Under the pieces are notes generated by a model. The model saw only the letters and a list, made by a program, of their open reading frames with translations. It ran no database searches and was not told where the DNA came from. A stretch of 39,072 bases of DNA. Source: an uncultured Hungatella sp. (lineage in GTDB: Bacteria > Bacillota > Clostridia > Lachnospirales > Lachnospiraceae). The position numbers and the translations under genes are program-made. This document shows, one piece after another, positions 1 through 39,072 of this stretch (position 1 is its first letter; every line of letters starts with the position of its first letter). The stretch spans positions 1 to 39,072 of the forward strand of contig CAMTAF010000025.1 in the NCBI GenBank assembly GCA_947066955.1, given 5' to 3'.

Positions 1-1
1 T

Positions 2-583
2 ATGAGCAGAATTGAACAGTTAATCGGCGAAATTGAAGAATATATCGACAGCTGCAAGTACCAGGCACTGTCTAACAATACAAAGATCATTGTCAACAAG
101 GAGGAGCTGGAAGAACTTCTGGTGGAGCTGAGGCTGCGGGTTCCCGATGAGATCAAGCAGTATCAGAAGATCATCAGCAACCAGGACGCCATCCTGAGCG
201 AGGCCAGGTTCCAGGCAGATAATATGATTCAGGAGGCCACGGCTCAGACCAATGAGCTGGTCAATGAACACGAGATCATGCAGAGAGCCTACGCCACGGC
301 CAACCAGATCGTGGAGGATGCCAAGATTCAGGCCCAGTCCATTATCGACGCGGCTGTAGGCGATGCCAACAATATCCGTCAGGGCGCAATCCTGTATACG
401 GATGACATGCTGAGGAATCTTCAGAACATCATTACCGGCACCATGGGGGATGCCCAGGAGAAGCTGGGGGGATTTCTCTCTGCCATGCAGTCCAGCTATG
501 ATATTGTCACAGCCAACCGCAATGAGCTGGCGCCGGATATGAGTTCTCCTAGCCCGGAAGGCGCGGCGATGCCAGAAGCGTAA
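2..583 (+). CDS. Coiled-coil protein of unknown function (DivIVA/ATPase-subunit-like)
   Basis: A 193-residue protein, predominantly helical and rich in Glu, Gln, Ala and Ile, with no membrane segment or signal peptide. Residues about 50-130 have the Ala/Gln/Glu-rich heptad character of a long coiled coil resembling F-type ATPase b subunits or DivIVA, and the C-terminus is a short Pro/Ser/Ala tail. No catalytic motif is visible. In Lachnospiraceae, proteins of this type are commonly found between coaD and ylbJ, which fits the convergent ylbJ immediately downstream (known context; coaD would lie outside the window). The start is the ATG at base 2; its ribosome binding site is off the edge, so an upstream start cannot be excluded. 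Its last 35 bases overlap the 3' end of ylbJ on the other strand. A role in envelope or division scaffolding is only inference. Confidence 0.75.
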   Translation: MSRIEQLIGEIEEYIDSCKYQALSNNTKIIVNKEELEELLVELRLRVPDEIKQYQKIISNQDAILSEARFQADNMIQEATAQTNELVNEHEIMQRAYATANQIVEDAKIQAQSIIDAAVGDANNIRQGAILYTDDMLRNLQNIITGTMGDAQEKLGGFLSAMQSSYDIVTANRNELAPDMSSPSPEGAAMPEA

Positions 584-1466
584 AGACCGCGGCGGACATA
601 AGGCCGTGGATTATTTTCCACAGAAGATACTGCCCGGTTCCAAGGCCGGAGCCTGAGAGGACGCTCCTGGTCTGGAAAAGCCCGCACAGGCCCCCGAACG
701 CCACGGTCCAGCACAGGACCGCCCCCTGGGGAATTCCCGTGAGAGCGCGGGAGACTGCCTGGATGCCGGTGGTGATTTCCGTAATGCCCAGGAGAAGGGC
801 CTGGATGGAGGCCGGGATGGCAGTGATCTGCCCGATAAATTCCCCGAGGATGGAGAATATCATGATGTACCCCCCTATTTTTACCATGACCTCAAGGCAG
901 TCCATGAGGGACTGGTCAAAGGACAGCCGGTTTTCCCTGCACAGGCAGGGCAAACTGCTCTTCTCGGAGACACCGCAGACATGCCGGGATAAAAAGGCTA
1001 TGGGGATGACGGGTAGATACACGGCAGCCACCAGAGCCCCCAGGGGAAGGGAAGGGTCCGCGGCAGAGGCCATGTATCCTAATAGGAACATGGGGCTGGG
1101 GTGATTGCTTATGGACAGGAGATAGCGGCCTTCAGCGGCCGAGATCCGCCCCTCTTTTACGAATTCCCCGCAGTTTCTGGCGCCCATGGGATAGCCGCAG
1201 AGCAGGCCGGACATGAGCACATAAGTTCCTGCCTCCGACAGCCCAAACAGGGTCCCCAGCACAGGGGCCGCGGGGGCGGTGAGAAGGCGGATGCCTCCTA
1301 AGGAGACGATCATTTTTGAGCAGATCATGAAGGGAAGCAGGGTTGGAAGCACGGTCTGATACCACAGAACCAGGCCCTTGCTGGCTCCTTCAAAGGAAAG
1401 AGACGGGTGGGTCAGGAGAAGGAACAGCACAGCCACGGCCATCACAGGAAAGACGGATTTTTTCAT
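549..1466 (-). CDS. ylbJ: YlbJ-type sporulation integral membrane protein
   Basis: About 305 residues with many hydrophobic helices, beginning with an N-terminal membrane segment (MKKSVFPVMAVAVLFLLL). The motif SGLLCGYPMGARNCGE followed by SNHPSPMFLLGY is the nucleoside-recognition/Gate fold signature of the YlbJ/SpoIIIAE-like family. In Bacillus, ylbJ is a mother-cell (SigE) sporulation gene needed for a normal spore cortex; that role is transferred by family. The reading frame also allows a GTG start two codons upstream (1472); the ATG at 1466 was preferred, but neither has a clear GGAGG. It converges with the coiled-coil gene, with 35 bases of overlap, and diverges from the M23 peptidase gene. 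Presence of this gene suggests a spore-forming lineage or ancestry. Confidence 0.85.
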   Translation of the reverse strand: MKKSVFPVMAVAVLFLLLTHPSLSFEGASKGLVLWYQTVLPTLLPFMICSKMIVSLGGIRLLTAPAAPVLGTLFGLSEAGTYVLMSGLLCGYPMGARNCGEFVKEGRISAAEGRYLLSISNHPSPMFLLGYMASAADPSLPLGALVAAVYLPVIPIAFLSRHVCGVSEKSSLPCLCRENRLSFDQSLMDCLEVMVKIGGYIMIFSILGEFIGQITAIPASIQALLLGITEITTGIQAVSRALTGIPQGAVLCWTVAFGGLCGLFQTRSVLSGSGLGTGQYLLWKIIHGLMSAAVFTLLASPRLPG

Positions 1467-1518
1467 AGTCACCAGAATAGGATGTTTTATATACTATATG
1501 TGCGGGGGAGAGCCGGAT

Positions 1519-2328
1519 ATGCGGGTGCTTTTGCTGATCCTTCTGGCGGTTTTTCAGGTGACGGTTACAGACTATCTGATCACGAATCCGGATTTTTATC
1601 AGTTAGACGCCTATACATGGGAGAGCGATGAGTTCAGGGCCATGAACTTGGGAGAGAGGATGGCGTCGGAGGGCGAGCTGGACATGGAGATCCTCACGGC
1701 TTTGATGATCCAGGAAGAGTATGATCTGAGGGATTTGAAGGCAGATGAACCCCTAAAACCCAACCCCCTGATCGGAAAGCGGAGGCCGGTGGACTACAGG
1801 AAGCTTGTGCGGGGGTATGAGACCGTGTTTAAGGATCTGCGGTATTTTCCCATACCGGACAGCAGCCGCCCGGATACCCCGGATGTGGTCTTTGAAGACG
1901 GATGGCAGGATAAGAGGACCTACGGCGGGGAACGGCGGCATGAGGGATGCGATATCATGGGAATCGGGCGGCAGAGAGGGTATTATCCTGTGGTCAGCAT
2001 CAGCGACGGGGTGGTGGAAAAGATCGGGTGGCTGGAGCAGGGCGGATGGCGGATCGGGATCAGGGCGCCGTCGGGCCTGTATCTTTACTATGCCCATCTC
2101 TACGGTTACAGCCGGACATGGGAGGCAGGCGATCGCGTGAAAGCAGGGGAATTGCTGGGATTTATGGGAGACACCGGTTATTCCGCTGTAGAGGGGACGG
2201 TGGGGAATTTTGACGTGCATCTCCATGTGGGGCTGTATCTGAGGACGGACCACTACCAGGAGCTGAGCGTCAACCCCTACTGGATCCTTAGGTATCTGGA
2301 AAAGAGGCGTCTGGTGTATGATTACTGA
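1519..2328 (+). CDS. Membrane-anchored M23 family metallopeptidase
   Basis: The frame is open from 1378, but the hydrophobic N-terminus (MRVLLLILLAVFQVTVTDYL) and a GGGGGAG at 1504-1509 favour the ATG at 1519, giving 269 residues. The N-terminal hydrophobic stretch acts as an uncleaved anchor or signal. The C-terminal half is a LytM/M23 domain: H141 and D145 in HEGCD and the HLH pair at H234/H236 are the expected zinc ligands, and YYAHLYGY and GELLGFMGDTG are typical strands of the fold. Such enzymes cut peptidoglycan cross-links or, when degenerate, act as structural partners at the envelope; all expected metal residues are present here. It is the first gene of the long plus-strand run and lies 23 bases before the methyltransferase gene. 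The specific substrate is unknown. Confidence 0.85.
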   Translation: MRVLLLILLAVFQVTVTDYLITNPDFYQLDAYTWESDEFRAMNLGERMASEGELDMEILTALMIQEEYDLRDLKADEPLKPNPLIGKRRPVDYRKLVRGYETVFKDLRYFPIPDSSRPDTPDVVFEDGWQDKRTYGGERRHEGCDIMGIGRQRGYYPVVSISDGVVEKIGWLEQGGWRIGIRAPSGLYLYYAHLYGYSRTWEAGDRVKAGELLGFMGDTGYSAVEGTVGNFDVHLHVGLYLRTDHYQELSVNPYWILRYLEKRRLVYDY

Positions 2329-2351
2329 TTCAGAAGACCGGGAGGTATGGC

Positions 2352-3704
2352 TTGAAGATTCAATTACCCAATGAATTCCTCCAGGAGATGGAGTCCCTGC
2401 TGGGAGAGGAATACGGACAATATTTAGACAGCTTTGACCGGCCCAGGAATTACGGCCTGCGGGTCAATACTCTTAAGTGGACGCCAGAGGAATGCGAAAA
2501 GCGGCTTCCGTGGCCTTTAGAGCCGGTGCCGTGGACAGAGAACGGTTTTTTTTATGACGGCAGATTCCAGCTGTCAAAGGATCCCTATTATTACGGAGGC
2601 CTTTACTATCTTCAGGAGCCCAGCGCCATGGCCCCCGCAGCCCTTCTCCCTGTGGAGCCGGGGGATATGGTTCTGGACCTCTGCGCTGCTCCGGGAGGGA
2701 AGAGCACGGAGCTGGGAGCAAGGATGAAGGGCAGAGGGATGCTGGTGGCCAATGATGTCAGCAGCTCCCGGGCAAAAGGGCTGCTTAAAAATCTGGAACT
2801 GTTCGGCGTGGCAAACGCCTGTGTTACCAGCGAGACGCCGGAGAGGCTGGCCGCTGTCTTCCCTGAATTTTTCAATAAAATTTTGGTGGACGCCCCATGC
2901 TCAGGGGAAGGGATGTTCCGGAAGGATCCGGATATGATAAAAGACTGGGCAGAGAGGGGGCCAAAGTACTACAGCCTGATTCAGAGAGAGATTCTGAAAG
3001 AGGCGGTGAAGATGCTCAGGCCCGGGGGAACCCTTTTGTACTCCACCTGCACCTTTTCCAGGGCAGAGGATGAGGAGATGGTTCAGTGGGTCCTGGAGTC
3101 GTTTCCCGGCATGGAACCGGTGCCGCTCCCTGCCTTCGAGGGGGCCTGCGGCGGAATCGGGCTGACCGGCTGCCTGCGGCTTTTTCCCCACAAAGTTCGT
3201 GGGGAGGGGCATTTTATGGCTCTGCTTAAGAAGAAGGGGAGCAAAGAAGAGAGGCCGGATGCTTCCAGGAGACGGGAAGATTTTAAGCCTGAGGGGGAAT
3301 TTGCGGATTTTCTAAAGGACACCGGGTTCATATGGGATCCGGGGCGCATGGCCAAAAAGCAGGACCGGATCTACTATCTGCCGGAGGGATTTTCGCAGGC
3401 TCCGGGACTTCGATACCTGCGGACCGGACTGTTTATGGGAACGTTAAAAAAGGAGCGATTTGAACCCAGCCAAGCCCTGGCCATGACCCTGGGGGAAAGG
3501 TCATATGGCAGCTCCGTTTCCTTTGACAGGGAAGACGAGAGGGTAATCCGCTATCTGAAAGGGGAGACCATTGCCTTAAAAGAGGGGGAAGACCCTGGAA
3601 AGGGGTGGTGCCTGGTATGTGTGGATGGTTTTGGCCTGGGGTTTGCCAGGAGGAACAATGGGATGCTTAAGAACAAATACTATCCGGGCTGGCGGTGGCA
3701 GTGA
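2352..3704 (+). CDS. RsmF/NOP2-type rRNA cytosine-C5 methyltransferase
   Basis: A 450-residue enzyme of the NOL1/NOP2/Sun family, expected to methylate a cytosine at C5 in 16S rRNA (RsmF/YebU-like) using S-adenosylmethionine. The SAM-binding motif LDLCAAPGGKSTEL, the motif IV cysteine in VDAPCSGEGMFRKDP and the catalytic cysteine in YSTCTFSRAEDE are all intact. About 130 C-terminal residues form the extra RNA-binding region (RsmF-type C-terminal and PUA-like part), ending with FGLGFARRNNGMLKNKYYPG. The start is TTG at 2352, supported by GGAGG at 2341-2345 six bases upstream; the ATG at 2347 in another frame runs directly into a stop. The stop codon overlaps the next gene's ATG (TGATG), so the two RNA-modifying enzymes are likely translated together. 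Confidence 0.9.
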   Translation: MKIQLPNEFLQEMESLLGEEYGQYLDSFDRPRNYGLRVNTLKWTPEECEKRLPWPLEPVPWTENGFFYDGRFQLSKDPYYYGGLYYLQEPSAMAPAALLPVEPGDMVLDLCAAPGGKSTELGARMKGRGMLVANDVSSSRAKGLLKNLELFGVANACVTSETPERLAAVFPEFFNKILVDAPCSGEGMFRKDPDMIKDWAERGPKYYSLIQREILKEAVKMLRPGGTLLYSTCTFSRAEDEEMVQWVLESFPGMEPVPLPAFEGACGGIGLTGCLRLFPHKVRGEGHFMALLKKKGSKEERPDASRRREDFKPEGEFADFLKDTGFIWDPGRMAKKQDRIYYLPEGFSQAPGLRYLRTGLFMGTLKKERFEPSQALAMTLGERSYGSSVSFDREDERVIRYLKGETIALKEGEDPGKGWCLVCVDGFGLGFARRNNGMLKNKYYPGWRWQ

Positions 3705-4459
3705 TGAAAAAAGAGGCAGAAAACAGAATCCGTTTGGACAAGCTGCTGGCGGATCTGGGTCTTGGAACCAGAAGCCAGATCAAGGAGATGGCCAGAAAGG
3801 GAAGAATCCAGGTAAACGGCGTCCCCGAGAAGAGGGCAGACGCCAAGGTGGACCCGGAGACAGACCAGGTGGCTGTGGACGGCGCCCTGGTGGCTGTTGC
3901 CAGATTCCAGTACTATATGTTAAATAAGCCTCAGGGGGTAGTGTCCGCCACGGAGGACAATGTCCACGACACGGTGATCAGCCTGATCCGGAGAAAGGCC
4001 GGCGGTCCGGTGAGAAAGGATCTGTTTCCTGTGGGGCGGCTGGACATTGACACAGAGGGGCTGCTTCTGATCACCAATGACGGGGAACTGGCCCACAACC
4101 TTTTGTCCCCCAGGCATCATGTGGACAAGAGATATTTTGCCAAGGTGGAAGGCCGGCTTCCCGCAGACGCCCCGGAGAGGTTTGCCCGGGGAATCACCCT
4201 TTTGGATGGGACAAAGACCATGGCCGCGGAGCTGGAGATCCTGACAGAAGCTTCCGATGATGGGGCGGAGACTGTCCTGACCATCCGCGAGGGAAAATTC
4301 CATCAGGTAAAGCGGATGTTTGAAGCCCTGGGGTGCAGGGTGGTATTTTTAAAGCGCCTCTCCATGGGAAGCCTTGTGCTGGACGAAAGCCTGGAAGCAG
4401 GAGAGTACCGGCCGCTCTCTGAGGAAGAAGTGGAAGAACTGAAAAGGTGGCGCCAATAG
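3704..4459 (+). CDS. RsuA-family pseudouridine synthase
   Basis: About 251 residues. An N-terminal S4 RNA-binding domain (IRLDKLLADLGLGTRSQ to IQVNG) is followed by the RsuA/RluB/E/F catalytic domain, with the catalytic aspartate in GRLDIDTEGLLLITNDG, the LSPRHHVDKRYFAKV strand and IREGKFHQVKRMFEALG near the C-terminus. It should isomerise uridine to pseudouridine in rRNA; whether the target is 16S position 516 (RsuA) or a 23S site (RluB-like) cannot be told from sequence alone. A GTG at 3695 could add three residues, but the ATG at 3704 in the TGATG overlap with the methyltransferase gene is the simplest start. The downstream HAD gene follows after a short gap. Confidence 0.88.
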   Translation: MKKEAENRIRLDKLLADLGLGTRSQIKEMARKGRIQVNGVPEKRADAKVDPETDQVAVDGALVAVARFQYYMLNKPQGVVSATEDNVHDTVISLIRRKAGGPVRKDLFPVGRLDIDTEGLLLITNDGELAHNLLSPRHHVDKRYFAKVEGRLPADAPERFARGITLLDGTKTMAAELEILTEASDDGAETVLTIREGKFHQVKRMFEALGCRVVFLKRLSMGSLVLDESLEAGEYRPLSEEEVEELKRWRQ

Positions 4460-4495
4460 AGAGGTGAACAGAGAAGCTGCATGGAGGGATATGGA

Positions 4496-5173
4496 ATGAT
4501 GGAACTATTGAGAGGGAAAAAGGCATTCCTGTTCGACTTGGATGGAACCCTGGTGGATTCCATGTGGATGTGGAAGAGCATTGACGTTGAATTTTTGGGA
4601 AGATATGGTTATGAATGTCCGCCGGGGCTCCACAAGGCCATCGAAGGGATGAGCTTCTCCGAGACTGCCGTGTATTTCAAAGAGCGTTTTTGCCTGCCTC
4701 TGGCCACAGAGGAGATTAAGAGGATCTGGACCGAGATGTCCATTGACAAGTATCGGTATGAGGTTCCGCCTAAAAGGGGGGCCAGGGAGATCCTGTCATA
4801 TGCCAGGGAGCACGGGATCGGCTGCGGAATCGCCACCAGCAATGGCCGGGAGATGGTGGATGCGGTTCTGGAAGCCCTGGATCTGGAGCCCTATTTTCAG
4901 GTAGTGGCCACTGCCTGTGAGGTAAAAGCCGGCAAGCCTGAGCCTGACATCTATTTAAAAGTGGCCATGGATCTGGGAGCAAGGCCGGAAGAATGCCTGG
5001 TGTTCGAGGATATCCCCGCGGGGATTCTTGCGGGCAAGAGGGCAGGCATGACCGTGTGCGCCGTAGACGACCCGTTCTCCAGGTATATGGAAGAAGAAAA
5101 GCGCTCTCTTGCCGATCATTTTATCCGGGATTATTTTGAACTCCTGGGCAAAGAGACAGGGGAGGCCCTATGA
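4496..5173 (+). CDS. HAD-superfamily phosphatase (beta-phosphoglucomutase-like)
   Basis: About 225 residues of a HAD subfamily IA hydrolase. Motif I is FLFDLDGTLVDS (both catalytic aspartates), motif II is the threonine/serine in IATSNGR, the lysine lies in KAGKPEPDIYL, and motif IV is VFEDIPAGILAG. The alpha-helical cap between motifs I and II is of the beta-phosphoglucomutase/phosphatase type. The substrate is probably a small phosphorylated metabolite but cannot be specified. The frame extends to an ATG at 4481, but GGAGGG at 4483-4488 lies seven bases before the ATG at 4496, so that start is chosen. The last four bases overlap the ATG of the radical SAM gene (ATGA), implying coupled translation. 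Confidence 0.85.
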   Translation: MMELLRGKKAFLFDLDGTLVDSMWMWKSIDVEFLGRYGYECPPGLHKAIEGMSFSETAVYFKERFCLPLATEEIKRIWTEMSIDKYRYEVPPKRGAREILSYAREHGIGCGIATSNGREMVDAVLEALDLEPYFQVVATACEVKAGKPEPDIYLKVAMDLGARPEECLVFEDIPAGILAGKRAGMTVCAVDDPFSRYMEEEKRSLADHFIRDYFELLGKETGEAL

Positions 5174-7083
5174 AGCCGGATTATTTGCCCATAAGCCGGG
5201 CTGATATGAGTGTAAGAGGGTGGAATCAGTGCGATTTTGTGTATGTGTGCGGGGATGCTTATGTGGATCACCCTTCCTTCGGCCACGCCGTCATATCCAG
5301 GGTGCTGGAGGCCCACGGCTACAAGGTGGGGATGATCCCCCAGCCGGACTGGAAGGATAAGAAGAGCATTCAGGTCCTGGGGAAACCCAGGCTGGGATTT
5401 CTTGTGTCCGCGGGAAATATGGATTCTATGGTAAACCATTATTCCGTGTCAAAGAAGCGGAGGAAGGAGGATTCCTACACCCCCGGGGGAGTCATGGGAC
5501 GGCGGCCCGATTATGCCACGGTGGTGTACTGCAACCTGATCCGCTCCGTGTACAAGGACAGTCCCATCATTGTCGGCGGCATTGAGGCCAGCCTGAGGCG
5601 TCTGGCTCACTATGACTACTGGTCCGACAGGCTGAAGCGTTCCATTCTCCTGGACTCCCAGGCGGATCTGATCTCCTACGGCATGGGGGAGCGTTCCATC
5701 GTGGAGATCGCCGAGGCCTTAGACAGCGGCATCGATGTAAAGGACATCACCTTTATCGACGGAACCGTATATAAGACAAAAAGCCTGGAGTCTGTGTACG
5801 ACTATGAGTTTCTGCCGGATTACCGGGAACTCTTAAAGGATAAGAAGGAGTATGCCAGAAGCTTTTCCATCCAGTACGGCAACACAGACCCCTTTACGGC
5901 GAAGCGTCTGGCGGAGTCCTATGACGGGCAGATCTACGTGGTGCAGAATCCTCCGGCCAGGCCTCTGACCCAGGAGGAGATGGATGAGATCTATGATCTG
6001 CCATATATGAGAAATTACCACCCAAGCTATGAGGAGCAGGGAGGAGTTCCGGCTATCCGGGAGGTGAAGTTCAGCCTGGTCAGCAGCCGGGGCTGTTTTG
6101 GAGCCTGCAGCTTCTGCGCCCTGACTTTCCACCAGGGAAGGATTATCCAGGCCAGGAGCCATGAGTCCCTCATTAAGGAGGCCAGGCTGCTGACAGAGGA
6201 CCCTGATTTCAAGGGATACATCCACGATGTGGGAGGCCCCACGGCCGACTTCCGCTATCCGGCCTGCGAGAAACAGCTGACCAAAGGGGCCTGCAAAGAC
6301 CGCCAGTGCCTGTTTCCGGAACCCTGCAGGAACTTAAGGGCAGACCACAGTGATTATATTGAACTCCTTCGGAAGTTAAGATCACTGCCAAAGGTGAAAA
6401 AAGTGTTTATCCGGTCCGGTATCCGATTCGACTATGTGCTGGCGGAGGGGAATCGTACGTTTTTGAGGGAGCTGTGCCAGCACCATGTCAGCGGCCAGCT
6501 GAAGGTTGCGCCGGAGCATGTGGCGGATGCGGTGTTGAAGCCCATGGGAAAGCCCAGAAATCAGGTGTACCAGCAGTTTGTAAAAGAGTACGGCGAGATG
6601 AACCGGAAGCTGGACAAAAAGCAGTATCTGGTGCCCTATCTCATGTCCTCCCACCCCGGGTCCACCATGAAGGAGGCGGTGGAGCTGGCGGAATATCTCA
6701 GGGATTTAGGCTATATGCCGGAACAGGTGCAGGATTTTTATCCCACCCCTTCCACCATCTCCACCTGCATGTATTACACCGGCTATGACTGCCGCACCAT
6801 GGAGCGTGTGTATGTTCCCGTCAATCCCCACGAGAAGGCTATGCAGAGAGCGCTGATCCAGTACCGGAATCCGAAAAATTACGATCTGGTGCTGGAGGCC
6901 TTAAAGATCGCGGGGCGGACGGATCTCATCGGATTTGATAAGAGATGTCTGATACGTCCCAAAGACGGGAATCCTTATGGAAGGCACACCCGGGGATCCC
7001 AGCCCGGAGGAAAAGGGAAGGGCCAGGGGCAGTCAAAGCCTAAGAAGACCATCCGCAACGTGCACAAAAAGAAGGGAACATGA
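5170..7083 (+). CDS. YgiQ-family (UPF0313) radical SAM protein
   Basis: A 637-residue protein of the YgiQ family. An N-terminal domain with cobalamin-binding-like layout (PSFGHAVISRVLEAHGYKVG) precedes a radical SAM core whose 4Fe-4S cluster is carried by C309, C313 and C316 in CFGACSFCALTFHQGR. Additional cysteines (KGACKDRQCLFPEPC) and the C-terminal block QDFYPTPSTISTCMYYTG are typical of the family. The last 30 residues are Lys/Gly-rich and disordered. The reaction of YgiQ proteins is not established, so no substrate is assigned. It overlaps the HAD gene by four bases and is followed 18 bases later by the SDR gene, within the same apparent transcription unit. Confidence 0.9.
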   Translation: MKPDYLPISRADMSVRGWNQCDFVYVCGDAYVDHPSFGHAVISRVLEAHGYKVGMIPQPDWKDKKSIQVLGKPRLGFLVSAGNMDSMVNHYSVSKKRRKEDSYTPGGVMGRRPDYATVVYCNLIRSVYKDSPIIVGGIEASLRRLAHYDYWSDRLKRSILLDSQADLISYGMGERSIVEIAEALDSGIDVKDITFIDGTVYKTKSLESVYDYEFLPDYRELLKDKKEYARSFSIQYGNTDPFTAKRLAESYDGQIYVVQNPPARPLTQEEMDEIYDLPYMRNYHPSYEEQGGVPAIREVKFSLVSSRGCFGACSFCALTFHQGRIIQARSHESLIKEARLLTEDPDFKGYIHDVGGPTADFRYPACEKQLTKGACKDRQCLFPEPCRNLRADHSDYIELLRKLRSLPKVKKVFIRSGIRFDYVLAEGNRTFLRELCQHHVSGQLKVAPEHVADAVLKPMGKPRNQVYQQFVKEYGEMNRKLDKKQYLVPYLMSSHPGSTMKEAVELAEYLRDLGYMPEQVQDFYPTPSTISTCMYYTGYDCRTMERVYVPVNPHEKAMQRALIQYRNPKNYDLVLEALKIAGRTDLIGFDKRCLIRPKDGNPYGRHTRGSQPGGKGKGQGQSKPKKTIRNVHKKKGT

Positions 7084-7101
7084 GAAAGGAAGGATGCAGA
7101 C

Positions 7102-7872
7102 ATGAAAATCGCGGTGATAACGGGAGCTTCCTCGGGAATGGGAAGGGAGGCTGCGGTCCAGATCGCGGACCGCTTTGGAGGACTGGATGAGATCTGGCTG
7201 ATCGCAAGGAGGAGAGAGCGGCTTGAGGAGCTGGAAGGCCGCCTTCCGGCAAAGATCCGGTGCCTTGCCATGGATATCACGGATGAGGCGGAGAGGGAGG
7301 GGCTGAGAGAAGCTCTTGAGGAGGAAAAGCCGGATGTAAAGATCCTGATAAATGCCGCGGGCTTTGGAAGGATCGGAAAGGTGGGGGAACTGGCTGCGGA
7401 CATAGAGTGCGCCATGGTGCGTCTCAACTGCGAGGCCCTGTGCGCCGTGACCCACCTGGTACTTCCCTTTATGAGCCCCAACAGCAGGATTCTTCAGTTC
7501 GCCTCCTCAGCCGCATTTCTGCCCCAGCCCAAGTTCGCCATCTACGCGGCAACCAAATCCTTTGTGCTGAGCTACTCAAGGGCCCTTGGGGCTGAACTGA
7601 GAGACAAAAAGATCTATGTGACAGCCGTGTGTCCGGGACCGGTGGATACGGAGTTTTTTGATATCGCGGAGACCACGGACCAGATTCCTCTGTATAAGCG
7701 GCTGGTGATGGCCAATCCCCGAAAGGTGGTGAGAAAGGCCATCCGGGACAGCGCCATGGGAAGGCCGGTGTCTGTCTACGGCCTGACCATGAAAGGATTT
7801 CGTGCACTGTGCAAGGCGGTTCCCCACCAGATCCTGCTTGACATTTTCATAACATTTGCACAGTATTTTTAG
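7102..7872 (+). CDS. Short-chain dehydrogenase/reductase
   Basis: A 256-residue classical SDR oxidoreductase. The nucleotide-binding motif TGASSGMG lies at residues 7-14, the NAAG motif is present in LINAAGFGRIG, and the catalytic tyrosine and lysine are Y148 and K152 in YAATK, with the preceding serine in FASSAAF. CPGPVDTEF is the usual PG motif after the active site. The long C-terminus (KGFRALCKAVPHQILLDIF) is hydrophobic and may contact membrane or substrate, as in DltE-like SDRs. NAD(P)H-dependent reduction of an unknown carbonyl is the expected chemistry. The ribosome binding site is AAAGGAAGG just before the ATG. It is followed 11 bases later by a membrane protein gene with an AGGAGG spanning the stop. 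Confidence 0.88.
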   Translation: MKIAVITGASSGMGREAAVQIADRFGGLDEIWLIARRRERLEELEGRLPAKIRCLAMDITDEAEREGLREALEEEKPDVKILINAAGFGRIGKVGELAADIECAMVRLNCEALCAVTHLVLPFMSPNSRILQFASSAAFLPQPKFAIYAATKSFVLSYSRALGAELRDKKIYVTAVCPGPVDTEFFDIAETTDQIPLYKRLVMANPRKVVRKAIRDSAMGRPVSVYGLTMKGFRALCKAVPHQILLDIFITFAQYF

Positions 7873-7883
7873 GAGGAAGGCAA

Positions 7884-8456
7884 ATGCTTGGCAAAAGGGA
7901 AAAAGGACAGTACGGATATCGGGACTATCACCGGAAGGTTCAGCTTGCCAAGGTGCTTTTCGGAGCCGCCATGATCCTGATTCAGGCAGGCGCCAGAAGC
8001 TTTACGGACAATGAGGCTGCCAAGAATATCCTGACGGTCATGGCGATCTTGTCGGTGCTCCCTACAGCCAACATCGCTTCCCCTCTTCTGGCCTCCTGGA
8101 AGTACAGAACCCCTGGCAGAGATTTTTATGACAGGGTGAGGCCCTTTGAGGACAGAGGGATCATCCTCTACGACTTAATCCTCACGTCCAAGGAGCAGAT
8201 CCTGGCTGCGGATGCGGTCATGGTTCATCCGAGAGGAGTGTTCGTCTACTTAAACCAGGAGAAGGCAGACGGCAAAAAAGCGGAGAAGTATTTAAACGAC
8301 ACCTTTAAGGCCCGCCGCCTGGATCCCAATGTAAAGGTGATCCGGGAGGAGAGAGAGTTTCTGAAAAGGATCAGCGGATTAAAGCATGCCGGCGAGCTGG
8401 AAGATGACGGGAGCGCAGGGTATGGGGCAGGCGTTCTAAAGAGCCTGTCCATGTAG
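7884..8456 (+). CDS. Two-helix membrane protein of unknown function
   Basis: A 190-residue protein I do not recognise beyond its shape. A basic N-terminus (MLGKREKGQYGYRDYHRK) precedes two predicted membrane helices: VLFGAAMILIQAG and, after a short loop, ILTVMAILSVLPTANIAS. Residues about 75-190 form a soluble, charged, probably cytoplasmic domain (IILYDLILTSKEQILAADAVMVHPRGVFVYL) with a Gly/Asp-rich end. An AGGAGG at 7871-7876 supports the ATG at 7884. It is tightly spaced after the SDR gene, and 135 bases of GC-rich, strongly structured DNA separate it from the next pseudouridine synthase gene. No function is proposed. Confidence 0.8.
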   Translation: MLGKREKGQYGYRDYHRKVQLAKVLFGAAMILIQAGARSFTDNEAAKNILTVMAILSVLPTANIASPLLASWKYRTPGRDFYDRVRPFEDRGIILYDLILTSKEQILAADAVMVHPRGVFVYLNQEKADGKKAEKYLNDTFKARRLDPNVKVIREEREFLKRISGLKHAGELEDDGSAGYGAGVLKSLSM

Positions 8457-8591
8457 CCTTTTACTTTGAAAGTTCCATCGCCGTCAGGCGATCTAAATTC
8501 AGGTATGCCAAGTGTGCCCGCCGGGCTTTCATGGGACGGTGGCATGCCCGCTGGCCGGGCGCATGCAGGTTTAGGGAGGATTTGATTTGGC
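8457..8591 (+). ncRNA. GC-rich multi-hairpin leader or intergenic structured element
   Basis: This gap holds three hairpins that can form in order on the plus strand: ATCGCC-GTCA-GGCGAT at 8479-8494 (perfect 6-bp stem, tetraloop), GCCC-GCC-GGGC at 8518-8528, and GCATGCCCG with CGGGCGCATGC at 8544-8568 (5 bp plus 4 bp with a 2-base bulge). The second and third share TGCCCGC and CCGGGC, as if one were derived from the other. A GGGAGG at 8575-8580 precedes the next gene's ATG. It has no T-run, so it is not a standard terminator. It could be a cis-acting leader of the RluA-type gene or one copy of a second dispersed repeat. I do not recognise the class. Confidence 0.4.
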
Positions 8592-9563
8592 ATGAAGGAG
8601 ATCAGAGTCACGGAGAATGAGGCAGGGCAGCGCCTGGACAAGCTGCTGGGCAAGTATCTGAACCTGGCGGGAAAAGGCTTCATCTACAAGATGCTGCGAA
8701 AGAAAAATATCACCCTCAACGGGAAGAAGTGCGACGGCTCGGAGAAGCTGGCTGTGGGGGACCAGATCAGGCTGTTTCTCTCAGACGATACAGTGGAGAA
8801 GTTTTCCCAGGTAAAGGTTCAGAAGGTGAAAAAGACGAGCCTGGATATCCTCTATGAGGACAGCCATATCCTGCTGATCAACAAGCCCGCTGGGATGCTC
8901 TCCCAGAAGGCGAAGGCGGATGACCAGTCCCTGGTGGAGTATGTGACAGACTATCTTCTGGACAAGGGGGAGCTGACAAAAGAGGATCTAAAGACCTTCC
9001 GCCCCTCTGTGTGCAACCGCTTAGACCGCAACACCAGCGGCCTTGTGGCAGCGGGGAAATCTCTGGCAGGGCTGCAGGCCATGGCCGAGGCTTTTAAGGA
9101 CAGGAGTCTCCGCAAATACTATTACTGCGTGGTGAAAGGAAAAGTGGAGGGCAGGGCAAGGGTCAGCGGATTTCTTTTAAAGGATGAGAAGACCAACCAG
9201 GTGGCGGTTCTCCGGGAACCGGCAGCAGGCAGTTCTCCCATCACCACCGTGTATGAGCCAGTGTCGGAGTACAAAGGATATACCCTCCTGGAGGTGGAGC
9301 TGGTTACAGGCCGGACCCATCAGATCCGGGCCCACTTAGCCTCAGAGGGACATCCCCTGGTGGGGGATGGGAAATATGGGGATGAACAGGTGAACCGAGA
9401 GGCCAGAGAGCGGTTTGGAATCCGCCGCCAGATGCTCCACTCCCACAAGATGGAATTTTCCAGGCTTCCAAAGCCTCTTGACTATCTTGCGGGGAAAAGC
9501 TTTACGGCGCCTCTTCCCCAGGAGTTTGCCAGAATCTGTCCCCAGTGGACGGGGAGGGAATGA
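8592..9563 (+). CDS. RluA-family 23S rRNA pseudouridine synthase
   Basis: A 323-residue enzyme with an N-terminal S4 domain (RLDKLLGKYLNLAGKG to ITLNGKK) and an RluA-type catalytic domain. The active-site aspartate lies near residue 145 in NRLDRNTSGLV; most family members have HRLD here. LINKPAGMLSQ, ELVTGRTHQIRAHLA and HPLVGDGKYG are further family blocks. It should form pseudouridine in 23S rRNA (RluC/RluD group); the exact sites are not assigned. The ATG at 8592 follows GGGAGG by about eleven bases, slightly far. Its stop overlaps the start of the lipase-like gene. The upstream gap is the structured element described separately. Confidence 0.88.
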   Translation: MKEIRVTENEAGQRLDKLLGKYLNLAGKGFIYKMLRKKNITLNGKKCDGSEKLAVGDQIRLFLSDDTVEKFSQVKVQKVKKTSLDILYEDSHILLINKPAGMLSQKAKADDQSLVEYVTDYLLDKGELTKEDLKTFRPSVCNRLDRNTSGLVAAGKSLAGLQAMAEAFKDRSLRKYYYCVVKGKVEGRARVSGFLLKDEKTNQVAVLREPAAGSSPITTVYEPVSEYKGYTLLEVELVTGRTHQIRAHLASEGHPLVGDGKYGDEQVNREARERFGIRRQMLHSHKMEFSRLPKPLDYLAGKSFTAPLPQEFARICPQWTGRE

Positions 9564-10744
9564 TGACTTATGACCGATTTCTGACAGGAGCGGAGAAATT
9601 ACATATTACCGTCCTCAGGGTTCTGACAGGGCTTCTGACATTTACCATGTGGCTGCTGGCAGCAGGAGGGGTCTTTACCTGTTACCGGTGGATCCGGTAC
9701 GGGGCAAAGCTTTCAGGCATTGTCCTCCTGGTGCTGTTTGTTCTTGTGTATCTGGGCTTTCAGGGCCTGCTGGTGTGGCTGAGCCTCCTGTGCAGGCGTC
9801 TCAGGATCGCCAGGCGGGTTGTGGTGTGGAGCTTTATGTGGATTCCGGTGGTGAACTTTGGTCTGGCGTTCTATGTGAGGGGGCTGGCCAGGCAGGAGAT
9901 CGACCACACCCTCTACAAGATCAGCCTGGACGATGTCAGGGCAGAGGCCCAGGTCTGCGCTACCAGATACCCTCTTTTGATGGTTCACGGGGTGGGGTTC
10001 CGGGATTTCCACTATTTCAATTACTGGGGCAGGATCCCCAGGGAGTTGGCCCGCAACGGGGCAAAGGTTTACTACGGCCATCAGGAGGCATGGGGAACCG
10101 TGGAGTCCAACGCTCAGATCCTGAAGGAGAAGATCCGGGAGATCAGGAGGGAGACCGGCTGTGAGAAGGTCAATATCATCGCTCACTCCAAGGGAGGGCT
10201 GGACTCCAGATATCTTGTGAGCGTCTTGGGGATGGAACAGGAGGTGGCGTCCTTGACCACCATCAATACCCCTCACAGGGGCTCTATGCTGGTGGATCTT
10301 TTAAAAAGGCTTCCCGACAGGGTTTACCGCGAAGTGTGTCAATGGATCGACGCCTACTTCGGAAAGCTGGGGGATCAGCATCCAGATGCCTACAGGGCCA
10401 GTTATCAGCTGTCCGCGGCCTACGCAAAGGAATTCAACCAAAACTGTCCCGACGCGCCGGGAGTCTACTACCAGAGCTACGGGAGCATCATGAGGTCCGG
10501 GTTCAGCAGCAAGCTTTTGTGCATCCCCTACTGGGTGCTCAAATGGCTGGACGGCCCCAATGACGGCCTGGTGACGGACAAGTCGGCGGTGTGGACCAAC
10601 TTTCAGGGGATTTTGACCAGCCCGCGGCTCAGGGGCATCTCCCACGGGGATATGATCGACCTTACCAGGGAGGATTACCGGGGGTTTGACGTGCTGGAGT
10701 TCTATGTGAAGCTGACAGAGAAATTAAAGAATATGGGATTTTGA
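9563..10744 (+). CDS. Membrane-associated alpha/beta hydrolase (lipase-like)
   Basis: About 393 residues. Three hydrophobic segments in the first 115 residues (around LTGLLTFTMWLLAAGGVF, LSGIVLLVLFVLVYLGF and VVVWSFMWIPVVNFGLAF) anchor the protein. The rest is an alpha/beta hydrolase: PLLMVHGVGFRD resembles the oxyanion-hole HG of triacylglycerol lipases, NIIAHSKGGLDSRYLVS carries the nucleophile serine near residue 208, and TINTPHRGS matches bacterial lipase families. GPNDGLV and GISHGDMIDL likely provide the acid and histidine. The natural substrate is unknown; an ester or lipid is likely. A GTG at 9545 is in frame, but GGGGAGGG at 9551-9558 places initiation at 9563, overlapping the previous stop. 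RecU follows 16 bases downstream. Confidence 0.82.
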   Translation: MTYDRFLTGAEKLHITVLRVLTGLLTFTMWLLAAGGVFTCYRWIRYGAKLSGIVLLVLFVLVYLGFQGLLVWLSLLCRRLRIARRVVVWSFMWIPVVNFGLAFYVRGLARQEIDHTLYKISLDDVRAEAQVCATRYPLLMVHGVGFRDFHYFNYWGRIPRELARNGAKVYYGHQEAWGTVESNAQILKEKIREIRRETGCEKVNIIAHSKGGLDSRYLVSVLGMEQEVASLTTINTPHRGSMLVDLLKRLPDRVYREVCQWIDAYFGKLGDQHPDAYRASYQLSAAYAKEFNQNCPDAPGVYYQSYGSIMRSGFSSKLLCIPYWVLKWLDGPNDGLVTDKSAVWTNFQGILTSPRLRGISHGDMIDLTREDYRGFDVLEFYVKLTEKLKNMGF

Positions 10745-10760
10745 GGAGGAGAGCCGTCAT

Positions 10761-11297
10761 ATGGGAACCTGGAACAGCCGGGGCCTGCGGGGCTCCACGT
10801 TGGAGGATATGATTAACCACAGCAATGAGGTGTACCGGGAGAGGAAGCTGGCTCTGATCCAGAAGGTGCCTACTCCTATCACTCCCATCGCCATTGACAA
10901 GGAGACCAGGCATATTACCCTGGCCTATTTTGACCAAAAGAGCACCGTGGATTACATAGGGGCCGTCCAGGGAATCCCGGTGTGCTTTGATGCCAAAGAG
11001 TGCGCGTCCACTACCTTCCCCCTGCAGAACGTCCACAAGCATCAGGTGCGTTTTATGGGGGAGTTTGAGGAACAGGGGGGGGTTGCCTTTATCGTGCTTC
11101 ACTGGACGGGAAAGGATGAGATCTACTATATGCCTTTTGACCATCTCCTGAGGTTCTGGAACCGGATGGAGGACGGGGGGAGGAAAAGCTTTACCTACGA
11201 GGAGATTGACAAGAGCTGGAGGATCGGAAGGCAGAGGGATGTGCTGGTCCACTATCTGGCCATGATCCAAAAGGACCTGGAGAGAAGACCGTCATAA
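10761..11297 (+). CDS. recU: Holliday junction resolvase RecU
   Basis: A 178-residue protein matching RecU, the Holliday-junction-resolving endonuclease of Firmicutes. Diagnostic blocks are the N-terminal SRGLRGSTLEDMINHSNE, PTPITPI, the nuclease core KSTVDYIGAVQG followed by VCFDAKEC (Asp and Glu-x-Lys-type metal site), TTFPLQNVHKHQ, and GGVAFIVLHW. It resolves recombination intermediates during repair and chromosome segregation. In Bacillus, recU sits beside ponA; here it lies between a lipase-like gene and a rubredoxin-GltB-like gene, so this context is different. AGGAGGAG at 10744-10751 supports the ATG at 10761. A short remnant-like match to the window's dispersed repeat follows its stop. 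Confidence 0.92.
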   Translation: MGTWNSRGLRGSTLEDMINHSNEVYRERKLALIQKVPTPITPIAIDKETRHITLAYFDQKSTVDYIGAVQGIPVCFDAKECASTTFPLQNVHKHQVRFMGEFEEQGGVAFIVLHWTGKDEIYYMPFDHLLRFWNRMEDGGRKSFTYEEIDKSWRIGRQRDVLVHYLAMIQKDLERRPS

Positions 11298-11307
11298 TCA
11301 GCGGCGA

Positions 11308-11317
11308 GTGCCGATAC
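11308..11317 (+). repeat. Possible remnant of the 80-bp repeat (3' end only)
   Basis: GTGCCGATAC lies between the recU stop and the ribosome binding site of the next gene. It is identical to the 3' end of the full repeats and occupies the position they have elsewhere: a few bases before an AAGGAGG and in the same orientation as the downstream gene. Only ten bases match, so chance cannot be excluded. Confidence 0.3.
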
Positions 11318-11339
11318 GTCAAAGAAGGAGGTATTTACG

Positions 11340-12755
11340 ATGATCTACAAATGCAGTGTATGCGGGTATGTGTATGATGAGGAGAAAGAGGGCAGGCCGT
11401 TTTCCCAGCTCACAGAATGCCCTCTGTGCAAACAGCCGCCGGAGAGGTTTGAGGCGGTGGGGGAACCAAAGGCGGCAGAGACTTATGTTGATTCCAAAGA
11501 TCAGACAGAAGCCGCAGGCGGAGGGAAGCTGGATTTAGCCTACCCGGAGGAGACCAGAAAGACAGACAGCGATTACCGCTATATGAGGGAGATTCACCAG
11601 ATGGCTGTCACCGGGACATCGGCCATTGAGGCTATGGGCACGCAGATGAAGATGCCAGGATGGGACGATGTGCTGATCCTTGGGGCCCAGCTGAATCCCA
11701 TGCCCTTAGATGAGCACGCCGAAGTGTCCTTAAAAACCGTTATCGGGAAACATGCCAAAAAGCCTATGATCCTGGACATGCCGGTCTACATCTCCCACAT
11801 GTCCTTCGGAGCCCTCTCCAAGGAGACAAAGATCGCCATGGCAAAGGGCAGCGCGGCTGCGGGCACAGCCATGTGCAGCGGGGAGGGGGGAATCCTTCCG
11901 GAGGAAAAAGAAGCAGCTTACAGGTATATCTTTGAATATGTGCCTAATCTGTACAGCGTTACTGACGAGAATCTGAAAACCTCAGACGCGGTTGAGATCA
12001 AGATCGGCCAGGGGACAAAGCCGGGGATGGGGGGACATCTTCCGGGAAGCAAAGTCACGCCCGAGATCGCAAGGATCCGCAGCAAGCCCCTGGGGGAGGA
12101 TGTCATAAGCCCCTCAAGATTCCCGGGGATCAACAGCAGGGAAGACCTAAAAAAGCTGGTAGAGGAGCTGCGGGAGAGAAGCGAGGGCAGGCCTGTGGGC
12201 ATCAAGATTGCCGCCGGACGCATTGAGCGGGATCTGGAATTCTGCGTGTACGCAGGCCCTGATTTCATCACCATAGACGGGCGGGGCGGCGCCACAGGGG
12301 CTTCTCCTGCCATTATACGGGATTCCACCAGCGTCCCCACCATCTACGCCCTTCACCGCGCGAGAAAGTATCTGGATCAGGTGGGCTCTGACATTGACCT
12401 TGTAATCACGGGAGGGCTCAGGGTGTCTTCTGATTTCGCAAAGGCCATCGCCATGGGAGCTGACGCCGTGGCCGTGGCTTCCGCTGCCATGGTTGCGGCC
12501 GCCTGCCAGCAGTACCGCATCTGCGGAACCGGGATGTGCCCCGTAGGAGTGGCCACCCAGGACGAAAAGCTGAGGGAGAGATTGCACATTGACGCCGCGG
12601 CAAAAAGGGTGGAGAACTATCTGAAGTGTTCGGCCCAGGAGCTGAAAACCTTTGCCAGGATCACAGGCAATGAGGATATTCACAGGCTGTCCGTGGAGGA
12701 TCTGTGCACCATCAGCAGAGAAATATCAGAATATACCAGCATCCCTCACGCCTAG
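11340..12755 (+). CDS. Rubredoxin-fused glutamate synthase-like FMN protein
   Basis: A 471-residue fusion. Residues 1-40 are a rubredoxin-type iron site (YKCSVCGYVYDEE with CPLCK), with a spacer to about residue 80. The rest is the FMN-binding alpha/beta barrel of glutamate synthase large subunits: HISHMSFGALSKETK, KIGQGTKPGMGGHLPG, TIDGRGGATGASPAI and SDFAKAIAMGADAVAV. A cysteine cluster near residues 389-400 (CQQYRICGTGMC) is expected to hold the 3Fe-4S cluster. The glutamine amidotransferase domain is absent, as in the short archaeal-type GltB family. It may be an oxidoreductase fed by the rubredoxin centre; glutamate synthesis is not proven. GGAGG at 11328-11332 sets the start. Confidence 0.88.
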   Translation: MIYKCSVCGYVYDEEKEGRPFSQLTECPLCKQPPERFEAVGEPKAAETYVDSKDQTEAAGGGKLDLAYPEETRKTDSDYRYMREIHQMAVTGTSAIEAMGTQMKMPGWDDVLILGAQLNPMPLDEHAEVSLKTVIGKHAKKPMILDMPVYISHMSFGALSKETKIAMAKGSAAAGTAMCSGEGGILPEEKEAAYRYIFEYVPNLYSVTDENLKTSDAVEIKIGQGTKPGMGGHLPGSKVTPEIARIRSKPLGEDVISPSRFPGINSREDLKKLVEELRERSEGRPVGIKIAAGRIERDLEFCVYAGPDFITIDGRGGATGASPAIIRDSTSVPTIYALHRARKYLDQVGSDIDLVITGGLRVSSDFAKAIAMGADAVAVASAAMVAAACQQYRICGTGMCPVGVATQDEKLRERLHIDAAAKRVENYLKCSAQELKTFARITGNEDIHRLSVEDLCTISREISEYTSIPHA

Positions 12756-12770
12756 AGGAGCATGGGAATA

Positions 12771-12850
12771 GGAGGAAGGCAAATGCGCAGCATTTTTAGG
12801 ATGCCTTCCGACGATCTGGCAGGTGGCACAAAGTGCCGCGTGCCGATACC
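12771..12850 (+). repeat. 80-bp structured repeat, unit 1 of a tandem pair
   Basis: A full unit running from GGAGGAAGGC to GCCGATACC. The 5' arm pairs GGAAGGCA with TGCCTTCC (8 bp) and encloses AATGC-GCA-GCATT. The 3' arm has an outer GGCA/TGCC pairing around the hairpin GGCAC-AAA-GTGCC. It also carries its own GGAGG with an ATG seven bases later (12783), opening a frame that runs past the GH13 start in another phase. It lies 13 bases after the rubredoxin-GltB stop and is repeated directly by the next unit. Confidence 0.9.
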
Positions 12851-12855
12851 AGAAG

Positions 12856-12935
12856 GGAGGAAGGCAAATGCGCAGCATTTTCAGGATGCCTTCCGACGAC
12901 CTGGCAGGTGGCACAAAGTGCCGCGTGCCGATACC
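12856..12935 (+). repeat. 80-bp structured repeat, unit 2 of a tandem pair
   Basis: A second full unit five bases after the first, nearly identical to it: CAGGATGCC replaces TAGGATGCC in the 5' arm and CGACGACC replaces CGACGATC at the junction. The 3' hairpin is again GGCAC-AAA-GTGCC. Both units are followed by AGAAGGGAGGA, so the spacer is part of the tandem duplication; the second spacer's GGAGG (12941-12945) serves as ribosome binding site of the GH13 gene. Confidence 0.9.
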
Positions 12936-12955
12936 AGAAGGGAGGAACTTGACTT

Positions 12956-14776
12956 ATGGCATGGTATGATGAAGCCGTGTTCTATCACATTTATCCCCTT
13001 GGGCTCACGGGGGCGCCCAAAACAAATTCTTATGGAGAGCCGGAGCACAGGCTGAATACCCTGATCCCCTGGATCGGCCATATCCGGGAGATCGGGTGCA
13101 GTGCTCTCTATATCGGTCCTCTGTTTGAGTCGGTGGGCCACGGCTATGAGACTACGGATTACAAAAAGCTGGACAGCCGCCTGGGGACCAACGCGGACTT
13201 GACCGCTTTTGTGGAAGAATGCCACAGGCAGGGAGTCCGGGTAATACTGGACGGTGTGTTTAACCATACGGGGAGGGATTTTTTCGCTTTTCAGGATATC
13301 CGGAAAAACAGAGAAGCTTCCCCATATAAGGATTGGTACTGCCATGTGAATTTTTGGGGAAATAATGAGTACAATGACGGATTTTCTTATGACAACTGGG
13401 GGGGCTATGACCTTCTCGCAAAGCTGAATCAGAACAATCCGGAAGTTCGGGATTATATCTGCGATGTCATCCGGTTCTGGGCCAGAGAGTTCAAGATCGA
13501 CGGCATCCGCCTGGATGCCGCGGATGTGCTTGATTTCGGATATATGCAGGCTCTCAGACAGACGGCAAATGAGATCGGACCTGATTTTTGGCTTATGGGG
13601 GAGGTGATCCACGGGGACTACACCAGGTGGGTCAATGGGGGAACCCTCCACTCTGTCACCAACTATCATCTTCACAAGGCTCTCTATTCCGGGCACAATG
13701 ATCACAACTATTTTGAGATCGCCCACACGGTAAAACGGCTCTACGGCATGGGCGGAAACCGGCCCGAGGGACTGAAGCTGTACAATTTTGTGGACAATCA
13801 CGACGTGGAGCGGATCTACACCAAGCTGAACAACAAGGCTCATTTTACGCCAGTCCATATTCTGCTGTACACCCTCCCCGGAGTGCCATCCGTCTATTAC
13901 GGCTCGGAGTTCGGGATCGAGGGGAAGAAGGAGCGGTATTCCGATGATTCCTTAAGGCCGGCTCTGGATCTCAAGGACTATGAGAATGCCCTTCAGGACA
14001 ATGCCTGCACCCGGCTCATCTCCAGGCTGGGAAAGATCCGCCAGAAGGTGAAAGCCCTGTCCTACGGGGATTATCAGGAGCTTGTTCTGACAAACCGCCA
14101 GTACGCCTTTGCCAGGAATTATGATGGAAAATGCGTTGTGACGGCAGTGAACAATGATGACAGCGACGTGTCATTAAGCCTTCCCGTGGGCGGCGCTTCC
14201 CAGTACCAGGAGCAGCTGTCAGGAGAGAGGGTCTCCGTGGCAGACGGGAGGATCCAGGTTCAGGTGAAGGCGAACAGCGGCGGGATCTGGGTTCCTGTGA
14301 GCGGGGACGCTGCTTTCAAAACAGAAGACGGGGCAGTGAAAACAGAGGCAGCCGGAGACAGGCCGACAGAGAGGGCGGCATCAGAAGAGAAGGCCGCTGC
14401 GTCAAGCCGGAAAGCTGGGGCACCGGGCCGGAAGGGGACAGAGCCGAAGAAGAAGAAAGCTGAGGAACCAGGCAGAAACAAGACGGCATCGGAGGAGAAG
14501 AAGGCTGGGGCATCGGGCCGGAAAAAGGCAGCCTCGGGGAAAAAGACCGCGGAACCGACAGCAGAGCAGCCAGAAAGGCCAAAAAAGAAGGCGGAAGCCC
14601 GTAAGGTTTCTGAAAACAGAAAGAAGACTTACGAGGAGATGGATATTCAGGAGCTGCAGCAGGCAATTCTGGAGCGGATGGCTATGAACGGGCCCATAAC
14701 CGACCGTATGCGCCAGGATGTCATGGAGAATGTGTACCACAATTCCCTTGTGAACTGGATTAAAAGTTTCCGATAG
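12956..14776 (+). CDS. GH13 alpha-glucanase-type enzyme with charged C-terminal extension
   Basis: A 606-residue GH13 (alpha-amylase family) enzyme. The barrel blocks are DGVFNHTG (about 99-106), GIRLDAADVLDF with nucleophile D187, LMGEVIHGDY with acid/base E216, and FVDNHDVERI with the third carboxylate D283; all are intact. There is no signal peptide, so it acts in the cytoplasm, probably on maltodextrin or glycogen-derived oligosaccharides (specificity not determinable). After the beta-sandwich, residues about 450-556 form a Lys/Ala/Glu/Pro/Gly-rich disordered linker with imperfect repeats such as KKAGASGRKKAASGKK. The final 50 residues (KTYEEMDIQELQQAILERM to NSLVNWIKSFR) look ordered again, suggesting a small helical tail domain. 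GGAGG at 12941-12945 supports the start, directly after the tandem repeats. Confidence 0.9.
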   Translation: MAWYDEAVFYHIYPLGLTGAPKTNSYGEPEHRLNTLIPWIGHIREIGCSALYIGPLFESVGHGYETTDYKKLDSRLGTNADLTAFVEECHRQGVRVILDGVFNHTGRDFFAFQDIRKNREASPYKDWYCHVNFWGNNEYNDGFSYDNWGGYDLLAKLNQNNPEVRDYICDVIRFWAREFKIDGIRLDAADVLDFGYMQALRQTANEIGPDFWLMGEVIHGDYTRWVNGGTLHSVTNYHLHKALYSGHNDHNYFEIAHTVKRLYGMGGNRPEGLKLYNFVDNHDVERIYTKLNNKAHFTPVHILLYTLPGVPSVYYGSEFGIEGKKERYSDDSLRPALDLKDYENALQDNACTRLISRLGKIRQKVKALSYGDYQELVLTNRQYAFARNYDGKCVVTAVNNDDSDVSLSLPVGGASQYQEQLSGERVSVADGRIQVQVKANSGGIWVPVSGDAAFKTEDGAVKTEAAGDRPTERAASEEKAAASSRKAGAPGRKGTEPKKKKAEEPGRNKTASEEKKAGASGRKKAASGKKTAEPTAEQPERPKKKAEARKVSENRKKTYEEMDIQELQQAILERMAMNGPITDRMRQDVMENVYHNSLVNWIKSFR

Positions 14777-14796
14777 GAGGCAGACCGGAGGATGCC

Positions 14797-15642
14797 ATGA
14801 CTTTTTACGAGATGATCAATGACCTTTCCCTTGCTTTAAGGCGGGAGAAGCTGGTGATCTTTGTGGGGGCCGGGGTTTCTAAAAACTCCGGCCTTCCCAC
14901 ATGGGGGCAGATGGTTCAGGTCTTCGGTGAGAAGATCGGCTACCCTATGGAGGGCAGGCTGGCCACGGATGAGTATATCCGGATTCCCCAGTACTACTAT
15001 TGTCTGGATGAAAGCGAGGGACACCGGGACTACTACTCTCTTCTTGGATCCATGATTCCGGAGGGAATAAAGCCCAATCTCCTGAACCGGCTCATCGCTT
15101 CCCTCCGCCCGAAACACATGGTCACAACCAACTTCGACAACCTTATGGACCAGGTAGCTGACGGCTATCAGATCATTAGGGAGGACCGGGATCTTCTGCG
15201 TGGGATCTCTGCCCATTATCTTTTAAAGCTCCACGGCGATATCCGGCAGCCGGAGAAGCTGGTGTTCAAGGAGGATGACTATCTGCACTACTCGGAGACC
15301 CACCGCCTTATGGAGACATTTTTAAAATATCTTCTCATCGGCCATGTATTTTTGTTTGTGGGCTACTCCCTCAATGATTACAATTTAAAAACCTTTGTCA
15401 GCTGGATCGATTTTATCGCCGATGAGATGCAGGTGAAAAGGGAGATGCACCGCAATTACTTTCTCTCCAGCAGTCTTCACGCGGGAAAGGACTACCTAAA
15501 GAAATATTATGAGGGGAAAGGGATGGAGGTCATTGATCTCCACCGGCTTCCTCCTGAACTTGAAGTCCACGCCGGGACCATAGGATTGGCGGATGACTTG
15601 GGGCGCAGGACTTACGCGGTGCTGGAGCTGCTGCAGCGGTGA
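14797..15642 (+). CDS. SIR2-like domain protein (possible NAD-consuming enzyme)
   Basis: A 281-residue single-domain SIR2-like protein. NAD-binding and catalytic blocks are intact: FVGAGVSKNSGLPTW (GAGVS at 24-28), TTNFDNLMD (N112, D114), LKLHGDI (H146, the catalytic position) and FVGYSLNDYN. It lacks the zinc-finger cysteines of protein-deacetylase sirtuins and belongs to the SIR2_2-type group. Members of this broad group are NAD glycohydrolases in several anti-phage systems, but standalone copies also occur without any known role. Its neighbours here are metabolic; GGAGG at 14787-14791 lies 20 bases after the GH13 stop, and a strong terminator follows, so it closes the long operon. Defence is a possibility, not a conclusion. 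Confidence 0.82.
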   Translation: MTFYEMINDLSLALRREKLVIFVGAGVSKNSGLPTWGQMVQVFGEKIGYPMEGRLATDEYIRIPQYYYCLDESEGHRDYYSLLGSMIPEGIKPNLLNRLIASLRPKHMVTTNFDNLMDQVADGYQIIREDRDLLRGISAHYLLKLHGDIRQPEKLVFKEDDYLHYSETHRLMETFLKYLLIGHVFLFVGYSLNDYNLKTFVSWIDFIADEMQVKREMHRNYFLSSSLHAGKDYLKKYYEGKGMEVIDLHRLPPELEVHAGTIGLADDLGRRTYAVLELLQR

Positions 15643-15657
15643 GAAGAGAAAAATAGA

Positions 15658-15710
15658 TGCTGTCTGTATACTTTTCCGTTTTTGCGGAGAATATACAGAC
15701 GGCATTTTTT
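15658..15710 (+). terminator. Strong intrinsic terminator after the SIR2 gene
   Basis: A 13-bp stem (TGCTGTCTGTATA pairing with TATACAGACGGCA, one G-T pair) encloses a 21-base loop and is followed directly by six T residues. It begins 15 bases after the SIR2 stop codon and ends the long plus-strand run that starts at the M23 gene. Confidence 0.9.
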
Positions 15711-15738
15711 GTTTTATGTACACGGGGCGGAAAGGAAA

Positions 15739-15768
15739 TTTGACTGCACATAGACAGAAATATATAAC
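15739..15768 (+). promoter_or_regulatory. Sigma-70-type promoter for the LysR gene
   Basis: TTGACT at 15739-15744 and TATAAC at 15763-15768 are separated by 18 bases. They lie between the terminator and the LysR gene, about 100 bases before its start, in AT-rich DNA. Confidence 0.55.
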
Positions 15769-15871
15769 CGTCATACAAAAGTATATATTTTACTTCTGAA
15801 ATGCCTTCTTCTATAATGAACCATGGAAGAAGTGTTTCTGCATGAAACCGCCGACGAGAGGAGATAAGGGG

Positions 15872-16732
15872 ATGAGGGACATTGACTGGAGGATCATCTA
15901 TGAGCTGTACCAGGTAAAAAACATTACAAAAGTGGCGGACAAACTGTTTATGACCCAGCCCGCATTGACAAAACGCCTCCAGTCCATAGAAGAGGAATTC
16001 GGGACCCGGCTTGTCAACCGGAGCACCAAGGGGGTGCAGTTTACCAAGGAAGGAGAATTCCTGGCTCACCAGTCGGAACTGTATCTCCAATTCCGAAGCG
16101 GCATCTCCCGCAGGATGGAGGCCTTTAAAGATGAAGGGGTGGGCACCATCCGCATCGCCAGCTCCTATTCTTTCAGCAAACTATATCTTCCTGATCTGAT
16201 CAGAGAATATCACAAAGAATTCCCCAACATTTCGTTTGATATCCAGAACACGAAAAGCCATAATCTGATTCAGTTTCTGACAGACGGCGTGTCGGATATG
16301 GCGTTTGTAAGAGGGGAATACGACTGCTCCCTTTATAAGAAAAAACTGCTTACAGAGGGGGCTTATATTATTTCCGCGGTTCCTCTCACCATGGAATCTC
16401 TGGCAGAGGAGAAGAGAATCGACTGTATCCTGGGGGAATCCAGCAGGAAAATTATCGACCGCTGGTGGGAAGAAACCTTTCCCCAGCCACCCAGGGTGAG
16501 CGTCACTGTGCGGATGGTAGATATCAGCTGGGAGATGGCAAAGAGGGGAGCAGGATATACCATAGGTTTTTTTGAACCGTGGCAGCTGGAGGACATGGAT
16601 GTTTTCTATATGCCCATTTTTTATCCAGACGGTTCTCCTGTAGAACGAAATACATGGCTGATCTATTCGGACAAAGTGGCAGGCTCTCCCGCGGTGCGGA
16701 GATTTATCCAGGTGGCGGAAGAAAGATTTTAA
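15872..16732 (+). CDS. LysR-family transcriptional regulator (esterase/transporter locus)
   Basis: About 286 residues. The N-terminal winged helix-turn-helix is clear (ITKVADKLFMTQPALTKRLQSIEEEFGTRL, then RSTKGVQFTKEGE), followed by the effector-binding domain starting near residue 90 (GTIRIASSYSFSKLYLPDLI). The frame is open from 15842, but GAGAGGAGA at 15856-15864 and the family's usual N-terminus favour the ATG at 15872. It has its own promoter after the terminator and lies just upstream of a palindrome of LysR-box form (16742-16756) and the esterase-transporter genes, which are its likely targets. The effector is unknown; a hydroxycarboxylate is a reasonable guess from context. Confidence 0.88.
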   Translation: MRDIDWRIIYELYQVKNITKVADKLFMTQPALTKRLQSIEEEFGTRLVNRSTKGVQFTKEGEFLAHQSELYLQFRSGISRRMEAFKDEGVGTIRIASSYSFSKLYLPDLIREYHKEFPNISFDIQNTKSHNLIQFLTDGVSDMAFVRGEYDCSLYKKKLLTEGAYIISAVPLTMESLAEEKRIDCILGESSRKIIDRWWEETFPQPPRVSVTVRMVDISWEMAKRGAGYTIGFFEPWQLEDMDVFYMPIFYPDGSPVERNTWLIYSDKVAGSPAVRRFIQVAEERF

Positions 16733-16741
16733 GAGAGAAAG

Positions 16742-16756
16742 ATTCCATTTTGGAAT
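16742..16756. promoter_or_regulatory. LysR-type operator palindrome
   Basis: ATTCCA-TTT-TGGAAT is a perfect inverted repeat, and its core TTCCATTTTGGAA has the T-N11-A form of LysR boxes. It lies 10 bases after the lysR stop and 22 bases upstream of the -35 hexamer serving the esterase gene, the usual place for a LysR activator site. Confidence 0.5.
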
Positions 16757-16777
16757 GATGCTATGATTTTATGCAAT

Positions 16778-16807
16778 TTTACAAATATACAGGCAAAAAG
16801 ATATAAT
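16778..16807 (+). promoter_or_regulatory. Promoter of the esterase-transporter genes
   Basis: TTTACA at 16778-16783 and a perfect TATAAT at 16802-16807, with an 18-base spacer. The region is markedly AT-rich. An AGGAGG about 25 bases downstream leads into the lipoprotein start at 16844. Confidence 0.65.
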
Positions 16808-16843
16808 AAAACTACCAAATTCGACAATAGGAGGTAGGTAGAA

Positions 16844-18442
16844 ATGAAAAAGAAACTGTCGATAGCAGTTTTGACGGCAGCTCTCGTGGCAAGTCTTGTG
16901 GCGTGTTCCGGACAACAGACAAGCACAGCCCCGGTTTCGTCATCGGAGACAGAGAGCGAAACAGAGACACCAGAGAGTTCTAAAGCGGAGGCAGAAAAGA
17001 CAGAGACCGAAACCGCGGAGGAGAGAACCCAACACGAACCGGGGAAAATCGAAAAGGTCACGGCAGTCGCCCATGTAAATAAGGTGTACCACCAGATCGC
17101 GGCCGTGATCGTAGAGTACAGCCGGGATATCGTGGCGCCGGGGACAGACGGGTTCACGGTAGAAGATTTCGCCGTGGCGAACTACAAAGAAGAGTACGAC
17201 CAGAGACCCTCGTCAAAGGCTCCTGTTATGGCTGTCTACACCAATAATGTGCCCGAAACCCGGGACGACCGATCGTCTGTAGAAGGAAAATACCTGATTA
17301 TTGAGCTTGAGCCCACCACACATTGTGTGGAAGAAGACGGGATGTATAAGCCAAACCACAACGCCGGTATGTGTACCTGGAGGCTGGAAGGGGAAGCCTG
17401 TGAGTGGCTGAGAGATGATTTCTCCCAGTTGGTAGTGACTCAGAATGTAGATATTCTGGATCAAGAGGGAAATGTGGTAACAGAGGCCGCGGTTCTGCCG
17501 TCGCTGAAACCGGAAGATATCGTTACCCCGGAATTGGGAACTTTTGAAAACCTGATCATAGAGGACTTTGACGGAAACAACAACAGCATCTACTATACGC
17601 TTCATCTCCCTGAAAACTATGACCCTTCCAAAAAATATCCCCTGGTGTTTAACTCCCCGGGAAACGGCGGGCGTCTTAATTATGACCAGAAAAATGAGGA
17701 AGGGGAATTTGTAAACGCGGGAGCCGTAGTGACCAGGGACAGGGTTGCCGTGACGGCGGCTGAGCAGAAGGATGCCATTATCGCGTCTATTCAGACCTGG
17801 AGAAACGCGCCGGAGGAATGGAACTATGATGACGTAGCTGCTGCTCTGTATCTGGTACAGTACATGAAGGACAATTATTCAGTAGATGAAAATCGTGTTT
17901 ACGCTGTGGGAAGTTCTTACGGGACAATGCTGGTAAGCAGGATGCTGAATGTCTCTCCGGGACTGTTTACCGCCTATCTGCAGTACAACGGATGCTGGAG
18001 TATAGAAAATCTGGATCCGGAGAACGGGTGGCTCAGTGTCTATGCTCTTAACGATCCGGAGGCCAGAAACGGTATGCAGATTCTCGACGGATATACCTTT
18101 GACACTGCCCTGGAGGTAATGAACACAAATCGCTTAGATGATATTTCTCACGCGAAAGAATTGTTAAAGCCCATAGCGGACAGCAAGATGCCGGTGTGGG
18201 TGTGGCATGCCGTGAACGATGAGACCATTTCTTTCATGCATGGGGTTGCCACCTATGAGACATTGGAGGAGCTTTATCGAGACCAGGGACTGACTCCTAC
18301 GGAAATCTCCCAGCTGGTGAACCTGCGGGTAGTGGAAGATGAGGAATACTGGAAGGCAGGGATTGCGGAAAGACACGCATGTTCCAAGCTGGCGGCCACC
18401 TATCCAGAGGCGCTTCAGTGGCTGTTTAGGCAATCAAAGTAA
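16844..18442 (+). CDS. Secreted lipoprotein esterase (alpha/beta hydrolase)
   Basis: A 532-residue lipoprotein. The N-terminus MKKKLSIAVLTAALVASLVAC is a lipoprotein signal with the lipobox cysteine at residue 21, followed by a Ser/Thr/Glu-rich tether to about residue 65. Residues 65-215 form a beta-rich N-terminal domain. From about 230 an alpha/beta hydrolase follows (IYYTLHLPENYDPSKKYPLV), resembling the polyhydroxybutyrate-depolymerase/feruloyl-esterase group. The nucleophile is S358 in AVGSSYGTMLV; WHAVNDETI and ERHACSKLA are plausible acid and histidine sites. It would act outside the membrane on an ester. Placement directly before a 2-hydroxycarboxylate transporter suggests it frees a hydroxy acid for uptake; this is inference. 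AGGAGG before the ATG supports the start. Confidence 0.87.
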   Translation: MKKKLSIAVLTAALVASLVACSGQQTSTAPVSSSETESETETPESSKAEAEKTETETAEERTQHEPGKIEKVTAVAHVNKVYHQIAAVIVEYSRDIVAPGTDGFTVEDFAVANYKEEYDQRPSSKAPVMAVYTNNVPETRDDRSSVEGKYLIIELEPTTHCVEEDGMYKPNHNAGMCTWRLEGEACEWLRDDFSQLVVTQNVDILDQEGNVVTEAAVLPSLKPEDIVTPELGTFENLIIEDFDGNNNSIYYTLHLPENYDPSKKYPLVFNSPGNGGRLNYDQKNEEGEFVNAGAVVTRDRVAVTAAEQKDAIIASIQTWRNAPEEWNYDDVAAALYLVQYMKDNYSVDENRVYAVGSSYGTMLVSRMLNVSPGLFTAYLQYNGCWSIENLDPENGWLSVYALNDPEARNGMQILDGYTFDTALEVMNTNRLDDISHAKELLKPIADSKMPVWVWHAVNDETISFMHGVATYETLEELYRDQGLTPTEISQLVNLRVVEDEEYWKAGIAERHACSKLAATYPEALQWLFRQSK

Positions 18443-18465
18443 TTTTGCGAAGGAGGTATTTCTAT

Positions 18466-19776
18466 ATGTCAGAAACAAATGAAACAGGCAAAGCATTAAA
18501 GCTGGGGGGACTTCCGTGGTGGCAGGCGGTTATCGCCATAATCCTCTGCGCCATCCCCATGTATTGGGGAATTCAGTCCAGCAGCATGACAGGCACGCTG
18601 TGTTCCTGTTTTGCCCTGGCGGTGGTGTTCAATGAGATCGGGGAGCGTCTTCCCATCTGGAATAGCTACATAGGCGGCGGCCTTCTGATGGCATTCTTTG
18701 GCGTCGCCGTCATGAAATATTTCGGATTGATTCCGGAGGAGGCTATCACCAATATCAACAGTTTTGTATCAGAGGATGCCAATTTCCTGGAGCTTTTCAT
18801 CGTGATTCTCATTGTGGGTTCGGTGCTGGCCCTGAACCGAGATATCCTTCTTAAGTCCTTTGGCGGATATATACCGGCGATTTTGGGAGGACTTCTGGCA
18901 GCGTGTGTGCTGGGAGTTGTCACAGGCCTGGTCTTCGGCGTATCGCCCGCGGATTCCGTGATCAAGTATGTGCTTCCCATTATGGGAGGAGGAAACGGAG
19001 CCGGAGCAGTGCCCCTGAGCAATATCTATGAGACTGTCACAGGGGATGCGGCGGCGAATTACTATGGATTTGCTATCATTATCCTGACCATCGCCAACAT
19101 CTTTTCTATCATCGGGTCCGCGGTTCTCAACACCATCGGGCAGAAGATTCCGTCTCTCACAGGGGACAAGAAAACACTTCTCAGGAAAGGAGGAAGCATT
19201 ACCCGGGATGACGCAAAGGTGAAAACCACCACAGAGGATATGATGGGAGCGCTTCTTCTGGCCTTCGCGTGCTTTGCCGTAGGGCGGATCATGAACAAGA
19301 AACTGCTTCCTACCATTGCTGGGGCCGCGATCCACGCCTATGCCTATATCATCATCTTTGTGGTGATCCTTGCCGCAAGCGGCATGATCCCGGCCAATGT
19401 GCGGGCAGGGGCCAAGCGTCTTCAAAGCTTTATGTCAGGGGGCATGGGGATCATCATCATGGTGGGAATGGGAGCGGATTTTGACATAGCGGAGCTGTTC
19501 TCAGCCATGACCCCGGGCAATGTAATCATGGCGCTTATGATCGTCGTCGGAGCCATCATCGGCGCGGGCGGAGTGGGATATCTGGTAGGATTCTATCCAG
19601 TAGACGCGGCTCTTACCGCTGGTCTGTGCATGGCCAACAGAGGCGGAAACGGGGATTTGGCCTGTTTAGGCGCCGCGGACCGCATGGAACTCATCGCTTA
19701 CGCCCAATTGTCATCCCGTCTTGGGGGAGGTATCGTGCTGATCATCGCCTCCTTTGTATTTTCCTTCTGGCTGTAA
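18466..19776 (+). CDS. 2-hydroxycarboxylate transporter (2HCT/CitS-MleP family)
   Basis: About 436 residues with roughly eleven hydrophobic segments. The two reentrant-loop signatures of the 2HCT family are present: PIMGGGNGAGAVPLS (about 172-186) and NRGGNGDLACLGAADRM (about 391-407). The family moves citrate, malate, lactate or related hydroxy acids by cation symport or by exchange with the fermentation product. The frame is open back to a TTG at 18445, but that would consume the AAGGAGG at 18450-18456; the ATG at 18466 is the real start. It lies 23 bases after the lipoprotein esterase and three bases before the TPR-like gene. With aconitase downstream, citrate is the most likely substrate, though malate is equally allowed by sequence. 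Confidence 0.92.
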   Translation: MSETNETGKALKLGGLPWWQAVIAIILCAIPMYWGIQSSSMTGTLCSCFALAVVFNEIGERLPIWNSYIGGGLLMAFFGVAVMKYFGLIPEEAITNINSFVSEDANFLELFIVILIVGSVLALNRDILLKSFGGYIPAILGGLLAACVLGVVTGLVFGVSPADSVIKYVLPIMGGGNGAGAVPLSNIYETVTGDAAANYYGFAIIILTIANIFSIIGSAVLNTIGQKIPSLTGDKKTLLRKGGSITRDDAKVKTTTEDMMGALLLAFACFAVGRIMNKKLLPTIAGAAIHAYAYIIIFVVILAASGMIPANVRAGAKRLQSFMSGGMGIIIMVGMGADFDIAELFSAMTPGNVIMALMIVVGAIIGAGGVGYLVGFYPVDAALTAGLCMANRGGNGDLACLGAADRMELIAYAQLSSRLGGGIVLIIASFVFSFWL

Positions 19777-19779
19777 AGT

Positions 19780-20595
19780 ATGGTTGCGTATTTTAGAAAG
19801 CAGCACAATGTCTGGATGGGCCTGGGGGCATGGGCAGGACTTACCGCGGGAATATTCACATACGGAAAGCTGCAGGCAGGGTACGCGGATATTTTTTTCG
19901 CCGCCCTCATGGTGTTCGCCGGGGTTGTGGCTGGCAGAATCCTTTCAGCCCTGTGGGCCAACTGCAGACTTTCCCGCATAACAGCGGTTTTGTACAGGGA
20001 TTGTAAGCCCGAGAAATTTGTGGAGCTCTTTTCTCCGATTGTCCAGAAGGTTCCCCAAAACACGGCAGAGTATATTGACGGAAGAAACAAGCTGGCCTAT
20101 GCCTGTGAGGCCATGGGAGATTTTCAGCGAGGACTAAAACTGCTGGAGGGTCTGGATTTTACAAAACTGAACCTCCACGCTCTGGCCTGCCAGGCTTTGA
20201 CGGCAAATCAGACACTGAGGCTTAAGCTTTTGATGGAAGATCTGGAGGGGGCGAAAGAGAGCAAAAAGAAGCTGGAAAGCTTAAGAGCGACGGCTTCGGG
20301 CAGAGCGCCCCTCATGGCCTCCAATCTGGCCCAATGTCTGCGCCTGGCAGAGATCTGGCTGGATGTTCTGGAGGGGGATCCGGGAGATGAAGAATATCTG
20401 ACCGCTGAGATCAATCTAGCCAAAAACAGGATCCACAAAAGCGAGATGCAGCTTTTGACCGCCAGAGCCCTCCACAATAAAGGGGATGACAGGGGAGTCA
20501 GAGAGAAACTGGAAGAGGCCTGCGTCACAGGAGCAGGGCTGTATGCGGGACAAAAGGCAAGGGAGATCCTGTCCCGGACCTCAGGACTATGGTGA
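19780..20595 (+). CDS. Membrane protein with TPR-like C-terminal domain
   Basis: A 271-residue protein. Two hydrophobic helices at the N-terminus (WMGLGAWAGLTAGIF and DIFFAALMVFAGVVAGRIL) are followed by an all-helical soluble part with TPR-like periodicity: YIDGRNKLAYACEAMGDFQ, LNLHALACQALTANQ and MQLLTARALHNKGDDRG. No catalytic motif is seen. It starts three bases after the transporter stop without a separate ribosome binding site, so translation is probably coupled. It might be an accessory or scaffold subunit for the transporter, but nothing in the sequence proves that. Confidence 0.75.
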   Translation: MVAYFRKQHNVWMGLGAWAGLTAGIFTYGKLQAGYADIFFAALMVFAGVVAGRILSALWANCRLSRITAVLYRDCKPEKFVELFSPIVQKVPQNTAEYIDGRNKLAYACEAMGDFQRGLKLLEGLDFTKLNLHALACQALTANQTLRLKLLMEDLEGAKESKKKLESLRATASGRAPLMASNLAQCLRLAEIWLDVLEGDPGDEEYLTAEINLAKNRIHKSEMQLLTARALHNKGDDRGVREKLEEACVTGAGLYAGQKAREILSRTSGLW

Positions 20596-20606
20596 CGTTA
20601 TAAGAG

Positions 20607-20673
20607 AAAGGGGTTAGAGGCAGAAAGTGTTAGGACTGCTTTTAATCCCTTTATCGATAAGGATTATTATAAT
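20607..20673 (+). promoter_or_regulatory. Hairpin, palindrome and -10 box upstream of aconitase
   Basis: AAAGGGGTTA at 20607-20616 pairs completely (one G-T) with TAATCCCTTT at 20643-20652, with an inner GCAG/CTGC pairing. It is followed by the palindrome TTATCGATAA at 20651-20660 and by TATAAT at 20668-20673. No good -35 hexamer is seen, consistent with an activator-dependent promoter. The hairpin lacks a T-run and may instead be an operator. Confidence 0.4.
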
Positions 20674-20699
20674 ATAGAAAGACAACGGAGGAGAAACAC

Positions 20700-22670
20700 A
20701 TGGCACAGAATTTATCAAGAAAGATCCTGGCAGCTCATCTGGCGCAGCCGTCTCAGATGAGACCGGGGGAAGAGATCTACTTAAAAGTGGATCAGACCCT
20801 GACCCACGACATCAACGCGGTTATGACCTACCTGGCTTTTGAAGCCATCGGCCTTGACAGGACCCAGGTGGAGACCAGTGTGAGCTATTTGGACCACAAT
20901 CTTTTGTATCTGGATCACAAGACTCCTGACGACCATATCTATCTCCAGTCAGCGGCGAAAAAATTCGGCGTGCATGTATCGCGGCCAGGCAACGGGATCT
21001 GCCATGCGGTTCAGGCAGCCAGGTTCGGGGTTCCCGGAAAACTGAGCATGGGCGGAGACAGCCACACCCCCCACGGAGGCGCTATGGGCATGATGTGCAT
21101 CGGGGTAGGTGGCATGGACGTGGCTACCGCCATGACAGGGCTCCCCATGAGGCTGAAAATGCCCCAGATCATCAAAGTGAACCTTACGGGGCGGTTAAGG
21201 CCCGGCTGCAATGCCAAGGAAGTGATCCTGGAGATGCTGCGGCAAAACAGCGTGAAAGGAGGCCTTGGGAAGATCTATGAGTATGTGGGTCCCGGAGTTT
21301 CCGGCCTTGAAGTGTCTGACCGGGTGACCATCGCCAACATGGGGGCGGAGCTGGGTGCCACCACTTCCATCTTCCCGGCAGATGAGATGGTGAGAAAGTT
21401 TATGAAAGCCCAGGGGAGAGAAGGGGAATTTGTGGAGATGTATCCTGACGAGGGGTGTGATTATGACGGTGAGCTGGAGATCGACCTAAGCCGGCTGGAA
21501 CCCCTTATCGCCTGTCCCCACCAGCCGGACAATGTGACGACTGTGCGTCAGGTGGAGAAGAAGAAGGTGCAGCAGGTTTTAATAGGAGGCTGTACCAACG
21601 GAAGCTACAAGGACATCGCCAGAGCCGCCCTGGTGCTTAAGGGCCGCCATGTCCATGAGGATGTGAGCTGTACCTGCGCCGTGTCTTCCAGGCAGATTTA
21701 CAAACAGCTTTTAAGAGACGGCTACATCGAGATGCTCATAGACTCAGGTGTGCGTCTTCTGGAGCTGGCCTGCGGTCCCTGCTGCGCCATCGGGCAGTCT
21801 CCGGCCACAGAGGGAGTGGCTGTGCGGACCACCAACCGGAACTTTAAAGGCCGCTCTGGCAATCCAACTGCCCAGGTGTATCTGACGAGCCCGGAGACTG
21901 CGGCAGCCTGCGCGGTCACGGGCACCTTCTCCACGGCAGAAGAGGTTTTGGGAGAGTCTGTGGCGGACCTTGATAAGATCGCGGAGCCTGACATCTACCC
22001 TGTGGATGACTCCATGATCATAAAGCCTCTGACTGCCGAGGAGGCGTCTAAAGTAGAGATTGTCCGGGGACCTAATATCGCCCCGCTTCCGGTGCCCGAC
22101 CCGCCGGAGCAGAGGCTGGAGTGCAGGGTCAGCTTAAAGACGGCGGACAATGTGACCACCGACGATATCACCCCGGCAAGCGCGGAATTTTCCAGCATGC
22201 GGTCCAATATCCCTCTTATGAGCCAGTACTGTTACCACCGGTATGACCCTGGATTTGCCCAGAGGGCCAGGGAACTGGGACAGAGCATTATCATCGGGGG
22301 AGAGAACTACGGCCAGGGTTCTTCCAGGGAACATGCGGCCATCAACCCCATGTACCTGGGCGTGAAAGCAGTGATTGCCAAGAGCATGGCAAGGATCCAT
22401 AAAGGAAATCTGGTAAACCACGGGATCATCCCCATGGTCTTTGAGGATCCGCGGGACTATGACCGGGTCGATCAGATGGATGATCTTGAGATCGAAAATC
22501 TTAGGGACCAGATCGCAGCCAGGACCGTTGAGGTGAAGGATAAGAGCAAAGGGCTGACCTTTAAAGCCAGGATCGAACTGTCGGATAATGAGGTGGAAGT
22601 GATCCTGTGCGGGGGACAGCTGAGATATTTGAAAGCCAGGCTTAAGGAAATTAATAGTTACCGGCCATAG
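20700..22670 (+). CDS. Aconitate hydratase (aconitase)
   Basis: A 656-residue monomeric aconitase of the bacterial type. Three cluster cysteines are present: C298 in GGCTNGS, and C358 and C361 in ACGPCCAIGQ. Substrate-binding blocks include GGDSHTPHGGAMGM, and the C-terminal swivel domain has ITPASAEF and GENYGQGSSREHAAI. It converts citrate to isocitrate through cis-aconitate in the cytoplasm. In anaerobes this typically feeds 2-oxoglutarate and glutamate synthesis by the oxidative branch of a partial citric acid cycle. CGGAGGAG before the ATG at 20700 sets the start. The upstream 2HCT carrier and the flanking LysR genes suggest control by an external carboxylate; a strong terminator follows. 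Confidence 0.94.
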   Translation: MAQNLSRKILAAHLAQPSQMRPGEEIYLKVDQTLTHDINAVMTYLAFEAIGLDRTQVETSVSYLDHNLLYLDHKTPDDHIYLQSAAKKFGVHVSRPGNGICHAVQAARFGVPGKLSMGGDSHTPHGGAMGMMCIGVGGMDVATAMTGLPMRLKMPQIIKVNLTGRLRPGCNAKEVILEMLRQNSVKGGLGKIYEYVGPGVSGLEVSDRVTIANMGAELGATTSIFPADEMVRKFMKAQGREGEFVEMYPDEGCDYDGELEIDLSRLEPLIACPHQPDNVTTVRQVEKKKVQQVLIGGCTNGSYKDIARAALVLKGRHVHEDVSCTCAVSSRQIYKQLLRDGYIEMLIDSGVRLLELACGPCCAIGQSPATEGVAVRTTNRNFKGRSGNPTAQVYLTSPETAAACAVTGTFSTAEEVLGESVADLDKIAEPDIYPVDDSMIIKPLTAEEASKVEIVRGPNIAPLPVPDPPEQRLECRVSLKTADNVTTDDITPASAEFSSMRSNIPLMSQYCYHRYDPGFAQRARELGQSIIIGGENYGQGSSREHAAINPMYLGVKAVIAKSMARIHKGNLVNHGIIPMVFEDPRDYDRVDQMDDLEIENLRDQIAARTVEVKDKSKGLTFKARIELSDNEVEVILCGGQLRYLKARLKEINSYRP

Positions 22671-22676
22671 ATGGCA

Positions 22677-22721
22677 AAGGTGTGAAGTTCCATATTTCAT
22701 GGACTTTACACCTTATTTTTT
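22677..22721 (+). terminator. Intrinsic terminator after aconitase
   Basis: AAGGTGTGAAGTTCCAT pairs with ATGGACTTTACACCTT (about 16 bp, one bulged T and one G-T pair), with a five-base loop, followed by ATTTTTT. It begins six bases after the aconitase stop. Confidence 0.9.
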
Positions 22722-22748
22722 GATATCATAAGAAAAATGAAGATCATA

Positions 22749-22793
22749 GGAGGAAGGCAAATGCGCAGCATTTTTAGGATGCCTTCCGATACC
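22749..22793 (+). repeat. 80-bp repeat, 5' arm only
   Basis: The 5' arm is intact (GGAAGGCA/TGCCTTCC around AATGC-GCA-GCATT), but TTCCGA joins directly to TACC, so the whole 3' arm is missing. In full units CCGA occurs both at the start of the missing block (TTCCGACGA) and at its end (GTGCCGATACC), so the deletion fits recombination between 4-base direct repeats. It lies upstream of the second lysR, in the same orientation. Confidence 0.85.
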
Positions 22794-22810
22794 CAAAAAG
22801 GAGGAGACAT

Positions 22811-23728
22811 ATGGATTTTCGGGAAATGCTGTATATCACCACAGTTGCGGACTATCAGAGCGTTACGGCTGCGGCGAAGAAGCTGTACATTTCACAGCCT
22901 TCTTTGAGCTACATCATATCCAGGGTGGAGGAGGATGTGGGTGTCCGGTTATTTGAGAGAAAAAACGGACCCTTTAAATTGACTTATGCCGGAGAGAGAT
23001 ATGTGGAGACTGCCAGAAAGATCCTTTTGATGAACGAGAACATGAGGGGGGAACTGAGGGACATGGGCCAGGGGGACAAGGGGATGGTCCATTTCGGAAT
23101 TCCCACGGAGAGGGCGGGCTACATGCTCCCAAGAGTGCTCAAAACATTCCGCAGCCAGTACCCTGCAGCAGAAGTGCGCTTCCAGGAGGCAAAGTCCGAG
23201 GAGCTGTTCCGCCTTCTGATGCGGGATGAGATCCGCTTTTTTGTTCTGCCGGGAAACAGGAGCAAACGAACAGGAGCAGTGAAAACCGAGGGGATCTATA
23301 AAGAGCGGCTGTTTTTGGTGGCAGGACCTGGAGCGGTGCCGGAGGAGGCCGTGACAGCAGGGAAAGAGGTCCCCAGGGTGGCACTGGAGAGGCTTGAAGG
23401 GCTGCCGTTCATCCTTTTGAAGGAAGGCCATGCCATACGGGAAAAGGTGGATCAGGTTCTGGAGAAGCACGGGATCCTGCCGGAGGTGTTCATGGAGATA
23501 TCCAGCTGTATTTCAGCCGTCCAGCTTGCCTCAGCCGGGCTTGGCATCACTATTGTGCCCCAGAGAGCTTTGGATGTGCTGGGCGGCGCGGAGAGATTTT
23601 GCTGTTACCAGTATGGCGAAGAGCCGGACAGCTGGGATATCAATGCAATCTATAAGAAAGAAGTGTACTTAACCCAGATGGAGAGATGCTTTATTGAACT
23701 GATGAAGAAAGAATTCGGGGAAAAGTAA
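22811..23728 (+). CDS. LysR-family transcriptional regulator (downstream of aconitase)
   Basis: A 305-residue LysR regulator with an N-terminal winged helix (YQSVTAAAKKLYISQPSLSYIISRVEEDVG, then RLFERKNGPFKLTYAGE) and a CysB-type effector domain from about residue 90 (GMVHFGIPTERAGYMLPRVL). AAAGGAGG a few bases upstream sets the ATG at 22811. Because it shares strand and locus with aconitase but is separated from it by a terminator and a repeat arm, it is probably transcribed on its own. Effector and targets are unknown; control of the carboxylate locus or self-regulation is plausible. Two distinct LysR proteins thus bracket the esterase-transporter-aconitase genes. Confidence 0.88.
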   Translation: MDFREMLYITTVADYQSVTAAAKKLYISQPSLSYIISRVEEDVGVRLFERKNGPFKLTYAGERYVETARKILLMNENMRGELRDMGQGDKGMVHFGIPTERAGYMLPRVLKTFRSQYPAAEVRFQEAKSEELFRLLMRDEIRFFVLPGNRSKRTGAVKTEGIYKERLFLVAGPGAVPEEAVTAGKEVPRVALERLEGLPFILLKEGHAIREKVDQVLEKHGILPEVFMEISSCISAVQLASAGLGITIVPQRALDVLGGAERFCCYQYGEEPDSWDINAIYKKEVYLTQMERCFIELMKKEFGEK

Positions 23729-23730
23729 GG

Positions 23731-23759
23731 TAGGAATTTCCCGGGATGTGTGGTAAACT
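23731..23759 (+). promoter_or_regulatory. 29-bp promoter-like motif, copy 1
   Basis: A stretch beginning TAGGAATTT, containing the palindrome TCCCGGGA and ending GTGGTAAACT, matches 24 of 29 bases ungapped with a segment before trpS (29505-29533). It lies just after the lysR stop and 35 bases before the lipoprotein start. TAAACT could be a -10 element, but no TTGACA-like -35 is present, so an alternative sigma factor or an operator is possible. Confidence 0.45.
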
Positions 23760-23794
23760 GTAGAAAAATGATTGACACATGGGAGGAATTGATC

Positions 23795-25465
23795 ATGAAA
23801 AGTAAGATCAGATGGGCTTTATGGCCCGTTCTTGTGTCCCTCTGCCTCGGGGCATGCGCGGGCCCGGCGGACAAGGCGGCGGAACCTGCCGAAATCGGGA
23901 CAGAGGCCCCTTCGGAGACAGCACCAGAGACCCTATGGGATCAGGCAGGGGAGACCACGGAGGAAGCAGCCGGGGAGACGGCGGAAGAGCTCCCGGCAGA
24001 AGAGGAGGTTCCCGTTCTCCTGTCACTGATGAAGAATTCCCAGTATGACCAGGTGTGGGATGAGGGGGAACTACTCTGCCATACCAGATATTCCCGGATC
24101 TGGCTGGACAGCCGCGAAGAGGCGGACCCGGAGACAGGCGCCCGGGCGTTTCCCCAGCTGGCAAAAGCTCTTGAGGAGCTCAATGACCAGGCTGCGGCGG
24201 AGGCGGCAGACTCCATAGAGGAGCTGGAGACCAAGGCCAGGGACATGGCGGCTGACGGTTATTCCAGGGAATTGTCCTGGGAAGGGGAGGTTTGGGTGGT
24301 CAGGGCGGACAGCCAGGTGACCAGCCTTTTGAGACAAAGCTCCAGCTATCTTGGAGGGGCTCATGGGATCTACGGGTATGGGGCCAGCGTCTTTGACTCC
24401 CGCACCGGCCGCCGGTTGTCCCTTGAGGAGGCGGTTACGGACACGGACCGTTTAGGAGAGCTGGCACAAAAGCGTCTCCAGGAGAAATATGGGGAAGAGC
24501 AATTTTGGGAATCTGCCAAAGATGTGGTGAAGGAGGAAGCAGAGGACGGATCCCTTACATGGACCGCGGGGTATGAAGGGCTCACCATCTATTTTGATCC
24601 CTATGAACTGGCTCCCTACAGCTACGGGGCCCTGACTGCCACCATCCTCTATGAGGAGGAGCCGGATTTGTTTTCCGAGAAAATCCGGAATGTGCCTGAC
24701 TCCTGGGCTGTCCAGGTGATTCCTGGCCTGGAGTTTGATCTGGGGCAGGACAAAGTTTTGGACACGGTGGAGGTTGGCGGAATCTCTTACATGGATTCAG
24801 GATATGAGAAGCTTCGGGTCTCGGTAAAGGGACAGGAGAGCTTGACAGACATGTGGTTTTACGATTACACTTCTTATGTGGTCCATGGGTCTGATCTGGA
24901 CACAGAGCTTTTGCTGGTGGAGACCACCAGCGACAATGACTATGAGATGATCTGGGTGTATGAGCTGGACCCGGAAAGAGAAGGCTTCCAGACCCCCTGG
25001 CAATTTCCGGCAACAGGGTTTTTCAGCTATTACCAGGAGGAAGAAAACGGCGGCGGGGAGTACGGGACCCAGGTTTTCACGGATCCAAAGCATTTTTGTC
25101 TTCAGACACATATAGACCTGCTGAGTACCTATTACGGGAACAGATGGTACAAAATCATGGCGGATTGCAGGACAGACGGGTATGTGACGCCTGAGCAGTC
25201 CTGGTATGACGTGGACAGAGGAGACTACCCTCTGACTCTTCTGGTGCCTTTGGAGATGGAGCTGGAGGGCACAGGGGAGCTGCGGGAATTTCCGGCAGGG
25301 ACCAGACTGTGGATTGTCCGGGTAGAAGACAGCTATGTGGGTTTTGTCACAGAGGACGGCACCCGCTGCAGGGTCTGGGTGGAGCCGGGCTGGCCGGGGA
25401 CGGTGAGAGGAAGAGAGGATCTCAATGCGGAGGATATTTTTGACGGCATGATGTTTGCCGGCTGA
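23795..25465 (+). CDS. DUF3298 (RsiV-type) lipoprotein
   Basis: About 556 residues. MKSKIRWALWPVLVSLCLGAC is a lipoprotein signal with the lipobox cysteine at residue 21, followed by a Glu/Thr/Ala-rich tether to about residue 75. Residues about 80-295 match the DUF4163/DUF3298 pair found in RsiV and PdaC: SSSYLGGAHGIYGYGASVFD, LSLEEAVTD and the closing YFDPYELAPYSYGALTATI. The remaining 260 residues are an additional extracellular beta-rich region of unknown fold. RsiV binds lysozyme, so envelope or lysozyme sensing is conceivable, but there is no sigma factor gene next to it and no RsiV-like transmembrane segment. GGGAGG at 23781-23786 favours the ATG at 23795 over the in-frame ATG at 23750. 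Confidence 0.82.
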   Translation: MKSKIRWALWPVLVSLCLGACAGPADKAAEPAEIGTEAPSETAPETLWDQAGETTEEAAGETAEELPAEEEVPVLLSLMKNSQYDQVWDEGELLCHTRYSRIWLDSREEADPETGARAFPQLAKALEELNDQAAAEAADSIEELETKARDMAADGYSRELSWEGEVWVVRADSQVTSLLRQSSSYLGGAHGIYGYGASVFDSRTGRRLSLEEAVTDTDRLGELAQKRLQEKYGEEQFWESAKDVVKEEAEDGSLTWTAGYEGLTIYFDPYELAPYSYGALTATILYEEEPDLFSEKIRNVPDSWAVQVIPGLEFDLGQDKVLDTVEVGGISYMDSGYEKLRVSVKGQESLTDMWFYDYTSYVVHGSDLDTELLLVETTSDNDYEMIWVYELDPEREGFQTPWQFPATGFFSYYQEEENGGGEYGTQVFTDPKHFCLQTHIDLLSTYYGNRWYKIMADCRTDGYVTPEQSWYDVDRGDYPLTLLVPLEMELEGTGELREFPAGTRLWIVRVEDSYVGFVTEDGTRCRVWVEPGWPGTVRGREDLNAEDIFDGMMFAG

Positions 25466-25494
25466 TAATACCAAAGGGGAGGATAGGAAGGGAT

Positions 25495-26187
25495 ATGAGA
25501 CCATTGATCTTATTGACCACAGGCCTGGGGACTGTGAGGGAGATGGAGCAGCGGCAGCTGTTTCAGAATTATGGAGACTCGGTCTATGAGGCAGGGGGAC
25601 AGCCTTTGCTGGCCCTCGGGATGGACGAAGAACTGGCAGACAGGGCAGATGGTCTGTTTCTCACAGGCGGAGTTGACATTGAACCGGATCAATACGGCGA
25701 AAAGCGGCAGGAGTGGTGCGGTCAGGCGGACCTGGTGAGAGACAGGGAGGAACTGAGATTGTTCTCCCTGTTTGCGGAGAGAAGAAAGCCGGTCCTGGGA
25801 GTGTGCAGAGGGCTTCAGCTGATCAACACTGCCCTGGGGGGAACCCTGTGGCAGGACCAGAGACAGGAGCTGGGGATTGACGGCCATGAGAACGGCGCCG
25901 TCCATCAGGTATCCCTGGAAAAGGGATCTGTGATCAACGGGCTGTTCGGAGATGAGATTCTGGTCAACAGCTATCATCACCAGTCTGTAAAGAAGTTGGG
26001 CAGCGGGCTTGAGGTTACCGCCAAGTCAGGGGGGATCGTGGAGGCCTTTGAACATCAGACACTTCCCATCCTGGCGGTGCAGTGGCACCCGGAGAGGATG
26101 ACCGGAAAAGACAGGGTGACGCCGGAGGGGCCGGATATGGAGCCTTTATTTGCATGGTTTGTGATGAAAAGCGGCAGATTACTTTAG
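25495..26187 (+). CDS. Class I glutamine amidotransferase-type hydrolase (peptidase C26, PuuD-like)
   Basis: A 230-residue protein of the gamma-glutamyl-gamma-aminobutyrate hydrolase/peptidase C26 group. The nucleophile is C104 in VLGVCRGLQLIN, and the H198/E200 pair lies in AVQWHPERM, completing the triad. LFLTGGVDIEPDQYGE and NSYHHQSVKKLG are the family's other blocks. It probably hydrolyses a gamma-glutamyl amide bond in the cytoplasm, as PuuD does in polyamine breakdown, but no other polyamine gene is nearby, so the substrate is open. It follows the lipoprotein gene by 29 bases with GGGGAGGA upstream, and an intrinsic terminator lies 24 bases after its stop. Confidence 0.87.
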   Translation: MRPLILLTTGLGTVREMEQRQLFQNYGDSVYEAGGQPLLALGMDEELADRADGLFLTGGVDIEPDQYGEKRQEWCGQADLVRDREELRLFSLFAERRKPVLGVCRGLQLINTALGGTLWQDQRQELGIDGHENGAVHQVSLEKGSVINGLFGDEILVNSYHHQSVKKLGSGLEVTAKSGGIVEAFEHQTLPILAVQWHPERMTGKDRVTPEGPDMEPLFAWFVMKSGRLL

Positions 26188-26211
26188 AAATTATGAAATA
26201 AATTGAACAAA

Positions 26212-26240
26212 AAAAGTCCGGCAAAGCCGGACTTTTCTTT
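26212..26240 (+). terminator. Intrinsic terminator, usable on both strands
   Basis: AAAAGTCCGGC-AAA-GCCGGACTTTT is a perfect 11-bp stem, preceded by A residues and followed by CTTT. It ends the amidotransferase-type gene and, because it is A-flanked upstream, could also stop transcription from the convergent lysR gene. Confidence 0.88.
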
Positions 26241-26256
26241 CCTAAAAATAGGGAGG

Positions 26257-26284
26257 GCCGGCAGACGGGGGGACATCTGCCGGC
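26257..26284. other. Perfect 9-bp GC-rich hairpin between convergent genes
   Basis: GCCGGCAGA pairs with TCTGCCGGC around a ten-base G-rich loop. It has no T-run on the plus strand; on the minus strand it is followed, after CCTCCC, by TATTTTT, so it may act as a terminator for the convergent lysR gene. Confidence 0.45.
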
Positions 26285-26424
26285 TAGAGTATGAAAAAGT
26301 TTTGAAAAAGGTGTATCACCTGTTTACAAAAATAAGTATATCGGATAAATATGACTAAAGTTTGTTCAAAATATGAATAATTTGTGAACAATGAAAAAAA
26401 TTTTCTCCAATTAAAGTGATACAG
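26285..26424. other. AT-rich intergenic block with inverted repeats
   Basis: This 140-base block is far more AT-rich than its surroundings and holds no open frame that looks real. It contains GGTG-TAT-CACC near 26311 and the inverted repeat TTGTTCA (26362-26368) with TGAACAA (26385-26391), 16 bases apart, plus a TTTACA about 17 bases before TAAATA near 26319. It lies between two convergent genes, where a promoter is not expected. Confidence 0.4.
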
Positions 26425-27324
26425 TCAGCCGCTTTTCTTTCTGGAATATTCCCTGTAAATCCGTGTAATGTCCTGCAGGACATTAATATGTTCAAAATCT
26501 TTGTGATAAATCATGTTGATCTCTCTGGTCATGCTCAGGTTCTCAATGGACAGGCCCGCCATCTTCCCCTTGCGCATCTCAGAGGCAAAGGTGCTGTAGG
26601 GGAGGATGGAGACCCCGAAGTTCCTGCGGACCAGGTCCTTGATGGTTGCCACATTGTCCACTTCCAGGATTACATTGAATTCATCCAGGTTTACGTTGTT
26701 GCTCTCCAGATGGGACGCGAAAAGGTTTCTGGTGGCGGAGTTGGGCAGGCGCAGGATGAGCCTCTGCTTTTTCAGCTCCTCCAGTGTGACGATCTGCTTT
26801 TTGGCCAGAGGGTTGTCCCTGGACACCGCCAGGATCAGAGTGTCCGTGTCCAGCATGACGGAATTGAAGTTGGGGTCGCTGATGCGCCCCTCGATGATGG
26901 CGATGTCCAGGACATAAGTTTTCAATTTATAATAAAGATTATTTATGGTATCCGAAAGAATGGTTATGTGGCTGCCGGGGGTGCCGGTGGTATAGGCGGC
27001 CAGCACCTCGGCGATGATGCCGCTCTCTGAGGAGTGGGTAATGCCCACGGACAGGCGGGTGGCGTGGCGTTTCTCATCCTCCAGGCTCTGGGCCATGTTC
27101 TGATAAAGAGTCTGGATACGGCGGGCGTATTTGACCACGATCTCCCCTTCCGGCGTGGGTTTGAGGCCCTTTTCACCCCTGACAAACAAAGTGGCATCCA
27201 GGTCGTGTTCCAGCTGCTTGATGTGCTGGCTCACTGCCGGCTGGGTCAGGGACAGCTGCTGGGCAGCTCTTGTAAAATTGCGGGTCTCATATACTTTCAA
27301 CAAAGTTTCCATCTTTGAATCCAT
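26425..27324 (-). CDS. LysR-family regulator divergent from a cation/proton antiporter
   Basis: About 299 residues. The winged helix-turn-helix is typical (NFTRAAQQLSLTQPAVSQHIKQLEHDL, then FVRGEKGLKPTPEGE), and the effector domain follows from about residue 88 (LSVGITHSSESGIIAEVLAAY). The reading frame is open back to 27390, but GGAGGAAAC just before the ATG at 27324 sets that start and removes 22 residues. It is transcribed away from the antiporter gene across a shared AT-rich intergenic region with several A/T inverted elements, the classic LysR arrangement, so the antiporter is its likely target. The effector is unknown. Confidence 0.9.
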   Translation of the reverse strand: MDSKMETLLKVYETRNFTRAAQQLSLTQPAVSQHIKQLEHDLDATLFVRGEKGLKPTPEGEIVVKYARRIQTLYQNMAQSLEDEKRHATRLSVGITHSSESGIIAEVLAAYTTGTPGSHITILSDTINNLYYKLKTYVLDIAIIEGRISDPNFNSVMLDTDTLILAVSRDNPLAKKQIVTLEELKKQRLILRLPNSATRNLFASHLESNNVNLDEFNVILEVDNVATIKDLVRRNFGVSILPYSTFASEMRKGKMAGLSIENLSMTREINMIYHKDFEHINVLQDITRIYREYSRKKSG

Positions 27325-27437
27325 AGTGTTTCCTCCAATTTTATGTAATGTCGCCGCTTGTCGGGGCGCTGACCTGGGGCGCGCCGGCATGCCTCCTGGT
27401 TATAATGAATAATTATGATTGCAATATAAAATATAAT

Positions 27438-27465
27438 TTGCATTTATAAAAAAGATCACTATAAT
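27438..27465 (+). promoter_or_regulatory. Promoter of the antiporter gene in the divergent region
   Basis: TTGCAT at 27438-27443 and TATAAT at 27460-27465 are separated by 16 bases, about 50 bases before the antiporter start. The preceding 35 bases carry partly symmetric elements (AATAATTATG; TTGCAATATAAAATATAA then TTTGCA) suitable for LysR binding. The same region must also hold the minus-strand lysR promoter. Confidence 0.55.
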
Positions 27466-27517
27466 GATACCATAGATTCGGCAGAAATGCCAAAAAATAA
27501 TTCAGGGGGAAAAAGAT

Positions 27518-28771
27518 ATGACTTTTTTGTATGAGGGGATGGAGGAGTCTACCGCGGTGCTCTGCTCTCTTTCCATCATTTTGTTTGCGGGTTTTCTTGT
27601 GACAAGGCTGACTAAGAAGCTGAGGCTTCCAAATGTCACCGGTTACATTATGGCGGGAGTGCTGATTGGGCCCTGCTGTCTTAAGCTGGTCCCAAAGGGG
27701 CTTCTGGAACATATGGGCTTTATAAGCGACATTGCCCTGGCGTTTATCGCCTTTGGAGTGGGGAAATTTTTTAAGAGAGAGATCTTGAGAGAAGCCGGAA
27801 TCAAAGTAGTGGTGGTGACCTTGTTTGAGGCCCTGACAGCCGGGATTCTTGTGGCTCTGAGCATGAAAGCCATGTTTGGAATTGACTGGAATTTTGCCCT
27901 GATGCTGGGAGCCATCGCCACGGCCACGGCGCCTGCCAGCACCATGATGACCATCCATCAGTATCATGCCAAGGGTGAGTATGTGAACACTCTTCTCCAG
28001 GTGGTGGCCCTGGACGACGTGGTATGCCTTCTGGCTTTCAGCATCGTGGTGGCGGTGGTCAATGCCGGAAGAGACGGACAGATCTCTGTCCATGACGTGA
28101 TCATGCCGTTTGCCGTCAATGGGGTGGGGATTCTTCTGGGAGGAGCCGGCGGGCTGCTTCTGTCAAAGCTTCTGACGCCGGACAGGAGCAAGGATAACCG
28201 GCTGATCCTGTCAGTGGCTCTTCTTCTGGCTCTGTCAGGGTTTTGCGGGCTTTTAGGAGTATCTCCGCTGCTGTCCTGCATGGTGTTCGGGGCCGTGTAC
28301 ATGAACCTCACCGATGACCGGAAGCTGTTTAAGCAGATCAACCGCTTTACGCCGCCGATCATGAGCATGTTCTTCATCATCTCGGGGATGAACCTGGACT
28401 TAGGAGCCATCGCCACGGCCGGCGTTATCGGCCTCAGCTATTTCCTCATCCGTATTGCGGGAAAATATGCAGGCGTGTATCTGGGGTGCGCGGTGACGGG
28501 CATGCCTGTGAACATCAAGAAATATATGGGCCTTGCCCTGATTCCCCAGGCCGGTGTGGCCATTGGCCTGGCATTCCTGGGACAGAGGCTTTTGCCGCCG
28601 GAGATCGGAGATCTTCTCCTGACCATTATCCTGGCCTCCTCTGTGCTCTACGAGCTGGTGGGCCCGGCCTGCGCCAAGGCGTCCTTCTTCCTGTCCGGCG
28701 CGGTGAAGAGGGAGGTCATAGAGTCGGCTAAGAGGTATCAGCCTGACCGGCTGAAAGAAAGGGCAGGCTGA
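27518..28771 (+). CDS. CPA2-type cation:proton antiporter
   Basis: A 417-residue membrane protein with about twelve helices of the Na+(K+)/H+ exchanger domain. RLPNVTGYIMAGVLIGP is the family's early signature, ATATAPASTMMTIHQYHAKG is the crossing-helix region, and VVALDDVVCLLAF supplies the Asp-Asp pair expected for cation/proton exchange. KefB-type proteins often add a C-terminal RCK/TrkA-N domain; none is present, so this is a short NapA/KefB-like transporter. It would adjust internal pH and Na+ or K+. GGGGGAAA at 27505-27512 precedes the ATG. It is divergent from a lysR gene and convergent with the superoxide dismutase gene. Confidence 0.88.
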   Translation: MTFLYEGMEESTAVLCSLSIILFAGFLVTRLTKKLRLPNVTGYIMAGVLIGPCCLKLVPKGLLEHMGFISDIALAFIAFGVGKFFKREILREAGIKVVVVTLFEALTAGILVALSMKAMFGIDWNFALMLGAIATATAPASTMMTIHQYHAKGEYVNTLLQVVALDDVVCLLAFSIVVAVVNAGRDGQISVHDVIMPFAVNGVGILLGGAGGLLLSKLLTPDRSKDNRLILSVALLLALSGFCGLLGVSPLLSCMVFGAVYMNLTDDRKLFKQINRFTPPIMSMFFIISGMNLDLGAIATAGVIGLSYFLIRIAGKYAGVYLGCAVTGMPVNIKKYMGLALIPQAGVAIGLAFLGQRLLPPEIGDLLLTIILASSVLYELVGPACAKASFFLSGAVKREVIESAKRYQPDRLKERAG

Positions 28772-28811
28772 TCGGCCTGCCCCGGTTGGGCTCCGGTATC
28801 CTCGCCGGCTT

Positions 28812-29333
28812 TTACCCCAGGTTTTTCTTGTCATACTTGTTCACAAGGCGGATGACCCCGCAGCCTATCTTTTCACCGGAATTGCCGGAGGGCTGGGAAT
28901 GGAAATCATCGGATGCCTGATGGATGACAACAGACCTTCCCAGGATCTGCGGGATGGTGAAGCGTTTGTCGAAGAAAGAGATCCAGGCATACCCCTGGTT
29001 GGAGAACAGGGGAAGAAGATCTCCGCTGTGCTGGGGATGAGCTGTTTGGTAGGGATTGTAATGTCCCCCTGTGTTCCGGAAGTCATCCCCGCAGTCTCCG
29101 CTTTCGTGAATATGCATGCCGTAAAAGTCAGAGGCCCCTGTCTGGAGCCTGTCAGGCAGCCCGAACAGCTCTGCCTCTATGAGAGTGCCGCCGTAGGGGG
29201 TCTCGTAAAATTTTACCAGTCCGCTCAGGGCCGGAGCCCCGGACCCGCCTGTAACCCAGGCCATAGCCATGGGTTCATTGTCTTCCAGGATCTCCGCGAA
29301 GATGTCACCTGGAGTTTTCTGTCTGTCAGCCAT
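28812..29333 (-). CDS. Cu/Zn superoxide dismutase family protein without signal peptide
   Basis: A 173-residue Cu/Zn-SOD fold protein. Metal ligands are all visible: the HIH pair in GMHIHESGDC, the bridging histidine in GGHYNP, the HPQHSGDL zinc histidines and aspartate, and the final copper histidine in VVIHQASDDF. The cysteines in ESGDC and IGCGVI can form the family disulphide. Two points are odd: there is no export signal although bacterial SodC proteins are normally exported, and the arginine that guides superoxide (GNAG-x-R) is lysine here (GNSGEK). Activity is therefore likely but not certain. GGAGGAGG upstream sets the ATG. A full 80-bp repeat, co-oriented, lies in its upstream region. 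Confidence 0.85.
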   Translation of the reverse strand: MADRQKTPGDIFAEILEDNEPMAMAWVTGGSGAPALSGLVKFYETPYGGTLIEAELFGLPDRLQTGASDFYGMHIHESGDCGDDFRNTGGHYNPYQTAHPQHSGDLLPLFSNQGYAWISFFDKRFTIPQILGRSVVIHQASDDFHSQPSGNSGEKIGCGVIRLVNKYDKKNLG

Positions 29334-29350
29334 ATAAAAATTCCTCCTCC

Positions 29351-29382
29351 TTTTTATAGTAACGGCTTTTTATGGTAACGGC
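29351..29382. repeat. 16-bp tandem duplication next to an 80-bp repeat
   Basis: TTTTTATAGTAACGGC and TTTTTATGGTAACGGC lie head to tail with one difference. The inner copy includes the 3' end of the minus-strand 80-bp unit (GGTAACGGC in place of GGTATCGGC), so the duplication straddles the unit's boundary and adds 16 bases between it and the sodC ribosome binding site. Confidence 0.75.
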
Positions 29383-29453
29383 ACGCGCCGCTACGCGTCA
29401 CCTGCCAGGACGTCGGAAGGCATCTTAAAAATGCTGCGCATTTGCCTTCCTCC
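29374..29453 (-). repeat. 80-bp structured repeat, minus strand
   Basis: A full-length unit (exactly 80 bases) reading toward the sodC-like gene. Its 5' arm keeps GGAAGGCA/TGCCTTCC and AATGC-GCA-GCATT; AAGATGCC replaces AGGATGCC. The 3' hairpin is GACGC-GTA-GCGGC, with one A-G mismatch, and the end is GTTACC rather than GATACC. GGAGG and ATG in the 5' arm open a short frame beginning MRSIFKMPSDVLAG that stops at TAG in the hairpin loop. Confidence 0.88.
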
Positions 29454-29504
29454 TAAAATATGGGCAGGGTTAAGCTGTGGTGTGCATGTTAAGGAAATAT
29501 TTAG

Positions 29505-29533
29505 TAGATATTTTCCGGAATGGGTGGTAAACT
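29505..29533 (+). promoter_or_regulatory. 29-bp promoter-like motif, copy 2
   Basis: A segment starting TAGATATTT, containing TTCCGGAA and ending GTGGTAAACT matches 24 of 29 positions with 23731-23759. It is 65 bases upstream of trpS. No T-box antiterminator (the conserved TGGNACCGCG element) is recognisable in this short leader, so trpS is probably not controlled that way here. Confidence 0.45.
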
Positions 29534-29597
29534 ATCCCCATAGGCTCTGCCAGGCCAGGGCAAACCCCACAACAATTCGAGGAGGAAACAAAAAACC

Positions 29598-30701
29598 ATG
29601 GAAAATAATAAGAAAAAGATCATACTGACCGGCGACCGTCCCACAGGGCGGCTTCATGTAGGCCACTATGTGGGTTCTTTAAGGCGGCGTGTAGAGCTTC
29701 AGGAATCCGGCGGTTTTGATCAGATCTTCATCATGATAGCAGACGCTCAGGCTCTTACGGATAATGCGGACAATCCGGAGAAAGTAAGGCAGAACATTAT
29801 CGAGGTGGCTTTGGACTATCTCTCCTGTGGTCTGGATCCGGATAAATCCACCCTTTTTATCCAGTCTCAGGTGCCGGAACTGACGGAGCTCACTTTCTAC
29901 TATATGAATCTGGTGACCGTGTCCAGGCTCCAGAGAAATCCCACAGTGAAGAACGAGATTAAGCTGCGCAACTTTGAGACCAGCATTCCGGTGGGATTTT
30001 TTGCTTATCCTATCAGCCAGGCATCGGACATCACTGCCTTTAAAGCCACCACAGTGCCTGTGGGGGAGGATCAGCTTCCCATGATCGAGCAGACAAGGGA
30101 GATTGTCAGGAGCTTTAACCATATCTACGGGGAAGTCCTTGTGGAGCCGGACGTGCTTCTGCCGGATAACAAGGCGTGTCTGCGTCTTCCCGGTATTGAC
30201 GGAAAAGCCAAGATGAGCAAATCTTTAAACAACTGTATCTATCTGTCAGACACAGAGGAGGAGGTGCAGAAAAAAGTGATGAGCATGTTCACGGATCCCA
30301 ATCACCTCCGCGTCCAGGATCCGGGGCAGGTGGAGGATAATCCGGTGTTCATCTACTTGGACGCTTTCTGCAAAGATGAGCACTTCGCCCGATTCTGGCC
30401 GGAATATAAAAATCTTGAGGAGCTGAAAGCCCATTATACCAGAGGCGGACTGGGCGATGTGAAGGTGAAGCGCTTCTTAAACCAGGTGCTCCAGTGTGAA
30501 CTGGCTCCTATCCGGGCCCGCAGAAAAGAGTACGAGAAAAATATTCCCGAGGTCTACCGCATCCTGAAAGAGGGGAGCATCCGGGCCCAGAAAACAGCGG
30601 CCCAGACTCTTGCGGAGGTCAAGGCCGCCATGAAGATCAACTATTTTGACGACGAGGAACTGATCCGTAGTCAGGCCCAGCGTTTCCACGGGGAGAACTG
30701 A
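29598..30701 (+). CDS. trpS: Tryptophanyl-tRNA synthetase
   Basis: A 367-residue class I aminoacyl-tRNA synthetase that charges tRNA-Trp. The HIGH-type signature is [14 protein letters not shown] near the N-terminus, the KMSKS loop is [15 protein letters not shown], and [15 protein letters not shown] and [11 protein letters not shown] are TrpRS-specific blocks. It is slightly longer than the roughly 330-residue Bacillus enzyme. GAGGAGGAAAC at 29580-29590 precedes the ATG at 29598. The leader is about 64 bases after the candidate promoter motif. Its stop TGA overlaps the ATG of the D,D-carboxypeptidase gene, tying an essential translation gene to a cell wall gene. Confidence 0.95.
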
Positions 30702-32584
30702 TGACCGTGAGAAGTTATGTAAAGAGAAAAAGCATGAGAGCATGTAAAAGGATGGCAGCGGCGGTTCTGGCCTTTGGCCTTGGAGTCTCCCTGCCGGGAC
30801 AGACTGCATGGGCAAAGGATTGGGAGGACAGAGAGGATTGGACCCTGTCTGAGGCGGTGGTGGATACAGAGGGGAGAGAAGGCTTTGTCTGGGAAGCAGA
30901 GACGGGGCCGGCGCCAAAGAATACAGGCTCCTCTCAGGTGAGCCGGACAGGCCCGCCGGGAGATTCCCAGGATTCCGCTGCCGGGGCAGGTCCCGACGGC
31001 GGGGGAAACGGCTCTCTTCAGGTGAGCCAGACAAGTCCGTCAGAGGATTCCCAGGGAGCCTCTGAAAAGCCGTCAGGCCCGGTGGGAACGGAGGTCTCCG
31101 GCCAAGCGCCGTCAGATCCGGCGGGAGGCACGGGAACCTCCGGCCAGGCGCCGTCAGGTCCGGCGGGGGGTACGGGAACCTCCGGCCAGGCGCCGCCAGG
31201 TCCGGTGGGGGGCACGGGAACCTCGGGCCAGACGCCGCCAGGTCCGGCGGGAGGTACGGGAACCTCCGGCCAGGCATCGTCAGGTCCGGCGGGAGGGACC
31301 CAGGACGGGAGTCAGGCGCCCGGTGATTTTGCGGGAAGGACAGACGCTGCTGGCGTCACTCAGGCTTCGGATGGCCCGTCTTCCTCCGGATCCAATCCTT
31401 CCGGAGAAACCAGTGGGGCCGGGCAGGCAAATGCCGGAAACCAGGAGGACGCCTCAATCCCACGGCCTGAGATCAAGTCCGAGGGCGCCGTGGTCATGGA
31501 CGCGGCCACGGGAAAGATCCTTTTGGGAAAAAACGAGACAGCCCGTTTCTACCCAGCCAGCATCACAAAGCTGATGACAGCCATGCTGGTTCTGGAGAAG
31601 ACCGATCTAAGCGACATGGTCACTTTCTCAAAAAGCGCCACCACCAACTTGGAGTCCGGGGCCTCGACCCTGAATCTGACGGAGGGGGACCGGCTGACGG
31701 TGGAGCAGTGTCTTTACGGCCTGCTGTTAAAATCAGCCAATGAGATCGGCAACGCCCTGGCAGAACATATTTCCGGGAGCGTCAGCGGTTTTGCGGACCT
31801 GATGAACCAGAGGGCGGCTCAGCTTGGCTGCACAGGAACGCATTTTGCCAACCCTCACGGTCTCAACAACAGCAATCACTATACCACGCCTTACGACATG
31901 GCTCTCATCGCGAGAGCCGCATTTCAGAATGAGACACTGTGCAGGATTGATACTACGGTCAGCTACCAGTTTCCAGCCACGAAAAAAGAAGGGGCCAGAA
32001 CCATCTCCATGGGGCACAAGATGATGCTTCCCTCAGATTCCAGATATTATGAAGGGATCATAGGGGGAAAGACAGGTTACACGTCCCTGGCAGGCAACAC
32101 CCTGGTTACCGGGGTGGAGAGGGATGGAGTCCGCCTGGTGGCGGTGGTCATGAAGAGCAAGTCCACCCATTATGAGGATACCAAAGCTCTTCTGGACTAT
32201 GGCTTTGCGGTCATGGCCAGGTCGAAGGGCGGTGAGCAAGTCCGGGAATCCGGAGACGCTTCCCAGAAACCATCCCTTGGCTGGAAAAAGGACGGCCAAG
32301 GCTGGATTTACATAAAGCAGGATGGAAATCAGGCAGCGGGAGAGTGGGTCCGCGACGGACAGACCGATTACTGGATTGATCCGGACGGCTACATGGCTAC
32401 CGGGTGGCGGCAGTTTGCAGGCGGAGACTGGTATTATTTCCGCTCAAACGGGGCCAAGGCAGTGGATTATTGGGTTATGGATTACGGCAAATGGTTTTAT
32501 CTGGGGGCGCAGGGGGTTATGCTGGCGGGCACCAGGACACCGGATGGGTATGTGCTGGGGGCCGACGGAGCCTGGATCCCGTGA
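30701..32584 (+). CDS. D-alanyl-D-alanine carboxypeptidase with repeat linker and wall-binding C-terminus
   Basis: A 627-residue secreted penicillin-binding protein (peptidase S11, DacF group). A basic signal peptide ends near residue 38 (AWA). Residues about 40-260 are a Gly/Ser/Pro/Thr linker with 14-residue repeats of the form GGTGTSGQAPSGPA. The catalytic domain has S287 in SITK (K290), S345 in SAN and K457 in KTG. After about residue 525 come glucan/choline-binding-type repeats (GWIYIKQDGNQAAGEW, DYWIDPDGYMATGWRQF, WYYFRSNGAKAVDYW). It should trim the terminal D-Ala from peptidoglycan stems while attached to the wall. GGGGAG at 30690-30695 and the overlap with trpS set the start. Confidence 0.9.
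   Translation: MTVRSYVKRKSMRACKRMAAAVLAFGLGVSLPGQTAWAKDWEDREDWTLSEAVVDTEGREGFVWEAETGPAPKNTGSSQVSRTGPPGDSQDSAAGAGPDGGGNGSLQVSQTSPSEDSQGASEKPSGPVGTEVSGQAPSDPAGGTGTSGQAPSGPAGGTGTSGQAPPGPVGGTGTSGQTPPGPAGGTGTSGQASSGPAGGTQDGSQAPGDFAGRTDAAGVTQASDGPSSSGSNPSGETSGAGQANAGNQEDASIPRPEIKSEGAVVMDAATGKILLGKNETARFYPASITKLMTAMLVLEKTDLSDMVTFSKSATTNLESGASTLNLTEGDRLTVEQCLYGLLLKSANEIGNALAEHISGSVSGFADLMNQRAAQLGCTGTHFANPHGLNNSNHYTTPYDMALIARAAFQNETLCRIDTTVSYQFPATKKEGARTISMGHKMMLPSDSRYYEGIIGGKTGYTSLAGNTLVTGVERDGVRLVAVVMKSKSTHYEDTKALLDYGFAVMARSKGGEQVRESGDASQKPSLGWKKDGQGWIYIKQDGNQAAGEWVRDGQTDYWIDPDGYMATGWRQFAGGDWYYFRSNGAKAVDYWVMDYGKWFYLGAQGVMLAGTRTPDGYVLGADGAWIP
31079..31288 (+). repeat. Five 42-bp tandem repeats in the carboxypeptidase linker
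   Basis: Five consecutive 42-base units, in frame, each encode 14 residues (variants of AGGTGTSGQAPSGP). The first is the most diverged (CCGGTGGGAACGGAGGTC); the last four differ at a few bases only. Copy number is expected to vary between strains by slippage without breaking the frame. Confidence 0.9.
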
Positions 32585-32617
32585 CGCGGCATGCAGCTGC
32601 CGTGAGGAGGGGAGAAT

Positions 32618-33373
32618 ATGAAGGAAAAATTATACACCATAGAGCTCCACGATGCTCTTACGTCAGGGGATGAGTGCCCTTTTTGCTGGCTTGAGAGAAA
32701 ATTGGAGCAGGCGGCCATTGAGTTTGTCCTGGGATCCTCCTATATGGAGAGCGACATCCGGGACATGACAGACCGGCAGGGCTTTTGCCGAAGGCACACA
32801 AAGGCCATGTATGACTATGGCAACACCCTGGGCAATGCCTGGATCTTAAAGACCAGGATGGTTTATCTGAGGGAGGAATTAAAAAGGCAGATGGAAAGAA
32901 TTTCCCCCGTTCCTCCTACCATGCTGGGGAGATTTAAGAAAAAGGATTCCCAGGAAAATTCCTTAAGCGCATGGATCCGGCAGGAGGAGGAGCACTGCTA
33001 TGTCTGCGGCCGGGTGGAGGAGACCTACCGCCGTGTGCTGGACACCTTTGTCCACCAGGTAAAGCATGAGAAGGAATTTTTAGACCTGGTCAAGTCCTCC
33101 AAGGGCTTCTGCATCCATCACTTTGCGGATTTGGTACAGATCTGCGAAAGGGATCTGGGGAAGAGAGAGCAGGAGCAGGTATTTCCTCTTCTGTTTGATC
33201 AGATGAGCCGGGAGCTGGAGAGAATCCAGGAGGACATTGACTGGCTGATAGAGAAATATGACTACAGAAACGCGGACAAGGACTGGAAAAATTCCCAGGA
33301 TGCAGTCCAGAGAACCATGCAGAAGATCGTGGGCGGGCACCCGGCAGATCCGGTGTTCCGAAGCCGGAAGTAG
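32618..33373 (+). CDS. DUF6062-like protein with two CxxC-CxxH sites
   Basis: A 251-residue soluble protein without a signal peptide. It has an internal repeat of metal-binding type: C20-x2-C23 with C57-x2-H60, and C127-x2-C130 with C165-x2-H168, the second half spaced almost exactly like the first (34 and 35 residues between pairs). The surrounding sequence is helical (LERKLEQAAIEFVLG; GRVEETYRRVLDTFVHQ). Proteins like this in Lachnospiraceae carry the DUF6062 label; assignment here is from memory of the pattern. Zinc or iron-sulphur binding is likely, but the function is unknown. GAGGAGGGGAG precedes the ATG. It sits before rubrerythrin, so a redox role is possible. Confidence 0.8.
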   Translation: MKEKLYTIELHDALTSGDECPFCWLERKLEQAAIEFVLGSSYMESDIRDMTDRQGFCRRHTKAMYDYGNTLGNAWILKTRMVYLREELKRQMERISPVPPTMLGRFKKKDSQENSLSAWIRQEEEHCYVCGRVEETYRRVLDTFVHQVKHEKEFLDLVKSSKGFCIHHFADLVQICERDLGKREQEQVFPLLFDQMSRELERIQEDIDWLIEKYDYRNADKDWKNSQDAVQRTMQKIVGGHPADPVFRSRK

Positions 33374-33485
33374 ACCGGGGCTTTTGCGATCTTTCCGTGG
33401 CAGGAAAAGAAGCGGCAAAAGGGCGTATATTTTTGACGGAGCGGCAGATACTACCTTTATCAATTTATTTCCAGGAGGTAGTTTT

Positions 33486-34082
33486 ATGCGGGATCTTAAA
33501 AACAGTGAAACCCTGAAAAATCTCATGCGGGCATTTGCCGGGGAGAGCCAGGCCAGGAACCGCTACACCTTTGCGGCAGGGATCGCGAAAAAGGAGGAGC
33601 TTCCGGTGATCGAAGCCCTGTTCCAGTTTACGGCGGACCAGGAGAAAGCCCATGCGGAGCTGTTTTATGATTACATGAAGGAGCTGTCCGGGGAGAATAT
33701 CCATATAGACGGAGGTTATCCGGTGAACATCTCCCAGAAGACCATAGATCTCCTGAAAGCCGCCAGACACAACGAGTACGAGGAGCACGATGTGGTGTAC
33801 AAGGAGTTCGGGGACAAGGCCAAGGCGGAAGGCTTTGAGGAGATCGGGAGAGTGTTCCACCAGATCGCGGCTGTGGAGAAGATGCACGGAGACAGGTTTG
33901 AGCTGTTCGCAGATCTGATGGAGCAGAACAAGCTGTTTGTGTCGGATATTGCCACAGGCTGGATGTGCCTCAACTGCGGCCATGTTCTGACAGCAACCCA
34001 GGCGCCGGGGAGATGTCCGGTGTGCAAACACGAACAGGGCTATTTTGTGCGCCTGGAGCTGGCACCCTTTACCAGGCTGTAA
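33486..34082 (+). CDS. rbr: Rubrerythrin
   Basis: A 198-residue rubrerythrin, the NAD(P)H-linked peroxidase of anaerobes. The N-terminal diiron four-helix bundle shows FAGESQARNRYTF and DQEKAHAELF on one side and HNEYEEHDVVYKEF and AAVEKMHGDRFELF on the other, giving the expected Glu and His ligands. The C-terminal rubredoxin domain is shortened (WMCLNCGHVL and CPVCKHEQGYF) with both CxxC pairs. It reduces hydrogen peroxide with electrons from a rubredoxin-type donor. The frame is open from 33258, but AGGAGG at 33473-33478 and the family N-terminus set the ATG at 33486. A weak TTGACG at 33433 may belong to its promoter. An 80-bp repeat follows the stop. Confidence 0.92.
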   Translation: MRDLKNSETLKNLMRAFAGESQARNRYTFAAGIAKKEELPVIEALFQFTADQEKAHAELFYDYMKELSGENIHIDGGYPVNISQKTIDLLKAARHNEYEEHDVVYKEFGDKAKAEGFEEIGRVFHQIAAVEKMHGDRFELFADLMEQNKLFVSDIATGWMCLNCGHVLTATQAPGRCPVCKHEQGYFVRLELAPFTRL

Positions 34083-34088
34083 AACTTA

Positions 34089-34168
34089 GGAGGAAGGCAA
34101 ATGCGCAGCATTTTTAGGATGCCTTCCGACGACCTGGCAGGTTCCGTGAAACGGAGCGTGCCGATACC
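34089..34168 (+). repeat. 80-bp structured repeat between rubrerythrin and phosphoesterase
   Basis: A full unit with the AATGC-GCA-GCATT form of the 5' arm and the TCCGT-GAA-ACGGA form of the 3' hairpin. Its internal GGAGG and ATG (34101) open a complete 24-codon frame (MRSIFRMPSDDLAG...) that stops at 34173-34175, immediately before the AGGAGGAAGG that serves the phosphoesterase start. It begins seven bases after the rubrerythrin stop. Confidence 0.92.
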
Positions 34169-34187
34169 TATTTAGTAGGAGGAAGGT

Positions 34188-35054
34188 ATGTGGAAATTGG
34201 CGGCAGCGGCCGGAGCGGCAGCATGTTGTCTCCGGTCAGAGTGGGAGCGGAGGCATTTTGTCACACAGACCTATGAATTGTCATCGGAGAAGGTGAAGGA
34301 GGGAAAGACATTGGTGTTTCTCTCCGATCTCCATGATAACTGTTTCGGTCCGGGACAGAGGGAGCTGCTGGAGGAGATCCGCAGGATCCGGCCAGACGCG
34401 GTTCTTATCGGCGGGGATATGATGGTGGTGAAGAAGGAGGCGCAGTTGGAGGCTTCCTTATTTTTGGTAAAAGAACTGGCCCGACTGTATCCGGTTTATT
34501 ATGGCAACGGAAACCATGAGAACCGGATGGAGCGGAAGAGGGAAAAGTACGGGGATCAATACGATGTCCTTGTGCGGGAGCTTAAAGGAGCGGGCATATG
34601 CCATCTGTCGGACGAAAGCGCGAACCTTCCGGGCAATATCCGGGTCAGCGGCCTGAACCTGGAAAAAAAGCATTATAAAAAAAGAGCCTGCGGAAGGCTG
34701 GAGGGAGGCTACATAGAGAAGCGCCTGGGAGCGGCGTCCAAAGACCGCTATCAGATTCTCCTGGCCCACTCGCCTCTCTTTAGGCAGGACTACGCCGAAT
34801 GGGGCGCGGATCTGACTCTTTCCGGACATTTCCACGGGGGAACCATAAGGATACCGGGGCTGGGAGGGGTTATGACACCTCAATTTCACTTTTTTCTGGA
34901 CTGCTGCGGGGGCTGTCTAAAAACAGGAGAAAAGGCCATGATCGTCAGCAGAGGGCTTGGGACCCATTCCATAAACCTAAGGCTCAACAACCGGCCTGAG
35001 CTGGTAACGGTGCGGATAAAAGAGAGGAGGAAGGCAAACGCGGAGCGTTTTTAG
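34188..35054 (+). CDS. Membrane-associated metallophosphoesterase
   Basis: A 288-residue calcineurin-like phosphoesterase. A short hydrophobic N-terminus (MWKLAAAAGAAACCL) may anchor it. Metal-binding motifs are in order: FLSDLHDN (D47, H49), IGGDMMV (D77), YGNGNHEN (N109, H110), LLAHSPLF, and LSGHFHGGTIRIP. The layout matches the YkuE/LpxH-like group, so a phosphodiester or lipid-linked substrate is possible. AGGAGGAAGG directly before the ATG sets the start. Its last eight to nine codons and its TAG stop are supplied by the 5' arm of an 80-bp repeat that begins at 35026, so the natural C-terminus has been replaced or extended by RRKANAERF. Confidence 0.87.
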   Translation: MWKLAAAAGAAACCLRSEWERRHFVTQTYELSSEKVKEGKTLVFLSDLHDNCFGPGQRELLEEIRRIRPDAVLIGGDMMVVKKEAQLEASLFLVKELARLYPVYYGNGNHENRMERKREKYGDQYDVLVRELKGAGICHLSDESANLPGNIRVSGLNLEKKHYKKRACGRLEGGYIEKRLGAASKDRYQILLAHSPLFRQDYAEWGADLTLSGHFHGGTIRIPGLGGVMTPQFHFFLDCCGGCLKTGEKAMIVSRGLGTHSINLRLNNRPELVTVRIKERRKANAERF

Positions 35055-35105
35055 GATGCCTTCCGACGACTTGGCAGGTGACGCAAAGCGTCGCGTGCCG
35101 ATACC
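35026..35105 (+). repeat. 80-bp structured repeat overlapping the phosphoesterase stop
   Basis: A full unit with the AACGC-GGA-GCGTT version of the 5' inner hairpin and GACGC-AAA-GCGTC in the 3' arm, both perfectly paired. Its first 29 bases are coding for the phosphoesterase and provide its stop (TTTTTAG). The change from ATG to ACG removes the start codon found in other units. It is the first of a tandem pair. Confidence 0.92.
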
Positions 35106-35111
35106 ACTGAA

Positions 35112-35191
35112 GGAGGAAGGCAAACGCGGAGCGTTTTTAGGATGCCTTCCGACGACCTGGCAGGTTCCGTGAAACGGAGCGTGCCGATACC
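35112..35191 (+). repeat. 80-bp structured repeat upstream of scpA
   Basis: The second unit of the pair, six bases after the first. Its 5' arm equals its neighbour's (AACGC-GGA-GCGTT), but its 3' hairpin is TCCGT-GAA-ACGGA, as in the unit at 34089. It is followed by ACTGAAGGAGGAAGGCAGG, which repeats the first bases of a third unit and acts as the scpA ribosome binding site. An ATG at 35142 inside it is in frame with scpA. Confidence 0.92.
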
Positions 35192-35219
35192 ACTGAAGGA
35201 GGAAGGCAGGAGAATAACG

Positions 35220-36020
35220 ATGACAGCCATATCTTACAAATTGGATAATTTTGAGGGCCCTCTGGATCTTTTACTCCACCTGATCGAGAAAAATAAGGTG
35301 AGCATCTACGATATCCCCATTGTCCTGATTACAGAACAGTACCTGGACTATGTGAGCCATATGGAGAGGGAGGATCTCAACGTGGTCAGCGAGTTCCTGG
35401 TGATGGCGGCCACCCTGATCGATATCAAGTCCCGCATGCTTTTGCCTGCGGAGGTGAACGAGGAGGGCGAGGAGGAGGATCCCAGGGCAGAGCTGGTAGC
35501 CCGCCTTTTGGAGTACAAGATGTACAAATATATGGCTCAGGAGCTTCTGGAGATGGAGGAGGCGGCAGAGCGCCATCTGTACAGGGAGCCCGCGGTGCCC
35601 CAGGAGGTGGCCAGGTATGAGCCTCCTGTGGACCTTGATGAGCTTCTGGGCGGGCTGACCCTGGCAAAGCTTAAGACGGTCTTTGAATCCGTCATGAAAC
35701 GCAGGGAGGACAAGATCGACCCCATCAGGAGCCGGTTCGGGACCATCCGCAAGGAGCCGGTAAGCCTGGAAGCCAGGGTGAACCGGGTCATGGATTATGC
35801 CAGAGGCCACAGGAGATTCAGCTTCCGTCAGCTTCTGGAAAGGCAGGGGGATAAGATAGAGATCGTGGTCACCTTTCTGGCAGTGCTGGAGCTGATGAAG
35901 ATGGGGAAGATTTATCTGACCCAGGAGGAACTGTTCGACGATATGAATATAGAAACTCTGGAGCCGGAGGGCCAGGAAGAGGAACTGGATCTGGAAGGAC
36001 TGGAGGATTTTGAAGGGTAG
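35220..36020 (+). CDS. scpA: Segregation and condensation protein A
   Basis: A 266-residue kleisin subunit that joins SMC and ScpB in the chromosome-condensing complex. Residues YKLDNFEGPLDLLLHLIEKNKVSIYDIPI and ITEQYLDYVSHME are the diagnostic ScpA N-terminus that binds the SMC neck, and the C-terminal winged helix (IVVTFLAVLELMKMGKIYLTQEE) binds the SMC head. The frame is open upstream to an ATG at 35142, but those 26 residues (MPSDDLAGSVKRSVPIP...) are translated from the 80-bp repeat and are not part of the family. AGGAGGAAGGCAGG lies just before the ATG at 35220, the correct start. It overlaps or abuts scpB. Confidence 0.95.
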   Translation: MTAISYKLDNFEGPLDLLLHLIEKNKVSIYDIPIVLITEQYLDYVSHMEREDLNVVSEFLVMAATLIDIKSRMLLPAEVNEEGEEEDPRAELVARLLEYKMYKYMAQELLEMEEAAERHLYREPAVPQEVARYEPPVDLDELLGGLTLAKLKTVFESVMKRREDKIDPIRSRFGTIRKEPVSLEARVNRVMDYARGHRRFSFRQLLERQGDKIEIVVTFLAVLELMKMGKIYLTQEELFDDMNIETLEPEGQEEELDLEGLEDFEG

Positions 36021-36030
36021 AGAACGGCAG

Positions 36031-36696
36031 ATGGATAAGATAAAGCACGAGAGAGACGGAGAAGTCAAAGAGAAGACTGTTACAGCGCCGAAGAAACATT
36101 GGGAACATGTGGTGGAGGCTGTTCTGTTCGCCATGGGACAGTCTGTGGAGCTGCGGCAGCTGGCGGCGGCCATCGGCGAGAGTGAGGAGACGGCGGCCCA
36201 GGTGACAGAGGATTTGAAAAAGAAATATGACAAGGAAAAGCGGGGAATGCAGATTATTGAGCTGGACAGGAGCTATCAGATGTGTACCAGGGCAGAGTAC
36301 TATGAGAATCTGATCCAGGTGGCGGCGACACCCAAAAAGCATGTGCTCACAGACGTGATTCTGGAAACCCTGTCCATCATTGCCTACAAGCAGCCGGTGA
36401 CGAAGCTGGAGATCGAGAAGATCCGGGGAGTGAAGTCCGATCATGCGGTGAACCGTCTCATCGAGTACAATTTAGTCCATGAGGTGGGCCGCTTAGATGC
36501 CCCGGGCCGCCCTGCCCTGTTTGCCACCACTGAGGAATTCCTCCGAAGATTCGGCATCGGCTCCATGGAAAATCTCCCTGCCATGGACCCCGTCCGGGCA
36601 GAGGAGATCAGAAGCCAGGTGGAGGAAGAGCTGAATGCAGCTGTGGATCAGCCGGGGCAGGAGGCAGAGGCAGGGGAAGAAGATGAAATTTTATAG
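36031..36696 (+). CDS. scpB: Segregation and condensation protein B
   Basis: About 221 residues with two winged-helix domains typical of ScpB: HVVEAVLFAMGQSVELRQLAAAIG, then TDVILETLSIIAYKQPVTKLEIEKIRGVKSDHAVNRLIEYNLVHEVGRLDAPGRP, the family signature. It dimerises and binds ScpA in the SMC complex. A TTG at 36010 is in frame but lies only three bases from a GGAGG inside scpA; the ATG at 36031 was chosen, with only a weak AAGGG upstream, so translation is probably coupled to scpA. The acidic C-terminus is disordered. Its 3' end overlaps the convergent peptidase E gene by six bases (TTATAG holds both stops). Confidence 0.93.
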   Translation: MDKIKHERDGEVKEKTVTAPKKHWEHVVEAVLFAMGQSVELRQLAAAIGESEETAAQVTEDLKKKYDKEKRGMQIIELDRSYQMCTRAEYYENLIQVAATPKKHVLTDVILETLSIIAYKQPVTKLEIEKIRGVKSDHAVNRLIEYNLVHEVGRLDAPGRPALFATTEEFLRRFGIGSMENLPAMDPVRAEEIRSQVEEELNAAVDQPGQEAEAGEEDEIL

Positions 36697-37428
36697 CTCC
36701 ATCTTGCAGCCCTTGGCGCAGATTTTTTCCATAACGCCGTTACATAGCCGGTAGGCTTCGCCCCGGAGCAGCCGGAGGCCGTCCTGTACCAGAACATAGC
36801 TTCCGTCCACCAGGACGTAAAATGTATGTCCGCGGCTGTCCTCGAAAGTAATATCCTCATACAGCCGCCTCCCGTCCAGGATGCGGTCTTTTACTTCCTG
36901 ATAATGGGGGAGAATCTGTAAGTCTGTCAGGCCCAGGCCTTTTAGAAATCTTCGATATCCCGGGTCTGCGGATTCACCGGGAAGTTCCGGCTGGGCGTAG
37001 ACCGTGTCAGCGCAGTTCATGGTGCCGGCGCTGATGCCCATGACGGTGCCTTCAAATCCGGCGAGCTGAGCCTTAAGGCCGATCTGGGCAAAAAAAGCAT
37101 TCTGAGTGGGCACATGGCCTCCCGCCAGAATCACAATCAGGCTTTCCTTGAGAAGGCGGTTAAGCTCTCTCTGATTTCTTCTGTCGAGGAGGACCAGACC
37201 GGCCACGGGGATGCCGCTGATCTCAAAAAATCCTCGAAACTCTTCTTTCATCTTGTCATTGCGGGAGAAAGCCTCCGGGTCTGAGGAGATCATCAGACAC
37301 TGGCAGCCAGGCTCCCATCCTTTGGAGAATTCTTCCAGAAATCCATTTTCCCTGCTGTAGCCATAGAGGATGCTGCCATCCTTCTGAGGGTATGGGCTGC
37401 AGGGACTGCTTGTGAGAAACAGTTTCAT
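36691..37428 (-). CDS. Peptidase S51 family (dipeptidase E-like)
   Basis: About 245 residues of the peptidase E/S51 fold. The nucleophile serine lies in MGISAGTMNCAD (GxSAG), AGGHVPTQNAFF precedes it as in the family, and the histidine is likely in LQILPHYQEVKD. PepE cleaves N-terminal aspartyl dipeptides; related members act as cyanophycinases, but the short length fits PepE. The frame extends to 37527, but those 33 residues are read from a repeat fragment; AAGGAG just upstream favours the ATG at 37428 (MKLFLTSSPCSPYP). It converges with scpB and lies downstream of degV on the minus strand. Confidence 0.87.
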   Translation of the reverse strand: MKLFLTSSPCSPYPQKDGSILYGYSRENGFLEEFSKGWEPGCQCLMISSDPEAFSRNDKMKEEFRGFFEISGIPVAGLVLLDRRNQRELNRLLKESLIVILAGGHVPTQNAFFAQIGLKAQLAGFEGTVMGISAGTMNCADTVYAQPELPGESADPGYRRFLKGLGLTDLQILPHYQEVKDRILDGRRLYEDITFEDSRGHTFYVLVDGSYVLVQDGLRLLRGEAYRLCNGVMEKICAKGCKMEL

Positions 37429-37447
37429 AAAGACTCCTTTCTGCAGA

Positions 37448-37495
37448 ATCGGCACGCGCCGCTGCGCGTCACCTGCCAGGGCGTGGGAATGCCTG
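37448..37495 (-). repeat. Degenerate 80-bp repeat with 3' arm only
   Basis: Read on the minus strand, CCTGGCAGGT, the hairpin GACGC-GCA-GCGGC and GCGTGCCGAT are clear; the 5' arm is reduced to a diverged AGGCATTCCCACG. It starts at the degV stop codon and ends about 12 bases before the peptidase E ribosome binding site, co-oriented with that gene. The degV stop (CATTAG) may itself descend from the unit's GCATTTTTAG. Confidence 0.7.
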
Positions 37496-38368
37496 CTAAT
37501 GCAGCTTGCAGGAGCAGCCGATTCCAAGGCCGCCGTATCCTATATGGCAGGACACTCCCAGGGACAGATCGTCACACAAAATCTCCATGCCGGGAAATGC
37601 TTCACGGATCTCAGCGGTCCACTGATCCGTTTCCTCCTTAGAGGAGGAGCTGGCAGCCAGGAGATGGAGTTCGCCCCGGTCCTTTTCTTCTTTGAAGCGG
37701 GTCTCGATGTCCAGGGCCATGGCCTCCAGCATGGTCTTCTTTGCTTTGGCAAGGCCGCGGCATTTTTTGAAAGGTTCCAGGATTCCCACGTCAAGCTTCA
37801 GGACAGGCTTGATGTTCAGCACGCTTCCCAGGAGGGCGGCGGCGGGAGTGATTCGTCCTCCTTTTTTCAGATGTTCCAGGGTATCCACGCCAATGTAGAT
37901 CACCATCTTGTCCCTGGACTCTTCCGCAATGGCCTTGATCTGGGAGGCCGGGCAGCCTTTTTCAATCAAATCCAGGCAGTCCAGGATCATCTGGTGCAGA
38001 GGTGTGGCGACCCGTCCGTGATCCACCACGAACACCTTCCCCTCATAAGGGGCATCCTGCGCCAGAGCCATGGCCGTGGAGCAGGAACCGCTGAGGCCGC
38101 TGCTGATGGGCATGTACAGGATCTGCCGGTATTCCTCAAGGGCCTTGTCCCAGAGCTTCATCACATCGGCAGGGGAGGGCTGGGAGGTGGATATGTCTGC
38201 CCCGGAGTCCAGTTTTTTAAAAAATTCTTCCCTGGACAGATCAATGTCCTCATAGTAGATCTGACCGTCTATGTAAAATGGCATGGGGAGCACATAGATC
38301 CCCAGTTTTTCTGCTTCCGTCTGGGAAATACTGCTGTGACTGTCAGTGACGATTCCAGTTGGTTTCAT
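37496..38368 (-). CDS. degV: DegV family fatty-acid-binding protein
   Basis: A 290-residue DegV (FakB-type) protein. IVTDSHSSIS at the N-terminus, the STSQPSPADVMKLW block that contacts the bound lipid, PISSGLSGSCSTAM, and the C-terminal IGYGGLGIGC are family features. FakB proteins hold a fatty acid while the FakA kinase phosphorylates its carboxylate for membrane lipid synthesis; no fakA gene is in this window, so partnership is inferred. GGAGGT ten bases upstream supports the ATG at 38368. The C-terminal residues (CSCKLH) and stop abut a degenerate repeat. An AT-rich promoter region precedes it. Confidence 0.9.
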   Translation of the reverse strand: MKPTGIVTDSHSSISQTEAEKLGIYVLPMPFYIDGQIYYEDIDLSREEFFKKLDSGADISTSQPSPADVMKLWDKALEEYRQILYMPISSGLSGSCSTAMALAQDAPYEGKVFVVDHGRVATPLHQMILDCLDLIEKGCPASQIKAIAEESRDKMVIYIGVDTLEHLKKGGRITPAAALLGSVLNIKPVLKLDVGILEPFKKCRGLAKAKKTMLEAMALDIETRFKEEKDRGELHLLAASSSSKEETDQWTAEIREAFPGMEILCDDLSLGVSCHIGYGGLGIGCSCKLH

Positions 38369-38479
38369 GGCTTTCGCTACCTCCGTATTTGTCTTGGTTG
38401 ATTTATTGAGGTTATTTTACCATAAAATTTTGATTTTGGATATATTTGAGGGTCAAAATGTTTTGATTGGGGCGGAGGA
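38369..38479. promoter_or_regulatory. AT-rich spacer with the degV upstream region
   Basis: On the minus strand TATGGTAAAATAACC offers an extended -10 (TGGTAAAAT) for degV, but no clear -35. The inverted repeat TCAAAA-TG-TTTTGA lies at 38453-38466. No terminator for the incoming XRE-type gene was found. Confidence 0.35.
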
Positions 38480-39071
38480 TTAATATGGGCCTGTCTGAAA
38501 AAGCTCTACACTGTATTTGGCAGGATTCTCTTTGTCGATATAAACTTTCGCATATAAATCTTCTTTTCGCTTAAATGGTGTCAAAACATAATAGTTACTT
38601 ACTGCTTTGTATTCCTTACCCTCATAAATAAACCGACAGACAATTCTGCAACTGGTGTAGTTTCCTACTCTAATCCAGGCTGCCGGAATCAGATCCTCTA
38701 TTTCGGAGTCTAAACAAACGCCTGAATGCTTCAGGTTTTTCAATTTTTTCCTGTCATATACCAGCTTACTCATTGAAGCCAAAAACAATATCAGCCATAC
38801 AGAAACATTGATTAACATGGGTTCCAATATAAAGGAATTAAAAAAATTCCCAACCAGACCAACAGCTAATTCGATCACTGCTACAAGCAAAGTGGCGTTA
38901 GCACATATGGAAAATAAGTATTTTACAGGCTTGAGATTGGCAATTTGTTTTTCTTTAAAAAGTTTGGAAATATTTGCCTCCGCTTTTCCCTTGTATTCCT
39001 CCGCTGATATATGCTCTCCTGAAAAAAGTTCATTCAAACTAATCCCCAGAACATCGCACAAAGGCTGTAAA
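38480..39071 (-). CDS. XRE-type regulator with membrane C-terminus (5' part outside window)
   Basis: The visible 197 or so codons begin within LQPLCDVLGISLNELFSGE, the end of an XRE/Cro-type helix-turn-helix domain, so the DNA-binding part lies beyond the right edge. After a charged helix (EEYKGKAEANISKLFKEKQ) come two membrane helices (LFSICANATLLVAVIELAVGL and ILEPMLINVSVWLILFLAS), then a C-terminal soluble domain (WIRVGNYTSCRIVCRFIYEG to VYIDKENPAKYSVELF) resembling DUF3592-like beta folds. It would be a membrane-tethered regulator. The DNA is far more AT-rich than the rest of the window and uses A/T-ending codons, suggesting recent acquisition. An in-frame TTG at 39061 is not taken as the start, since the frame runs off the edge. 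Confidence 0.75.
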   Translation of the reverse strand, partial: LQPLCDVLGISLNELFSGEHISAEEYKGKAEANISKLFKEKQIANLKPVKYLFSICANATLLVAVIELAVGLVGNFFNSFILEPMLINVSVWLILFLASMSKLVYDRKKLKNLKHSGVCLDSEIEDLIPAAWIRVGNYTSCRIVCRFIYEGKEYKAVSNYYVLTPFKRKEDLYAKVYIDKENPAKYSVELFQTGPY

Positions 39072-39072
39072 A

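Follow-up and report, generated by a model that had tools for sequence, protein, structure and literature searches.

A divergent GA-cis subfamily that probably acts as a mobile repeat inserted in sense orientation before ribosome-binding sites

The short folded repeats in a 39,072-nt stretch of contig CAMTAF010000025.1 from an uncultured Hungatella sp. (hereafter the window) are a divergent subfamily of the Rfam family GA-cis (RF02987). We consider it probable (roughly 0.7) that they are a high-copy, non-coding and non-autonomous mobile repeat whose copying takes place in trans, by way of a folded form of the sense strand. If the copies are indeed mobile and aimed at ribosome-binding sites, GA-cis would have to be reread as the RNA of a mobile element and not as a regulator, covariation by itself would be no evidence for gene control, and the repeat would be unusual among those of bacteria in its sense-only target next to the Shine-Dalgarno (SD) sequence. 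The fixed 3' ends further raise the question of RNA-templated copying of short bacterial elements.

Results

Units in the window and family assignment

A full unit starts with AGGAGG, continues with two covarying hairpins and ends in a GATACC-type tail. The six full units in the window aligned with one another without gaps and scored 97–110 bits with R1, a covariance model whose 27 input units included these six (Table 1). The gathering cut-off of RF02987 (34.7 bits) was reached by three of the six in a scan of the window and by two more in a scan of the genome. R1 thereby bore out the six full units of the original prediction, and of its partial units two, at 22745 and 37441. A further piece, at 11308, resembles only the 3' tail by eye (GTGCCGATAC...AAGGAGG) and was absent from the R1 matches at E ≤ 5.

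Table 1. Repeat units in the window and the genes that follow them.
Feature	Position	Strand	Support
Candidate 3'-tail remnant, 5' of the SD for the 11340 gene	11308-11335	+	Weak, by eye
Full unit, tandem pair member 1	12767-12854	+	RF02987 46.4 bits (window scan); R1 109.9 bits
Full unit, tandem pair member 2	12852-12939	+	RF02987 41.5 bits (genome scan); R1 97.1 bits
Alpha-amylase gene, 3' of the 12767 pair	12956-14776	+	PF00128
Unit with internal deletion: arm 2 missing, arm 1 and GATACC tail kept	22745-22797	+	R1 53.5 bits; sequence
LysR-type regulator gene, 3' of the 22745 unit	22811-23728	+	PF00126, PF03466
Cu/Zn superoxide dismutase-like gene, 3' of the 29370 unit	28812-29333	-	PF00080
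Full unit	29370-29457	-	R1 104 bits; sequence; absent from RF02987 lists (window and genome scans)
Full unit	34085-34172	+	RF02987 50.7 bits (window scan)
Metallophosphoesterase gene, 3' of the 34085 unit	34188-35054	+	PF00149
Full unit	35022-35109	+	R1 109.3 bits; RF02987 46.5 bits (genome scan)
Full unit, tandem pair member 2, before scpA	35108-35195	+	RF02987 47.7 bits (window scan)
ScpA gene, 3' of the 35022 pair	35220-36020	+	PF02616
5'-truncated unit: arm 2 and tail, arm 1 lost	37441-37500	-	R1 40.8 bits; flagged truncated

The second member of the amylase pair and the internally deleted unit are each followed by an SD and then by the start of the next gene. The minus-strand full unit sits upstream of the Sod_Cu gene, and the 34085 unit has a rubrerythrin stop on one side and the metallophosphoesterase SD on the other. 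The metallophosphoesterase frame itself runs into the 35022 unit and ends at that unit's TAG. The 5'-truncated unit is followed by the SD and the start codon (ATG at 37428, placed by eye) of an S51-peptidase-like gene on the minus strand.

The window units share with the Rfam consensus the 5' AGGAGG, the inner hairpin, the CCGACGA joint, the GATAC tail and the 88-position layout. They differ in arm 2 (TGGCAGG...CGTGCC), which lacks the two GA/GA internal loops of the consensus, as judged from the RF02987 alignments of two window units. As a separate observation, GA-type arms were seen by eye at C76:9539 in the host genome and in units of genome G003.

GA-cis was reportedly first described by Weinberg et al. 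in 2017 and belongs to the large group of predicted RNA motifs for which no function is known; Rfam files it as 'Gene; sRNA'. The literature searched, to which the original description did not belong, yielded a single table line on the family in the available part of the Rfam 15 article, and no mention of mobility or SD-adjacent insertion. The original prediction held that the family may be undescribed and that a match to a named family would count against it. The units do match a named family, but the match extends to the name and not to the biology.

Filled and empty sites in relatives

Across three close relatives with flank identities of 90–96%, the unit was missing from at least one genome at 16 of the 20 sites compared and present in every genome examined at the other four; six further shared sites (four and two) had been excluded when the 20 were chosen. 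For the ortholog search 24 pieces were entered and 19 sites followed, L185, L226, L233, L242 and L246 being dropped for no, weak or short matches. Comparison was with a single genome at L238 (absence) and at L241 and L209 (shared), and possible remnants were seen at two of the 16 absence sites (L177 in G062, L203 in both genomes). A covariance-model search of the orthologous regions agreed with the filled and empty calls made by eye; the L266 match and one of the two L267 matches lay at a different site, about 350 nt upstream. Within the window, the 34085 site was empty in all 14 relatives in which both flanking genes were located (20 of 25 relatives compared), and at the 35108 site no unit lay between the two flanking genes in 20 of 20 relatives compared (of 25). 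Such empty orthologous sites make mobilisation in trans, which the original prediction had raised conditionally, likely.

At the cleanest junctions the unit was added directly 5' of a native SD or purine tract, in the sense direction. Some left junctions show a loss of 10–20 nt of target, and insertion L159 has no SD on its right side. No clean target-site duplication was found in the junctions read by eye. Strand-specific insertion without such a duplication fits these junctions, yet AGGAGG is present in many targets as well as in the unit itself. One gene retains one to four units across five genomes, which could reflect a function.

Copy number and spread

Exact patterns for arm 2 and arm 1 matched 277 and 209 places in the host genome, respectively, with 0 matches for the reversed control of either. 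Exact arm patterns were chosen over a permissive two-arm regular-expression scan, which could not tell the strands apart, since palindromic arms are matched on either one, and so gave no usable information. The model search gave at least 125 host matches, a lower bound since 150 of 409 first-look candidates were scored. The spread is patchy, with units in 5 of 150 family genomes, host included, and stem sequences are mostly species-specific. Adjacent units of tandem arrays are more alike (0.95, 22 pairs) than other pairs (0.85, 6533 pairs). Viral contigs gave 0 exact matches for two arm-2 patterns, which argues against phage carriage.

Placement relative to genes

A sense ORF started no more than 24 nt downstream at 76 of 102 host sites, the other 26 lying outside that range, compared with 7.9% of 20000 random points; these 102 sites are the genome-search matches plus the 29370 unit, a sample biased to full units and with some sites at contig ends. 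Antisense starts were found within the same 24 nt at 0 of the 102 sites and farther away, within 400 nt, at 39, the nearest at 40 nt. In other species 44 of 73 sites were within 26 nt of a start, so that both sets match the upstream-of-gene position implied by the name GA-cis. The left end of the unit often coincides with, or extends across, the preceding gene's stop codon. Such placement could partly reflect selection instead of targeting.

The AGGAGG, a short spacer and an ATG might open a conserved short frame that runs through the unit and serves to couple translation. A start codon does follow AGGAGG shortly in 108 parsed units, and some of the frames stop immediately ahead of the SD that comes next. 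However, in 58 of the 125 distinct host units AGGAGG is not followed by such a codon (19 more were unparsed), and among the 108 start-bearing units from all genomes 47 are in frame and 39, about one in three, are in frame and stay open as far as the tail. The missing starts and a share of open frames near one in three argue against a conserved upstream ORF or leader peptide, which we find extremely improbable.

Fold and covariation

The original prediction that both sides of a stem change together was supported by comparison with shuffled alignments. For 27 units of the host genome, 27 doubly changed cells were counted against 8.1 in shuffles (0 of 500 shuffles) and 7 doubly changed pairs against 2.9 (1 of 500); further pair types showed no excess (9 against 8.5, 226 of 500). 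For 111 distinct rows from many genomes, the corresponding values were 407 against 99.5 doubly changed cells (0 of 500), 19 against 16.3 doubly changed pairs (12 of 500) and a covariation score of 0.465 against 0.121 (0 of 500). G-U cells outnumbered A-C cells by 95 to 5, or 30 to 5 leaving out one mostly U-G pair, and the fold is therefore carried by the sense strand. The folded form thus matters, as had been proposed, being under selection. Pairing in the second hairpin, once described as perfect, has exceptions: the 29370 unit has GACGC/GCGGC with an A.G mismatch, and the same A and G stand at this pair in 33 of 109 aligned host units.

Conserved unpaired bases beside this covarying fold, the sense orientation with tight SD spacing and the single gene with one to four units in five genomes would all suit a cis-regulatory RNA, either riboswitch-like or a protein-binding leader, acting on the translation of the gene that follows, in line with the name GA-cis. 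Against it, hundreds of host copies precede unrelated genes, and at 16 of 20 sites the unit is missing from one or more genomes with closely similar flanks. With the unit in place the predicted mean unpaired probability of the SD was 0.56, the same as with shuffled units (0.56), and for an RNA starting after the unit it was 0.68; the observed value exceeded the shuffled one in 40 of 78 units, which argues against sequestration or insulation of the SD by the unit. Taken together, we find a cis-regulatory role unlikely. Nor do we read the units as ligand-specific riboswitches; the downstream genes, as seen from domains in the window and from sites in other species, are unrelated and do not form one pathway.

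Truncated copies

In a chosen sample, truncated copies mostly kept the 3' end by the SD and had lost the 5' part. Among the 171 exact arm-2 places with retrieved sequence, 16 did not show a complete arm 1; inspection by eye put 13 of them down as 5'-truncated and three as internal collapses. For arm 1, nine of 139 exact places with retrieved sequence were flagged, by eye four tail-only differences, four internal deletions with tail and one without 3' end. The retrieved sequence included two non-random sets of regions: 20 picked for having no listed exact arm-1 partner, and 20 (11 arm-1 and 9 arm-2 places) partly without a listed partner.

Discussion

The mobile repeat that we favour would be copied in trans as a folded sense-strand molecule, either RNA or single-stranded DNA, whose 3' end would be joined at AG/AGG in the target. 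The fold would be kept because copying passes through it, sense orientation and SD adjacency would follow from the strand specificity of the AG/AGG target, and insertion would be tolerated since the native SD stays in place. Any effect on the mRNA would be secondary.

One possible route, to which we give a rather low probability, is retroposition like that of SINEs, in which a short folded RNA borne on an mRNA and ending near the SD would be reverse-transcribed in trans, with AG/AGG microhomology priming its 3' end at a different gene's SD. Units inserted by this route would lie in sense orientation immediately upstream of SDs and share a fixed 3' end; some would be truncated at the 5' end, and small stretches of target would be lost to their left. 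RVT_1 matches, two in each of four genomes and one of the eight with an internal stop, single out no reverse transcriptase as partner; judging by eye, we take the ORFs at four RVT_1 loci to be of different kinds, and we therefore name none. As to the original prediction's remark that the window has no transposase, the enzyme domains looked for were two, Y1_Tnp and RVT_1, each across the whole genome.

REP and BIME elements, which are associated with RAYT, are likewise short intergenic hairpin repeats that number in the hundreds and carry a GGAG-type motif ahead of the hairpin. The GGAG-containing motif of the unit resembles the REP tetranucleotide and stands before two hairpins, and the targets show AG/AGG and no clear duplication, features that would suit a REP- or PATE-like element moved in trans as single-stranded hairpin DNA by a Y1 transposase of the IS200/IS605 type. 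The units differ from REP and BIME elements in their sense placement before an SD and in their 5'-truncated copies, which would be unexpected of such an element. In searches of four assemblies, all incomplete, PF01797 (Y1_Tnp) had 0 matches in the host and G062, although at least 125 and at least 56 unit matches were listed for these two unit-rich genomes, and one match each in G061 and G063, at 3.4-kb loci without the searched arm motifs. The lack of a match in the host and G062 assemblies argues against a Y1/RAYT partner, and a REP- or PATE-like origin seems improbable.

The preferred trans-copied repeat also lacks the features of DDE-type MITEs: AGGAGG at one end and GATACC at the other do not make an inverted repeat, and the junctions read by eye have no clean duplication. 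According to the available part of PMC3049150, the pneumococcal BOX, RUP and SPRITE elements are lineage-restricted short repeats with a transcribable fold, in which they resemble the units, and are over-represented between convergent genes; BOX is modular, BOX and RUP have terminal inverted repeats and cause target-site duplications, and the present-day mobility of the pneumococcal repeats is slow. Compared with this account, the units described here show no clean target-site duplication and lie in sense direction before gene starts.

Units in the window and their fold

We searched the window against Rfam, and three units matched RF02987 (GA-cis), so that the family is not undescribed, as the original prediction had thought possible. 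The repeat itself is real: the window holds six full units, which align with one another without gaps, and two partial ones. In the 4.22 Mb host genome, a search with RF02987 that scored 150 of 409 candidates gave at least 125 matches at E ≤ 1e-3, and exact patterns of arm 2 and arm 1 were found at 277 and 209 places, respectively. In the Rfam consensus, arm 2 is interrupted by two GA/GA internal loops, whereas the window units carry TGGCAGG...CGTGCC there. Both arm 2 types were present in the host genome and in the related genome G003, and arm 2 therefore has two or more forms on a shared scaffold. We conclude that the units are a divergent GA-cis subfamily behaving as a sense-oriented mobile repeat adjacent to Shine-Dalgarno (SD) sequences. 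The GA-cis name is known; the mobile, SD-adjacent behavior was not found in the literature searched, which excluded the family's original description.

Folded as RNA, one unit formed two hairpins with an energy of -36.7 kcal/mol (z -4.55), which none of 200 shuffles equaled. As the z of the unit folded as DNA was close to this value (-4.69), energy alone cannot separate RNA from DNA. By eye, the arm 2 deletion in one window unit is bounded precisely by two CCGA direct repeats, which suggests that it arose by slippage between them. In G016, three canonical GA-type units were embedded in a longer repeat that measures as much as ~240 bp; its flanking GGCTC/GAGCC sequences may base-pair with each other and so enclose the unit. 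No SD and start were seen by eye directly behind these three units. The window also contains direct repeats with 42-bp spacing that encode a Gly/Ser/Pro-rich repeat of the GTSGQAPSGPAG type.

Coordinates of units and associated features
Feature	Position or locus	Genome
Unit without arm 2	22745-22797	Host (window)
Direct repeats within ORF 30701-32584	31081-31341	Host (window)
Unit before metallophosphoesterase	34085	Host (window)
Unit pair before scpA	35022/35108	Host (window)
Longer repeat with GA-type unit (reverse-complement coordinates)	L143 1432-1669, L144 1404-1539, L145 1398-1636	G016
MNILEV gene with units	L147, L150/L163, L152/L216, L153/L179, L198	G002, G004, G008, G018 and L198 record

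Covariation and the selected strand

The predicted stem covariation withstood statistical testing against shuffles, both in host units and in rows from many genomes. Among 27 host-genome units, 7 pairs were altered on both sides (2.9 in shuffles) and 27 cells were doubly altered (8.1 in shuffles); slid structures collapsed, and further pair types were not above shuffles (226/500). A wider alignment, fitted to the model and thus biased towards it, took in relatives and other Lachnospiraceae (111 distinct rows). Here, 96.6% of cells were paired, with 407 doubly altered cells against 99.5 in shuffles and a covariation score of 0.465 against 0.121. Both-side change was seen in 19 of 23 pairs of these rows compared with 16.3 in shuffles, 12 of 500 shuffles reaching 19. 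When 109 host units were aligned by sequence only (MAFFT), the top-scoring pair was a stem pair and more stem pairs stood at ranks 8 and 9, the ranks between being adjacent columns upset by loop-length differences. Contrary to what had been claimed, arm 2 is not always perfectly paired: 33 of 109 host units have an A·G mismatch.

G-U cells outnumbered A-C cells by 95 to 5, or by 30 to 5 without a single, mostly U-G pair. A fold of the antisense strand would reverse this excess; hence, the strand selected for the fold is the sense strand, with RNA and sense-strand single-stranded DNA not separated by these counts.

Placement beside genes

The striking feature of the units is their placement. 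When 126 host units were grouped into 102 sites, a sense ORF start with an SD lay within 400 nt at 94 sites and within 24 nt at 76, while 7.9% of 20,000 random points in the sampled loci passed the 24-nt test. Antisense starts were within 400 nt at 39 of the 102 sites, the nearest 40 nt away. For other species, a start was found within 26 nt at 44 of 73 sites; some of the remaining sites are at contig ends. In these species, the closest antisense start was 56 nt away. Upstream sequence was long enough for comparison at 97 host sites, and at 59 of them a same-strand ORF ended in the interval from 40 nt before the unit to 75 nt into it; 16 of these ORFs stop at the TAG of TAGGAGG, and the metallophosphoesterase frame of the window stops at a TAG within the 35022 unit. 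PMC3049150 describes enrichment of the pneumococcal BOX, RUP and SPRITE repeats between convergent genes, in contrast to the sense placement before starts seen here.

The reading of the units as regulatory elements for adjoining genes is weaker. The strongest argument for a local role comes from a single gene (MNILEV...GLCKSYRD, an ABC-ATPase by eye) with one to four units upstream in five genomes. Units adjoin amylase, LysR, superoxide dismutase, phosphoesterase and ScpA genes in the window and unrelated genes elsewhere, and predicted SD accessibility was equal with the unit and with a shuffled unit.

Filled and empty sites

The mobile-repeat reading draws on comparisons of filled and empty sites, which indicate that the units move. 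The site before metallophosphoesterase had no unit in the relatives with genes located (14 of 20 fetched), and the site before scpA had none in all 20; the sole model matches in these loci lay behind scpA, in G003. Because these relatives were only 65-79% identical here, three closer MAGs were used (reached via loci L162, L161 and L181, flanks 90-96% identical; 52, 56 and 51 listed unit matches, respectively). Excluding sites already seen as shared (four plus two), 16 of 20 compared sites were without a unit in one or more genomes, with concordant results by eye and by model search of orthologs. By eye, the unit was inserted immediately upstream of a native AG/AGG tract (in most cases an SD) at L223, L225, L228, L229, L230 and the L218/L258 site, and ~10-20 nt of upstream target was missing at L190, L232, L227 and L238. 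Empty sites corresponding to L190, L175 and L159 have no AGGAGG on the left, so this motif is part of the unit; the right-hand SD is the native one, except at L159, where the insertion has no SD directly on its right side. When L245 was compared with L286 (G062), the gene without a unit began with TAGGAGGAAGGCTTATGC, which is identical to the 5' end of the unit itself, as if the SD and ATG of the unit had been captured as the start of the gene via a deletion.

A profile search for PF01797 (Y1_Tnp, IS200/IS605-type transposase) gave no match in the host assembly or G062. Reverse transcriptase (RVT_1) had two matches in each of four genomes, which permit a reverse-transcription model but do not support it because the ORFs at these loci seem, by eye, to be of different kinds. 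Incomplete reverse transcription leaves fixed 3' ends and ragged 5' ends. In a chosen sample inspected by eye, 13 copies lacked the 5' part and kept the tail before the SD, one lacked the 3' end, and internally deleted copies retained the tail; this lopsided truncation could also come from selection on the sequence adjoining the SD. Tandem arrays look like local duplications, with a mean similarity of 0.95 for 22 adjacent pairs against 0.85 for 6533 other pairs, several adjacent pairs being no closer than ordinary ones.

Spread among genomes

The distribution of the units is patchy. With the host included in both counts, RF02987 matched 17 of 61 genomes under strict filters and our own covariance model 5 of 150 family genomes at E ≤ 1e-8. 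A scan of species genomes yielded at least 66 stretches with the unit pattern; the matches listed were mainly from Lachnospiraceae, and among them were Hungatella, Enterocloster, Butyrivibrio, Lachnotalea, Clostridiaceae and Eubacteriales. Viral contigs contained no exact match to two arm 2 patterns. By eye, stem sequences were much alike inside a species and different between most species, with the exception of three close MAGs, which have common stem sequences; lineage-specific bursts would give such likeness within species and difference between them.
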